Shown here one piece after another: positions 1-57,572 of a DNA stretch of 57,572 nt (position 1 is its first letter; each line of letters starts with the position of its first letter). The stretch spans positions 1 through 57,572 of the forward strand of contig PWJZ01000109.1 of the NCBI GenBank assembly GCA_003559855.1, written 5' to 3'. A model generated the notes under the pieces. That model was not told where the DNA came from, made no database searches, and worked only from the letters and a program-made list of their open reading frames with translations. The position numbers were made by a program, and so were the translations under genes. The stretch is from Bacteroidales bacterium (GTDB taxonomy: Bacteria; Bacteroidota; Bacteroidia; Bacteroidales; UBA7960).

Positions 1-654
1 ATTTTTCAATCAATAATAATAAAGAGTACTTGAGCATTTCAATTGATTTTGAGAAACATTTGCTTTTTCTTCTTAACCGTGCTAAAAAATGACGTAATAA
101 ACTATTGTATCCTTCTATAGTATAGGTCTCTGCTTTTGATTTGATATGTTTTTCTTTTGGAATAAACTCACCATAAGCTTTCCAATAATCAGTTATATAA
201 ATAGCATCATCATTTTGCAACGTAATCTTATCATAGAGCTCTATACCTGTTTCTGTTCCCCTTGTACCAAGCACGAAATCGATGAATTTTCGTCCAGTCC
301 TATCAACAGCAATCCAGATCCAACAATAGTTTTTTTTGACTGGACATATGTATGCAACTCATCCATTTCTATTATATCAATGTCTCCCTCGGGTTTTCTG
401 TATTCTTCTATTTTACTGCCTAATGCTTTTACCCAGTTTAAAACACTAACATTGCTTACACCTAAAACACGTTCAATACTTCTAAATCCTAGACCTTCTA
501 AATACATTTCAATTGCAAGCCTCTTTATAGAATCTGGTTTGCCTATTTGTTTTACTGTGTATCTATACTTGCATTGTTTACATAAAAATCTTTGTTTGCC
601 TTTAACTATACCATCTTTGACATAACTTAAAGAATCGCATTTTGGACATTTCAT
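1..654 (-). CDS. IS1-family transposase, two frames joined by a likely -1 frameshift, partial at 3' end
   Basis: DDE transposase that cuts and joins IS ends. The first frame (654 to 241, 137 codons) carries the zinc-finger pair CPKC and CKQC, a helix-turn-helix, and the first catalytic Asp in IEMDELHTYV. After a run of eight A (330-337 on the plus strand) the -1 frame continues with NYCWIWIAVDRTG, then the second Asp in YITDYWKAYGE, then the Glu motif IEGYNSLLRH and RLRRKSKCFSKS, which match the IS1 InsB end. It is still open at base 1. The A run in phase TCA AAA AAA AAC is a classic slippery heptamer, so the shift is probably programmed as in IS1 rather than a mutation. Without the shift the first frame stops at 241 and lacks the second Asp and the Glu. 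Family assignment is strong; whether this copy is active is unknown. Confidence 0.85.
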
Positions 655-657
655 ATT

Positions 658-702
658 ATTAATTATCTTTGGTTTATATTTGTTTTTGCAAAGATAATTA
701 AT
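658..702 (-). promoter_or_regulatory. Hairpin directly upstream of the transposase start
   Basis: Bases 658-671 and 689-702 are perfect 14-bp inverted arms with a 17-base loop. In the transposase mRNA the hairpin ends three bases before the ATG at 654. Some insertion sequences use such hairpins to block translation of transcripts that enter from outside; that role here is inferred. Confidence 0.5.
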
Positions 703-814
703 CTATACTAAATTAGCAATACCATTTGTTTTTATATTCAATATCAGTTAACACAATGTTCTTAATTAGATCATTTTAATTACTGTTGCACTTTAACCCG
801 GCACAAGACAGGAA

Positions 815-2470
815 CTAATATCTGGGTTCATCCGGGTCACGCCATCTGATTTCGTAATATCCGGGTCTTTCTTCCACGACTCTTCTAAGGTACTCTTCGG
901 GGTAGCCGACTCCTTCGGGCCATGGTCTTCTCTTATCGACTGTACGTATATACCGGTCATTATATTTTGAAAAAACATGATATCCGAGTTCTCTCCAGCG
1001 CTGAACGGTATACTCTGCGTTATTAACGCTGAAATCGGTAAGGTACTCAAACATTATATCTTTATCTTTATCGTACAGTGCTTTTGCTGCCACATCCACA
1101 GCTTTTGTCATGGCATGAGCGCGACTTTCAACTTCCTGTTGAACTTTTTTGATGTCTTCAATAACATATTTATAAAGGCCATAGGCATAATTAGCCACGA
1201 GGTTAAATACCCAGAATGCAGCGTCCCAGTCAAACTCTACGACATTACCTGTGGCAAGCGATTTTGGAGCTCTTTGCATACCCATATAGAGTGGCATATA
1301 GGCGTTGGAGTATGTATCGTCGACACCATACCAGAAGATACCTCCAATCGGGTCGGGCAGCCAGTTTCTTGATTGTGATATAAAAGAGAAGCCTGTTTGC
1401 GGTTGGGAAATGGTACGTTCCCAGCTATACCTTACGGTATCGCCGTTTTGTTCCAATTCAAAGAACAACGGGCGCCATCTGTAGGGGTTATTATAAGGTC
1501 CGGCGGCATATCCTTCACCTGTATAGTGGGATGTTCCGTGGAAATGGTCACGATGAAAAGAGATCATCTTTTCGACTGTGATTTTTTCATCAGGTTTGAC
1601 AAACAGCGGATAGGGTTCAGCTCCACGAACGGCACGCCAATAATCGTCGGAAAATTCTTTGGATGGCGCTGCTCTGTTAAATACGCTCCACACCCGTCCT
1701 TCGCATACCATCAGAGATAATGGACTAACGGGGTTATAGGCATCAACAAAGCTGAACTCTTCGCGTGGTCCGTCGAACCATCCCATTTCACGTGCAAAAT
1801 CTACCACATCATCCGACCACATCCAGTTTTCGGTGTCATCCCAATCAACATGTCTTATGCGTGCCTGGTTGGCATGTGCGGCTATGTAGCCATCGGGAAC
1901 TCTTGCAGCCACCCATACAGCACCTTCGCCATGCTCACCTTTTCCAATAAATTCCATTACCCATACTTCGTTTTTATCTGCTATAGAAAAAGATTCGCCT
2001 GTACTTTTATACCCGTACTCATCAACAAGGCCGGTCATGACTTGTATTGCTTCACGGGCAGTCTTTGAACGTTGCAGAGCTATATACATCATGGCACCAT
2101 AATCGATAAAGCCATTGGGCTCATGAAGTTCGGAACGGCCTGTAAAGGTAGTCTCTCCAATAGCAACCTGGTGCTCATTCATGTTTCCTATTACACGATA
2201 AGTCCTGGGTACCTGGGGTATCCTTCCCAACAAATCATCATAATGCCAGCAAATAATATCAACAGAATCTTCCGGACCATATTCCCCGCCGGGGTAAAAA
2301 TACAAAGGATCCATAAAACCTCCTGCATCCGCCAAATAGCTGATCATAACACTGCCATCATCACTTGCACCTGCCGAAACAAGAACATTGGTGCAGGTAT
2401 TAACCGGCTTCGAAATAAATACCAAAATTGATAAAATCAATAAACTTTTCATTACATTATTCAATTTCAT
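815..2470 (-). CDS. Dipeptidase, peptidase family C69 (PepD/U34-like)
   Basis: Secreted or periplasmic dipeptidase of the N-terminal-nucleophile hydrolase fold. The 551-residue product begins with a signal-like hydrophobic stretch (about residues 8-20), followed by TCTN. Cys26 would become the N-terminal nucleophile after processing, as known for C69 enzymes. Family-like segments follow: a GDDGS-like SDDGSVMISY, NEHQVAIGETT, and GESFSIADKNEVWVMEF near residues 160-175. The length fits the longer Bacteroidota members. It is transcribed toward the IS1 copy and stands alone. No type IX sorting domain is visible at the C terminus. The exact substrate is not known. Confidence 0.9.
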   Translation of the reverse strand: MKLNNVMKSLLILSILVFISKPVNTCTNVLVSAGASDDGSVMISYLADAGGFMDPLYFYPGGEYGPEDSVDIICWHYDDLLGRIPQVPRTYRVIGNMNEHQVAIGETTFTGRSELHEPNGFIDYGAMMYIALQRSKTAREAIQVMTGLVDEYGYKSTGESFSIADKNEVWVMEFIGKGEHGEGAVWVAARVPDGYIAAHANQARIRHVDWDDTENWMWSDDVVDFAREMGWFDGPREEFSFVDAYNPVSPLSLMVCEGRVWSVFNRAAPSKEFSDDYWRAVRGAEPYPLFVKPDEKITVEKMISFHRDHFHGTSHYTGEGYAAGPYNNPYRWRPLFFELEQNGDTVRYSWERTISQPQTGFSFISQSRNWLPDPIGGIFWYGVDDTYSNAYMPLYMGMQRAPKSLATGNVVEFDWDAAFWVFNLVANYAYGLYKYVIEDIKKVQQEVESRAHAMTKAVDVAAKALYDKDKDIMFEYLTDFSVNNAEYTVQRWRELGYHVFSKYNDRYIRTVDKRRPWPEGVGYPEEYLRRVVEERPGYYEIRWRDPDEPRY

Positions 2471-2565
2471 AGTCTTTAGTTTAATTTTTATATAATTATC
2501 ACAACAAAAATAATAGAATATTTTTTATTTGAGCTTTCATTTTTAACCGGTTGATTTTTTATTAT

Positions 2566-2703
2566 TTACCAGGTATCAGGCTTTTTGTCAAAATCGTGCA
2601 TACGATCTTTCTTGGGCCGATCATATTTTCTAATAAAGCTTTCTATGTTTATAACCTGATAATTATAGTGGCTTTCCTGTTTTTTTGTTAATACATGATC
2701 CAT
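2566..2703 (-). CDS. Small hypothetical protein (45 aa)
   Basis: A clean 45-codon frame lies in the gap between the dipeptidase and elbB. It starts at ATG 2703 (MDHVLTKKQESHYNY), is rich in Lys, Asp and Tyr, and ends KKPDTW before TAA. It has no membrane segment or known motif. Codon use looks like the neighbours and no longer gene competes for the space. It could be a small cytoplasmic protein or a chance frame. The rest of the 2471-2826 gap is AT-rich with nothing else recognised. Confidence 0.35.
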   Translation of the reverse strand: MDHVLTKKQESHYNYQVINIESFIRKYDRPKKDRMHDFDKKPDTW

Positions 2704-2826
2704 TTTCCATAAATTCACCCAATTATAATTTCATTTGTTTCTATAAAAATATTATATTAGTGGTCTGAGTTAAGACCGGATCACATATATAAGGATAATT
2801 ATTAACCCAAAAAAACCATACATAGT

Positions 2827-3477
2827 ATGAAAAAATTTGCTGTAGTTTTATCAGGATGTGGTGTCTTTGATGGTGCTGAGATCCATGAGGCAACACTTAC
2901 TATTTATTCAATTTCAAAACATGGTGCCGCATATGATATTTTTGCGCCAGACATTTCGCAACATCATGTTATCAATCATTTAACCGGCAGTGAGACTGAT
3001 GATAATCGCAATGTGCTGGTTGAGTCGGCACGCATAGCGCGTGGCACTGTCAAGGATCTCAAGGATTTCGATGCTGCTTCTTATGATGCCTTGATATTTC
3101 CCGGCGGATTTGGTGCAGCCAAGAATTTATGCACGTTTGCCTTTGACGGTCCGGATTGCAGGGTAAATCCGGGCGTTGAGGCGGCGCTTATATCGATGAA
3201 ATCGCAGGGCAAGCCAATAGGTGCATTATGTATTGCACCCATATTGTTTGCAAAAGTATTTGGCGGCGGTGCGGAAATTACCATAGGGCAGGACAAGGGA
3301 ACAGCAGAAGCGGTTGAAGCCATGGGCGCTATTCATAAAACTACCAATCATGGTGAAGTTGTTGTAGATGAAAAGAACAAGTTGTTCAGCACACCCTGTT
3401 ATATGCTTGATGCTACCATAGCACAGATAGGAGAAGGCGCCGACAATATTGTAAAAGCAATGTTAGAGTATATCTGA
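2827..3477 (+). CDS. elbB: ElbB, DJ-1/PfpI-family isoprenoid-biosynthesis-associated glyoxalase
   Basis: Class I glutamine-amidotransferase-like protein of the DJ-1/PfpI superfamily. The 216-residue length is normal for ElbB. The sequence opens KKFAVVLSGCGVFDGAEIHE, a signature of this subgroup, has the FPGGFGAAKN loop at residues 91-100, and carries the nucleophile elbow Cys135 in GALCIAPIL. ElbB has been linked to isoprenoid synthesis and shows glyoxalase-like activity in E. coli; its true role is still vague. The last 15 bases overlap the convergent Nudix gene. Confidence 0.92.
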   Translation: MKKFAVVLSGCGVFDGAEIHEATLTIYSISKHGAAYDIFAPDISQHHVINHLTGSETDDNRNVLVESARIARGTVKDLKDFDAASYDALIFPGGFGAAKNLCTFAFDGPDCRVNPGVEAALISMKSQGKPIGALCIAPILFAKVFGGGAEITIGQDKGTAEAVEAMGAIHKTTNHGEVVVDEKNKLFSTPCYMLDATIAQIGEGADNIVKAMLEYI

Positions 3478-3915
3478 TTTTATTTTTGCCGTTTTCATGG
3501 CTTTGGCAATAACTTCATTGTGGTCAAAAGCCAGCTTAGGCAAGTTTGCCAGGCTAAACCATTTGTAGGATTTTGCATCTGAGCCGGCTTTAGGTTCAAG
3601 CCGGCTTTTTGACTCTTTCCCCCAGTAAGCTATCGAAATATTACGCCCCCGCGGATCACGACCGGGATTACCAAAAGCATAAAACTGGTAAAGCTTTACC
3701 GATTCTATCCCGGTTTCTTCTTTCAATTCGCGAATTATACTTTCATCCAAACTTTCATCCATACCAATAAAACCACCCGGTAAAGCCCAGCAGCCCTTAA
3801 ACGGAGGACTGCCGCGTTCTATCAATAATACTTCAAAACTGCCGTCAGTACAAATGCCGAATATTACCGCATCAACAGTTACCATAGGACGGGGATATTT
3901 ATATGTATACGACAT
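3463..3915 (-). CDS. Nudix hydrolase, ADP-ribose pyrophosphatase-like
   Basis: Hydrolyses a nucleoside diphosphate linked to another group; the substrate cannot be fixed from sequence, but the form resembles ADP-ribose pyrophosphatases. The Nudix box is complete: G-x5-E-x7-REL-x-EE-x-G within GGFIGMDESLDESI and RELKEETGI. The start is placed at ATG 3915 (MSYTYKYPRP), giving 150 residues. The longer frame to 3981 would add 22 hydrophobic residues not seen in the family. No winged-helix domain follows, so it is not an NrtR-type regulator. It converges on elbB with a 15-base overlap. Confidence 0.88.
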   Translation of the reverse strand: MSYTYKYPRPMVTVDAVIFGICTDGSFEVLLIERGSPPFKGCWALPGGFIGMDESLDESIIRELKEETGIESVKLYQFYAFGNPGRDPRGRNISIAYWGKESKSRLEPKAGSDAKSYKWFSLANLPKLAFDHNEVIAKAMKTAKIKSDIL

Positions 3916-4197
3916 AATACAGGTTATTTTTGAAAAGTTAAAAATAAAAAAAAGCCAAAGAGAAAATGTGAAAATATACATTAAAAAATCTTTGGCTTGT
4001 TTTTCAGAAAAGGTTTTAGAGTTTTTCAGTCTTGGTTACATTGATCATCTTGTAATATTATTTTTGTATCTAATAATCATTCAAGTGCAATGAGAAAATA
4101 AAAAACCAATAATGATTAGTTTTTCACAGACTGATTTAGTTGCAAGAAAGAAAGATCAATAATAAAAATCTTTAAAAACCGACAGCTTTAATATCTT

Positions 4198-4464
4198 TTA
4201 TTTTTGATCCGAAAAGCTCTCTTTTCTAGGTCTGGCTTTAGAGACGTTGATGTTTCTGCCATCAACATCTTTGCCGTTCAGGTTTTCGATAGCAGCATTG
4301 CCTTCTTCTTCATTTGCCATTTCGACAAACCCAAAACCTTTACTTCTGCCGGTTTCCCGGTCGGTGATAATCTTAGCCGAAGATACTTCGCCATATTCTT
4401 CGAAAATCTCGCGAAGCCCATCTTCCTTAATACTGTAGCTAAGGTTTCCAACATAAATGTTCAT
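4198..4464 (-). CDS. RNA-binding protein with one RRM domain
   Basis: Single RNA recognition motif protein of 88 residues. RNP2 is IYVGNL (residues 3-8) and RNP1 is KGFGFVEM (residues 42-49), both with the aromatic residues that stack on RNA bases. A short basic tail, KARPRKE, follows. Such small RRM proteins are common in Bacteroidota and cyanobacteria, and some are cold-responsive; no regulatory site was recognised here. The upstream 100 bases are very AT-rich. It stands alone between the Nudix gene and the non-coding element at 4573. Confidence 0.92.
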   Translation of the reverse strand: MNIYVGNLSYSIKEDGLREIFEEYGEVSSAKIITDRETGRSKGFGFVEMANEEEGNAAIENLNGKDVDGRNINVSKARPRKESFSDQK

Positions 4465-4572
4465 TGTAAAAAAAATTTAGTAACACAAAAATTGAACGAA
4501 ATGCAAAATTAATCAAAAAAATGAGCTTACATATATTTTTTTTAAAAAAGTTGGTCTTTTTAATATAAAAAC

Positions 4573-5560
4573 TCACTAGTGTCCGGTTAAGAATTTATAA
4601 ATTGTTTATTTTCTTTTAATATCAGTCATTACAAAAGAAATTAAAATTAATTGATTATAAACTTTAATTAAATATAGCCACAAAGTGTTCGGGAGAATTA
4701 CTTCTCCAACCTCAAAAACAGATAATTTTAATAAAAAGAGCTATATAAGAGATAATACATACGCTAATTTATGAAAATTAGCATTATGTTATCTTCGAAA
4801 TAAATAAGTTATGTGAAAATGGTAATGGAAAAAAAGGAAAGTGGAAAGAAAAAGATTATTTGGCAAGCCATGAAATTTTCTATTTTCTATTTCAATACTA
4901 TTTTCAATTTTCCTATAACCAAACATTTACACAATTAGCAGTAAAAGTAAAAAAATGAGATAATAACAATAATAAGAACTTATTACCCCATCTCTAAAGA
5001 TAAGGTAAATTAACGAAATTGCCCGCAATTGAAAACACAGTAATTTGCCGCATGCAATTTCACAACTCTGATGGGCAAACCTTATTTATACCTTATCAAC
5101 TACAAAACATGAACCTTAATAGCAAGAAACCATAATATGATACCCCAACCTTATTACCTTATTTTGTGAAGGGTTTAGCCCACAACATAAGGTAATAAGG
5201 TTTAATTGGTGTGTGGTTGCATTTTGCTATTAAGGTTATAGTTGGGAAGTGAATAAGGTTGAATAAGGTTTTTACTTATTTGTTCCAAAAGTTTGAATGT
5301 TCTCAAATCCCCGTACTTTCAGTTGCGAGAGGTCAGGAGTTCTGAATATAAGCACATAAAAACTTAAAAAGAGTTATATAGGAGGCTCAAAGACTCGAAG
5401 ATTCACAAAGAACTGAATTTCTGCACATTGCTCTTAGTGTTTCCTTTGTGTTCCCGCCCTGTTGGATAATTTGTTAACTAACAGGATGAATATGAAAAAC
5501 ATATATCCAACAGAGTGAATGTCTTTGTGGCAAGATCAATTCTTAACCGGACACTAGTGA
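4573..5560. mobile_element. Non-autonomous transposable element (MITE-like), 988 bp, no transposase
   Basis: Bases 4573-4595 and 5538-5560 are perfect 23-bp inverted repeats, each beginning TCACTAGTGTCCGGTTAAG. They are flanked directly by TAAAAAC at 4566-4572 and at 5561-5567, a 7-bp target-site duplication. Removing the element and one TAAAAAC restores a simple sequence just after the stop of the 5578-5985 gene. No coding frame of note lies inside. The interior holds a large imperfect stem-loop (5112-5237). The parent transposase family was not identified. Confidence 0.82.
5112..5237. repeat. Large imperfect stem-loop inside the MITE-like element
   Basis: Outer arms 5112-5125 and 5224-5237 pair over 14 bases. 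Inner arms 5147-5162 and 5187-5202 (AACCTTATTACCTTAT and its complement) pair over 16 bases, with a few more pairs around a short loop near 5169-5180. The inner word AAGGTAATAAGGTT also occurs at 21076-21089. Confidence 0.7.
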
Positions 5561-5577
5561 TAAAAACTATAAATGAT

Positions 5578-5985
5578 TTAAAAATTGAACTTATGATAGT
5601 CGTCGAAATCAGCTTTTTTTTCTCTTACGATATTTTCAATTTTTGATGATAAAATTAAAAATATTTTAAGGTCTTTTTTCATGAGCCATTTTTTTGCATT
5701 AATATCACCCCTGGCAGCGTCAGCAATAAATAAAAGTATTTCATAATCGTGTTTTTTAAGCCATTGGCGGGCATTTTCATCGTCATATAATGTATTGCTG
5801 AAGGCAGCCAGGTGATAATATTTATGTTTCATAAGCCATTTGAAAGCTTCTTTACTGGCATTAATGGCAGCGGCTAATGCCGCCAGCTCCGGAAAACCGT
5901 TTTTCAAAAGCCAATCTGATAATTTTTTGTTGTTGGTAACGGCTTCACCAAATGCAAGAATGACTTTTACAGGATAATTTTGCAT
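5578..5985 (-). CDS. Hypothetical protein of 25-residue tandem repeats, N terminus probably frameshifted
   Basis: No known family was recognised. The product is built of a strict 25-residue repeat: Trp at residues 25, 50, 75 and 100 each begins WL-x-K, then a stretch rich in Leu and Ala, then a polar Asn-Ala turn. Each unit probably makes two helices, so an alpha-solenoid is likely. Repeat-like coding continues upstream of this ATG in the same frame (GGPALSDHYIR, bases 5986-6020) but meets no start before TAA at 6061-6063. An ATG at 6029 is out of frame; it aligns with the start codon of the gene at 30987 in a shared upstream repeat. One lost base in ATG-AA(A)-TTT would explain this, giving a protein of about 149 residues. 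The element at 4573-5560 inserted just past its stop. Confidence 0.6.
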   Translation of the reverse strand: MQNYPVKVILAFGEAVTNNKKLSDWLLKNGFPELAALAAAINASKEAFKWLMKHKYYHLAAFSNTLYDDENARQWLKKHDYEILLFIADAARGDINAKKWLMKKDLKIFLILSSKIENIVREKKADFDDYHKFNF

Positions 5986-6026
5986 CCGTATATAATGGTC
6001 TGAAAGTGCCGGACCACCGGCAAATT

Positions 6027-6164
6027 CATTTGTATTAAATGTAGTTAAACTCTTGTTCTCTTATAATATATATTAGTCAATATTTGCGTTATTTGTTATT
6101 AATCAATGGAATCCTCATACTTTATTAATCACCTTTTATGAACGTTAGTAAATGAAGATTTATT
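6027..6164 (-). repeat. Shared 5' module, copy 1 (short form)
   Basis: First of three related upstream modules (others at 30985 and 33595). The part next to the gene aligns base for base with copy 2, including the ATG at 6027-6029, the TTAA region and the TCTCTTAT block. The distal part shares TTAATCAATG, CCTCAT and TTTATTA, then CACCTTTT and TAAATGA. Compared with copy 2 it lacks about 70 internal bases. The rest of the 5986-6378 gap is AT-rich with nothing recognised. Confidence 0.65.
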
Positions 6165-6378
6165 CGGCAAATATTATTAATACTATTTATTTCAAAATTA
6201 ATAATTTTTTATAAGATAAGCGCTTCACCGACAATGTTTTTTACTTGCTATTATGCAGGGGGGTTCTTTTTCTGATATAAAAAACAACATTGAGCTATTT
6301 TATCCATTCAGGGTTGTTCATTATTTTATTATTGGAAATTTTTCAATTCAACGTTTTGTATCACGACAAACAGCTTAT

Positions 6379-9300
6379 TTAACGGATAAGGTACATTTTG
6401 CCAAAGCCCCTGTGAAAATATTTGTCGGCTTCTGTAGGTCGATGATCGATTTTTTCATCATTAATTTTTGCAATAACCCGGTACAGATATACTCCGTTAG
6501 CTAATCGTTGTCCGTAGCGGTCGGTTCCATCCCATGCATATTGCGTTTTATTTCGTCCGATATTTATGGGTCCTAGTTCTGTCAGGTCAATTTCACGCAC
6601 CACTTTCCCTGTGATTGTCATTATCTGTATCTTGAAATAGGTTGGTATTTCAGAGCCGGTAAGAGTAAATACAAAATGTGTTGCCGTTGAGAAAGGATTG
6701 GGATAATTGAAAACATTGGTTATTGTTGATTCTTCTATTACTTCGAAGCTTATGGAATAATCTTCTTCACCTGACAGGTTCATTGATGCATCGGTTGCCT
6801 GGACTATCAGGCGATATTTTCCCTCTTCACTGAGTTGTGGGTTGAATTGAACCTGGCACTGATTATTTGAATCGGTGGCGGGCGTAAATCTCATATTTTC
6901 CTGTCCGTTCTTTATAAAATAAACCCTTTCGGGTTCGTTTTGAATTGGTGACTGCAGGAACACCTTGACATAAGAAGTATCATCAAGTAAAAGGAACGGG
7001 TTTTCATCGCGCAGCGTAATTTGTATGAGGGGGTTTGGCGAAACAATATCGCCGTCGAGTATGTGAATACCGTCGAAAGTAACATCCAGTAAGGGATTTG
7101 TTTTGTCTTTTTCAACATAAAAACCAAGCTGTCCTATGTTATTGAAATGATATTGCTCCAATTGATCATTGCCGGGATTTACTTCAATCCAAAAGGTATT
7201 ATGACCGGGCAGATTACGGGTATCCACCTTTATTGTATCTATGAAAATATCACCTTCGGGATGAGTTTTTTGACGAGGGTAATCAACAGGATGAACTTTC
7301 CGGTCTTTATCAATAAGCCAGTAATTTACCAGCAGGCTGTCCATATCGTAATCGCCTATATTGTGAATAGCGGTAGAAAAAAGCAACTGTTGGCCCTCCA
7401 TAATTGTATCGGACTCAAATACAAAATGTTTTGACGGGTTTATTGCGGTTTCAGGAACTCCGTCATATACTACCTGCCATCTACGCATTTGCGCCGGTGT
7501 ATGGTTTATATCATCACGCATGAAGACGATAAGATTAAGGTAGGGATATTTTTCTGCATCAACGTGTTGGTGGAGATTATAGACGGACGACGAATCGGGC
7601 GGAAGGTTGTACAATAAGGTGTCGGTTTGACCTTGAATATCAACCCCTAACACATTCAACCATACGGAGTCGGTTTCAAGGCCGTCAAGATTTTCCTGGT
7701 GCCAGTGAAGCGAGTTCCACTTTTTTGCCGGACCGATAAGCTCCGATTTTATATAACCTTCTTTCCAATCAGTTTCAATAATATCTTCCAGTGTAATTGT
7801 CCAGGTTTTGTCCGGTCCTACCTTTTCTTTGGCACTTCCCGGAGTCGACCCTTTTTGTCCGAAAATTATATAAGGAGTATTGTTTGTCAGGTTTCTTATT
7901 TGCCCGCTGCCTATTGACTCAAAACCCTCGTATAGTTCTTCGGGGTAATCTTCGGCAAAATGGTTTTTATGGCTTAAAGCAAGGACATAATAGCTTTCAG
8001 GCACGGTATCAAGAAAAGCTATAATTTTATTTCTTGATTCTTCGGTATCTGTATGAAAATCAAAAGCATGATTGAGATAGTCATAACAATGTTCATTACC
8101 AAACTGCCCTTTGCCGTCTCCCTGATCTATGCTTCTCCAGGTTTCACCGGAAACAGGGTCAAAAACGGCAAACTTCATTGCACCCTCCCTGTAATAATCT
8201 GTGCAAAACCACCGGCTTTTGAGAATACCATTGACTTTATACCAGATCTCATCCCATGGTATGTTTGGATAATATCCTGTTTGAGCATGAATGTTTAAAA
8301 TGTTATTGACAAAATCCCATTGTTTTTTATCAGGTTCATAGGTTATATACTGATATTTATTATTTCCGAACTGGTCAAAATGCGCCTGACTCCAACCCCT
8401 TTTTCCGTTGATATACTGAAAGCTGCTTGACCGCCAGGAATATGAGCCATCATATATTGAATCGGGGCTTACTCTCCAGAAGTAAACCGTACTGTCTTCC
8501 GGCATTATTGGGGGGTTCCATTTGACTACTCCGCCGGTTTGGGTTATTTTTTGCCTTACCGGATTTTTAAAAGCTGCTGATGTATCAATTTCAAACACGT
8601 ATGTTAACTCATCTATGAAAGGGTTGCCGGTTGATGCTTTCAGAGTGACCTGTGGTTCAGGCACTATGGCATATCGATACGGATATACGGGAAGAATATC
8701 GGTAGAGCTTATCAGCAGATTTACCGTGGCAGAATTATTCAGCTCCGAAAGCTCATCAATTTCATTGTAGGCATCTAATACCGCTTTGAACTGATTCACG
8801 CCCACACCCCTTTCCCTGTCGATCTCAAACCCGAATATTACGGTATCCCTGTACATGGGCGCTGCGATACGTTTCATCCGGATGTCGGTGCTGCCGTCCG
8901 GGAAAGTCCTTGTAAGTTCAACAAATATTGAATCATGTATAGCTTTGCCTATGTTTGTTGCAATTACATTTACCTTAAAGCTGTCAAGTTCGGTTGACAC
9001 GTCTTCAGGAGTGAAGAAAATCCTTTCTGGTGTTATCATATAATCGGGTTTTGCCTGTGAGTTTATACGCAGCGCAGGATCACCATGAAGGGTCGTGTAC
9101 AGACATATATTCCTGATGTAAATATTGGTTGACTGAATTGCATTTATGGCCTTTTTTATGCTGATACCTACGGGTTTTCCATACTTATAGGAAGCAATGT
9201 TTTTAAAAAATTCGTTGGAATAAAGGTTCAGTTCCGTAGGGCCTGACAATGATGTTGAAGCCAGGTAACCAATAGTGCCTTTGTTTTCTATAAGCACAAA

Positions 9301-11349
9301 GGTTTCAGAAGAAGAGACCACATCTTTATCGAAAAGATCTCCTGCAAGGCAGGAGTTTGCCACGAGGAAAGGATATTTGCCGTAATTATTGTACTTTTCG
9401 GGGTGATCGATACTTATGTCAAATCCTATACCGGCTGCATGTCCGAAAAATGTCATTATGCTGACGCCATTATTTATAATATTTTTCAGCGAGTCGGAAT
9501 ATATTATTTGCATGGGTTCGGTGGAGCTTTTGAGGAATGTACGCACATAAGCTCCCATCAGGGTATCTTCCAGGATATTTTGATATTGCTTAAGATATCC
9601 TGCCAGGGTATTCTGCTCGCTTATGCTGCTTCCTCCGCCGAAGTGCAAAACATTTTTCATCCACTCTTCGGCATGTTGCTGTGCCGACTCATATTGAATC
9701 ATTTTATCAAGATAAATTTCAACATGTGAAGGTTCTTTGGCACTCAAACGACCTGTCGGTATAGCCGGTGTGTAAAGCTCATCGGTTATACCTGCCGTTA
9801 TCAGTATATCAGACGGAGGATCACCAAAAGAGACCACTTTCGTATTGTTGAACAGATCGCTGTTTTTTCGGTAATCCCGTGCTTTATATGCTTTACCGAC
9901 GAGGAACAACTTTCCTGGCGGCTCAGCATAATTCTCAATAAGATATCTTGTGAAATTTCTCAGCGCCAAAGGATGTTTTCTTATTCCATAGGAAAACTGA
10001 TCATACAGCCCGGCTTCGTCAACCAACAATACTTTATACCCTGTTGCATTACGGTATTCCTTGTAAGCCTGGGATGCTGCCATCAACGAACTGTGAGTTA
10101 CCAAAAGAAAATCGGAATTGACATTTTCGGCTGATATGAAGTCATTAAACTTACCCGGTTCAGGAGATTTTTCATTCACGGCAGTAATTACGCTAACGTA
10201 TTTTATATTGCTCTCAGAGGTTATATAGCATTTTCTTTCCTTGTCCGGATCGGGTAATAAAGCTTTGAAGGTTTGGTTTTCCCTAACCACCAAAATTTTA
10301 TTGTATGAAGTCAAATCCCAGATCCAGACTTCATCTTGTTCGTCGGCGGTAAAATTGCTCATACTAAGCAGAGTTTTGTTTTCTTCCGATTCAGGAACAT
10401 TCATAAGTCTGTAATCACTTCCGCCAAGATTGTAAGTATGCGGATATTTTACTGAAATATAGGCAATAGTATTACGACCGGCACCATCAAGGTCAACAGA
10501 TGTAAAAACGAACGGGGTATTTTCAGGGTCTAATGATGTTGCCGGAACCTTATACTCAAACCGCAAAAATTTGTGCCCGTAATAGGTTGTATCTATATTA
10601 ACATTTGCAAAGCTGATCTGCATTTGGTGGTCTTGCTTATTTACGCCGGCAACAGCAAGCTCAATTTCCGCATCGGGTCCGTTTGTGTAAACATTTGAGG
10701 TTGGAATATTTTTTGTGCGGAAAGTTCCCTGGTTAAAATAATTGTCAAACCAACCCTGTACTCTGGTATATTCCGGGCTGGTCACACCATAGTTATTGGT
10801 TTCACCTGCAAAATAGCGGTTTGTATAATCGTGTCTTGAATAATGCCAAAAGTATGCTGAAGCCGTGTATCCCGCAAAGTTGGTGTCGGTTTCAACGTTG
10901 AATCTTTTATTATCAAGCAGGTTATTCCATGTAATGTAATATGTTGCCGTATCGGTAAACAAGCTGTAATTGCAGTTGGGCTGATCTTCCGGGTTTTTAT
11001 ACAGGTATTTGTCAAACCAACCGTCATTTCCTTCGGCATAGAATTCTATGTAATCTCCCGGCTGAAAAACGCCTGAACTTTCATTTTTAACAAATATAGG
11101 TTGTTCTTCACCGCGAGCAAATATCTGGAAGTTTCTCGGATCAAATGTACCCAAAGGAACGCCCGCAGCCAGCAGCGTATTATAATCTATCCGGTAGATA
11201 CCCTGCTCATGTACAGCGATCCTGTAATATTGCCGGTTATAATCTATCCATTCGTTGCCAAAGGGCCTGGCTATGGAGCTCACAGGCAAAAAAGATAATA
11301 ACAAAAAAATTATCGTGAAAAATGGTCTAATTATATTTATATTTTTCAT
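6379..11349 (-). CDS. porU2: C25-family (gingipain-like) cysteine peptidase, type IX secretion sortase PorU2-like
   Basis: Very large exported protein (1656 residues) with a signal peptide (about residues 1-27). The peptidase C25 domain spans roughly residues 410-760. The catalytic His637 lies in MTFFGHAAGIGFD and Cys667 in VANSCLAGDLF. Several beta-sandwich, CARDB-like repeats follow. The end, from about residue 1560, has the FlgD-like form YPNPF ... WDGTDRYGQRLANGVYLYRV, typical of type IX cargo tails. PorU, the sortase of this system, is a C25 protease of about 1100-1200 residues; the much longer form beside a PorV homologue fits the class called PorU2. It follows the PorV-like gene on the same strand with a 114-base gap. 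It could instead be a secreted gingipain-like protease. Confidence 0.85.
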   Translation of the reverse strand: MKNINIIRPFFTIIFLLLSFLPVSSIARPFGNEWIDYNRQYYRIAVHEQGIYRIDYNTLLAAGVPLGTFDPRNFQIFARGEEQPIFVKNESSGVFQPGDYIEFYAEGNDGWFDKYLYKNPEDQPNCNYSLFTDTATYYITWNNLLDNKRFNVETDTNFAGYTASAYFWHYSRHDYTNRYFAGETNNYGVTSPEYTRVQGWFDNYFNQGTFRTKNIPTSNVYTNGPDAEIELAVAGVNKQDHQMQISFANVNIDTTYYGHKFLRFEYKVPATSLDPENTPFVFTSVDLDGAGRNTIAYISVKYPHTYNLGGSDYRLMNVPESEENKTLLSMSNFTADEQDEVWIWDLTSYNKILVVRENQTFKALLPDPDKERKCYITSESNIKYVSVITAVNEKSPEPGKFNDFISAENVNSDFLLVTHSSLMAASQAYKEYRNATGYKVLLVDEAGLYDQFSYGIRKHPLALRNFTRYLIENYAEPPGKLFLVGKAYKARDYRKNSDLFNNTKVVSFGDPPSDILITAGITDELYTPAIPTGRLSAKEPSHVEIYLDKMIQYESAQQHAEEWMKNVLHFGGGSSISEQNTLAGYLKQYQNILEDTLMGAYVRTFLKSSTEPMQIIYSDSLKNIINNGVSIMTFFGHAAGIGFDISIDHPEKYNNYGKYPFLVANSCLAGDLFDKDVVSSSETFVLIENKGTIGYLASTSLSGPTELNLYSNEFFKNIASYKYGKPVGISIKKAINAIQSTNIYIRNICLYTTLHGDPALRINSQAKPDYMITPERIFFTPEDVSTELDSFKVNVIATNIGKAIHDSIFVELTRTFPDGSTDIRMKRIAAPMYRDTVIFGFEIDRERGVGVNQFKAVLDAYNEIDELSELNNSATVNLLISSTDILPVYPYRYAIVPEPQVTLKASTGNPFIDELTYVFEIDTSAAFKNPVRQKITQTGGVVKWNPPIMPEDSTVYFWRVSPDSIYDGSYSWRSSSFQYINGKRGWSQAHFDQFGNNKYQYITYEPDKKQWDFVNNILNIHAQTGYYPNIPWDEIWYKVNGILKSRWFCTDYYREGAMKFAVFDPVSGETWRSIDQGDGKGQFGNEHCYDYLNHAFDFHTDTEESRNKIIAFLDTVPESYYVLALSHKNHFAEDYPEELYEGFESIGSGQIRNLTNNTPYIIFGQKGSTPGSAKEKVGPDKTWTITLEDIIETDWKEGYIKSELIGPAKKWNSLHWHQENLDGLETDSVWLNVLGVDIQGQTDTLLYNLPPDSSSVYNLHQHVDAEKYPYLNLIVFMRDDINHTPAQMRRWQVVYDGVPETAINPSKHFVFESDTIMEGQQLLFSTAIHNIGDYDMDSLLVNYWLIDKDRKVHPVDYPRQKTHPEGDIFIDTIKVDTRNLPGHNTFWIEVNPGNDQLEQYHFNNIGQLGFYVEKDKTNPLLDVTFDGIHILDGDIVSPNPLIQITLRDENPFLLLDDTSYVKVFLQSPIQNEPERVYFIKNGQENMRFTPATDSNNQCQVQFNPQLSEEGKYRLIVQATDASMNLSGEEDYSISFEVIEESTITNVFNYPNPFSTATHFVFTLTGSEIPTYFKIQIMTITGKVVREIDLTELGPINIGRNKTQYAWDGTDRYGQRLANGVYLYRVIAKINDEKIDHRPTEADKYFHRGFGKMYLIR

Positions 11350-11463
11350 CCGGACAATAATTTATTTTAAATCGCTCAGACTAAACCCGCATTTATAACA
11401 TTCAGGTATGTGTAAAAATATTTTTTCATGCCCTTTTAATTTGTTTATAAACCATACCTTATT

Positions 11464-12561
11464 TTAATCATCATTCTCTACCGGGCTAATATTAAGCCTT
11501 AATGAAAATATATTTGAATATAGTGCGATAGAGCTATTCCCCACATTAGTGAGTGCATAGTCTATAGCCAGATTATCCCTTATTACAACACCCACCCCTA
11601 TATTAGGCTGGAAGCTTCTGATTCTTTCACCTTTTGTGTTATAGTATTGCTGTATATTTCCCACCCCTGTTCGTAAAAAGACAAAACCGCCGTAATTAAT
11701 TTCCATTCCCAAACAAGGTTCCATGCTGAATGGATCGCTTTTAACAAGCACATTTCTTTTGCCGTCGCTGGTAATTATCATATCGAGCGACAGCAGCACA
11801 GAAAAGTTTTCAAACAGGTGTAAATTCTTTGCCGTACCTAATACAAATCTTGGTAAAGTAATTTCCGTTGAGCTTACGGGGATTTCGTTACCTGTAAGTT
11901 CAAATGCTTCTCTCATTCTCTCGTCAAGGTCATAATTCCATGCGTTGAATGTGGTTGTAATATCTTTGCCTGAAAATCCGAATTTCCAGTTATTATATGA
12001 GTATTGTGCTCCGACGTCTATACCGAAACCCCAGGCACTTGCAAAATTTCCGGCTGTACGGCGTATCACTTTAACATTAACACCTGCTTTGAGGTTATCT
12101 AATTGCGGTAACATTCTGGCATATGATAACAAAAATCCGTTATCAGCTGCTGAAAATGATCTTATACGGTCGTAGTTTATGTTTCCTTCTTCATCTATCA
12201 GCTCGGAAGTATCGGGGATATCATCAACGCCAAACCTGATATATGAAAATGCAAAGCTGCTGTACTTGTCGGTGTTGAAGGCAATAGCGCCGTAGTCATA
12301 GCTGGCAAGGCCGGCAAAATACTGGCTGTGCATAAGGGAAAGCTGAATATTGGATTCAATATAGATTAATCCGGCAGGATTCCAGTATCCGGCGGTCACA
12401 TCATTAGCCACAGCCACAAAACTGTTTGACATACCCAGTGCACGCGCACCGACACCAATATACATAAACTCATTACTGTGAACAGGCGTATTGGAGTACA
12501 ATATATTGTGTGAAAAAAGTGACAGAAATAAGGCTATGAATATTTTAACAGTTTTTTGCAT
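11464..12561 (-). CDS. porV2: PorV/PorQ-family outer-membrane beta-barrel (PorV2-like)
   Basis: Outer-membrane barrel of the FadL-like PorV/PorQ family, which in the type IX system shuttles cargo to the sortase PorU. The start at ATG 12561 gives MQKTVKIFIALFLSL, a good signal peptide, and 365 residues; the longer frame to 12669 adds a non-family extension. The family signature after the signal is clear: FMYIGVGARALGMSNSF, then ANDVTAGYWNPAGL. The end, SLRLNISP, fits a last beta strand. It lies just upstream of the C25 peptidase on the same strand and is probably in one unit with it, which supports a PorV2/PorU2 pair. Confidence 0.87.
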   Translation of the reverse strand: MQKTVKIFIALFLSLFSHNILYSNTPVHSNEFMYIGVGARALGMSNSFVAVANDVTAGYWNPAGLIYIESNIQLSLMHSQYFAGLASYDYGAIAFNTDKYSSFAFSYIRFGVDDIPDTSELIDEEGNINYDRIRSFSAADNGFLLSYARMLPQLDNLKAGVNVKVIRRTAGNFASAWGFGIDVGAQYSYNNWKFGFSGKDITTTFNAWNYDLDERMREAFELTGNEIPVSSTEITLPRFVLGTAKNLHLFENFSVLLSLDMIITSDGKRNVLVKSDPFSMEPCLGMEINYGGFVFLRTGVGNIQQYYNTKGERIRSFQPNIGVGVVIRDNLAIDYALTNVGNSSIALYSNIFSLRLNISPVENDD

Positions 12562-12885
12562 CCGGCAAATATGAAAGTAAAATGTTAAATTAGAATATCT
12601 GATAATATTCGTTTGTTGAAAGCAACAACTTGCAATCTTATACAAACTTTCGGAATGTAAAGATAACAAAAACGGTGAAATTTTGAATTAAATAGCGTTA
12701 TTATTCTGATGGTATTACATAAGAAATTTTTGTTCCCTAACGATTTGTATGGATAAAAATAATAATTTGTAGTTTATTGCAAACAAGGAATCATTAATCA
12801 ATAGATTTAATTTACTCCATTGCTAATGACAAAGGCCTCAGGGTATTAATCTTTTATTATTTTCATTAAAGTAAATAAACCGTTA

Positions 12886-14928
12886 TTAGTTTACCTGATT
12901 CAGATATCTTTCCAGCCAGTTATAAAGCTCATCATACCAGAATATTGAGTTTTGCGGTGTCAGTATCCAGTGGTTTTCGTCGGGATAATATACCAGTCGT
13001 GCATCGAGCCCCATATTTTTGTATATATTATATACGAGGAACGCGTGTGCGATGGGCACTCTGTAATCGAGCTCACCGTGTATTATAAGCATTGGCGATT
13101 TAAAGTTTTCAGCATAAGATGCGGGGCTGATTTTTTGCATTTGTTCGGTATTTTCCCATGGTGAACCGCCGTATTGGTATTCTCTGTTGGCTGAATAGTC
13201 GGAGGCGAATTGCAGGTTAAGGTCAAATACTCCGGCGTGATTAACCAGGGCTGCAAAGCGGTCGGTTTGTCCTGCTATCCAGCTTACCATATATCCGCCA
13301 TAGCTGCCGCCGGTAGCTGCCATACGGCTTCCGTCAATATAATCCTTTTGTTCCATATAATCAGCCGCCTTCATAATATCGCGGTAGGGCAGGTCGGCAT
13401 GGTTTCCGTGAATGGATATGGCAAAATCCTGTCCGAAACTGGTTGATCCATGGAAATTGGGCATAGCTACAACGTATCCCGGTGCGGCAAAAAGTTGGGC
13501 GTTCCAGCGATAATGCCACTGGTCACCAAAAATACCGTGAGGACCGCCATGTATCATAAATACCAGGGGATATTTTTCGTCGGGGTCAAAGCCGGGCGGA
13601 TAAATGACAAACATTTGAATGTCAACATCATTGGCGCCGGTGTATGTAATGTTGTCAACCTTGCCCAGCTCAAGCCCGGAAATAATCTCATCGTTGAAGC
13701 CGGTCAGCTTTGTCAGATTTCTGCCACGCTCATCTATGCTGTAAATCTCTATTGGCTTGTTCAACTCGTGCCGGGTAAATATAAGGTTACGCCGTCCGGC
13801 TCTGGTAACGTTATTGGCCGTGCCTCCACGATATATTTCGGTTACATCACCCCCTTCAGACGGTATTGAAAACAAAGATCTCATACCACGGTCTTCGGCG
13901 TGAAAATAGATCGTTTTGCCGTTGTCCGACCATATCCATTGCTGGCATGAAAGATCAATATCCTCTGTAATATTGTTGTGAGTTTTCTTGTTTCTGTTGA
14001 ACACAACCATTCGCACTTTATCGGCATAAAAGTGGATTATTTTTTGTTTTCCATAAAGGATATAGTTGCCGTCGTGGCTATATACAGGGTTTACATCGTT
14101 AGCAGGATTATCTTTTGTGATATTAATAATTTCTCCACTGCCATCGGTTTTTAACAAGTATATAGAGCTTTTCAACTGTTCGTAAGGCGGTTTTGTGCTG
14201 TTCATAGATACGGCTATTTCTTTTCCGTCGGGTGCTATATCATACGAAACGCCACCCATCATCCCGAAGAAGTTTGTTGTTTCGGGCATCAGGTCTTTAA
14301 CTTCCCTGCTTTCGAGGTTAACTTTAAAAAGCCGCGGGTAAAAGCCGTCGGTCAGCCATCTGTCCCAAAACCTGTAAACATTGTTTTCCGTAACTTTTGC
14401 AGTTACCTTACTTTCACGTTGTTTCTTAATTATTTCTTCGAGTTTATCGAAATCGCCTTCATAGTCGGGGTGAATGTTTGCGGCGAAAGCGATTTTTTCA
14501 CCATCCGGAAACCATTTTGGTGCGAATATTCCTATGGGCAGGTCGGTAATTTTCTCTGCTTCGCCGCCGCCTTTAAGGTCCAGCACATATAATTGTGCCG
14601 GGCCGTCATCTCTGCGGCTGGTAAAGGCAATTTTTTTCCCTTCCGGGCAGAATACCGGAGAACCGTCTTTACCGGTATAGGTTATCTGTCTTTTTTCTTT
14701 TGTATTGTTATTTAAAAGGTACAGATAGCCGGACCGGCTGTTTTCATCAATATCATAAGCAGTTACAGTAAAAACACTCCATTTGCCGTCAGGCGAGACC
14801 GAAGGCGCACTGACACGTTGCATGTTCCACATGTGCCCAGGAGTAAATGTTTCACCTGCCAATGCTGTGGCAGAAATTAAAATAGCTGTGATAAAAATGC
14901 TGAGTTTTATAAATCCAGTTTTGATCAT
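12886..14928 (-). CDS. S9-family peptidase (prolyl oligopeptidase/dipeptidyl aminopeptidase type)
   Basis: Serine peptidase of 680 residues with a signal peptide (about 1-24), so periplasmic or secreted. Residues about 35-400 form a beta-propeller of PD40/WD40-like blades (SVSPDGKWSVF, SPVFCPEGKKIAF, APKWFPDGEKIAF). The alpha/beta-hydrolase domain follows. The triad reads as Ser542 in GGSYGGYM, Asp621 in HGELDYRVP and His653 in DENHWI. Members of this group remove dipeptides or cut acyl peptides; the exact specificity is open. pdxJ lies upstream on the same strand. The gap of 324 bases to the PorV2-like gene shows nothing recognisable. Confidence 0.93.
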   Translation of the reverse strand: MIKTGFIKLSIFITAILISATALAGETFTPGHMWNMQRVSAPSVSPDGKWSVFTVTAYDIDENSRSGYLYLLNNNTKEKRQITYTGKDGSPVFCPEGKKIAFTSRRDDGPAQLYVLDLKGGGEAEKITDLPIGIFAPKWFPDGEKIAFAANIHPDYEGDFDKLEEIIKKQRESKVTAKVTENNVYRFWDRWLTDGFYPRLFKVNLESREVKDLMPETTNFFGMMGGVSYDIAPDGKEIAVSMNSTKPPYEQLKSSIYLLKTDGSGEIINITKDNPANDVNPVYSHDGNYILYGKQKIIHFYADKVRMVVFNRNKKTHNNITEDIDLSCQQWIWSDNGKTIYFHAEDRGMRSLFSIPSEGGDVTEIYRGGTANNVTRAGRRNLIFTRHELNKPIEIYSIDERGRNLTKLTGFNDEIISGLELGKVDNITYTGANDVDIQMFVIYPPGFDPDEKYPLVFMIHGGPHGIFGDQWHYRWNAQLFAAPGYVVAMPNFHGSTSFGQDFAISIHGNHADLPYRDIMKAADYMEQKDYIDGSRMAATGGSYGGYMVSWIAGQTDRFAALVNHAGVFDLNLQFASDYSANREYQYGGSPWENTEQMQKISPASYAENFKSPMLIIHGELDYRVPIAHAFLVYNIYKNMGLDARLVYYPDENHWILTPQNSIFWYDELYNWLERYLNQVN

Positions 14929-14961
14929 AGTTTATGTTTTTTATAAGTTTATAATAATATT

Positions 14962-15675
14962 TTACTTCAATTCTCTCAGATATAACTGTATCGTATTTTC
15001 CAATCCATAATATAGTGCATCGGAAATAAGTGCGTGGCCTATTGATACTTCAAGCAGGAAGGGCACGTTTTGTGCAAAATATTTCAGATTAACCAGGTTA
15101 AGGTCATGTCCGGCGTTTAAGCCCAGTCCACATTCATTTGCCACTTTTGCCGCTTTAACAAATGGCTCGACGGCTTTTTTGGGATTTTTGGGGTACATAG
15201 CGGCATAAGGCTCCGTATATAGCTCTACCCTGTCGGTACCGGTATTTGCTGCTTCTTCGATTATTTCAGGGTCGGTTTCAATAAATATTGAAGTCCTGAT
15301 ACCCCGGCTTTTCAAATGTTTAATCACCTCTTTAAGGAAATCTTTGTGTTTGACTGTCTTCCATCCGGCGCTCGAAGTAAGAGCATTAGGAGGATCGGGT
15401 ACCAGGGTTGCCTGTGCGGGCTTTACCTCACTTACCAGTTTCAAATATTTTTCAGAAGGATATCCTTCAATATTGAATTCGGTGGTTACAACAGGTTTGA
15501 GGTCCAGGACATCCTGGTATCTTATATGTCTTTCATCGGGGCGCGGATGAACAGTAATTCCCTGCGCACCGAACTTCTCGCAATTGATGGCTGCTTTAAC
15601 TACATCGGGCAAATTACCGCCACGGGCATTGCGAAGTGTAGCTATTTTGTTAATGTTTACGCTTAGCCGTGTCAT
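14962..15675 (-). CDS. pdxJ: Pyridoxine 5'-phosphate synthase PdxJ
   Basis: Condenses 1-deoxyxylulose 5-phosphate with 3-amino-2-oxopropyl phosphate to make pyridoxine 5'-phosphate, the last ring-forming step of vitamin B6 synthesis. It begins at ATG 15675 ([19 protein letters not shown]), which matches known starts; the frame extends 15 codons further without family support. Conserved parts include [40 protein letters not shown] and [10 protein letters not shown]. The 237-residue length is normal. It precedes the S9 peptidase on the same strand by about 33 bases. Confidence 0.96.
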
Positions 15676-15954
15676 ATTTTTTATTTTTAATCTATACTTT
15701 TTGTTGAAATTATAAATCAATTCTAAATAGTATTTTCCCCCATATATAAGCTAACTATTCGGGAACCAATATTTTTGGACTTTTTATTTTGTAGCCAATC
15801 AGCGAATTTATAATTTTCCGGTGAAATTATTCATATTTTTTATCCAAAAAACAATTAAGAGATTGTATTTTTGATTTTCATTCATTGTTTCAGTTTTTAT
15901 ATAACAATAATGTAACTATTCAGTAATGTTGACAGGCCTGGAGGTCATATGGTA

Positions 15955-16032
15955 TGGGTTGCGGAGCGGGAGAATGTGGGAGCGGGAGATCGTGAGAATG
16001 TAAGAGCGTGAGAGTGTGGGAAGAAAAGAAGT
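15955..16032. repeat. Purine-rich degenerate tandem repeat
   Basis: Bases 15964-15979, 15980-15995 and 16004-16019 are variants of a 16-base unit, GAGCGGGAGAATGTGG, with an 8-base partial unit between the second and third. The remaining 15676-16173 gap is AT-rich, with one copy of the dispersed ACCCGTTACC word near 16087-16106 and no gene. Confidence 0.6.
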
Positions 16033-16173
16033 AATAGGTGGTTGGTGAGCGATAAGCTGAGCGGTAATCATTAATTGACAATGATAACCCGTTACCTGTT
16101 ACCCATATCAGAATTGTTAATAAATTTGAAGGGCTGAATAATCACATTTCAGGTTTAATATATCAATTATGTT

Positions 16174-16722
16174 ATGAGGTTCATGGCAAAGCTTATTTTA
16201 CGACTTGCAGGGTGGAAGATTTTCAGGGGAATGCCTGAAGACATAAAAAAGTCGGTAATTATAATGGCTCCTCATACCAGCTATATGGATTATGTGATTG
16301 GCAAGCTGGGTTTATTGTGTTTAAATATCAAAGCTTTGGTTGTAATTAAAAAAGAGTTTTTCTATTTTCCTTTGGGGTTAATTTTACGTGCTTTGGGCGC
16401 TATTCCCGTTGATCGTACTCATAGCCACAAGCTTATTAAACATATAGCCGATTTATACAAAAGCAGGGATACTTTACATTTGCTTATTACACCTGAAGGG
16501 ACACGTAAATTAAGCCGTAAATGGAAAAAAGGCTTCTATTTCATTGCACAAAAGGCTGAAGTTCCAATTATTTGTGGCTACCTGGACTATGGCAATAAAA
16601 CAGGCGGACTGGGTCCTGTTGTATATGTGACGGGAAATTTCGAAGAAGATTTTAAAAAAATTGAAGAGTTTTACAAGGGCAAAAAAGCCCGCTTTCCGAA
16701 GCATTTTAACCTTTCGGCGTGA
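16174..16722 (+). CDS. 1-acyl-sn-glycerol-3-phosphate acyltransferase-like protein (PlsC family)
   Basis: Membrane-associated acyltransferase that moves a fatty-acyl chain to a lysophospholipid or similar acceptor. The four-block family pattern is visible: the H-x4-D catalytic pair as His34 and Asp39 in APHTSYMDY, the block FYFPLGLILRALGAIPVDR, PEGTR at residues 107-111, and VPIICGYLDYG. At 182 residues it is short, a form seen in Bacteroidota. The start ATGAGGTTCATG allows residue 1 or 4. The acceptor is unknown. It is a single plus-strand gene among minus-strand genes. Confidence 0.88.
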   Translation: MRFMAKLILRLAGWKIFRGMPEDIKKSVIIMAPHTSYMDYVIGKLGLLCLNIKALVVIKKEFFYFPLGLILRALGAIPVDRTHSHKLIKHIADLYKSRDTLHLLITPEGTRKLSRKWKKGFYFIAQKAEVPIICGYLDYGNKTGGLGPVVYVTGNFEEDFKKIEEFYKGKKARFPKHFNLSA

Positions 16723-17047
16723 TTGTTCCGGACTTTTTAAAACCCGGTCACAATTAACAGCAATATTATGAACCGTCAAGTCGCCAAGACGCGAAGGCCT
16801 ATCTTTATAAGCTCATAGCAATAATAACTGCTTTCAAATATTTCTTTGCCAAACCTTCGATGGTATTGGCGTAAGCCAAATTACCAATATACAAGCCGTA
16901 AAACAGGGCTGTAATTGTTAAAATAAAAAATTTATTATACAACACCGTAATTCAATTTGTTAGTTAAGCATTACTATATATTATTTATTCAATAAGTTTT
17001 CAATCTTAGAAATTAAATCAGTGACAATAACCTTAATCCTCTCACCG
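16723..17047. other. Intergenic stretch, nothing recognised
   Basis: 325 AT-rich bases between convergent genes. No open frame, terminator or RNA was recognised. A CGCCAAGACGCGAAGG word near 16785-16800 stands out by its base composition. Confidence 0.5.
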
Positions 17048-18172
17048 CTAATCTGTTTTGAGATCCTTAAAATAGTAATTGAGTAACTGCTGGGCTGCCT
17101 GGTATGCTGACAATTTATTGTTTTGCATGGCTTTTTCCACTTTCCGGAGTTTGCTTTTCACTTCAGGATTTTGATAGAAATGGCTTGACAGTGACCGGTT
17201 AATGGTTTCATACATACGGTTTATTTTCTGTTGGTCGCGTTTCAGACGGAAATAACCGGTTTTATTCATAGTGTCATGATGATCCAATATCATGTTCCAT
17301 ACTTTATCTATACCTGTTTTATTTAAGGCGGAGCAAGTCAATACTTTAGGCGACCAGTCCGGCTGTTGTTTCGGGAATAATTGCAATACATTCTGAAATT
17401 GTACTTTGGCAATTTCTGCTTTTTCTGTGTTATCTCCGTCGGCTTTATTTATTACTATACCGTCCGACATTTCCATGACGCCTCTTTTTATTCCCTGTAA
17501 TTCGTCGCCTGCGCCGGCAAGCATAAGCAGCAGGAAGAAGTCAACCATAGAATGGACAGTAATTTCCGAATGACCGACGCCGACAGTTTCAACAAAGACC
17601 TTATTAAATCCGGCAGCTTCACATAAGACTATTATTTCTCTTGTTTTACGGGCTACTCCACCCAGGGTGCCTGCCGATGGTGATGGTCTTACGAATGCAT
17701 TATCATCTTTTGAGAGCATTTCCATCCGGGTTTTATCGCCCAGAATGGAGCCCCGCGAAAGTTCGCTTGAAGGGTCAACGGCAAGTACGGCTATTTTATG
17801 ACCCTCACCGGTAAGGTATTTTCCGAGCGCTTCTATGAAAGTGCTTTTGCCTGCACCGGGAACTCCGGTTATGCCTACACGTATAGAATCCCCCGAATAT
17901 GGCATGCACCTCTCAATTATTTTCTGAGCAAGATCATAATGCTCCGGCAGCAAACTCTCAATAAGCGTTATGGCTTTACTTAATATTATACGATCGCCCG
18001 ACAATATGCCATCAACATATTTCTCAAGAGGTAACAGCTTCTGCTGCTTCTTCATAAAAGCTTTTACAACATCGTTGCTGATTGAGGGAGGCTGATCAAT
18101 GCTTTTATTCACACGTAAAGCAGATTTGGTCTTGCCGGTTCTTTTCTTTTTGTCTCTTTTATTGTCAGGCAT
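17048..18172 (-). CDS. meaB: Methylmalonyl-CoA mutase-associated G-protein MeaB
   Basis: P-loop GTPase (ArgK/MeaB family) that guards adenosylcobalamin loading and protects methylmalonyl-CoA mutase. The 374-residue product has the P-loop GVPGAGKS at residues 103-110, then AVDPSS with the SRGSILGDKTRM segment, ETVGVGHSE and the NKADGDN base-recognition motif. A Lys-rich N-terminal tail (residues 1-23) precedes it. Its partners mutA and mutB are in the same window but 31 kb away on the other strand. leuS lies 20 bases upstream on the same strand, so the two may be co-transcribed. Confidence 0.95.
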   Translation of the reverse strand: MPDNKRDKKKRTGKTKSALRVNKSIDQPPSISNDVVKAFMKKQQKLLPLEKYVDGILSGDRIILSKAITLIESLLPEHYDLAQKIIERCMPYSGDSIRVGITGVPGAGKSTFIEALGKYLTGEGHKIAVLAVDPSSELSRGSILGDKTRMEMLSKDDNAFVRPSPSAGTLGGVARKTREIIVLCEAAGFNKVFVETVGVGHSEITVHSMVDFFLLLMLAGAGDELQGIKRGVMEMSDGIVINKADGDNTEKAEIAKVQFQNVLQLFPKQQPDWSPKVLTCSALNKTGIDKVWNMILDHHDTMNKTGYFRLKRDQQKINRMYETINRSLSSHFYQNPEVKSKLRKVEKAMQNNKLSAYQAAQQLLNYYFKDLKTD

Positions 18173-18192
18173 GTTTATGTTATTAAATGATC

Positions 18193-20955
18193 TTAAACCA
18201 CCACATTCACAATTTTTCCCGGCACAACAATAACTTTTTTAACCTTTTTGTCTTTAATCCATTTTTGTGATTCTTCTGCTTCAATGACGTTTCTTTTAAT
18301 TTCTTCAATATCCATATCGGTGGGCAATTTCATCTTAAATCGTGTTTTACCGTTGAAAGAAACCGGATAAGTAATCAGTTCTTCCACGATATATTTTTCA
18401 TCATACTCCGGGTATTGTTCAAAAACGATGCTTTCCTCATGTCCGAGCTTTTGCCAGGTTTCTTCGCAAATATGCGGTGCAAAGGGCGACAGAAGAATTA
18501 CAAAGGGCTCTAATATCTCTTTTTTATTACATTTCAGGTCATACAGTTTATTTAAAAGTGTCATAAAAGCGCTTATGGCAGTATTAAAAGCAAACCTTTC
18601 GATATCTCCACTTACCTTTTTTATGGTTTTGTGCAATATTTTAAGCTCTTCTTCCGATGCAGTTTCCGGTGCAACACAAAAATCTCCTTTATTTTCATGA
18701 AACAGTCGCCAGAATCTTTTCAAAAATCTGAACACTCCTTCAATGCCTTTATCATCCCATGGTTTTGACTGTTCAATGGGCCCGAGAAACATTTCATATA
18801 ATCTCAGTGTATCTGCTCCATATTTTTGAATAAGGTCATCCGGGTTAACGACATTAAGATATGATTTTGACATTTTTTCCACTTCCCAGCCACAGACATA
18901 TTTACCTTCTTCAAGGATAAATTCTGCATTTTCATGTTCCGGATTTGATTTTTTGAATTCTTCAATATCAAGTATATCATTTTCAACAATATTTACATCT
19001 ACATGCACGGGCATTGTATCATATTTATTTCGCAGGTTATATGACACGAATTTATTGGTATTTTTAACCCTGTAAACGAAATTTGAACGTCCCTGGATCA
19101 TTCCCTGGTTTATCAGTTTTTTGAATGGTTCATTTTCGACTACCACTCCGATATCGTAGAGGAATTTATTCCAGAATCTTGAATATACAAGGTGTCCTGT
19201 AGCATGTTCTGCTCCACCTACATAAAGGTCGACGTTTTTCCAGTATTCTACTTCTTTTTTTGAGACCAGTTCATTGTTGTTTTGTGCATCCATATATCGT
19301 ATATAATATGCACTTGATCCGGCAAAACCGGGCATTGTGTTACAATCGAGCGGGTATCCTTCTTTGGTTTTCCAGTTTTTCGCCCTTGCCAGTGGCGGTT
19401 CGCCTGTTTCGGTTGGCAGGTATTTGTCAACACGGGGTAATTCCAATGGAAGTTCTTTTTCGTCGAGCACATAAGGTATCCCGTCTTTGTAATATACCGG
19501 GAATGGTTCGCCCCAGTAGCGTTGCCTGCTGAAAATGGCGTCGCGTATACGGTAATTAACGGTACTTTTGCCCATTTGAGTGCTTTCAAGTTTTTTAATC
19601 ACGGCTTTTATAGCGTTTCGCACATCCATGCCGTTTATAAACTCACTGTTTATCATTATACCGTCTCTGGCTTCATAAGAGCCTTGTTCAATATCACCGC
19701 CCGTGACGACTTCTTTGACAGGAAGGTCGAATTTTTTTGCAAATTCATAGTCGCGGCTGTCATGTGCAGGTACTGCCATAATAGAACCGGTTCCGTAGCT
19801 AATCAAAACATAATCGGCTACAAAAACAGGTAATGGTTTTTTCGTAAAGGGATGCTCACAATATGTGCCGGTAAATTGACCTGTAACGGTTTTTGTTTCA
19901 GCCATACGCTCTCTTTCTGTGCGCCTGAAGCTATCCTTAATGTATTTTTCCACTTTAGATGCGTAAGGTTCGGCAGAAATTTTCGGAAGTAATTCGTGTT
20001 CAGGTGCCAGAACCATAAATGTGGAGCCAAAAATGGTATCGGGGCGTGTGGTGAAGACTTCAATTTTATGTTCAGAGTCTTTTACTTTAAAAAATATGGT
20101 TGCGCCTTCACTTTTTCCTATCCAGTTACGCTGTATTTCTTTAAGGCTTTCTGACCACTCTATTTCTTCAAGGCCGTTGAGAAGCCGTGGCGCATAGGCC
20201 GTAACCCGGAGGAACCACTGGCTCATTTTCTTTTTTTCTACCGGGAAACCACCCCTGACCGAATATCCCTCCCTAACCTCATCGTTTGCAAGCACAGTTC
20301 CAAGCTTCGGACACCAATTGACCATGCTTTCCGACAAATATGCAAGGCGGTATTTCATTAGTACCTGCTGCTTTTCTTTTTCATTCATCTTTCTCCAGCC
20401 GACAGCGGTAAACTCCGGCACAGGACTGCAGGCTGCATCAACATCAAGATTTCCCGACCTTTCAAATTTTGATATCAAATCCGATATGGGCTCGGCTTTT
20501 TGGGTCTTATTATCGTAATAATGCCTGAAAAGCTGTATGAAAGTCCACTGTGTCCATTTATAATATTCGGGGCTGCAGGTACGAACCTCCCTGTCCCAGT
20601 CAAATGAAAAACCTATTTTATCAAGCTGTTTGCGATATCTTTCAATATTTTTTTCAGTTGTTATTGACGGATGCTGCCCGGTTTGTATGGCATATTGTTC
20701 AGCCGGCAGCCCGAAAGCATCATAGCCCATAGGGTGCAGTACGTTAAACCCTTTTTGCCGCTTATATCTTGCATAAATGTCGGAGGCAATGTAGCCCAAA
20801 GGATGCCCTACATGCAACCCCGCACCCGACGGGTAGGGAAACATGTCAAGGACATAGTATTTAGCTTTTTCCGGGTCAATACCGGTTTTATATATCTTTT
20901 TTTCTTCCCAGTATTGCTGCCACTTTTTTTCAATATCGCTGAAGTTATAATCCAT
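18193..20955 (-). CDS. leuS: Leucyl-tRNA synthetase
   Basis: Class I synthetase charging tRNA-Leu with leucine. The 920 residues are usual for Bacteroidota. The HIGH motif appears as HVGHPLGY in [15 protein letters not shown] near residue 45, the CP1 editing domain holds [13 protein letters not shown], and KMSKS appears in [15 protein letters not shown]. An extra loop before KMSKS ([12 protein letters not shown] onward) is typical of this phylum. It is followed by meaB after 20 bases. Confidence 0.98.
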
Positions 20956-21075
20956 ACAGGATGCTTTTTATTTTCAACCTGCGAAGTTAGTAAATGTAGG
21001 TTTAATAACCACAAATCTTTTTTAATTGTTTTATTTGATATATGGTTAAATTATTACATCGTTATATTGAAAAAT

Positions 21076-21142
21076 AAGGTAATAAGGTTGTATGATTTGT
21101 CAGGTTATAAAACATTACAACAAGAATCCTTTAACCTTATTA
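21076..21142. repeat. Inverted repeat with the AAGGTAATAAGGTT word; possible terminator
   Basis: TAATAAGGTT at 21080-21089 pairs perfectly with AACCTTATTA at 21133-21142. On the minus strand the hairpin is followed by ACCTTATTTTTC, so it could end the TonB-receptor transcript. The same word lies in the stem-loop of the 4573-5560 element. Confidence 0.45.
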
Positions 21143-21254
21143 TTTTTGAGATTTCAGACTAAATAATAATAAATGCTATATTATGATTAAATAAATAATA
21201 CATTTACCCATACTATTTGTTATAGAACCAGGTAAAAGACTTTTCAAAGCGGGC

Positions 21255-23504
21255 TTAAAAATAAAACCTGTAAGCCAGGTTAAAGTTTCTTCCCGGCATC
21301 GGTATATTGCGGTCTTCGATCCTGGAGAGGTGGTCGCGATATTCGGCATCCAAAATATTTTCTGCTCTCAAAATTATCACATGTCTTCCACCATAGTCCA
21401 ATCTGTATCCGGCTTGTGCACCAAGCAGGACATATCCATCAGTTGTTTCTTCATTGGGTGCAATATTTGATTTTTTATTGGCAAATTTTACGCCTGTTCC
21501 GAGCCATCCCTGCCCATAGTCATAACGTACTCCGCTTCCGAAACGGAAGGGCGGGATATATGGCAAATAGCGGGTTTCTTCACCGATTTGCTTTCCGTTG
21601 ACATAATCCAGACTTACATCCCACTCCAGTCTGTCGGTAATCATCCAGCTGAGGGATACTTCACCCCCGATCATGCGAGCTTCATCGCCTATATATTTGA
21701 AAACAGGGTATCCGGAATCCGGGTCATGTTCTCCTGTAGGTCTGAATATAATAAAATTCCTGAAATGGTTAACAAAACCTGCTGCTTCAGCTTTAAACCT
21801 GTCGTATTTGAATTTGATGAACAGATCGCCGCCATGCCCTACTTCATCATCCAGCTTTTCGCAGCCCACTTCATATACACCTGCACCTATATGCGGTCCG
21901 TCGGCAAACAGCTCTTCGGTAATGGGGTTTCGGTGCGATCTTGCAAATTGTGCTCCTATTTCTATCTGCTCGGCCGGCCTAATATTCAAGCCTATTGAAC
22001 CCGAGTAATTCAGGGCGTCACGCGAAACATTGATCTCAGGGAACAGGTGGTTTGGCAATGCTGTTATCCTTTGATAATCAAGTCTTACACCAAACTGCAT
22101 TCTTAAGATGTTTGATAGCGGGATTTCCTGAAACGTGAACATAGCGATAGTATATCGTTTTTCGCCGGGCGTATATGCTTCGTCGCCTCCAACATCCATG
22201 TGGTGTCCTTGAAGGTTCAGCCCTATAGCCCCCCTGTCAAAGATACCTGTTGCCCTGTGCTGCACTGTAAGGGTTGAGCTGATATTATACTTTTCAAACT
22301 CTATTTCAATATTTTCATCAATGATATCTCCGTCGTCATACTCTATTTCCATTTCCTGCTGGAAGAATCTTGAGCTGTTAAGCCTTAATTGGGCTTTATC
22401 GAAGAAATCGTTGATTTTGAAGTTGAGCTTTCCGCGCAGTAATTGTCTGTCGGCGCGTATTTCAACGGTTTCATCAGGGTTTTGCAATGCGCCCGATTCG
22501 GGCAGTTGAAAGTTCTGGCTTCCCATCGAAAGGGCAAAACCTCCGTTACTTTTATCGTTCTCAAAGCCGAATCCTATTGCACCGTCATAATTTTCGAGTG
22601 CTGTACTTGGTATTTCGCCGACCGGGGTATTCACGTTGCCTGCCTTTCTGTATGCTATACGTCCTGTAGTTGCCCATTTATCGCCGCCGAATGTATATCT
22701 ACCGAAGCCTGCGCCCATATTGTTGACAGTTGCTCCCTGAGCGGATAACACGCCGGAGCTTCCCCGTGTCCATTCTTCGGGGATGTCGTTTGTCATTATA
22801 TTGATAACACCGCCTAATGCACTTGAGCCATAAAGCAAGCTTGCCGGGCCTCTAACCACTTCCACTCTGCTGGCTGCAAGCGGGTCCATTGAAATGGCAT
22901 GATCGGCAGCACTGTGTGAAATATCACCCATACGTTCGCCGTCTTGCAATACTAAAATCCGGTCTCCGTCAAGCCCTCGAATAACTGGCCTTGAAGGTGT
23001 CGGACCCATAGAACGCATCGCAATACCCGGCTCACCGTCAAGCATCTCACCAAATGATACCTCACTGCGTCTTTGTAAAGCCTCACCAATAAAAGACTGA
23101 TCGGGCTGATAACTAAAACCACTGGCTGTAGGTGATGAAGTCAAAACTATCTCGTCAAGAGCTATACCTTTATATTCAGTTTTTACATTGATCTCTTTTG
23201 TTTGATTTTCTTCAATTTTAAACTCAACCGCTACGGTCTCGTATCCCATACCTTTGACTATGAGAGTATGCCTGCCGGCCGGAAGGTTGGTGAGCATATA
23301 ATGACCTGAAGCATCAGTTAACGCCCCTATACGGGTATTTTTTATCATAAGATTGATAAAAGGAATATGATTGCCTGTTTCGGCATTTAAAACATGACCA
23401 AAAATATTTGCATCTGTGCCTGCAGGCTGCTCCATTTCTTTGCCGAAAGCAAATGAAACGAATAGAAAAATCAATAAATATGTTGATATGATGTTTTTTT
23501 TCAT
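21255..23504 (-). CDS. TonB-dependent receptor with carboxypeptidase-regulatory-like domain
   Basis: Outer-membrane gated channel driven by TonB/ExbBD. It has a signal peptide (about residues 1-21), a carboxypeptidase-regulatory-like beta-sandwich (about 33-115), a plug with PSRPVIRGLDGDRILVLQDG and VEVVRGPASLLYGSSALGGV, and a barrel ending in aromatic YRFYF. At 749 residues it is smaller than SusC-type sugar importers and nearer to metal or cofactor receptors. The His-rich small gene upstream on the same strand hints at zinc or copper, but that is inference. No riboswitch was recognised in the 398-base leader gap. Confidence 0.93.
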   Translation of the reverse strand: MKKNIISTYLLIFLFVSFAFGKEMEQPAGTDANIFGHVLNAETGNHIPFINLMIKNTRIGALTDASGHYMLTNLPAGRHTLIVKGMGYETVAVEFKIEENQTKEINVKTEYKGIALDEIVLTSSPTASGFSYQPDQSFIGEALQRRSEVSFGEMLDGEPGIAMRSMGPTPSRPVIRGLDGDRILVLQDGERMGDISHSAADHAISMDPLAASRVEVVRGPASLLYGSSALGGVINIMTNDIPEEWTRGSSGVLSAQGATVNNMGAGFGRYTFGGDKWATTGRIAYRKAGNVNTPVGEIPSTALENYDGAIGFGFENDKSNGGFALSMGSQNFQLPESGALQNPDETVEIRADRQLLRGKLNFKINDFFDKAQLRLNSSRFFQQEMEIEYDDGDIIDENIEIEFEKYNISSTLTVQHRATGIFDRGAIGLNLQGHHMDVGGDEAYTPGEKRYTIAMFTFQEIPLSNILRMQFGVRLDYQRITALPNHLFPEINVSRDALNYSGSIGLNIRPAEQIEIGAQFARSHRNPITEELFADGPHIGAGVYEVGCEKLDDEVGHGGDLFIKFKYDRFKAEAAGFVNHFRNFIIFRPTGEHDPDSGYPVFKYIGDEARMIGGEVSLSWMITDRLEWDVSLDYVNGKQIGEETRYLPYIPPFRFGSGVRYDYGQGWLGTGVKFANKKSNIAPNEETTDGYVLLGAQAGYRLDYGGRHVIILRAENILDAEYRDHLSRIEDRNIPMPGRNFNLAYRFYF

Positions 23505-23902
23505 CGTTTGTATATACTTTATATTTTTAAATTTATAAAATCAAATTTAAACCCGGATAACCTGAAAGAATAGATGTCAAACAAATTTTGCCCGTTAAAT
23601 GTATCCTTTATCAGCAGGGCTGATTTTAATTTTCGAAATACCAATAATTAAAAAACAAGTTTTTAATTAGTTAATAATTTACTCATATAATACATTGTTT
23701 TATTTATGTTTCCTCAATGATCGGGATAGGCATAAGCTTGCTGTATTACTCCCGGTGTTGTGATCTTTGCCGGGTTGATTGTTATTTGCTTATTACCCGG
23801 TGTTTATTTTTGGTTTTCTCAAAAAAAAGTATTGAAAAATTGCTGCTTTTTACAAGGCTATCCGGTTTAGTTCTGAAAAACAGAGAATTTAATTTGGATA
23901 TT
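23505..23902. other. Gap upstream of the TonB-dependent receptor, no gene seen
   Basis: 398 bases, AT-rich, with a CCGGGT/ACCCGG inverted pair near 23772-23803. No convincing coding frame, cobalamin riboswitch core or metal-regulator operator was recognised. Confidence 0.45.
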
Positions 23903-24265
23903 TCAAATTACGGGAGGTGCTCTTAATCTTGGAAGCTTAGTAGCCTCTGTGGTAAAAGAAAAATGATATAAAGAATTTTGTGAATTATCGGTAAATAAAA
24001 CAACATGTTCATCGCAACCGGCTTCAGTAATTTCCGGGTTGCTGTTGGTGGCTATTTGCGCAAGAATGGAATATTCAAAGTCGGTATGATGATGGTCTTG
24101 TATGGGGCTTTGTGAACAATTGCAGTAAGGATGAGCGTGGGATATTATTTTTCCGCTGCCCAGAATATGATAGTGGCGGTTTACATAATTATTTGAAATA
24201 AGCCACAGAACCGCAGGCAAAAACAGCAGCAGTGCAAATTTGCTTATCTCAAAATGTTTTGACAT
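23903..24265 (-). CDS. Small His/Cys-rich membrane-anchored or exported protein
   Basis: A 120-residue product not assigned to a named family. A basic start, then a hydrophobic segment (about residues 9-25, FALLLFLPAVLWLIS), looks like a signal or anchor. After it come ISHAHPYCNCSQSP and DHHHTDFEY, a likely metal-binding patch, and the protein ends LPRLRAPPVI. Small proteins with a His/Cys patch and a final R-x-PP occur next to metal-type TonB receptors in proteobacteria and Bacteroidota (DUF2946-like); the likeness here is by pattern only. It lies upstream of the receptor on the same strand, 398 bases away, so a role in metal sensing or delivery is plausible. Confidence 0.6.
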   Translation of the reverse strand: MSKHFEISKFALLLFLPAVLWLISNNYVNRHYHILGSGKIISHAHPYCNCSQSPIQDHHHTDFEYSILAQIATNSNPEITEAGCDEHVVLFTDNSQNSLYHFSFTTEATKLPRLRAPPVI

Positions 24266-24356
24266 CTATTGTTTATGATTTTTATTAAAAATGAAACGAT
24301 TGCAAAGGTAAAAAAAGTTTTAAAAAACATTTCAGTCAGATATACAAACTGTTTTT

Positions 24357-25838
24357 TTATGATTTTTTAATATTCCAGGCTGTTTCGTTCTTTGTATCCT
24401 TTATTTCGATATTAAGTTCGTTTAATTTATCGCGAATAAAGTCAGATGTTTCAAATTTTTTTTGTTTACGTGCGTTGTTTCTTATTTCCAGCAACGTTTC
24501 TATCAATCCATTCAGCAGTGTTTCATCCGGTTCGGATTGTATGATAGGAACTTTTATTCCGAAGATATCTGTAAAAAAAGTATCGTACAATTGATTGAGG
24601 TCTTTGATCTGTTGTGCATCGAGTGTGCTTTTGTTATCAAAGGCGCTGTTGATGTTTCTGGCTGCATCAAACAGATGGGAAATGGCAACCGGGGTGTTCA
24701 TGTCATCATTGAGGGCTTCGTAGCATTTTTTTTTGAGTTTATTGACATCAAGAGAAGATTTATTGGAAGGTTTAATGTTTTTAAGTTTATTTTTCGCTTC
24801 GAGTAAACGTTCAAGGCCTTTTTCGGCAGCCATAAGCGCTTCATTGCTGAAATCGAGGGTGCTACGGTAGTGTGCTTGCAACATGAAAAATCTTAATGTC
24901 ATGGGTTTGTATGGTTTTTTTAATGCTTCATGTTCACCGCTGAAAAATTGTTTCAGTGTAATAAAATTATCAAGCGATTTTCCCATTTTTTGACCGTTGA
25001 TTGTTATCATATTGTTATGCAACCAGTATTTAACGGCTTCTTTTTCGTTGGCGGCAACTGATTGAGCTATTTCACATTCATGGTGAGGGAAGAGCAGGTC
25101 CATTCCTCCACCGTGGATATCGAACTGTTCTCCAAGATATTTTCTGCTCATTGCCGAGCATTCCAGGTGCCAACCCGGGAATCCTTCGCCCCAGGGCGAA
25201 GCCCATCGCATAATATGTTGTGGGGATGCTTTTTTCCATAAGGCAAAATCGACGTTATTTTTTTTCTCATCCTGTCCTTCAAGTTCACGTGTGCTGGAAA
25301 CCATATCTTCAATAACTCTACCGCTAAGCTTGCCATAATGGTGTTTTTCGTTGTATTTCAAAACGTCAAAATATATTGAACCATTAACTTCATAGGCGTA
25401 GTCGTTGTCCAATATCTCTTTTGCCATTTCAATTTGTTCGATAATATGTCCTGATGCGAATGGTTCTATGTTTGGGCTAAGTATATTGAGAGCATCCATA
25501 TCCTGGTGGTAATGCCTGGTATAATTTTGTACTATCTCCATGGGTTCCAGTTTTTCCAGGCGCGCTTTTTTTGCGATCTTGTCTTCGCCTTCGTCGCTGT
25601 CGCTCTCCAGATGACCAACATCGGTAATATTTCTGACATAACGGACTTTATATCCCAGATGTGCCAGGTACCTGTATAGAAGGTCAAAAGTGACAGCCGG
25701 GCGTGCATGTCCCAGATGAGCATCGCTATAAACCGTCGGACCGCAAACATACATGCCAACATATGGTGGATTAAGCGGTTCAAACAATTCTTTTTTCCTG
25801 CTTAAAGTGTTATATAAATATAGCTTCTTAGGATTCAT
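24357..25838 (-). CDS. cysS: Cysteinyl-tRNA synthetase
   Basis: Class I synthetase charging tRNA-Cys. At 493 residues it is normal in length. The zinc-binding Cys is in [10 protein letters not shown], the HIGH motif is HLGH at residues 41-44, other zinc ligands lie in GWHLECSAM and [10 protein letters not shown], and the KMSKS loop is KMGKSLDNF. The anticodon-binding helical part fills the C-terminal third. It appears monocistronic, with a 91-base gap to the His-rich gene upstream in coordinate order. Confidence 0.98.
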
Positions 25839-25918
25839 GTTCTTGTAATTTTCTTTTTTGTTGAAACAGTTTGTTATTATAAGCTCCGTTAATGTATGTA
25901 TTAAACAGGTTATCCGTT

Positions 25919-25957
25919 GTTCGTTGCCCGTTACGCGTCACCCGTTACTTGTTATAA
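25919..25957. repeat. Dispersed CCCGTTAC repeat cluster
   Basis: Several overlapping copies of CCCGTTAC and CGTCACCCGTTAC between cysS and the patatin gene. The same words recur at 16087-16106, 29846-29870 and 51586-51630. Confidence 0.55.
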
Positions 25958-26731
25958 CTATTTCTTTATTCTATTATTTTCTCTCAGTACTCTTATGGTT
26001 TCTTCATATCCCATTTTATAAATTTCATTGCCGCTTGAAATATTCATCAAACCATACTGATCCAGTTTTTTCGGTTCAATGAACAATGAACAGCGATCTC
26101 TTCTTTCAATGATCCTTGTCCTGATTATAATATGAAATGTTCTTTCAGCTATCTGATACAAGTTTGAAAAGTTTTTTTCATATCCGATCGGATTAACGTT
26201 GACACCGATTATTTCTTCGCACAGTTCTTCGAGGGGTTCTATAGGAAAGTTTTCAATCATTCCGCCATCCGAATAATAGATATCATTTATTTTGACGGGG
26301 GGAAACAAGAACGGTATTGATGAGGATGCTTTTACGGCCATAACCAGATCGCCGGTATCGAATTTTACAAGTTTTGCATTGTTTATGTCAACTGCAAAAA
26401 CCAGCAATGGTATTTCAAGATCTTCGAAAAACTTAGCTTCGAGGTTTTTATTCAATCTTTTTGCAAACCCGGTCATTTCAATTAATCCCTGCTTAGGGAT
26501 TGTAAAGTGCAGGTAATGGAATATTTTGTGTTTTGTCAGGATATTAAGTATATCATCCGGTTTTTTCCCGTCGCAGTATAATGAACCAATAATAGCACCT
26601 GCACTAACGCCACTGACTATTTCCGGGAAAATGCCGTTATCATTCAAAGCCTTGAGAGCGCCAAGATGTGCAAACCCTCTTGTGCCTCCACCACTGAGGA
26701 CTATACCTGTTTTGTATTTTTTTTTGCTCAT
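25958..26731 (-). CDS. Patatin-like phospholipase (RssA/YchK type)
   Basis: Lipid acyl hydrolase with a Ser-Asp dyad. The oxyanion loop is LSGGGTRGFAHLGAL (residues 12-26), the nucleophile elbow is GVSAG with Ser43, and the second catalytic residue is Asp155 in YYSDGGMIENFP. The 257-residue length fits bacterial single-domain patatins. No signal peptide is seen, so it is likely cytoplasmic or loosely bound to the inner membrane. The substrate is not known. It lies downstream of a strong terminator that separates it from the TPR gene. Confidence 0.92.
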   Translation of the reverse strand: MSKKKYKTGIVLSGGGTRGFAHLGALKALNDNGIFPEIVSGVSAGAIIGSLYCDGKKPDDILNILTKHKIFHYLHFTIPKQGLIEMTGFAKRLNKNLEAKFFEDLEIPLLVFAVDINNAKLVKFDTGDLVMAVKASSSIPFLFPPVKINDIYYSDGGMIENFPIEPLEELCEEIIGVNVNPIGYEKNFSNLYQIAERTFHIIIRTRIIERRDRCSLFIEPKKLDQYGLMNISSGNEIYKMGYEETIRVLRENNRIKK

Positions 26732-26827
26732 CAGAATTAAATATTATTAAAGGCTGTTAGAATACTTTTTATGGTTTTCTGCATTTACAGTTTGGTATCA
26801 AAGCTAAAAAATTATTTCTATATAAAA

Positions 26828-26862
26828 AAAAGCAGGCTGACTTCGCTGAGCCGCCTGCTTTT
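26828..26862 (-). terminator. Rho-independent terminator after the TPR gene
   Basis: Arms 26828-26837 and 26853-26862 (AAAAGCAGGC and complement) pair over 10 bases. Read on the minus strand the stem runs into seven T. A second hairpin with TTGTTGGAAA arms lies at about 26883-26907, between this and the stop codon. Confidence 0.8.
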
Positions 26863-26914
26863 ATATAATTAGCAAAAATTATTTGTTGGAAACATTATTT
26901 TCCAACAACTTTTT

Positions 26915-27811
26915 TTAATCGACTATTTCCTGGAAGTCTGCAACATCGAAGTATTTTATAAATTCCCTGTCAATTCTTGCACATTCTTTATAGTCGGGAT
27001 CCAGACTTATTGCTTTTCTAAGATTTTCAAACAGCATTGTATTGTCTTCTCTTCTTGCCCCTATTATAGCGGTAAGATAAGCTACAGATGCTGTTTGATC
27101 TGCACATTCGAGGTTTGTCATAGCTGCCTGTTCATTTTTGTTCATCAGGTGTGCAAGAGAAACATTGTGAGTACAAGTACGTCCGGCGTATGATGATAAT
27201 GCGGCTTCATAATCGCCGATTATTATCATTATGTTACCCACGTTGTACCTGGTATCAATACCTTCACCCTGTGCAGCTTCATAATATGTCAGTGCATTTT
27301 CATGATCACCTTCCCAGGCGGCTATTACACCAAGATTATTCAATACATATCCTGTATTTGGTGCCAGCTCATTTGCCTTTTCAAGGTCTTCAGCAGCTTC
27401 TTCGACATTACCCAACTTCAGGTTAACATAAGCTGCATTGTTGAATCCCCTGTAATTTTGCGGGAAGAGTTCCTTGGCAGAGTTATAAATCTGAAGCTTA
27501 GTTTCAAGGTCTTCGGTTAGAGTAGCGGCATAGAGAAGTTCTTTTTCATCCAATTCTTCAGGATTGGTTGTTGAAAGAGTTGCGATCTCTTCATCGGTTT
27601 TCTTTGGCTCATAAGCGTTAACGACAATTTCGGCACGACGCAACGGTCTTAGGATCTCTTCAATCTCTTCATAAATAACCGCCATATCTTTAATTCTTCT
27701 TTCCCTTTCAGCCGGTGCAAGCTCTGAATTAATAACATTTGCAATAACATCCTTTTGTTCCAGAGCGGAAGCTTCGAGTTTTGTCATGAATCCCTCAAAG
27801 TCTTCACCCAT
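26915..27811 (-). CDS. TPR-containing C-terminal half of a split lipoprotein gene
   Basis: A 298-residue frame with tetratricopeptide-type helical pairs, clearest at FNNAAYVNLKLGNVEEAAED and GVIAAWEGDHENALTYYEAA. It has no signal peptide of its own. It is in the same reading frame as the lipoprotein at 27851-28651; only one TAG (27851-27853) separates them, and the 13 codons between TAG and this ATG are also coding-like (LEDYEKPEISVSA). So it is probably the second half of one 578-residue protein, with codon 267 being the stop. It could be made separately by reinitiation at 27811, in the cytoplasm, but that seems less likely. A terminator follows. Confidence 0.75.
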   Translation of the reverse strand: MGEDFEGFMTKLEASALEQKDVIANVINSELAPAERERRIKDMAVIYEEIEEILRPLRRAEIVVNAYEPKKTDEEIATLSTTNPEELDEKELLYAATLTEDLETKLQIYNSAKELFPQNYRGFNNAAYVNLKLGNVEEAAEDLEKANELAPNTGYVLNNLGVIAAWEGDHENALTYYEAAQGEGIDTRYNVGNIMIIIGDYEAALSSYAGRTCTHNVSLAHLMNKNEQAAMTNLECADQTASVAYLTAIIGARREDNTMLFENLRKAISLDPDYKECARIDREFIKYFDVADFQEIVD

Positions 27812-27850
27812 AGCAGAGACGCTAATTTCGGGCTTTTCATAATCTTCCAG

Positions 27851-28651
27851 CTATTTTTCGAGTTTTTCGAACTGACCTTTCCAATAGCGATGTCCTGTTG
27901 AAGCCCTGTTTTCAGAAAGTTCTTCATTAAAAGCAATTTCACCTTCGGGAGAAGCCCAGGCATTTAGTTCAACAGACCTGATTTCCCATCCTTTTTTAAG
28001 AAAGTCGTTCAGCTTCTCGACTTTTTTCTTGTTCTCTTCTATTTGGTTCAGGTCAAAGCGCCAGTTAAGATTATGACGCATGTAATCGAAATAGATGCTT
28101 GCGGATTTGGTTACTATAACTTCTTTTTCGTAACCATGAGGTGCCAGAGCCAACTCTTCGTCCTTATCAACTCTTTGAGAAGTGTTGATAACACCGTCGG
28201 CAACTTTTCTTTCGGGCAGCGTTTCCGCTTGGTCTTCACGACCTTCACGATAAATGAGTACATCCATAATCAGCTCCGATGCAAGCATCTCTTCGCTGAA
28301 TTCTATTTCACCCACAACCTCAAAAGCAGTCGTGCCCTGTCGTGCAATACGTATGCCTTCAACCTCGGTATTCTCACCACGCAAGACTACCGTCTCTAAA
28401 GCAGTTTCACCATCTTCATACTTTAATACCGGAGTAATTTCAACAACAGCCCTGCGGTGAAAGTACTTGTCGCCTACACGACCATCTACTTCCACGGCAA
28501 CAGTGCCACCGTGATTTTCTAGAGGATTCACCTTGGGTGTGTACCTAATACCTTCATCGTAATCCCTTACCATCTTATTAAGCCCACAACCCGCTAAAAT
28601 TGCTGCCGTAGCAAGCAAAACAACTGTAATTCTAATGTTAATTTTCTTCAT
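27851..28651 (-). CDS. Lipoprotein with OmpA-like C-terminal segment; N-terminal half of a gene cut by in-frame TAG
   Basis: The start at ATG 28651 gives MKKINIRITVVLLATAAILA followed by GC, with lipobox LAGC and lipid-bearing Cys at about residue 22. The body has beta-rich repeats and, near the end, an OmpA-like pattern (SVELNAWASPEGE, NEELSENRA). The frame stops at TAG 27851-27853 after 266 codons, then stays open for 312 more codons to 26915. The whole resembles Bacteroidota lipoproteins that join such a region to TPRs. TAG is a true stop elsewhere here (accA, mutB), so this is a nonsense mutation, a sequence error or a readthrough stop. No named function. Confidence 0.8.
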   Translation of the reverse strand: MKKINIRITVVLLATAAILAGCGLNKMVRDYDEGIRYTPKVNPLENHGGTVAVEVDGRVGDKYFHRRAVVEITPVLKYEDGETALETVVLRGENTEVEGIRIARQGTTAFEVVGEIEFSEEMLASELIMDVLIYREGREDQAETLPERKVADGVINTSQRVDKDEELALAPHGYEKEVIVTKSASIYFDYMRHNLNWRFDLNQIEENKKKVEKLNDFLKKGWEIRSVELNAWASPEGEIAFNEELSENRASTGHRYWKGQFEKLEK

Positions 28652-29211
28652 AGTTTTTTGCATATATTTGGTTAAATTGAAAAAATTAAAACTCAAAAAA
28701 CAACAAATTTTTTTTACAAATATATAAAAAAATGATGCTTTGCAAGTTTTTTTACGTTCCTTATATTATTGAGTTACCTATTTTTAATAATTTATTCTAT
28801 AGATATTGAAAAACCAACCTCATCGTTAAATCACGCCTTAACCGCTATAAGGTATTTGCACGAATTTTATTACAATAATAATAAAAATCTGTTTCAAAAA
28901 TACAAACTTATTTTAAACTTTTAGCTTTTATATTCATTTTTTTTTGATTTTTTTTGGGATAATGAGATATATGTCTCAAAATTTTAACCCTACCCCATTA
29001 AACATAGAGCCGTTATTGTCGTTCAATAAAATAAATTATAAAAACACCGAGAAATGACAGACTTTTAAGATCCACCGGTAAAAAGTAATCCAATCAATAT
29101 CCAAACATTTCAGATTAAAATCTTTTTGTTGTAAATTAACCTTATTTCTTTCGTAAATGTTATTTTTGACACCAGGTTATTATTCTATACATAATTAAAA
29201 TAATTACAATT
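28652..29211. other. Divergent intergenic region, AT-rich
   Basis: 560 bases between the split lipoprotein gene and the metallo-hydrolase gene, which point away from each other, so both promoters must lie here. A TGAGA/TCTCA pair flanks six bases near 28963-28978. No coding frame or RNA gene was recognised. Confidence 0.5.
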
Positions 29212-29859
29212 ATGCTGAAAATTAAAACATTTGTATTCAATCCCTTCCAGGTAAACACCTATTTACTGTATGATGATACGGGTCAATGCGTCATTATCGA
29301 CCCTGCGTGTTATGAAGATCCTGAAAAGCTCGCATTGGCTGATTTTGTCGGTAAAGAGGGGTTAAATCCTGTGCTAGCTTTGAATACCCATTGTCATATT
29401 GATCATATTCTTGGCAATAACTTTGTAACCGGAAAATTTTCCATTCCTTTGAAGGTACATAAGGATTCGATGGTATTTATAAAGAACGGTAAGGAATATG
29501 CCTTATCATTTGGTTTTGAGATTGAGGAAATAGCTATGCCTGATGGATTTATAGCAGAAGGGGATATCATAGAATTCGGCAACCGGCAGCTCAAGGTTAT
29601 ACATACGCCCGGTCATGCTGATGGCAGTATTTGTTTGTATGAACATAAGGCGGGTGTTTTGTTTTGCGGCGATGTCTTATTTAAATCCGGAATCGGAAGG
29701 ACAGATTTGCCCACCGGAAATTATGACAATCTTATTTCCAATATCAAGGAAAAGCTTATGCTCTTACCCGATGACGTGGTTGTATACCCCGGTCACGGAC
29801 CTGATACAACTATTGGAATGGAAAAAAGGAATAATCCTTTTTTATTGGGTAACTGGTAA
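29212..29859 (+). CDS. Metallo-beta-lactamase-fold hydrolase (glyoxalase II-like)
   Basis: Binuclear metal hydrolase of 215 residues. The metal motif THCHIDH (residues 59-65) is the H-x-H-x-DH signature, followed by HTPGHADGSICLY, the FCGDVLF Asp ligand, and VYPGHGPDTTI with the last His. The form matches small glyoxalase II-like (GloB/YcbL type) enzymes that cleave thioesters such as lactoylglutathione or related compounds. The substrate in this organism is unknown. The stop is followed directly by a dispersed GGTAACGGGCAACGAG repeat. Confidence 0.93.
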   Translation: MLKIKTFVFNPFQVNTYLLYDDTGQCVIIDPACYEDPEKLALADFVGKEGLNPVLALNTHCHIDHILGNNFVTGKFSIPLKVHKDSMVFIKNGKEYALSFGFEIEEIAMPDGFIAEGDIIEFGNRQLKVIHTPGHADGSICLYEHKAGVLFCGDVLFKSGIGRTDLPTGNYDNLISNIKEKLMLLPDDVVVYPGHGPDTTIGMEKRNNPFLLGNW

Positions 29860-29988
29860 CGGGCAACGAGTGTTCGAGCCTGACCGCACAGGTAAAGCAG
29901 ACTATTACAGCAATGCAGGCAATATTGTAGTTTAACCACTCAACAATTCAAAAAATGATCAATAACCGGCATCAAAAAAATTATGCAG

Positions 29989-30987
29989 TTAAATATACTT
30001 CCGCACGAATTCGACAATCTCAGTTTCATCAATCTCTTTTATACATTTAAAATGTTTTTTCGGACATTTTTTATATCCTATTTTGCTGCATGGGCGGCAT
30101 GAAAGGCTTTTCACTTCAGCAATTTTTGAAATTTCGACCGGTGATCCGTCAGGATAAAACGGGTACATACCAAACTCAGGTACTGTATTCCCCCATATTG
30201 AAACGACGGGTTTTCTGAAGGCTGCTGCTATATGCATCAGACCGGTATCATGAGTAATGACGGCCCTGGCTTTTCTTACAATGGAAGCCGATTGATTCAA
30301 GGAATATTTACCGCAACCGCTGTAAACGTTTTGCCCGCATGCCGCTCTAATACGGTTCCCAACAGCTTCATCATCCATCCCGCCCAAAAGGAAAACCGGG
30401 TAATTCACCTGATTGCATATCCTGATAATCTTTTCTTCCGCCATCTTTTTGGTATAATGCTTTCCGCCTATTACAAAAACCACATATCCCTTTTGCAACT
30501 TCACGGGGATTTTGTCATTGCTGATTTCCTCCGATCTTTCATAGAAGTGGTCTAACCCCTCACCATCATATTTCACATTGAGAAAATCGACGGTTTGCAT
30601 ATAACGGTCTGCTATATGTACATCCGGCAGATAATTTATATTGAAGTTTACCAGCAACCATTTCTGAATATTAAGCTTATAGAAAGAGTGTGCCGGTTTT
30701 TGCAGCAATAATTTAACCAAAGCCGAACGCAGGCTGTTATGAAGATCAATTATGTGATCATACTTTTGATGCTTTAATTCAGGCATTACATCACGCAGTT
30801 TATCCTTCATGGTTATTATTCTGTCTATGTATGGATTAGCCCGTAATATTGAACTGAATTTATCCTTTGTAAGATAGTGTAATTCAACATTTTCGCCCAG
30901 CTGTTTCTTTATGCACCTTACTACAGGCGTTGTAAGCACTATGTCGCCGATTGAGCTGAAACGTATTACCAGTAATTTGGTTTTCAT
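29989..30987 (-). CDS. Glycosyltransferase family 9 (heptosyltransferase-like)
   Basis: GT-B fold transferase that adds heptose or a related sugar to lipopolysaccharide core. It has 332 residues. The N-terminal loop RFSSIGDIVLTTPVVR is the family hallmark, and the donor-binding segment THDTGLMHIAAAFRKPVVSIWG lies near residue 245. A Cys-rich stretch, LSCRPCSKIGYKKCPKKHFKC, near residues 292-312 could bind metal. The start codon is part of a repeated upstream module that also precedes two other genes. It is probably linked to cell-surface sugar synthesis. Confidence 0.92.
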   Translation of the reverse strand: MKTKLLVIRFSSIGDIVLTTPVVRCIKKQLGENVELHYLTKDKFSSILRANPYIDRIITMKDKLRDVMPELKHQKYDHIIDLHNSLRSALVKLLLQKPAHSFYKLNIQKWLLVNFNINYLPDVHIADRYMQTVDFLNVKYDGEGLDHFYERSEEISNDKIPVKLQKGYVVFVIGGKHYTKKMAEEKIIRICNQVNYPVFLLGGMDDEAVGNRIRAACGQNVYSGCGKYSLNQSASIVRKARAVITHDTGLMHIAAAFRKPVVSIWGNTVPEFGMYPFYPDGSPVEISKIAEVKSLSCRPCSKIGYKKCPKKHFKCIKEIDETEIVEFVRKYI

Positions 30988-31195
30988 TCGTATAAAATAT
31001 ATTTAACGTTCTGATCTCTTATGATAATATATTTGTCAATGATGGTATTTATATTTCTTAATCAATGAAACCCTCATGTTTTATTACGCCTTTCGTTTCC
31101 CGTATGAACGGAAAGATCGTTCAGTAGTATTGTTCGCTGGATCGCTTCGCTACGTTCATCACCTTTTGTGAATGCCGGTAAATGAGAGTTTCATC
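30985..31195 (-). repeat. Shared 5' module, copy 2 (full form, includes the start codon)
   Basis: It spans the GT9 start codon (30985-30987), a promoter-like AT block, and an outer inverted pair: TGAAACCCTCAT at 31066-31077 and ATGAGAGTTTCA at 31182-31193, with one mismatch. The core between the arms is GC-richer (about 31085-31160). It aligns with copy 1 at 6027-6164, which lacks most of the core, and with copy 3 at 33595-33810. Confidence 0.7.
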
Positions 31196-31227
31196 AGTTT
31201 ATTATATTTTGGCAATGAATAAGAACA

Positions 31228-32700
31228 TTACAATTCCTCAAAACGTATATATATCATTTGTTCTTCAACAAAATCATAAAGCGTAAGTTTCCTTAATTCA
31301 TAGAAGCCTCTCCAGTAATTAAACAGAGCCATCAGATAATTTTGTGTTGCACGGTCTTTTTCCTGATAAGCTATGTTCAGGTCTAAAATGCCTATATTTC
31401 CTATCAGGAATCTTTGCCTTGTAACTTCATATCTTTTTGTCGCTATTGTATCGGCCTTGGCTGCTATTTCGAGCTGATCTTTGAGTCTGTTGAATTCAAG
31501 CACCCTGAGGTATATCTCATATTCAAAGTCGTTTAGTGCCTGGTCGATATTGGTATTTACAAGTTCCAGGTTTGATTCAGCCATTTTCACTTTACCTTTC
31601 GACACGCCCCAGTCAACTAAAGGTATTCGTATTCCAAAGACAAGTTGCTGCCTGTCAAGTGGCGATGAATATGCCTCTGCGAATTCATCACCCCTTTGTG
31701 TGAGCCCGTATAAAGCATAAAGATTTGCGTTAAAGCGGCTGTCGGCTTTGGCTCTGTGAACTTCGCTTTCTGCCTCAATTCTCTGCCTTTCAAAAGCAAG
31801 TAAATCAGAACGATTTGATTTTGCTTCAACCAATGCCTTTTGCGGATTGATTTTCAAATCGGGTACATGCTTTGGTGGTATCAATATGATCTCTTCATCA
31901 CCTTCCATTCCAAGGTATGACCGGAACCTGAATAGCGCTGCTTCACGATTTATTTCAGATTGCTCAAGGGCTGAGAGGGAATTAAGGTAATTAAGTTCCA
32001 TCTGCAACAATTCATTTTCGGCAATACGACCGAGCGAATAACGTCCTTTGGCAATACGATAGAGGGTGTCGTTATTGTTGAGGTCGGTTTTGTTGATCCC
32101 GATGTTGATCTGAGCCATCAAAAGATCAAAAAACAGACTGGTAGCCATTAAAGATATCCTTTCAAGATCTTCTATATACCTCTGACGTGCTTCCCTGTAT
32201 CGAACAGGTTCAATTTTCCTTTCCCATCGATAGGGGTTGTAAGCAAATACAGGTTGTTGTATACCGATATTTACAGGCGTTGACAGGTAGGAAGTTACCA
32301 ATTCATCTTCTTTGATCAGATCTATTCGCTGAAGACCGGAATTGACAAATATCTGACCACCCGTAAGCCCTATTGTTTGTGTTACCGAAAGATTTGAAGA
32401 AGATGTTGCAAGGCTTCTCTGAATAAATGCATCGCTTCCGTCGGGCAATGTTATAGCCGATATCGAACGATCCAAACTTGGAAGCGTAGCATCAAATGTA
32501 AGATGGGGCAGATATCCGGCCTGAAAAGACCTGTACTGCCAGTAACTGCCCCGGTACCTGTGTCTCGCCGCCAAAGCATCGGGCGACCTTTCACGTGCCT
32601 CCTTTACCACCGCTTCCAAAGTAAAATGCTTTACCGGTACCTTACTATATACCTCAATATGAAAAAATAAAATGACAATAAAAAAATAAAAAGTCTTCAT
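31228..32700 (-). CDS. TolC-family outer-membrane efflux protein
   Basis: Outer-membrane channel partner of export pumps, with 490 residues and a signal peptide (about 1-19). Two outer-membrane-factor repeats with long coiled helices are seen: DLLMAQINIGINKTDL ... RYSLGRIAENELLQMELNYL in the first half, and LLAFERQRIEAESEVHRAKA ... YEVTRQRFLIGNIGILDL in the second. This is the standard TolC layout. It may serve the HlyD/MacB-type pair at 38000-40974 or another pump. It sits between two glycosyltransferase genes on the same strand. Confidence 0.92.
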   Translation of the reverse strand: MKTFYFFIVILFFHIEVYSKVPVKHFTLEAVVKEARERSPDALAARHRYRGSYWQYRSFQAGYLPHLTFDATLPSLDRSISAITLPDGSDAFIQRSLATSSSNLSVTQTIGLTGGQIFVNSGLQRIDLIKEDELVTSYLSTPVNIGIQQPVFAYNPYRWERKIEPVRYREARQRYIEDLERISLMATSLFFDLLMAQINIGINKTDLNNNDTLYRIAKGRYSLGRIAENELLQMELNYLNSLSALEQSEINREAALFRFRSYLGMEGDEEIILIPPKHVPDLKINPQKALVEAKSNRSDLLAFERQRIEAESEVHRAKADSRFNANLYALYGLTQRGDEFAEAYSSPLDRQQLVFGIRIPLVDWGVSKGKVKMAESNLELVNTNIDQALNDFEYEIYLRVLEFNRLKDQLEIAAKADTIATKRYEVTRQRFLIGNIGILDLNIAYQEKDRATQNYLMALFNYWRGFYELRKLTLYDFVEEQMIYIRFEEL

Positions 32701-32819
32701 GACACGAAATGTTTATGATTTTATAATAATAACTTAACTTTTCGTACCCCTGACACTTGCCTTTAAGTGCAAATCCATAAATATAACAGTGAAATCAAAT
32801 AAATACAATACCTGAATGA

Positions 32820-33575
32820 TCATTCATTATGTGTTTCGTAAATCTTAAACTTAAACAATTTAATATTATGCAAAAAATGCATCAGACTGGTTTTGATGAC
32901 TCCAAACCCATAAATTATACTGTGCCTGAAATTTATCGTTGAAGCTTCCGGGAAATAATTTGCCGGGCAAGATATTTCGCCTATTTCATATCCTGCCATA
33001 AATACCTGGCTTATGACCTGATTGTCGAATATGAAACCGTTGGAATTAGCCCTGTAATTTATCTTCTCAAGCACTTCTCTTGAAAAAGCCCTGTAACCTG
33101 TATGATATTCGGATAACTTTTTGCTTAGAAGCATGTTTTGGAATAAGGTCAACATGCGGTTCGCAACATATTTATAGATTGGCATACCGCCTTTTCGTGC
33201 ACCCTTGCCCAGAATTCTCGAACCAAGTACAACCGGATATACATCATTGACAATCAAATATGACATTGCAGGGATTAACATTGGTGTATACTGATAATCA
33301 GGGTGAAGCATTATTACAATATCGGCTTTCAGCCGATTTATTGCATAATCATAACATGTTTTTTGATTGCCGCCATAACCAAGATTTGTCGCATGACAAA
33401 TTATATGCTTTATTCCAAGGCTTTTTGCTATTTCTACGGTATTATCATTACTGGCATCATCTACAACAACAACCTCATCCACAAAACTTTCCGGAATATT
33501 TTTGTAAGTTTCCCTTAAGGTGAGCGCAGCATTATAGGCCGGCATTACAACGACTATTTTTTTTCCGCAAAGCAT
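32820..33575 (-). CDS. Glycosyltransferase family 2 (dolichol-phosphate-mannose-synthase-like)
   Basis: GT-A fold transferase of 251 residues. It opens KKIVVVMPAYNAALTL, with nucleotide-sugar contacts in DEVVVVDDASNDNT and ADIVIMLHPDYQY (the DxD-like site is reduced to HPD). LSEYHTGYRAFSREVLEKI matches the acceptor-loop region of DPM1-like enzymes. There are no C-terminal membrane helices, so it is probably soluble or peripheral. The donor and acceptor are unknown, though a lipid-linked sugar is likely. A shared 5' module lies directly upstream (33595-33810). Confidence 0.92.
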   Translation of the reverse strand: MLCGKKIVVVMPAYNAALTLRETYKNIPESFVDEVVVVDDASNDNTVEIAKSLGIKHIICHATNLGYGGNQKTCYDYAINRLKADIVIMLHPDYQYTPMLIPAMSYLIVNDVYPVVLGSRILGKGARKGGMPIYKYVANRMLTLFQNMLLSKKLSEYHTGYRAFSREVLEKINYRANSNGFIFDNQVISQVFMAGYEIGEISCPANYFPEASTINFRHSIIYGFGVIKTSLMHFLHNIKLFKFKIYETHNE

Positions 33576-33594
33576 GTTGTCCTGAATAAATATT

Positions 33595-33810
33595 TATTCG
33601 TATAAAATGTATTTAAGGTTCTGATTTTCAATAATAGAAATATATATTTAGCAATTTAGGCGTTGTTAGTTCTTAACCACGAAATGCTTATACCTTATTA
33701 CTCCCTTTGTTTACCGTATTAACGGGCAGACCGGTTACTCACAATGCGCGTGAGGCCGCTTAGCAAGGTTGATCTGCTTTTGTAAACATTATTTGATAAG
33801 GGTTTCATTA
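33595..33810 (-). repeat. Shared 5' module, copy 3
   Basis: It aligns with copy 2 over the ATTCGTATAAAAT block (33596-33608) and ATTTAAGGTTCTGAT (33611-33625), and over the palindromic part with CTTATTAC, CCGTAT, AACGG, CTTTTGT and GGGTTTCAT (33691-33808). In this copy the base triplet aligned with the GT9 start is not ATG; the GT2 start is about 22 bases nearer its own gene. The remaining stretch to 34219 is AT-rich with no gene seen. Confidence 0.62.
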
Positions 33811-34219
33811 TAGTTAAATCCGAATTACCAGGGATAAATATTTTCCAAACTTTAAAATACAAAGCATGCAATTTCATATCTGTCACTAAATTTAAAAGCT
33901 ACTTTGTGATACTTCCTGATTTCGCGTTTTGTTGGTTAAAACGGTAAAAAAACAGCCACAAAATCTCAATTACACCAGGTTACAACCAATAAGGCATCGA
34001 CTTTTCATATCACCGAACTATCGCCCATATCCCCTATTCCATTTAAATAGGCCCTTTCTAATTTCCCGCTGCTCCCATGATACTGCCATTTTACCATCTC
34101 GTTTCATCTGTTTTCAATAAACAAACCTAATAATTTCTTTTTAGATGCATGGAAAATTTTTTTCACTAATTAATAACACCCAGAATTGTTTTAGTAATTT
34201 AGCATAAATTTCAAAAAAA

Positions 34220-35773
34220 GTGATTGCACCCGATACGGTATCGAAAATATTTGAAGCAGCCCGCATTGACGAGGTAATTGGTGAATTTGTCAAATTGAAA
34301 CGCAGAGGGGTAAATCTTGTTGGTCTGTGTCCGTTTCACGATGAGAAGACTCCCTCTTTTTCGGTTTCACCGGCAAGAGGTATATACAAATGCTTTGGCT
34401 GCGGCAAGGGTGGTAATGCTGTGAATTTTTTGATGGAGCATGAACATTTTACATACCCTGAAGCCCTTCGATATCTTGCAGGAAAGTATAATATTAACAT
34501 TGAGGAAAAGGAGCTTACCGAGGAGGATAAAAAAGAACAAAGTGAAAAGGAGGCACTGTTTTTGCTTTCTTCCTTCGCACAAAAATATTTCCATAAGACC
34601 CTGATTGAATCGGAAGAGGGTAAATCTATAGGATTAACATATTTAAAGGAGCGTGGTTTCAGCATGGAAATAATAACCGGGTTCGGGCTGGGTTATTGTC
34701 CTTCCAAGTGGGATGAATTTACCCGTCACGCTCTCAACAGCGGTTATAAAAAAGAGTATCTTATTAAGACGAGTCTTTCCAAATCAAAGGATCATGAGTT
34801 GTATGACACTTTTCGCGGCAGGGTAATTTTTCCGGTACATAACCTTTCGGGGCGCATTCTGGGGTTTGGTGCACGCATATTGAGCTCCGACCCGAAAAAG
34901 CCAAAATATATAAATTCAGCCGAATCAGAGATATACAAAAAAAGCAAAATCCTTTACGGCATTTATTTTTCAAAAAGCAGCATCATTTCCTGTGATAATT
35001 GTTATATCACCGAAGGTTATACCGATGTGATCTCGCTGCATCAGGCAGGAATAGAAAATGTTGTAGCTTCATCAGGCACATCATTGACTACAGACCAGAT
35101 CAGGCTTATCAAACGCTACACCAATAATATCACTTTGTTGTTTGATAGTGATACGGCAGGCGTTAAAGCCGCTTTCAGGAGCATCGATCTGGTTTTGGAA
35201 CAAGGACTAAATGTAAAAATAGTATTGTTTCCCGAAAGCGAAGACCCCGACAGTTTCAGCCGTAATAACCGGCCTGCAGATGTGAAAAAGTTTCTGAATG
35301 AAAAGAGCGACGACTTTATCTCTTTTAAAACCAATCTGTTGTTGCAGAAAACAGGAGATGACCCTGTAAAAAAAGCAGGATTAATTAAAGAAATTGCTTC
35401 AACCATTGCCTTGATACCCGATAATATTGCACGCAGCCTCTATATACAGAAGTGCAGTAATCTTATGAATATTGAAGAAAAATGGTTATTTGCCGAGATA
35501 AACAAAATCAGAAGACAAAAATTTTATAAAGAGAGGTCGAGAAAATCAGCGGAAGAATCCGAAGTGCCCGGCTCAGCTTTCTTTGATGAACAAAAAAAAG
35601 ATATTGAGCTGCAACCTGTTGATTATGCAGAGTTTAAGGAAAAAGAGCTGATCCGAATAATGCTTGCCTATGGCCATAAAGACATTATGCTCGATGCCAT
35701 CAATGAAGATAACCGCCCGGTCAAGGTACAATTCAACATTTTAAAAATATTTGTAGAGGATATTGAAAGCTAA
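34220..35773 (+). CDS. dnaG: DNA primase DnaG, main part, ending at an in-frame TAA
   Basis: Makes RNA primers at the replication fork; essential. It starts at GTG 34220 (IAPDTVSKIFEAA), matching family starts. The zinc-binding domain has CPFH and CFGCGKGGNAVNF (residues 38-67). The catalytic TOPRIM core holds YITEGYTDVISLHQAG and LLFDSDTAGVKAAFRSID. The frame stops at TAA 35771-35773 after 517 codons. The usual Bacteroidota length is about 650, and the same frame continues to 36181 with family-like sequence. So the stop cuts the helicase-binding C-terminal domain. It is a nonsense mutation, a sequence error or a readthrough site. Confidence 0.93.
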   Translation: MIAPDTVSKIFEAARIDEVIGEFVKLKRRGVNLVGLCPFHDEKTPSFSVSPARGIYKCFGCGKGGNAVNFLMEHEHFTYPEALRYLAGKYNINIEEKELTEEDKKEQSEKEALFLLSSFAQKYFHKTLIESEEGKSIGLTYLKERGFSMEIITGFGLGYCPSKWDEFTRHALNSGYKKEYLIKTSLSKSKDHELYDTFRGRVIFPVHNLSGRILGFGARILSSDPKKPKYINSAESEIYKKSKILYGIYFSKSSIISCDNCYITEGYTDVISLHQAGIENVVASSGTSLTTDQIRLIKRYTNNITLLFDSDTAGVKAAFRSIDLVLEQGLNVKIVLFPESEDPDSFSRNNRPADVKKFLNEKSDDFISFKTNLLLQKTGDDPVKKAGLIKEIASTIALIPDNIARSLYIQKCSNLMNIEEKWLFAEINKIRRQKFYKERSRKSAEESEVPGSAFFDEQKKDIELQPVDYAEFKEKELIRIMLAYGHKDIMLDAINEDNRPVKVQFNILKIFVEDIES

Positions 35774-36181
35774 CGCCTTGATTTTGAAATTCCCGTTTGC
35801 CAGAAAATATTTGAAGAATTGAAAAACGGGTTTTATAACGACAATCCCATAAGCGAACAACATTTTTTCAATCATCCTGACAATGATGTTCGCAAACTCG
35901 CCATAGAGCTGCTTACTACACCTTATGTACTGAGCCAGAACTGGAAAAACAAAAAAAGGATTTACGTAACCACGGAAGAAGAAAATCTGAGAAAAACGGT
36001 TTTTGAAGTATTATATAATTTCAAGCTTCTTAAGCTGGAAAGGATGATTACGGCAAACCAGGAAAAACTCAGGAAAGAAGAGGATCATGAGAAGATGGCA
36101 GAATATATAAAAACCGACAAGGACCTGAAGGAAAAACGCATTCATTTTGCAAAAGAACTAAGCAGGGTTGTTTTAAAGTAA
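35774..36181 (+). pseudogene. dnaG: DnaG C-terminal part beyond the in-frame TAA
   Basis: Same frame as dnaG, 135 codons (RLDFEIPVCQKIFEELKNG onward), ending TAA at 36179-36181. The content (FFNHPDNDVRKLAIELL, YVLSQNW, IYVTTEEENLRKTVFEVL) fits the helicase-interacting end of Bacteroidota primases. It has no in-frame ATG near its beginning; the first possible start is TTG at 35819. It therefore probably depends on the upstream frame and is expressed only if the TAA is absent or read through. Confidence 0.8.
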
Positions 36182-36209
36182 ACAGGATTTCAATACATTT
36201 TAACGTTTT

Positions 36210-36671
36210 TTATTCAGGATTATCCGAGGCGTGCCATTCGGCGCAGGCTGTCGGGGTTTCGTAAAGTTTCAAACTGTGTATTTCAATATGTTTCGGCAAT
36301 TTACTTTTTATCCTGCCGGCAAAATCGGCTACCATATTTTCGCATGTCGGCTGATAAGGCAGAGGTACGATTTTACCTAACAGCTTTCTGATCTCGCCCG
36401 ATTCGTATAGCGGGGTGTTTTCATTGACTATGAGCGAATGGTCGAAAGGATCGATAATTAATTCGTTGATGATGTCTTTCAATTCGGAGAAATCCATCAC
36501 CATTCCGTATTTGGGGTTATCAGCATTGTCAACGGGCTTACCTGTCAAAGTAACGTATAATTGATAGCTGTGACCGTGAACGTTTTTACATTTACCGTCG
36601 TGCCCCCATAACACATGGGAAGCTTCAAAATTAAATTGCTTTGTTATACGTATTACCGAAGAATTTCCCAT
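36210..36671 (-). CDS. queD: 6-carboxy-5,6,7,8-tetrahydropterin synthase QueD
   Basis: Second step of queuosine/7-deazaguanine synthesis, turning dihydroneopterin triphosphate into 6-carboxytetrahydropterin. Its 153 residues have the zinc ligands in FEASHVLWGHDGKC and NVHGHSYQLYV, the catalytic Cys in GKCKNVHG, MVMDFSELK, and the LYETPTACAEW end with the conserved Glu. It could act in folate/biopterin chemistry as a PTPS homologue, but the QueD form with Cys in this loop is favoured. It is the last gene of a possible unit with the TonB-domain and lipoprotein genes, 27 bases after the former. Confidence 0.93.
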   Translation of the reverse strand: MGNSSVIRITKQFNFEASHVLWGHDGKCKNVHGHSYQLYVTLTGKPVDNADNPKYGMVMDFSELKDIINELIIDPFDHSLIVNENTPLYESGEIRKLLGKIVPLPYQPTCENMVADFAGRIKSKLPKHIEIHSLKLYETPTACAEWHASDNPE

Positions 36672-36698
36672 TCGTTTGTTTTCTGATAAATATGCTTG

Positions 36699-37142
36699 TT
36701 AGCTTATAGTTATTGTGTAATTATATGTGCCGGGTTTTTTGCCCTGGCTGTCTGTATTCTCACTCTTTTCAGCTTTTTCGGTTGAACCATAGGTATACCT
36801 GTACTGCTTTTTCACTTTTTTCGGCAGCCTGAATGGTATCTTCATACGATTCCTGGTTTTCACCCTTACACCTTTATTTTTAACAGCCTGGTATTTTAAC
36901 AGTTGCAGGAGCCTCAACGCTTCTTCATCACATCCGTATCCCAATCCTTTTTCTATTTTAGGCTCCACAACGTCCCCCTTTGAATTGACTTTATATCTTA
37001 TAATTACATCGCCTTCTATTTTATTTTCAAGGGCTTTTTCGGGATATACCATATTTTCGGAAAAGAATTTTTTCAGCAACTCCCTTCCACCACCTAATCG
37101 TGGCAGCTTCAGAAATTTTTTCTTTCTGCCTTTTTTCTGCAT
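36699..37142 (-). CDS. Stand-alone TonB C-terminal domain protein
   Basis: A 147-residue product whose middle is a TonB C-terminal domain: VYPEKALENKIEGDVIIRYKV, GDVVEPKIEKGLGYGCDEEA, then a basic strand with IPFRLPKK. There is no membrane helix or Pro-rich spacer; the N terminus is only a basic QKKGRKKKF run. It therefore cannot act like a full energy transducer alone unless it is anchored in another way or the start is wrong. The tail (from about residue 113) is polar, rich in Lys, Ser and Thr. It lies between a lipoprotein gene and queD. Confidence 0.82.
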   Translation of the reverse strand: MQKKGRKKKFLKLPRLGGGRELLKKFFSENMVYPEKALENKIEGDVIIRYKVNSKGDVVEPKIEKGLGYGCDEEALRLLQLLKYQAVKNKGVRVKTRNRMKIPFRLPKKVKKQYRYTYGSTEKAEKSENTDSQGKKPGTYNYTITIS

Positions 37143-37167
37143 AACAAAAAATGATTACCAAAACTTC

Positions 37168-37189
37168 TGCAGCTCATCCCGGAGCTGCA
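37168..37189 (-). terminator. Hairpin between the lipoprotein and TonB-domain genes
   Basis: TGCAGCTC at 37168-37175 pairs with GAGCTGCA at 37182-37189 around six bases. On the minus strand it is followed by GAAGTTTTGG, a weak T run. It may be a terminator or a processing hairpin. Confidence 0.5.
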
Positions 37190-37206
37190 AGGCTTATAGT
37201 ACGATT

Positions 37207-37797
37207 TTATTTATTCAATGGTTCATCAGTATAAAATTCAGCCTTAAATATCAGTTCCTCTTCATATTGAAGGCAATATGCCATAGTTTTCATATCTTCT
37301 GTTAATGTGAAGGCCCATTCGTGTCCGGGGGCATTTTCGAGCAGTTCGATGGTGTAATCGTCGGGAGGGAAATACTGCGAAAATTCTGTTGATTTATTGG
37401 GGTTTGAAAATCCGCCATACATTGTGATCTCTTCGGGAGTTCCATCTTCGTACCGATGGTCATGGCGCAGCCTGAGCCTGCCGTCCTCTGCAAGCAGCAA
37501 CCATGTGCGTGACTTGTCTTTGCCGATATGAAACGGAATGCTTATCTTTTCATCCGTACACGATTCAAAATGAATTACCATTTTTTCTCCGGCAAAATTT
37601 TCCCTGCCTTCTGTCATATAGATTTGCCTGCCTTCAAACTTTTTTCCGCACAACGAAGATATACGGTCAAAAAACTTCTTTTCATCACCGCTCAAGGCAA
37701 CAAGATCATCATCATCAATCTTTTCTTCTTCCGTAACCGGGCCGCAAGCCAACATAATTGATACAAACAGCGTAAATAGCAATGATTTTTTTATCAT
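37207..37797 (-). CDS. Hypothetical lipoprotein
   Basis: Not recognised as a known family. The 196 residues begin MIKKSLLFTLFVSIMLACG, with lipobox MLAC and a lipid-bearing Cys at residue 18. A short acidic linker (EEEKIDDDD) follows, then a compact beta-rich domain with two Cys (SSLCGKKFEGRQ, HFESCTDEKI). It is likely anchored to the outer membrane facing the periplasm. It precedes the TonB-domain gene by 64 bases, with a hairpin between them. Confidence 0.8.
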   Translation of the reverse strand: MIKKSLLFTLFVSIMLACGPVTEEEKIDDDDLVALSGDEKKFFDRISSLCGKKFEGRQIYMTEGRENFAGEKMVIHFESCTDEKISIPFHIGKDKSRTWLLLAEDGRLRLRHDHRYEDGTPEEITMYGGFSNPNKSTEFSQYFPPDDYTIELLENAPGHEWAFTLTEDMKTMAYCLQYEEELIFKAEFYTDEPLNK

Positions 37798-37999
37798 ATC
37801 TCAAAAATTTTTAAAATGAAACGGCACATATTTGAAGGATCCCGATTCTTCCGGCTTCAAATCAGTGCAATATCATTATTGTCAGTTAATATATTTATTA
37901 CAAAATTAACAAAATATAAATCCGGCTTAATTCTTTTTTCAGGAATATCAAAATATTTGCCGGTCGGCGATTTTATTTTGAAAGCATTTTATTGATGGT

Positions 38000-39328
38000 C
38001 TATTCATACCTTAATGATTCAACGGGGTCTTTTAGTGCTGCTTTTCGTGCGGGCATATAGCCAAACACTATTCCGACCATTGCAGCCACACCGAATGATA
38101 TCAATACCGATTGAAAAGTAACTATGGTCAGTATTCCGGCAACATCCATTATTGCCCTTGATATAAACAGCCCGAGGAAAATGCCTGCAATGCCACCTGT
38201 GATGCTTATAAGGGTTGATTCCGATAAAAACTGCAATATGACATCTTTCTTTTTAGCGCCAACAGCCAACCGTACCCCTATTTCTTTGGTACGCTCAACC
38301 ACCGATGCCAGCATGATATTCATAATGCCTATACCGCCTACCAGCAATGATATCCCTGCAATAGCACCCAAAACTATATTGAAAATATCTTTTGTACGTT
38401 GCTCTTGTTGTAAAAGCAATTCAGGGATTATAACCTCAAAATCTTCAACTTCATTATGCCTGCGTTTTAACATTCGCTCTATAATTTCTGCCGTCGGTAC
38501 AAGCTGTTCCGATTTTTCCACCTGTATAACTATCCTGTCGAGCTGATTGTAATTGACCGGAGTATCGTCCTGATCGTCGTTTCGTCTTCCTCTCATGGTT
38601 TGCGCACGTGCTTTCTGAATATCGGATGCAGTAATAAATGACCTGTCTTTATATCTTAACAAAAGTGTTCTTACAGGCACGTACACAACATTGTTAAATT
38701 CGCTTATGCCAAGATCGTCGGTAACATCTTCCGACACAGCCCGGTCTTCTGCAACGCCAATTACCGTATGCCAAACATTACCGCATTTGATTTGCTGTCC
38801 TATGGGATTTTCATTTCCAAAGAAAACCGATCTCACGTTGTTTCCAATTACTGCCACAGGAGCGCCATTATCGAGTTGTTTCTGTGTAAACATTTTACCC
38901 TGCCAAATCTCATAATTAAACACACTAAAGAAATCAGGCGTTACACCCGATAATCTGACCGGTTGTCTTATGCCCCTGTTAATGGCATACATGCTCATTG
39001 TAGTTTCAGGGCTGACCTGCCTGACAGTAGGCAATAACTCCTTAATACTCGCTGCATCGTCGAGAGTAAGCCCCGGAGAAAACCTCCCTTGTAATATTTC
39101 ATCATAGTCGCCGCCTTGAACCGGACGTACTATAATATTGTTAACGCCGACCAGCTTCATCTGCTCGAGTATCTCATGACGCGCACCACTGCCTATGGCA
39201 AGCATGGCAATTACCGCAGAAACACCAAATATGACACCCAAAGCGGTGAGCAACGAACGAAACTTGTTCTGAAAAACACCCTCTAAAGCAACATTAATAT
39301 TATATAAGTATCTGCCTGCTTTAAACAC
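38000..39328 (-). CDS. ABC transporter permease, MacB/FtsX type, without ATPase domain
   Basis: Inner-membrane mechanotransmission permease of 442 residues. There is one N-terminal membrane helix (LGVIFGVSAVIAMLAIGSG), a large periplasmic MacB-type core domain (residues about 55-280), and three C-terminal helices with the FtsX signature MNIMLASVVERTKEIGVRLAVGAKKKDV. MacB in E. coli has its ATPase fused at the N terminus; here it is absent, so a separate LolD/MacB-type ATPase is needed and none is in the window. The HlyD-type adaptor is upstream on the same strand. Likely export of a peptide, siderophore or antibiotic. Confidence 0.92.
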   Translation of the reverse strand: MFKAGRYLYNINVALEGVFQNKFRSLLTALGVIFGVSAVIAMLAIGSGARHEILEQMKLVGVNNIIVRPVQGGDYDEILQGRFSPGLTLDDAASIKELLPTVRQVSPETTMSMYAINRGIRQPVRLSGVTPDFFSVFNYEIWQGKMFTQKQLDNGAPVAVIGNNVRSVFFGNENPIGQQIKCGNVWHTVIGVAEDRAVSEDVTDDLGISEFNNVVYVPVRTLLLRYKDRSFITASDIQKARAQTMRGRRNDDQDDTPVNYNQLDRIVIQVEKSEQLVPTAEIIERMLKRRHNEVEDFEVIIPELLLQQEQRTKDIFNIVLGAIAGISLLVGGIGIMNIMLASVVERTKEIGVRLAVGAKKKDVILQFLSESTLISITGGIAGIFLGLFISRAIMDVAGILTIVTFQSVLISFGVAAMVGIVFGYMPARKAALKDPVESLRYE

Positions 39329-39723
39329 AATTTTTATTATGTATAGCTTTAATTAAACTGAATTACTTATTAAAAAACCTCTTTAAACCCCAACAAACCT
39401 AACACCTGTAAAACATAAATAAAAAATATCAAATATTAACCGAGCGTGCCGACCAACGGGAGACCACGACCGAAGGCAATAACATTGTGAGCTCACGAAA
39501 GCCAATTAAATAATAAATATGTGAGTAAATAAAATCCAATTTATAAAATACTAAATTTAAAACTATCAATTCGATTTTTTTCATTTTATAGTTGAAAATT
39601 TTTTAAACCTGTTTGGAATATTAAATTTTTGAAAATTGGACTTTATTTGAATTTTAACCATCGTGATTTGGGATTTTCACAAATGTTCATCTTAAGTTTA
39701 TCTTATTAGGTTTTTTTCTTCAT
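39329..39723. other. Gap with dispersed-repeat copy
   Basis: 395 bases between the adaptor and permease genes. Bases about 39438-39545 match, in reverse orientation, the region before hutI (53930-54020): both have CCGA, GAGACCACGA and GTGAGTAAATAAA. A GATTTGGGATTTTCACAAA word at 39664-39682 belongs to a second dispersed family. No gene was seen. Confidence 0.5.
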
Positions 39724-40974
39724 TTAAATATCTTCCAGTGCATAAAACCTAAGATTTTCAGGATCGCCAGGTATAGTGAGCCAAACCAGATCTCCTTCAT
39801 TTAATCCCTTTTTTATTATTATTTGATTTTCATTTCTTTTGCCTGTAGCAATTTGCTGACGCACAACCCTGTTTTGAGATTGTTTGAAAACATAATTAAC
39901 GGTATCTAATGTATGCAGGGCTTCGATGGGTACAAACAGCACATCGCTTATTTTGTCAGTTACGATCGTATTTTTAGTGGTCATTGCAGGTCTTAGTATG
40001 GTATCAAATTCATTTATCCGAATTTTAACCTCAAAGACCCGTGCATCAGAGCCCGGCCGTTGTTCTCCGATATTGGCAACCTCGGTTACCACACCTGTAA
40101 ATTTTTTGTCAGGAAATGCATCTACCATTATACCGGCTTTTTGGTCGGTACTGATCTTGCTTATATCTATTTCGTTTACATAAGTTTTCGACAACATGAC
40201 TGAAAAATCGGGCAAAGTTGCCACAACATTATCCCATGAGCTGATCTGTGATCCCACTGTAACCTTACTGCCATCCCAAGTTCTGCGGTAAATGACCATT
40301 CCGGCTTGCGGTGCTTTTATTTTAAACTCGTCAATAACGCTCAGCATATTCTCATAACGTCTCTTTTGCTGATTCAATGATGCAGTAACTTCCTGCATTT
40401 TAGCCCCTGCTTGCTCACGCCGGAGCTGGTAATTTTCCTTTGCTTGTTCGTACGCCCTTTGGGCTTTTTCAAGATTTATCTTTGCCTGCCTTATTGTAGC
40501 AGGCGGTTCAAATTTGGATTGTTCCAAAGTGATCTCAGCCTCTTCATATGCATACTCAAGATTTACCAATTCATTACGTGCATTGCGCAATTCGAGTGTG
40601 GTATCGAGCATTGTCTGGGTATAAAGGGTTTGAAGCTTCTCAAGTTCGGTTTCAAGATCTTTCAGACGATTGCTTATCTCTATCCGGTCAAGAGTGGCAA
40701 CCCAATCATCTTTTTCAACAACCGAACCTTCGGGTATAAGCTCAGCGATCTGAACATTCCAGATTCCAACAGTGCGTAATCCTCCCGGCCCTAAAATGTT
40801 TTTACTGGTTTTGGCTTCAAGTTCACCACTGGTGTGTACACTTATCACAAAATCACCCCGCTCAACAGGCACCTTGAGAATAACCTCGGTAGAAGCCTCA
40901 CGCCTCAAAAAGTACCACAATGCCAACACTATTAACGCAACAACTGATATAATTATGTATTTTTTGTATTTCAT
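39724..40974 (-). CDS. Efflux periplasmic adaptor subunit (HlyD/MacA-like)
   Basis: Membrane-fusion protein of 416 residues that bridges an inner-membrane pump to a TolC-like channel. An N-terminal membrane anchor (residues 5-23, KYIIISVVALIVLALWYFL) is followed by a lipoyl-like half, a long coiled coil (about 90-205, with LKDLETELEKLQ and YENMLSVIDEF), and beta-barrel domains with MVIYRRTWDGSKVTVGSQI. It lies upstream of the MacB-type permease on the same strand, so the two form one exporter together with an ATPase not found here. Confidence 0.93.
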   Translation of the reverse strand: MKYKKYIIISVVALIVLALWYFLRREASTEVILKVPVERGDFVISVHTSGELEAKTSKNILGPGGLRTVGIWNVQIAELIPEGSVVEKDDWVATLDRIEISNRLKDLETELEKLQTLYTQTMLDTTLELRNARNELVNLEYAYEEAEITLEQSKFEPPATIRQAKINLEKAQRAYEQAKENYQLRREQAGAKMQEVTASLNQQKRRYENMLSVIDEFKIKAPQAGMVIYRRTWDGSKVTVGSQISSWDNVVATLPDFSVMLSKTYVNEIDISKISTDQKAGIMVDAFPDKKFTGVVTEVANIGEQRPGSDARVFEVKIRINEFDTILRPAMTTKNTIVTDKISDVLFVPIEALHTLDTVNYVFKQSQNRVVRQQIATGKRNENQIIIKKGLNEGDLVWLTIPGDPENLRFYALEDI

Positions 40975-41183
40975 TATTTTTGATGATTAATGTACCCGGT
41001 ACAACCAGGTTCTCTTATGATTAATATTTAACAAAAAACCAAATATGCTGCCTCCGGCAGATCACAGAGACTTCACTGATAAGGACAATTTATTATCACG
41101 ATTTATTAATCTGCTATTATCAGCGTAATCTGCGGGATAACATTTTTCGTCGTATTTTCAATTATAAAAATCTGATTATTATT

Positions 41184-42968
41184 TCAATCAAAAATCTTTG
41201 TTTTCCTGATCCTGTTATACAATACCAACCCTGACAGCACAGCCGTGCCTGCCCAGATAGCAGCTTCGCTCCATTGGGCAAAGATAACCTTTCCTGTTGC
41301 AAATAACGTTGAATAGGTCATGAAAATTGCGCTTATCCAGCAGATGAACAGGTTGAGTATATTATAGTATTTTTCTTTTCTATTATTTTCAAAAGGTTTC
41401 CAAAAACCGTCGGGTTTGACTTTGTTATAGAATTTTTGAAGGACATTTTTATTAACAGGCATTGTAAGCCTGGTGACAATAACCCAGGCTATTGTAGTTA
41501 CGCCGACTGTAAAGAAGAATGAGCCTCTATGAATAATAAAGCTTTCCGGCATAACATTTTCAAGGTATAATTTTGCGAACCCATAGGCTATAAAAGGTGT
41601 AACGGTTGCCGTTATTTCGCTCCAGGCATTGATCCTCCACCAGTACCATCTTAATATCAGTACGAGTCCGAGCCCTGCGCCGCACTCAATGATAAACAAC
41701 CACAAGCCGCTGATGGTTGTCACCCTTGTGGTAACATATAACGCTATGAGCATTATCATAAGGGTAAAGATCCTATCTGACAATACATAATGTTTATCGG
41801 CGGCAATATCATTTGAAAAGACATTTTGCTTTATTATGAATCTTTTATAGAGGTCATTAACAAGGTAGCTTGCCCCCCAGTTGAGTTGTGTAGATATCGT
41901 ACTCATATACGCAGCCAGAAAAGCTGTAAGCAGCAGGCCTTTCAGCCCGGCAGGCAAATAATCTTTCATGGCAAGTACATATCCCATGCGTTTTTCATCA
42001 GCCTCCAGTTCCGGGTATAATATAATTGCTGCTAGTGCAACAATTATCCATGGCCATGGTCTGATACAATAATGAGCTATTTGAAAGAAAAGGGTTGACA
42101 TTACAGAGCTTTTTTCATCTTTACAGCTCATCATTCTTTGGGCGATATATCCGCCACCTCCGGGTTCGGCACCGGGATACCAGCTTGCCCACCATTGAAA
42201 ACCTATAAAAGCAAGAAATGCACCGATACTTATGCTGAGTGTGCCGGCAAGCGAACCTGTTTCAGCTCCCACTTTCGGAAAAAAACGAAATGTGGACTCA
42301 GGCAATTGCTCCTTCATTCCGCTTATGCCTCCAACTTGTTCGGTGTTTATTACCAAAAAAGCCAGCACTATGCTTGCACCCATGGCTATGACAAATTGCA
42401 CGGCATCAGTAGCCGCAACACCCCATAGCCCTGCCAAAGTCGAATATATAACAGTTAGCAGCATGATCCCGCCCACATACCATATAGCTTGCTGTGACGG
42501 GATTCCGAAAAAAACTTCTATGATAGTCATCATCGCCAGGTTCACCCACGCAATTATCATAACATTCATAAAAACGCCAAGATATACAGCTTTAAAACCC
42601 CTGAGAAAAGAAGCTTCAGTGCCGCTATAACGTATTTCAACAAGCTCCAGTTCGGTTAATATTTCTGCCCTTCGCCAGTTACGTGCAAAGAAAAAGGTGG
42701 TAAGCATGCCACCTATAAGCATATTCCACCACAGCCAGTTGCCGGAAATACCGCTTTCGCCCACAAGCTCCGTAACCGCAAGAGGCGTGTCGGCAGCAAA
42801 AGTAGTCGCAACCATCGATATACCCGCTATATACCATGGCAGGTTTCTCCCGCTTAGAAAATAAGCCGATAAACTTTTACTGCCTCTGCGCCTGAATCTT
42901 AAACCGATAGCCAGTGACAATAAAAGAAAACTTAGTATGATTAACCAGTCGAAAAAGGATAGGTGCAT
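41184..42968 (-). CDS. Sodium/solute symporter family transporter (SSS)
   Basis: Inner-membrane secondary transporter of 594 residues with about 13 membrane helices. It begins FDWLIILSFLLLSLAIGL and has the SSS block LSAYFLSGRNLPWYIAGISMVATTFAADTP, where helix 1 contributes to sodium binding, and LAAYMSTISTQLNWGASYLVND further on. This branch of SSS is widespread in Bacteroidota and often carries sugars, amino acids or organic acids; the substrate is not deducible. It stands alone between the adaptor and a histidine kinase on the same strand. Confidence 0.93.
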   Translation of the reverse strand: MHLSFFDWLIILSFLLLSLAIGLRFRRRGSKSLSAYFLSGRNLPWYIAGISMVATTFAADTPLAVTELVGESGISGNWLWWNMLIGGMLTTFFFARNWRRAEILTELELVEIRYSGTEASFLRGFKAVYLGVFMNVMIIAWVNLAMMTIIEVFFGIPSQQAIWYVGGIMLLTVIYSTLAGLWGVAATDAVQFVIAMGASIVLAFLVINTEQVGGISGMKEQLPESTFRFFPKVGAETGSLAGTLSISIGAFLAFIGFQWWASWYPGAEPGGGGYIAQRMMSCKDEKSSVMSTLFFQIAHYCIRPWPWIIVALAAIILYPELEADEKRMGYVLAMKDYLPAGLKGLLLTAFLAAYMSTISTQLNWGASYLVNDLYKRFIIKQNVFSNDIAADKHYVLSDRIFTLMIMLIALYVTTRVTTISGLWLFIIECGAGLGLVLILRWYWWRINAWSEITATVTPFIAYGFAKLYLENVMPESFIIHRGSFFFTVGVTTIAWVIVTRLTMPVNKNVLQKFYNKVKPDGFWKPFENNRKEKYYNILNLFICWISAIFMTYSTLFATGKVIFAQWSEAAIWAGTAVLSGLVLYNRIRKTKIFD

Positions 42969-43077
42969 TAATCGTATTGTCTGATTGGTAAATAAGGTTC
43001 AACTTTTCCAAAGATGCCTGTAAATACTGTTCTACGACAAAACATTTGATAGTTGACAAGCGGCAATTGGCGAAACC

Positions 43078-43905
43078 TCAATTTTTCTTTGTCCTTAGAG
43101 ACAAATAAACCTCAAAACAACTGCCTTTTCCCGGTTGGCTAATCAATTTAACGCGCCCTCCATGCTTTTCAACAATATGTTTCACATAAAACAACCCCAG
43201 GCCAAAGCCTTTAGTTTTCTGGTCATTAGTGCCGGATGCCCTGTAAAACTGCTTGAAAACATATTTATGATTTGCCGGTTCAATACCAATTCCCTTATCT
43301 GCTACAGCTACAACCAGGTACTGATAAGCATTACGCGTAAAAACCGAGATTTCGGCAGGTGCTTCAGAATACTTCCGGGCATTATCCAAAAGATTGTCAA
43401 AAACATTTGTCAGATGAGCCCTGTCTCCCTCAATAATATATTTTGAAGCACCGAAATTTGTATTTAATATGCCATTTTGCTGTTCAAGAAAAAACTCATG
43501 AATAAGCAAACTGTCTTCCAACAAAGCATGTATATCAAGCGTTTCTTTATGAAGCAACAATTCATCTCTTTCTATTCTTGCAAAATGAAGGAACAAATCA
43601 ACGGTCTGACTAATTCTTTTATTCTCCGTAATGATCATCTTAACCAGCCGTTGAGCATCATCACCGAGCGAATTCATCTCATGAAGCATCTCTGATGTCA
43701 ATGTTATAGTAGATAAAGGGGTTTTCATCTCGTGAACGGCATGATAAAAAAAGTTGTCTCTGATCTTAGCCTTGCGGCTTGTGTCAAGGTATAAAAATAA
43801 AAAAACAACCCCAAGTAAAAGAAATAATAGCATCAGGGCAATACAAAACCACAAAATAATCCCGGGCAAGAAAAAAATTATTATCAGGATGTTTAAAAAC
43901 AACAT
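43078..43905 (-). CDS. Membrane-bound sensor histidine kinase
   Basis: Two-component sensor of 275 residues. Two closely spaced N-terminal hydrophobic segments (about 3-18 and 20-40) leave almost no periplasmic sensor loop. The HisKA box is HAVHEMKTPLSTI with the phospho-acceptor His58. The ATP-binding domain has the N box FDNLLDNARKYS, G1 VADKGIGIEP, and GFGLGLFYVKHIVEKHGG. No response regulator lies next to it, so it is an orphan here. The signal is probably sensed in the membrane or by a partner. Confidence 0.93.
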   Translation of the reverse strand: MLFLNILIIIFFLPGIILWFCIALMLLFLLLGVVFLFLYLDTSRKAKIRDNFFYHAVHEMKTPLSTITLTSEMLHEMNSLGDDAQRLVKMIITENKRISQTVDLFLHFARIERDELLLHKETLDIHALLEDSLLIHEFFLEQQNGILNTNFGASKYIIEGDRAHLTNVFDNLLDNARKYSEAPAEISVFTRNAYQYLVVAVADKGIGIEPANHKYVFKQFYRASGTNDQKTKGFGLGLFYVKHIVEKHGGRVKLISQPGKGSCFEVYLSLRTKKN

Positions 43906-44117
43906 TTCTCAGATAACTTTATATAATATTTAAAGATTGCCAAAAATAGTTAAATACATTATATCTTTTACAAATATATTGTAAGTTTCTAACTGATATT
44001 ATAATATATTTTAAAATAAAGCTCCTTTAGCCTTATAATCTGCGTTTTAAAAGAATATTTTTTGCAATAAGCAACCGTTAGCAAAATGAATGTGTCTATA
44101 TTAAAAATTCCTAAATT

Positions 44118-44150
44118 AAAAAACCCAGTTTAGGATAATCCGGGTTTTTT
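44118..44150. terminator. Bidirectional rho-independent terminator in a divergent gap
   Basis: AAAAAACCCAG (44118-44128) pairs with CCGGGTTTTTT (44140-44150) with one mismatch, and T runs exist on both strands. It lies between the histidine kinase start (43905, minus) and accD (44371, plus), where neither gene needs a terminator. The rest of the 43906-44370 gap is AT-rich. Confidence 0.7.
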
Positions 44151-44344
44151 CTCAAACACCTTAATCTTTAACATATTTTCAAAGTTTTAACAGCAGGTTT
44201 TTAATTTTATTTTCAAAAAATCAACGTAATAAATTTATATTTGCAGCCTTAAATTTTAACTGAAATTTTTTGTAAATTTAATTTTTTTTTAATCCTCTTT
44301 TTATAGTTTTTCATTTGTAACAAAATATTAAGTTTGGCTGCTAA

Positions 44345-44352
44345 TAATTTTG
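44345..44352 (+). promoter_or_regulatory. Bacteroidota-type -7 promoter box before accD
   Basis: TAATTTTG matches the phylum consensus TAnnTTTG and lies 18 bases before the accD ATG at 44371. No good -33 box was found at the usual spacing. Confidence 0.4.
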
Positions 44353-44370
44353 AACCAAAAGAAGCTAATT

Positions 44371-45198
44371 ATGGCATGGTTAAATAAATCTGATACTGAA
44401 AAAAATTCACCGAGAAAAAGTTTATGGATAAAGTGCAAAAAGTGTCAATCTCATATTTTTGAAAATGAATGGATTAAGCATCTGAATGTTTGTCCGAATT
44501 GTAATTTCCATGGTAATATCACATCCGGTGAAAGGATTAATTTGATTTTTGACAAAAACACTTTTAAAGAATTAAATTCGAATATAGAGCCTGTTGATTC
44601 TTTAAAGTTTGTTGACCTTAAAGGCTCTTATAAGGATAAGTTTGAAGCCAACAAAAAGAAATCCGGTTTATCGGAAGCGGTTATAACCGGTTATGGTAAA
44701 ATCAACGGGATTGATGTTTCTGCGGCGGTAATGGATTTTCGTTATTTGGGAGGAAGTTTGGGAAGTGCTACGGGCGAAAAGATATTACGGGCATCAAATT
44801 ATTCTTATGAAAACAATATTCCCTATATAGTCTTTTCAGAGTCAGGTGGTGCGCGAATGCAGGAGGGTATCCTTTCATTAATGCAAATGGCAAAAACATG
44901 CAGTGGTATATCAAGGCTCAACAAAAAGAACATACCCTACATAAGTGTTTTGGCTAATCCCACTACAGGTGGTGTTACAGCAAGTTACGCCATGATGGGA
45001 GATATAAACATCGCCGAACCGTTTGCTGTTATCGGGTTTGCGGGAAGAAGGGTTATTGAGCAAACTATCAGCCAAAAACTGCCTGACGATTTTCAAACTG
45101 CCGAATATTTGCTTGAACATGGATTTGTTGATGCTATTGTTAACCGTAAAGATTTAAAAAATTACATCAGCAATATATTAAGCTTCTATAACCGTTGA
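44371..45198 (+). CDS. accD: Acetyl-CoA carboxylase carboxyltransferase beta subunit
   Basis: Half of the carboxyltransferase that moves CO2 from biotin to acetyl-CoA, giving malonyl-CoA for fatty-acid synthesis. The start at ATG 44371 (AWLNKSDTEK) gives 275 residues; a TTG 21 bases upstream would overlap the promoter box. The zinc ribbon is CKKC and CPNC (about residues 23-45). The crotonase-type core has SGGARMQEGILSLMQMAKT and NPTTGGVTASYAMMGDI. accA follows after 45 bases, so both halves are co-transcribed. Confidence 0.95.
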   Translation: MAWLNKSDTEKNSPRKSLWIKCKKCQSHIFENEWIKHLNVCPNCNFHGNITSGERINLIFDKNTFKELNSNIEPVDSLKFVDLKGSYKDKFEANKKKSGLSEAVITGYGKINGIDVSAAVMDFRYLGGSLGSATGEKILRASNYSYENNIPYIVFSESGGARMQEGILSLMQMAKTCSGISRLNKKNIPYISVLANPTTGGVTASYAMMGDINIAEPFAVIGFAGRRVIEQTISQKLPDDFQTAEYLLEHGFVDAIVNRKDLKNYISNILSFYNR

Positions 45199-45243
45199 TT
45201 TTTTATTTATTATTTTTACTTTTATTAAATAAAGGCAACAAGC

Positions 45244-46131
45244 ATGAGTAGCAAATCAAAAAAAAATAAAACAGATAAAGTCAAAAAAAATCAAAAACCC
45301 GGTTTAAGAAAAGCCGGTAATGGCTTGAGCCCCTGGGAAATTGTTAAAATCAGCAGGCATCCGGCCAGACCTGTTTTTCAAGACTATCTAAAGCTGATCT
45401 TTTACAATTTTATTGCGCTTCATGGCGACAGGCGTTTTGCCGATGACCCGGCAATAGCAGGTGGGTTTGCAAAAATAGAAGGAAATAAAATAATTGTTGT
45501 CGGGCACTATAAAGGTAAAAATACTGAGGAAAACATCGAAAGAAACTTTGGGATGGCTAAGCCCGAGGGATACAGAAAGGCTCTCAGGTTAATGAGATTA
45601 GCTGAACGGTTTAACATTCCTGTCGTCACAATAATTGATACTCCCGGCGCATTCCCGGGCATTGAGGCCGAAGAAAGAGGGCAGGCAGAATCAATAGCCA
45701 AAAACATTACAGAAATGGCTAAAATTAAAGTACCCATAGTCGCAGTCGTGATCGGCGAAGGCGGTAGTGGTGGCGCTCTGGGTATAGGAGTAGGCGACAA
45801 AATATTAATGCTTTCCAGGTCTATTTATTCAGTTATATCACCCGAAGGATGTGCTTCAATTTTGTGGAGAGACGCAGCCTATGCCCCTGATGCTGCCAAA
45901 GCTCTTAACCTTACTGCAGACGCACTCCTTAAACTTGACGTTATTGACGAAATTATTGAAGAACCCTCGAAAGGGGCTCATACGGGAATAAATAAAACTG
46001 CCGAAAATGTGAAAAAATCAATAATAAAAAATTTAAAATTATTAAGCAATTTATCCGTTGATGAATTATTGGAAAACAGATATAAGAAATATTCAAACAT
46101 GGGTAAGTTTGCTGATAAAAAGACTAGCTAG
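45244..46131 (+). CDS. accA: Acetyl-CoA carboxylase carboxyltransferase alpha subunit
   Basis: Partner of AccD in the carboxyltransferase. Its 295 residues carry a Lys-rich N terminus (KSKKNKTDKVKKNQK), then SPWEIVKISRHPARP, LHGDRRFADDPAIAGG, the oxyanion/CoA region IDTPGAFPGIEAEERGQ, and VIGEGGSGGALGIGVGD. The usual AccA N-terminal helices are shorter here, replaced by the basic tail. It ends in TAG, evidence that TAG is a normal stop in this genome. The 312-base gap to the next gene holds a palindrome. Confidence 0.95.
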   Translation: MSSKSKKNKTDKVKKNQKPGLRKAGNGLSPWEIVKISRHPARPVFQDYLKLIFYNFIALHGDRRFADDPAIAGGFAKIEGNKIIVVGHYKGKNTEENIERNFGMAKPEGYRKALRLMRLAERFNIPVVTIIDTPGAFPGIEAEERGQAESIAKNITEMAKIKVPIVAVVIGEGGSGGALGIGVGDKILMLSRSIYSVISPEGCASILWRDAAYAPDAAKALNLTADALLKLDVIDEIIEEPSKGAHTGINKTAENVKKSIIKNLKLLSNLSVDELLENRYKKYSNMGKFADKKTS

Positions 46132-46206
46132 TAAGTATGAGACGTAATTGTAATGTTGTGAAAAAGTGCTAATTATATTATGTCTATACAATTCTTTTTG
46201 ATTTAA

Positions 46207-46299
46207 GAACAAGGAACATCGATTTACGATTTATGAAGTTTTGCATAGTCAACTGATTTTCTTTCAACTTCTAAAATCAAAAATCGTTAATCCTTGTTC
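46207..46299. repeat. Imperfect palindrome between accA and the carboxyltransferase gene
   Basis: GAACAAGGA at 46207-46215 and its complement at 46291-46299 frame longer, looser arms (ACGATTT on the left, AAATCGT on the right). It may be a dispersed repeat or a transcript-processing structure. Nothing else is recognised in 46132-46443. Confidence 0.5.
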
Positions 46300-46443
46300 G
46301 ATATTCAAATTTGCATAACAATATCAAAAAAAAATAACTTTAAGACATAATTTAATTAGTTTAAAGGTTTAGAGGTTAAAGGATTGAGTTTTCGTATTGG
46401 TTATAAATTTAGAAAAATAATATGTTAAAATAAAGACATAAAC

Positions 46444-48372
46444 ATGAAGAAAAAAAAAGAAATTCTAAGGATCACCGATACAACCCTGAGGGACGGTCAT
46501 CAGTCGCTTTGGGCAACCAGAATGAGAACGGATGATATAATAGACATTATTGATACAATTGATAATGTTGGCTATTATTCATTGGAGGTTTGGGGTGGCG
46601 CCACATTTGACGTGTGCCTGAGATATCTTTATGAAGATCCATGGGAAAGACTACGCCTGATAAAATCAAAAGCCAAAAACACATCTTTACAAATGTTGAT
46701 GAGAGGGCAAAACATAGTCGGATATAAAAATTATCCTGACGATCTGGTTGAAAGGTTTGTTATGGCTGCCCACGACAATGGCATTGATATATTCAGGGTT
46801 TTTGATGCTTTGAATGATTCACGCAATCTGGAAGCTGCCATTAGAGCAATCAAAAAATGCGGTGCTCATGCCCAGGGAGCGTTGTCATATACTATTAGCC
46901 CCGTTCACACAATAAAAAGATACGTTAAAGATGCGAAAGAACAGGTTGACATGGGTATAGACTCTCTATGTATCAAAGATATGGCAGGGCTTTTATCGCC
47001 AACCATGTCGAAGGATCTGGTTACTGCTTTACAAAAAGAACTGAACATACCGATACAGATCCACTGTCATTCAACCAGCGGTATGGCATATTCTGCTTAC
47101 CTTGACGGTGTTAAAGCAGGTGCAGGTGCTGTTGACTGTGCAATATCATCTTTGGCAGGTTTTTCATCACAACCGCCGGTCGAAACTATAATTGCCATGT
47201 TCAGCGAAACAAAGCACGAAGTAAATCTCGACATAGATGCACTTCGCAAAGTAAACAAATACTTTTCCGACCTTTCTCCAAAGAGATGTAAACCAAGAAC
47301 TTTTGAGCCGGTAATTGACTCTGAAATACTGATCCATCAGATTCCGGGCGGCATGATATCCAATTTCCGTTCACAAATCGAACAGCAGGGAGCAATAGAA
47401 AAGCTTTCAGCAGCACTTGAGGAGGTAGCAATAGTGAGGAAAGACCTAGGATATCCCCCGCTAGTAACTCCAACCAGTCAGATCGTCGGCACACAGGCGG
47501 TGATGAATGTGCTTACAGGCGAAAGATACAAAATGGTGCCGCAGGAAGTGAAAAACTATGTCAAGGGTATGTACGGTCGCCCTCCCGCACCTATTGACCC
47601 AAAACTGGTAAAAAAAATACTTGGAAAAGAAAAGCCTTTTGATCACAGGCCTGCTGATGACCTGAAGCCGGTTTTGCCGTCAGCGACAAAAAACATATCC
47701 GCCCCTGAACTTATTGAAAATGAGGAGGATATCCTGTCATACTGCTTGTTTCCCGAAGTTGCAATGGAATTCTTCAAGTGGAGAGCTCTTCCCAAAGAAG
47801 ACAGGCCTAAAACTCCGGTAGAGCTGGAATGTGAGGAATTTTGCAAAGAAAAACAAGCTGCTGAAAAAGCCTCTCAAAAAGAAGAAATAGAACCATTGTT
47901 GAATGAAGAAGATTATTCAGGAATAAAAGCCATTATTGACAAGGCATCAAAAATGAAACTAAATGAGATCGTAATTAAAAAAGGCGATTTTAACCTGGCG
48001 CTGCGTACAAACAACGGAAACTCAAATCCGGGATCAAACATTGAAACCTCAGCAACACAAACAACTCATAAAACAGAAGAGGTTGCAGTAAAAGAAAAAG
48101 AACAGCCCGATAAAAATGATGCCACCGAATACACCGATACCATAGATGCTGTGATGGCAGGCACTTTTTACCGCGCCGCAACCGAAGACAAACCGCCTTT
48201 TGTTGTTGAAGGTGCAGTAGCCAATGCCGGTGATACCCTTTGTATTCTCGAAGCAATGAAACTCTTTAACGAAATACAATCGCCGGTAAAATGCAAAATT
48301 CTTAAAATACTTGTCGAAAACGGTACAAAAATAGACAAGGGACAACCAATGATGGCAATACAAAAATTATAA
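46444..48372 (+). CDS. Pyruvate/oxaloacetate carboxyltransferase fused to an AccB-like biotin carboxyl carrier domain
   Basis: The 642 residues fall in three parts. Residues about 5-300 are an HMGL-like carboxyltransferase barrel with DTTLRDGHQS, the metal site IHCHSTSG and the carbamylated-Lys region CIKDMAG. Residues about 310-480 are the PycB/OadA conserved domain (HQIPGGMISNF, GTQAVMNVLTGERYKMV). The tail has an AccB-type start (IKAIIDKASKMKLNEIVIKK) and a biotinyl domain with Lys606 in ILEAMKLFNEI; GTFYRAATEDKPPF is the AccB-style thumb. So it can carry biotin for pyruvate carboxylation or oxaloacetate decarboxylation, and maybe for AccA/AccD too. No biotin carboxylase (AccC) is in the window. 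Confidence 0.9.
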   Translation: MKKKKEILRITDTTLRDGHQSLWATRMRTDDIIDIIDTIDNVGYYSLEVWGGATFDVCLRYLYEDPWERLRLIKSKAKNTSLQMLMRGQNIVGYKNYPDDLVERFVMAAHDNGIDIFRVFDALNDSRNLEAAIRAIKKCGAHAQGALSYTISPVHTIKRYVKDAKEQVDMGIDSLCIKDMAGLLSPTMSKDLVTALQKELNIPIQIHCHSTSGMAYSAYLDGVKAGAGAVDCAISSLAGFSSQPPVETIIAMFSETKHEVNLDIDALRKVNKYFSDLSPKRCKPRTFEPVIDSEILIHQIPGGMISNFRSQIEQQGAIEKLSAALEEVAIVRKDLGYPPLVTPTSQIVGTQAVMNVLTGERYKMVPQEVKNYVKGMYGRPPAPIDPKLVKKILGKEKPFDHRPADDLKPVLPSATKNISAPELIENEEDILSYCLFPEVAMEFFKWRALPKEDRPKTPVELECEEFCKEKQAAEKASQKEEIEPLLNEEDYSGIKAIIDKASKMKLNEIVIKKGDFNLALRTNNGNSNPGSNIETSATQTTHKTEEVAVKEKEQPDKNDATEYTDTIDAVMAGTFYRAATEDKPPFVVEGAVANAGDTLCILEAMKLFNEIQSPVKCKILKILVENGTKIDKGQPMMAIQKL

Positions 48373-48375
48373 GGA

Positions 48376-49266
48376 TCACAAAAACAACGGTAGTGAGGGC
48401 TTTATATGCCCCGGGGTTATCTGTATGGCTTCATCTATCTGTTTTAGCAGACGTGGATTGTCTTTTGACAGGGTGCCCTCCAGTACCAGGTTATTTGAAA
48501 CATGATTGCTGCGATAGATAACATTTTCAACATCAAGGTTCTCAATAAAGACCTTTAACTCTTTATAAAGTTCAACGATTGTCTGCTGAATATATTCACC
48601 CTTAAACCGGCTTTGAAAATGCTCAAGCCCATATGGCAGGCTTAAAGTAAGTGTTGAAAGGAACCTGGGATTTACCCGGCTGATAATTTTGGCTGATCCG
48701 AGGGCATGCTGTTCACTGAATAATCTGCCACCAAGGCCGTTGATTATTATAATAGATGTGTCAATCGCAGAATTATGTGCTCTCCTGATACCTTCAACGG
48801 TAGAATCAAAAGTTTCTCCTTTATTTACAAGTTTTAACAGCTCATCATCACCGCTTTCAATACCAATATATAGAAGCTTTAAACCGAGTTCTCTCAATTC
48901 TTTTAGCTCATCATCTGATTTTGACAAGATATCTTTTGGCATGGCATATGATGATATGCGCTGAAGCCTGCCAAACCGGCTTCTTATTTCTTCCAATACC
49001 GGTATCAGCCTCTTTGCCGGCAATACAAATGCATCACCGTCGGCCAGAAAGACTTTCTTTGAAACTCCACGATAAAAATCCGCCAATATCTTTATTTCAG
49101 GTTTTAGTTCTTCAAAGCTTTTTATTTTGAATTGTTTGGAAGTGTACATCTCACAGAAAGCACACTTATTCCATGAACAACCCGTAGTTACCTGCAAAAT
49201 TGCAGAACGTGCCTCACCCGGCGGGCGAAATAACGGCTCATCATATTGCAAAGGCTGCAAAAACAT
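48376..49266 (-). CDS. Radical SAM protein (Elp3-like fold)
   Basis: S-adenosylmethionine-cleaving iron-sulfur enzyme of 296 residues. The cluster motif is C-x4-C-x2-C (TTGCSWNKCAFCEMY, residues about 29-43), a known variant of the usual C-x3-C-x2-C. Later parts include KVFLADGDAFVLPAKRL, YIGIESGDDELLKLVNKGET and IIIINGLGGRLFSEQHA. There is no B12-binding or TRAM domain. The reaction and substrate are unknown. It converges on the carboxyltransferase gene with three bases between stops. Confidence 0.9.
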   Translation of the reverse strand: MFLQPLQYDEPLFRPPGEARSAILQVTTGCSWNKCAFCEMYTSKQFKIKSFEELKPEIKILADFYRGVSKKVFLADGDAFVLPAKRLIPVLEEIRSRFGRLQRISSYAMPKDILSKSDDELKELRELGLKLLYIGIESGDDELLKLVNKGETFDSTVEGIRRAHNSAIDTSIIIINGLGGRLFSEQHALGSAKIISRVNPRFLSTLTLSLPYGLEHFQSRFKGEYIQQTIVELYKELKVFIENLDVENVIYRSNHVSNNLVLEGTLSKDNPRLLKQIDEAIQITPGHIKPSLPLFL

Positions 49267-49662
49267 AAGATCAGGGTTTTTACAAAAGTAATTATTCTAT
49301 GAAACCCGGTACTAATATTCGCCGGTATTAATTTTTGAAAATAAACAGGTTTTTTGCACCTCTCTTTATTCATTGATAGAACCTTTGTGAAAATCCCAAA
49401 TCTCAAAACCAAAAAGCCAACAGTCAAGAAGATTCACAACCTGTTTTTTTGTTCATTTTTGTTTTACCGAATACCGATTACTGATTACCGGTCGCTAATT
49501 ATAATTCATCCCTTATTGCTTTGTTTATAACTTATGGTTTATCAATGTTAAGTTTATAGTAAATTTGAGCTTGGGGTAAAAAATAAAAAGTTTTCCGTTT
49601 TGAATATTTCATTTGCACAAGAATAATAGGCTCCAATATTTTTCGCACTTCTTTTTTTATTG

Positions 49663-49670
49663 TAATTTTG
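49663..49670 (+). promoter_or_regulatory. Bacteroidota-type -7 promoter box before mutA
   Basis: TAATTTTG matches TAnnTTTG and lies 37 bases before the mutA ATG. The wider 49267-49707 gap has a dispersed AAATCCCAAATCTCAAA word at 49389-49405 and no gene; no cobalamin riboswitch was recognised. Confidence 0.45.
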
Positions 49671-49707
49671 ACACAACTTAATGAACGGACTATAATAAAC
49701 CGGTAAA

Positions 49708-51573
49708 ATGGTTCAAAAAGAACAAAACAAACTTTTCAGCGATTTCCCCCCGGTATCAACCCGCCAATGGGAAGATAAAATTCGTGAAGACCTAAAGGGT
49801 GCCGATTATAAAGAAAAACTGGTATGGAATACAATTGAGGGTATTAAAGTCAAACCATATTACAGGTCGGAGGATATTGAACAACTCCAACATATTAAAA
49901 CACTTCCGTGTGAATTTCCTTATGTCAGGGGTAATAATTTCAGAAATAACGACTGGAAAATCCGTGAAGATATAGAAGAAAAAGATAGTTATAAAGCAAA
50001 TAAAGAAGCCCTTAACGCTGTCGAAAAAGGCGCAGACGCTATAGGTTTTAATGCATTAAGCATAACCAACACCACGCAACTAGATAAAATGTTGAACGGA
50101 ATTAACCTGCATGAAACACCGGTCAGCTTCATACGTTGTTTGAACTATAATACTCTATTAGGACAATTCCTGGGTGTACTTTCGGAGAACAACTGCAAAG
50201 CCAAAGAGATTGAAGGTTCATTCAATTTTGACCCGCTCGGCTATTTTATTTTATACGGCAGCTTTTTCAACTCACAGGATGATAACTTTCACGATGCTGC
50301 CGATATAGTGAAAGTAGGGAAAAAACATCTGCCGCTTTACAGGTTGATAAATATCAGCGGACAAACCTATCATGAAGCCGGTGCATCCATCGTCCAGGAA
50401 ATTGCTTTTTCATTGTCACAAGCGAATGAATATCTTGCGCAACTGACAGATTTGAATATTCCTATTGAAGATATTACCCCAAGAATGCAGTTCACTTTTT
50501 CCATAGGCTCCGGCTACTTCATGGAAATAGCTAAAATAAGAGCTTTCAGAATGCTGTGGGCTAATTTGGTAAAACAATATCAACCCGGATCCGACAAATA
50601 TGCAAAAACATATATCCATGCATTAACATCCAGATGGAACAAAACCATTTACGACCATTATGTAAACATCCTTCGTTCTGCCACCGAAATTATGTCGGCA
50701 GCTATCGGCGGGGTTGACAGCATGACCGTCAACCCTTTTGATATTACTTTCAAAAAGCCGGATGATTTTTCAAAACGCATAGCACGCAATCAGCAGATCA
50801 TACTTAAGCATGAATCTTATTTTAATAAAATAGCCGACACCGGCGCAGGCTCATATTACATCGAACAACTAACTGATGCAATAGCTTCAAAGTCATGGGA
50901 TCTGTTTAAAAATATGGAAAGCAAAGGTGGGTTCATGAAAGTTGCAAAAAAGGGTCTTATAAAAGAAGAAATAGAAAAAACCTGCCTGAAGCGCAATATG
51001 AACATCGCTATGCGCAAACAGTTATTTGTCGGAACAAACCAATATCCCAACCTTCATGAAAAGATAACTGGTAAACTGCAACCCGGGGCAATGCTTTCAG
51101 ACAGCAAAGGTTTGAAGCCTTACCGTGGTGCCAAATCATTTGAAACATTAAGGCTGGCTACCGAAAATCACAGCCGGAAAGGGTTTAATATCCCTAAAGT
51201 CTTTCTTTTCACATACGGAAACCTCACTATGCGTAAGGCAAGGGCAGGATTTACATCAAACTTTTTCGGATGTGCCGGTTATGAGATCATCGAAAACCCC
51301 GGATTTGACAACATAGAACAAGGAGTTGAATCCGCTGTCAAACACAATGCCGAAATCGTCGTACTATGCAGCTCCGACGAAGAATATGGTGAACTGACAG
51401 GGGCAGTCAGGCTTATCAAAGAAAAAGCTGAAAAAACAACGATTATCGTTGCAGGATATCCCAAAGAACTAATAACACAACTGCAAAAAGCAGGAGTTGA
51501 TGACTTTATCCATATAAAATCAAATGTGTTGGAAGTATTGACAAGGTATAACGAAAAATTAAAAATAAATTGA
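49708..51573 (+). CDS. mutA: Methylmalonyl-CoA mutase small subunit
   Basis: Non-catalytic beta chain of the adenosylcobalamin-dependent mutase that interconverts succinyl-CoA and methylmalonyl-CoA. Its 621 residues form a TIM barrel (FNALSITNTTQLDKML, SGQTYHEAGASIVQEIAF, PRMQFTFSIGSGYFMEIAKIRAFRML) and a cobalamin-type C-terminal domain that lacks the DxHxxG motif (near FFGCAGYEIIENPGFD), as expected for MutA. mutB follows after 95 bases with a hairpin between. MeaB is at 17048-18172. Together they fit propionate formation or use. Confidence 0.95.
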   Translation: MVQKEQNKLFSDFPPVSTRQWEDKIREDLKGADYKEKLVWNTIEGIKVKPYYRSEDIEQLQHIKTLPCEFPYVRGNNFRNNDWKIREDIEEKDSYKANKEALNAVEKGADAIGFNALSITNTTQLDKMLNGINLHETPVSFIRCLNYNTLLGQFLGVLSENNCKAKEIEGSFNFDPLGYFILYGSFFNSQDDNFHDAADIVKVGKKHLPLYRLINISGQTYHEAGASIVQEIAFSLSQANEYLAQLTDLNIPIEDITPRMQFTFSIGSGYFMEIAKIRAFRMLWANLVKQYQPGSDKYAKTYIHALTSRWNKTIYDHYVNILRSATEIMSAAIGGVDSMTVNPFDITFKKPDDFSKRIARNQQIILKHESYFNKIADTGAGSYYIEQLTDAIASKSWDLFKNMESKGGFMKVAKKGLIKEEIEKTCLKRNMNIAMRKQLFVGTNQYPNLHEKITGKLQPGAMLSDSKGLKPYRGAKSFETLRLATENHSRKGFNIPKVFLFTYGNLTMRKARAGFTSNFFGCAGYEIIENPGFDNIEQGVESAVKHNAEIVVLCSSDEEYGELTGAVRLIKEKAEKTTIIVAGYPKELITQLQKAGVDDFIHIKSNVLEVLTRYNEKLKIN

Positions 51574-51594
51574 ATTTTTCAAGTGACGGGTAAT

Positions 51595-51628
51595 GGTTAA
51601 CGGGTAACAAGACTCGTCACCCGTTACC
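51595..51628 (+). repeat. Intercistronic hairpin between mutA and mutB
   Basis: GGTTAACGGGT (51595-51605) pairs with ACCCGTTACC (51619-51628) with one bulged base. The arms are copies of the dispersed CGGGTAAC repeat. It could set the relative level of mutA and mutB mRNA, but this is inferred. Confidence 0.55.
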
Positions 51629-51668
51629 TGATACAAAAAAGAATAAGTGCACAATTAAAGATAAGGAC

Positions 51669-53822
51669 ATGAGACCCGATTTCAGCAACATATCATATCA
51701 ATCAAAAAGCGAATTGACGCTTGACTACAAAAAGTGGGAAGAAGAAAAGGGTATCTCAAAATCTTGGCTGACACCGGAGAAGATACCGGTAAAATCGGTT
51801 TATGGGCCTGACGACCTTCTTGAAATGGAACATCCGGATTACGCTGCAGGGATACCGCCGTTTTTACGAGGTCCTTACAGCACCATGTATGCTATAAAAC
51901 CCTGGACTATCAGGCAATATGCCGGTTTTTCAACAGCCGAGGAGTCAAATGCTTTTTACAGAAGGAATCTGGCCGCAGGGCAGAGAGGACTGTCGGTTGC
52001 TTTTGACCTTGCCACTCACCGCGGCTATGACTCCGACCATGAAAGAGTTATCAGCGATGTTGGTAAAGCAGGCGTTGCCATTGATTCCATATCTGATATG
52101 AAAATATTATTTGATGATATTCCGCTTGATAAAATGTCGGTATCAATGACAATGAACGGGGCTGTACTGCCCGTTATGGCGTTTTATATTGTAGCAGCCG
52201 AAGAGCAGGGCGTGCCAATGGAAAAACTTACAGGTACAATACAAAACGACATCCTGAAAGAATTCATAATCCGCAACACATATATTTATCCGCCACAGCC
52301 ATCAATGCGTATCATTGCTGACATATTTAAATTCACATCCCAAAATATGCCCAGGTTTAATTCTATCAGCATCAGCGGCTATCACATGCAGGAAGCCGGT
52401 GCAACATGCGACATTGAACTGGCATATACCCTTGCCGACGGGCTGGAATACCTGCGTACGGGAGTTGAATCAGGGCTTGACATTGACACTTTTGCGCCAA
52501 GGTTATCGTTTTTCTGGTCTGTCGGAATGAACCACTTTATGGAGATAGCCAAAATGCGTGCTGCAAGGATGCTGTGGGCAAAGATCGTAAAACAATTCAA
52601 CCCCAAAAACCCCAAGTCCATGGCTTTACGGACACATTCACAAACCTCGGGTTGGAGCCTTACCGAACAAGACCCTTACAACAACATAACACGTACATGT
52701 ATTGAAGCAGCGGCTGCTGTTTTAGGACACACTCAATCGCTGCATACCAACGCCCTTGACGAAGCCGTTGCGCTCCCGACCGACTTCTCGGCAAGAATAG
52801 CACGAAACACACAGATATATCTCCAGGAAGAAACCAACTTATGTAAAGCCGTTGACCCGTGGGCAGGCTCATATTATGTCGAAACATTAACCCACGAAAT
52901 TGCTTACAAGGCATGGGAACACATTGAGGAAATCGAAAAGCTCGGCGGTATGACGAAAGCCTTGGAAACAGGAATACCCAAAATGCGTATCGAAGAAGCC
53001 GCTGCCCGAAAACAAGCCCGTATAGACAGCGGTAAAGACATTATCGTCGGGATCAACAAATACCGCCTTGATAAGGAAGAGCCTCTTGAAATTCTCGATA
53101 TCGACAATACTGCCGTTAGAAAATCGCAGATCAGAAGAATAAAAAGGCTCAAAGAAGAACGTAATAATGATGAGGTACAGGCTGCACTGGATAATATCAC
53201 CAAAGCATGCGAAACAGGCGAAGGGAACCTCCTGGAACTATCGGCAGAAGCTGCACGCAAACGTGCTACCCTGGGTGAAATATCCCTGGCTTGCGAAAAA
53301 GTATTTGGCCGTTACCAAGCCGTTACACGTTCAATATCCGGAGTATATTCTATGGAAATCGAAAACGACAAAAATTTTGCCAAAGCCCGTGAGTTGGCTG
53401 ACAAATTTGCAAAAACAGAAGGAAGAAGACCGCGGATCATGATAGCCAAAATGGGACAAGACGGGCATGACCGCGGAGCAAAAGTTATTGCCACTGCATA
53501 TGCCGATATGGGATTCGATGTTGATATCGGTCCGTTGTTCCAAACCCCCAAAGAAGCAGCCAAACAAGCTGTTGAAAATGACGTTCATATAGTTGGTGTT
53601 TCCAGCCTTGCCGCAGGGCATAAAACCCTGGCACCACAAGTAATTGAAGAACTCAAAAAACTTGGACGTGATGATATCATGGTCATAGTCGGCGGAGTTA
53701 TTCCACCACAGGATTACCAGTACCTGTACGATGCGGGTGTAGTAGGTGTGTTCGGACCCGGAACGGTGATATCTGAGGCAGCAATTAAAATACTTAATAT
53801 TCTTCTGGAAATGAGGAAGTAG
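51669..53822 (+). CDS. mutB: Methylmalonyl-CoA mutase large subunit
   Basis: Catalytic alpha chain of 717 residues. The substrate barrel has [20 protein letters not shown] with the active-site Tyr, [13 protein letters not shown], and [19 protein letters not shown]. The cobalamin domain near residues 590-717 has [15 protein letters not shown] with the cobalt-binding His600, then [13 protein letters not shown] and [12 protein letters not shown]. Length and motifs are complete. It ends in TAG. It is co-directional with mutA. Confidence 0.98.
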
Positions 53823-53924
53823 ATTGGTTTATATTTATATTTCTCGGTAATTATTAATAAAAAACAAATCTCAAATAAATAACAATATCCAATTAATAAA
53901 ATTCCAAACCCTCTTTTTGCAGGT

Positions 53925-54055
53925 CTTTGAAAATTGGGATTTGAGATTTGGGATTTATTTACTCACAAATTGTCAAATTTTATTGGTGTTCGTGGTCTCG
54001 CTTTGCTCGGCAGGAAATTGAAATTTGAGATTTGGGATTTTCACTATATTATTCT
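53925..54055. repeat. Dispersed repeats upstream of hutI
   Basis: Two near-copies of TTGAGATTTGGGATTT (53940-53955 and 54026-54041) flank a block containing TCGTGGTCTCG and ACTCACAAATTG. The block recurs in reverse orientation near 39438-39545. A long reading frame crossing it is an accident of the repeat. Confidence 0.6.
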
Positions 54056-54080
54056 AAAAGCAGTTAAACTCATAAAAACC

Positions 54081-55340
54081 ATGAAATTATTAATCAAAAA
54101 CATCAAACAACTCCTCCAGGTTGAAGAAGGCCAGGTAAGGCAACGTATCTGTGGCAAAGAAATGTCGGAATTGCCGGCAATATCGGATGCTTACCTTTAT
54201 ACACGTGATGGTTTGATAAAAGACTTCGGGAAAATGGAGGCTCTTGCTCAAAGTGAGTTACATAATGAAATGACTGCCAATGATGTTAGCACGATAGATG
54301 CATCAGGAAAGATGGTATTACCCTCCTTTTGCGACTCACACACACACATTGTCTATGCAGGCAGCCGCGAAATAGAGTATATTAACAAGATCAAAGGGCT
54401 GTCATATGAAGAGATAGCTAAGCGTGGCGGTGGAATACTCAACTCTGCCAGGCGACTGCAAAAAGCAAATGAAAACGAGCTTGTAGAGCAAGCACTTGTA
54501 AGGCTTGAAGAAATTAAAAGCCTCGGCACCGGTGCAGTGGAAATAAAAAGTGGTTATGGATTGACAACTGAGTCGGAAATAAAAATGCTGCGCGTCATAA
54601 AAAGACTCAAAGAACTAACGCCTGTTACTATTAAATCAACTTTCCTTGGAGCACATGCCGTACCTGCCGAATACAAGAAAAATCAAGCCGCATATGTAGA
54701 TATTGTAGTGGAAGAGATGATCCCTAAAGTCGCCGGTGAAGGGCTTGCCGACTATATTGACGTTTTTTGCGACCGTGGATTTTTCACACGCGAAGAAACC
54801 GAAAGAATTCTTGAAGCCGGAGAAAAGTATGGCCTGAGACCTAAGATCCACGCCAATGAGCTCGACTTTTCGGGCGGTATCCAGGCAGGTGTTAAATTCA
54901 ATGCCCTGTCGGTTGACCACCTTGAATTTACCGGTGAAGATGAGATAAAAGCTTTGCTAAAATCCGAGACCATGCCAACATTGCTTCCTGGTGCAGCATT
55001 CTTCCTTGAAATGGAATACCCGCCCGCACGCAAAATGATCGATGCCGGACTGCCTGTTGCTATGGCCAGCGACTATAACCCCGGATCATCACCTTCAGGA
55101 AATATGCAGTTCGTAATGTCACTCGGTTGTATCAAAATGAAAATGATCCCCGAAGAATCCGTTCATGCCGTTACAATTAACGGTGCATATGCGATGGGTG
55201 TAGAAAACGAAATGGGAACAATCAAAAAAGGCAAAAAAGCCAATTTCTTTATCACAAAAGAAATTCCAACATACGCCTTTATACCATACAGCTACGGTAG
55301 TGACAATGTGGAAAAAGTTATCTTAAACGGTGAGGTGTAA
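54081..55340 (+). CDS. hutI: Imidazolonepropionase
   Basis: Third step of histidine breakdown, opening 4-imidazolone-5-propionate to formiminoglutamate. The start at ATG 54081 (MKLLIKNIKQLLQVEE) gives 419 residues; the frame extends to 53934 only through repeat DNA. The amidohydrolase metal site is CDSHTHIVYAGSRE, followed by RGGGILNSARRL, ESGYGL-like EIKSGYGLTTESE, and the late metal ligand region ASDYNPGSSPSGNMQF. No other hut genes are in the window. Confidence 0.96.
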   Translation: MKLLIKNIKQLLQVEEGQVRQRICGKEMSELPAISDAYLYTRDGLIKDFGKMEALAQSELHNEMTANDVSTIDASGKMVLPSFCDSHTHIVYAGSREIEYINKIKGLSYEEIAKRGGGILNSARRLQKANENELVEQALVRLEEIKSLGTGAVEIKSGYGLTTESEIKMLRVIKRLKELTPVTIKSTFLGAHAVPAEYKKNQAAYVDIVVEEMIPKVAGEGLADYIDVFCDRGFFTREETERILEAGEKYGLRPKIHANELDFSGGIQAGVKFNALSVDHLEFTGEDEIKALLKSETMPTLLPGAAFFLEMEYPPARKMIDAGLPVAMASDYNPGSSPSGNMQFVMSLGCIKMKMIPEESVHAVTINGAYAMGVENEMGTIKKGKKANFFITKEIPTYAFIPYSYGSDNVEKVILNGEV

Positions 55341-55470
55341 AGTAAGCATACTCGTCAGATTCAAAAAGCAACTTTTAATTTTTCGGGTTCTGATTAAATA
55401 TATTATATCTACCCTATCTGATATTTTATTATATTTGAACAACTCCTGAACACATTAACACTTTCAGCTT

Positions 55471-56379
55471 ATGAGAACAGCTAAAAGGTTTATAATACCG
55501 GTTTTGATACTTATTATTGCTTTATTTTTGCAATTTTGGGTTGAATCATTTGAAGCGCTACCTGAAGAACTAACCGGCTTGCTAAGAATATTTGGAAAAA
55601 TACTCTTTATCTTAAGTGTTACCTGGGGATTGATTGCTTTTATACGTATCACCAAAAATAAGGTGCTGAAAAACTTCGATTTCAGCAAAGCTGACAATTT
55701 AAAAGCACGAAAGTTATATACGCAGTACAACATTCTTGAAAAGATAGTGATATTCATAATCATTTTGATTGCTGTTGCAGTTTCATTAATGTTGTTTGAT
55801 GGTGTACGCAATATAGGTATCAGCCTGTTTGCTTCAGCGGGCATAGCAGGTTTGATAATTGGTTTGGCTGCACAAAAAGCCCTGGGTTCTATTTTGGCAG
55901 GGTTACAGATTGCCATTACACAACCCATAAGGCTTGATGATGTTGTTATTATTGAAAACGAATGGGGCAGGATAGAAGAGATAAACCTTACTTATGTTGT
56001 TATAAGCATATGGGATAAGCGAAGACTGGTCGTTCCCTCCACATATTTCCTTGAAAGGCCGTTTCAGAACTGGACACGCACATCAGCCGACATTTTGGGA
56101 ACCGTATTTATTTATACTGACTATACCATGCCGTTAAAACCGCTACGCAATGAACTTACACGTATACTGGAATCAAGCAAATACTGGGATAAAAAGGTTA
56201 ATGTGCTCCAGGTAACAGATGCTAAAGAAACTACCCTTGAACTCAGAGCATTGATGAGCGCCGCAAGCTCTCCCGATGCATGGGAACTTCGGGTATATGT
56301 CAGAGAAAAACTGATAGAATTTCTCCGGAAAGAATATCCGCAGTACCTGCCAAAAACGAGAATGGAGATATTAAAGTAG
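55471..56379 (+). CDS. Mechanosensitive ion channel of the MscS family
   Basis: Inner-membrane pressure-release channel of 302 residues. Three to four N-terminal membrane helices are seen (about 7-25, 40-60, 88-110, 116-140). The pore helix and exit are FASAGIAGLIIGLAAQKALGSILAGLQI. The beta domain begins QPIRLDDVVIIENEWGRIEEINLTYVVI, the strongest family signature. It fits small-conductance MscS in length and order. It stands alone between hutI and the outer-membrane protein gene. Confidence 0.95.
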   Translation: MRTAKRFIIPVLILIIALFLQFWVESFEALPEELTGLLRIFGKILFILSVTWGLIAFIRITKNKVLKNFDFSKADNLKARKLYTQYNILEKIVIFIIILIAVAVSLMLFDGVRNIGISLFASAGIAGLIIGLAAQKALGSILAGLQIAITQPIRLDDVVIIENEWGRIEEINLTYVVISIWDKRRLVVPSTYFLERPFQNWTRTSADILGTVFIYTDYTMPLKPLRNELTRILESSKYWDKKVNVLQVTDAKETTLELRALMSAASSPDAWELRVYVREKLIEFLRKEYPQYLPKTRMEILK

Positions 56380-56544
56380 TTATTTTATTACCACAGGTTT
56401 GCACCTGTAGAGGCAAGTAATGTTGCATTAAGATTGACTTTTATGTAATGGAAACCATAAAACTACCGGGATTCCAGGCTGTTATTGTATTAAGTGTTTC
56501 TTTAATAGTTAATTTTGACAACTGCATATCAAAAAATAAAAATC

Positions 56545-57306
56545 ATGATAATATCAACAAAAAAACTCAGGGTTGTATTCATAATATGTTCAATGCTGCT
56601 TTCGGCGCAAATAATAAAAGCCCAGTTTAAGCTTGACGTCGAAACAGGTGTGGTTGTGACGGGTTATAACGATGTGCGAATACCCGGCTCAACCGGCACT
56701 TTTATTTCTTTTCCCGATGACCTGGGTTCATCACCTGGCTTGTTTGCAAGAATAACTTTTGGATACAAGTTTGGTGAAGGCAGCGAAATACTTGCTTTGT
56801 ATGCACCGCTTACCGTTAAATACGAAGGTGAAATCGACTCTGATGTGGAGTTTTTTGGAAAAACATTCCCTTCTGCAACCCCAATACTTGCCACATATAA
56901 GTTTAACTCATACCGGGCAACTTACAGGTATAATCTTTTGTGCCGTGAAAATATTAATATAGCTTTAGGCTTGACCATAAAGGTCAGAGATGCTTTTATA
57001 GGCCTGCAACAAGGCAACCTGGATGCAAAAAAAACAGATTTTGGTGCTGTTCCTCTTATCAACTTCGGTGTTTATTGGCAACCTGCCGACAATATAGGGG
57101 TAACCCTGGAAGGTGATGCATTGGCTGCTCACTCAGGCAGGGCAGAAGATGTGTTACTGGCTTTTAATTATGACGTCTCTGATATCATAACGCTAAAAGC
57201 AGGTTACAGAATTCTTGAAGGAGGTGCCGACATCGAAAAATTATATACCTTCTCTATGTTCCATTATGGTGTAATAGGCGCTGTGGTAAATTTACCGACA
57301 AGGTAA
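56545..57306 (+). CDS. Hypothetical outer-membrane beta-barrel protein
   Basis: No named family was recognised. The start at ATG 56545 gives 253 residues, with a signal peptide (about 1-26, ending IIKAQ); a TTG ten codons upstream is less likely. The body alternates polar and hydrophobic residues with many aromatic residues, as in small beta-barrels (LFARITFGYKFGEG, SYRATYRYNLLC, INFGVYWQPADNIGVTL), and the last strand is YGVIGAVVNLP. A short hairpin follows the stop. Confidence 0.75.
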   Translation: MIISTKKLRVVFIICSMLLSAQIIKAQFKLDVETGVVVTGYNDVRIPGSTGTFISFPDDLGSSPGLFARITFGYKFGEGSEILALYAPLTVKYEGEIDSDVEFFGKTFPSATPILATYKFNSYRATYRYNLLCRENINIALGLTIKVRDAFIGLQQGNLDAKKTDFGAVPLINFGVYWQPADNIGVTLEGDALAAHSGRAEDVLLAFNYDVSDIITLKAGYRILEGGADIEKLYTFSMFHYGVIGAVVNLPTR

Positions 57307-57327
57307 AATAATGAGCCCCTCATTATT
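57307..57327 (+). repeat. Perfect 9-bp hairpin directly after the stop codon
   Basis: AATAATGAG (57307-57315), loop CCC, CTCATTATT (57319-57327). No T run follows, so it may protect the transcript end rather than end transcription. Confidence 0.55.
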
Positions 57328-57423
57328 GGGCAAAACAGTCTCTTGAATAACAACAACTTACAAAGTAGTTATATTAGAGAGTTTGAAGGTAATTGCGAAT
57401 TCGTTTTTTTATGCCTCGGTTAA

Positions 57424-57572
57424 TCACTTATTCCTGTTCAAAACATCCTGAACCAGATCATTAAGTGTTTTTGCATCCACACCAGTCTTTTTTGATATCG
57501 CTTCAACATCCGGCTTCTTGCCTGAGTTAATATCGGGAAGCATCATTCTTATTGCTTCATTGATCTGGTCTA
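57424..57572 (-). CDS. Hypothetical protein, C-terminal end only
   Basis: The last 48 residues and TGA of a gene that enters from the right edge. The readable part (DQINEAIRMMLPDINSG, KKTGVDAKTLNDLVQDVLN) looks like two or three short helices. No family was recognised. Confidence 0.5.
   Translation of the reverse strand, partial: DQINEAIRMMLPDINSGKKPDVEAISKKTGVDAKTLNDLVQDVLNRNK

Follow-up and report, generated by a model that had tools for sequence, protein, structure and literature searches.

A short hairpin element of Bacteroidales, probably mobile, that lies mostly at gene start codons

Background

The nearest report to the element described here is that of the TAACTGA direct repeats of the Beggiatoaceae and some Bacteroidetes, the majority of which, in one genome, lie within several nucleotides upstream of a start codon, some of them in ribosomal protein operons (PMC4679880). 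The position just upstream of genes, the presence in ribosomal protein operons and the lack of a common downstream function are shared with our element, and mobility was considered there as well; however, the TAACTGA repeats are 7-nt tandem units for which binding of a regulator was proposed, and in the available part of that report neither a hairpin element with fixed boundaries nor empty sites are described (PMC4679880). Correia and ERIC elements and the BrickBuilt repeats of Porphyromonas are likewise short, multicopy and intergenic and can alter expression, and Correia elements lie predominantly just upstream of genes (PMC10969869, PMC4596501). Prokaryotic MITEs, by contrast, are recognised by their terminal inverted repeats; young ones have target duplications, and promoters are reported in several. 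Exact start-codon placement is not mentioned in the accessible portions of these sources, and the main text of the review contains no word beginning with ‘start’ (PMC10969869, PMC4596501).

Two further groups involve hairpins. Elements derived from IS200/IS605, and the PATEs, carry a terminal hairpin and a short fixed target flanking one end, as our element appears to (PMC6006769, PMC2775950), and the guide and hairpin rules of the IS200/IS605 family have been set out (PMC6006769, available in part). The subterminal hairpins of that family, one at each end, are 20–25 nt in all (PMC6006769), and our element has a larger loop and a single 12-bp stem, at one end; its target, unlike theirs, is a start codon. 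IS605 stem-loops linked to Borrelia lipoprotein genes are placed, in the excerpts available, at gene 3' ends, unlike the element (PMC6006769, PMC2775950, PMC3119063). REP and REPIN sequences are hairpin repeats as well, and a host transposase, RAYT, is considered to mobilise them in trans, which is a further likeness, but REPs are described in the consulted parts of the literature as 20–40 bp palindromes with a GTAG-like tag, of other size and sequence (PMC3116915, PMC8266576, PMC3733652). As mobile repeats, MITEs, REPINs and IS605-derived elements are of a known kind; start-codon targeting sets the element apart, and in the open-access literature searched, part of it available as excerpts, no element inserting at start codons was found described.

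The element was met in a 57,572-nt window, i.e. the whole stretch of DNA analysed, from a genome referred to here as G000. Its copies are dispersed with common ends, join the host sequence at ATGAA, occur in excess at start codons, have empty sites in relatives and target themselves in tandem. The likely explanation is a non-autonomous mobile element of 126–272 bp that targets ATGAA(A), chiefly at the start codons of genes.

The copies in the window and the architecture of the element

The initial annotation had noted three regions of the window that align in one orientation, and the alignment bears this out, with similarity far above chance (Table 1). Palindrome arms and a shorter core in copy 1 had also been described, both correctly, and the ATG reported at copies 1 and 2 is seen in both, copy 3 having ATA. 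Of the three, stated to lie directly upstream of a minus-strand gene, only copy 2 abuts the start of a long ORF, stopping exactly at the ATG of a GT9 gene (29989–30987; PF01075). Copy 3 abuts ATAAAT, presumably a decayed ATGAA, and the GT2 gene (32820–33575; PF00535) begins 22 nt downstream, at 33575. The ATG abutting copy 1 (6027–6029) opens just 20 codons, and the next minus-strand ORF (5578–5985, 135 aa), which starts 44 nt further on, at 5985, gave no match in a Pfam scan. The repeat protein that had been placed downstream of copy 1 is not found there: the large minus-strand gene (6379–11349) lies upstream, matches Peptidase_C25 and bears no sign of a repeat protein.

Table 1. Copies of the element and selected features in the window, with E values of the proximal and distal models
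Feature	Positions	Strand	Proximal-model E	Distal-end E
Copy 1, short form, 134 nt	6030..6163	minus	3.7e-20	2.2e-6
Copy 2, long form, 207 nt	30988..31194	minus	6.5e-21	2.1e-9
Copy 3, long form, 211 nt	33598..33808	minus	2.9e-17	4.2e-9
Distal hairpin arm of copy 2, ATGAAACTCTCAT, the element 5' end	31182..31194	minus		
Proximal hairpin arm of copy 2, ATGAGGGTTTCAT	31065..31077	minus		
GT9 start codon, first bases of the target ATGAA (copy 2)	30985..30987	minus		

The element has a 12-bp hairpin distally, and towards the gene it is AT-rich and stops at ATGAA. In the direction of the gene it starts with ATGAAACCCTCAT, followed by ACAAAAG..ATGAAC and by a variable middle that is missing from the short forms; then comes AAGCATGAGGGTTCCAT, which forms base pairs with the element's opening 13 nt, and finally about 80 AT-rich nt, ending in TTTTATACRA in the main subfamily and halting before ATGAA. 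Across 23 short-form copies selected for the comparison, every one of the 12 stem pairs stays the same in 19 or more. The loop measures about 30 nt in short forms and more than 100 nt in long forms; the second arm ends about 60 nt (short forms) to 130 nt (copy 2) inside the element. The outer ends are not inverted repeats of each other, and the gene-proximal end has no arm, nor does consensus folding predict a stem there.

A mini-ORF running from the first ATG of the element was considered as a conserved leader peptide and rejected; it stops after 9 codons in 8 of 28 copies of G015, a genome of another genus, its lengths scatter elsewhere, and since it is often cut short no coding constraint is seen. 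An antisense promoter of the main subfamily, TATATTTG, was likewise discarded, being absent, as judged by eye, from the G015 subfamily. The conserved hairpin and the location in 5' UTRs would suit a regulatory leader family, r-protein-like or riboswitch-like, held under selection and spread by duplication of whole upstream regions. This is very improbable, as Rfam returned no match at the gathering cut-off in the window and seven operon loci (two sub-threshold matches fall in locus L186), the downstream genes form no regulon, copies diverge and lose parts, and precise empty sites occur in relatives.

Number, placement and distribution of copies

The genome-wide search that had been proposed as a check found far more copies than the three noted. 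BLAST with copy 2 gave 29 matches at E <= 1 within G000, some of which are further fragments of a copy already matched, the best other copy having an E value of 7.1e-22. A sequence-only model of the proximal 100 nt (R1), the last seven columns of which contain ATGAAA, returned 96 matches in the 2.97 Mb of G000 with a cut-off of E <= 1, of which 79 reach E <= 1e-3. Among 79 copies taken from the fetched loci, an ATG follows directly in 59, and 42 of the 59 open an ORF of at least 60 aa. In a second pass, 75 copies were divided into 43 at ORF starts (among them rpmJ, of 38 aa), 3 in tandem and 29 others, viz. 9 without a recognised distal end, 17 that are intergenic by a joined-flank test and 3 with a frame open across the joint for 111–203 codons. 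About a third of copies lie away from any ORF start; among the non-start, non-tandem copies with a recognised distal end, 14 of 20, as a raw count, precede a same-strand ORF of at least 100 aa that starts within 400 nt, and 6 do not. Orientation is sense to the gene at every ORF-start copy. A mobile or amplified module upstream of scattered genes, as first proposed, is upheld by these counts over a repeat dispersed regardless of genes, with 43 of 75 copies exactly at an ORF start.

The element is narrowly distributed. By the proximal model it is carried by 5 of 39 searched genomes, G000 included, and by the distal model it occurs in G015 and in four members of the genus, making 5 of the 29 family genomes; G010, a congener of G015, has none by the distal model. 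With stricter filters the distal model recovered 1 of 295 genomes drawn from the order, again G000, a draw that evidently held no other carriers, and an exact hairpin pattern likewise recovered G000 as 1 of 395 genomes drawn from the phylum. No match was found in phages (distant BLAST with one G015 copy), plasmids (distant BLAST with copy 2) or viral contigs (one exact pattern).

The junction at ATGAA and the preference for start codons

As a control for an ATG artefact, copies were collected by model R2, which describes the distal end, and the proximal end was placed by profiles that stop short of the ATG. ATGAA was found within 2 nt of the proximal end in 61 of 72 copies; a further 9 distal ends had no recognised proximal partner, in some cases because the contig breaks off, and were dropped from this set. 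By genome, the junction is seen in 22 of 32 copies of G000, where percentages lean upward because many loci were fetched with R1 and its ATGAAA-containing end columns, in 12 of 12 from G001–G003 and in 27 of 28 from G015. When G015 loci were fetched by R2 alone (20 listed matches, six weaker listed ones being left out), 19 of 20 kept copies abut ATGAA, two having been dropped, and their placement is 11 start, 7 other and 2 tandem (p 0.002). Removal of the four copies used in building the profile leaves 15 of 16 at ATGAA and a placement of 8 start, 7 other and 1 tandem (p 0.019).

The background is given by the window, a single stretch of 57 kb with a simple ORF-based gene model, in which ATGAA occurs at 11 gene starts, at 44 other intergenic positions and at 220 intragenic ones. 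An ORF is opened by 42 of 66 non-tandem copies versus 11 of the 55 start-plus-intergenic ATGAA sites (pooled, Fisher p 1.4e-6), and the odds of lying at a start are 6–7 times background, or 4.6 times in the strictest subset. Judged by copy placement against this background, the element keeps out of gene bodies and favours starts above the remaining intergenic ATGAA sites. In 48 of 54 cases ATGAA is followed by A.

ATGAA stands on both sides of the element, which is compatible with a 5-bp duplication or with a fixed element end. An ordinary DDE MITE with a 5-bp ATGAA duplication, its start bias being the survival of harmless insertions, would agree with this and with a size below about 500 bp and a multicopy, non-coding, AT-rich and mostly intergenic nature; ATAAA, moreover, flanks both sides in two (L064, L089) of the 17 copies that have a non-ATGAA 3' pentamer and a known 5' end. 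In the other 15 of the 17, however, the two pentamers differ, the variant 3' pentamer being unmirrored at the 5' end, and the outer ends lack inverted repeats. Other intergenic ATGAA sites should be equally harmless, yet the odds of a start are raised as above. We consider a DDE MITE unlikely.

Empty sites, tandem copies and a recent burst

Along an 11-kb stretch of the S10–spc–alpha operon of G000, gaps above 200 nt occur only before rpmC, rpmD and rpmJ, and each of the three holds one element ending at ATGAAA. The rpmD (S5–L30) gap is 241 nt versus 17–108 in 11 relatives, the rpmJ (IF1–L36) gap 256 nt versus 24–96 in 11 relatives and the rpmC (L16–L29) gap 262 nt versus 126–223 in 10 relatives; in the relatives the flanking genes are adjacent, with an ATG start and no element. 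A profile search of operon loci matched G000 only, with no match in 80 named S5 neighbourhoods. The element also serves as its own target, since head-to-tail copies at six loci (L024, L044, L088, L134, L146, L186) have arisen by insertion on its own first ATGAA.

A recent burst has occurred in one species of the second genus, that of the genome G015, the copies of which are 137 or 126 nt long with a median pairwise identity of 0.937 (one spurious row included). Their placement is start 18, other 9 and tandem 3, counts that contain one spurious reverse-strand match (L191), which is absent from the R2-only count above. Other insertions look old: G000 and G003 have the element before homologous genes in DNA that is 77% identical, an MTTB gene is preceded by it in G000 as well as in G002, and an NAD synthase gene in both G000 and G015, there with different subfamilies. 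Shared ancestry and repeated hits on one start codon both fit these pairs.

RNA-mediated (retro) insertion that seeks mRNA start sites is a far-fetched alternative. Sense orientation at starts and the copies with a proximal end only would suit it, as would L137, a 5'-truncated copy with an intact 3' end. This locus had been considered as an element with an internal ORF, which was rejected, as the copy follows the ORF, read as 4-alpha-glucanotransferase-like from its sequence. The truncation may, however, be a later deletion, and G000 and G002 carry many copies yet have no RVT_1 match, for which reason a reverse transcriptase was rejected as partner.

Promoters, downstream genes and a replaced leader

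Putative mobile promoters are homologous upstream regions that lie before non-homologous genes. The element differs from these in having defined ends and a target, and in that a promoter-like box of native origin is often present on its upstream side. The motif TAnnTTTG, which we take to be the Bacteroidota-type -7 box consensus, occurs in 11 of 67 native upstream flanks, versus 3.9% in shuffles, and in only 1 of 67 element 3' ends; this set leaves out 5 of the 72 copies, with short flanks or a neighbouring element. Because of this difference the native promoter seems, in some cases, to stay upstream of the element, and at rpmC a box of the kind TATCTTTGCA, which relatives have as well, lies upstream of it.

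A Pfam match was obtained for 28 of the 30 downstream ORFs scanned, from a total of 43. These span translation, cofactor, cell-wall, sugar and transport functions, and include ribosomal proteins L29, L30 and L36, a class II (D, K, N) tRNA synthetase, HPPK, NAD synthase, an ATP-grasp/CoA-ligase, a dTDP-sugar epimerase, a nucleotidyltransferase, a D-Ala-D-Ala carboxypeptidase and MlaD, with no function common to the scanned ORFs.

These results bear on the proposal of the initial annotation that the module puts scattered genes under one control, i.e. that the element's own promoter is mobile. The sense orientation at ORF starts speaks for it, and the gene-side part appears to be kept, in that 26 of 75 proximal ends in G000, including 16 at ORF starts, have no recognised distal partner and 9 of 81 distal ends lack a proximal one, although this is not a fair comparison because the detection models differ in length. 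Promoter-like boxes lying upstream, together with downstream genes that share no function, leave one shared promoter weakly supported; proximal ends, moreover, differ strongly between subfamilies, and insertions within ribosomal operons need no promoter. We therefore doubt that the element acts as a mobile promoter.

Insertion of a mobile element immediately 5' of ATGAA would spare the gene's own start codon and would put the native promoter and leader beyond the element. With the native promoter upstream, transcripts should traverse the element, whose proximal end must then support initiation, and the element would act as a replacement 5' UTR and translation-initiation region. Such a replacement would explain how it can sit inside ribosomal protein operons.

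How the element may be moved

Movement in trans by a hairpin-reading single-strand transposase of the HUH/Y1 class, IS200/IS605-like, is our guess, since the element has asymmetric ends, repeats its target sequence at the foot of the hairpin and serves as a target for itself. Read in the opposite orientation, the element has TTCAT directly before its left end and, at the other end, a hairpin with the 3' foot TTTCAT. The target pentamer and the element's last bases share one sequence, which can pair with the 5' foot of the hairpin, like the guide and cleavage sequences of IS200/IS605. Elements of that family insert 3' of a short fixed target and make no duplication; TTCAT, the reverse of ATGAA, is what the 61 of 72 junctions carry in this orientation, and a duplication of the same 5 bp is compatible with them too.

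Y1 genes (IS200/IS605, RAYT) were rejected as cis partners: 17 loci from six incomplete genomes (2 from G000, 15 from five relatives) were inspected with up to 1.5 kb of flank on either side, and none of the transposases is bounded by the element's ends. This is a further difference from IS200/IS605, and the Y1 genes of G000 sit beside a different repeat. A Y1 gene is present in 5 of 5 element-bearing family genomes versus 15 of 24 others, which is no significant co-occurrence (p 0.15). These findings and the large loop speak against the guess. Long autonomous copies were sought in the fetched loci of these incomplete genomes, mostly with 1.5-kb flanks, and no end pair was more than about 280 bp apart except a weak 494-bp pair (L111).

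A more far-reaching reading, which we offer tentatively and think rather doubtful, is that of a selfish element which would sense start codons as such, with recognition beyond the 5-mer, perhaps of exposed translation-initiation regions, of R-loops or of the mRNA. By bringing a portable initiation region in place of the host's, it might enter essential operons without harm and gradually exchange the 5' UTRs of the genome.

Significance

As a rule, mobile elements either keep clear of genes or land in them at some cost. An element that lands on start codons would have a way to insert harmlessly even where the genome is compact, while replacing the leaders of essential genes, including those of ribosomal proteins. 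Regulatory rewiring by transposition becomes directly testable, and a mobilising enzyme with ATGAA specificity would represent a new kind of targeting.

Neighbouring genes and other repeats

The 1656-aa protein encoded in the window, in which an additional FlgD_ig match fell under the cut-off, looks like a secretion protease of the PorU or gingipain type. Contig C66 of the same genome carries two Y1 transposase genes with approximately 4 kb between them, each adjoining a short repeat of its own, e.g. CCGCATCGCGGCGAAAGTATGGTAGCC in locus L030, and these repeats are unrelated to the start-codon element.

Protein-coding features of the window and of contig C66
Feature	Location	Strand	Remarks
1656-aa protein gene	window 6379-11349	minus	Peptidase_C25 and ILEI matches
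Y1 transposase gene	L030 1200-2110		contig C66
Y1 transposase gene	L031 1000-1400		contig C66

In the L16-L29 gap of the ribosomal operon, several relatives (loci L168-L175 and, in part, L163) have in common a similar leader upstream of rpmC, reading TTTGCAGCCTTTTTGCAGG ... CGCAGCCGTTACCTGTC with a promoter-like box, for which Rfam gave no match at the gathering cut-off in the seven loci scanned.

Element variants and copy number

Simple tandem tracts, TTACCCGTTACCCG, AACTTTTAACTTTT and AGTGAGAAAGTGAG, take the place of the middle of some elements (L018, L095 and L094). They lie either between the distal and proximal ends or just on the upstream side of the proximal one, and look like a further class of dispersed repeat.

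The ends of contigs C94, C100, C38 and C97 fall within or next to near-identical element copies, some of which belong to a subfamily with AAGCACCTGATATTAAATATTTG. Because contigs break off in or beside such copies, the true copy number in this genome is probably higher than that counted.
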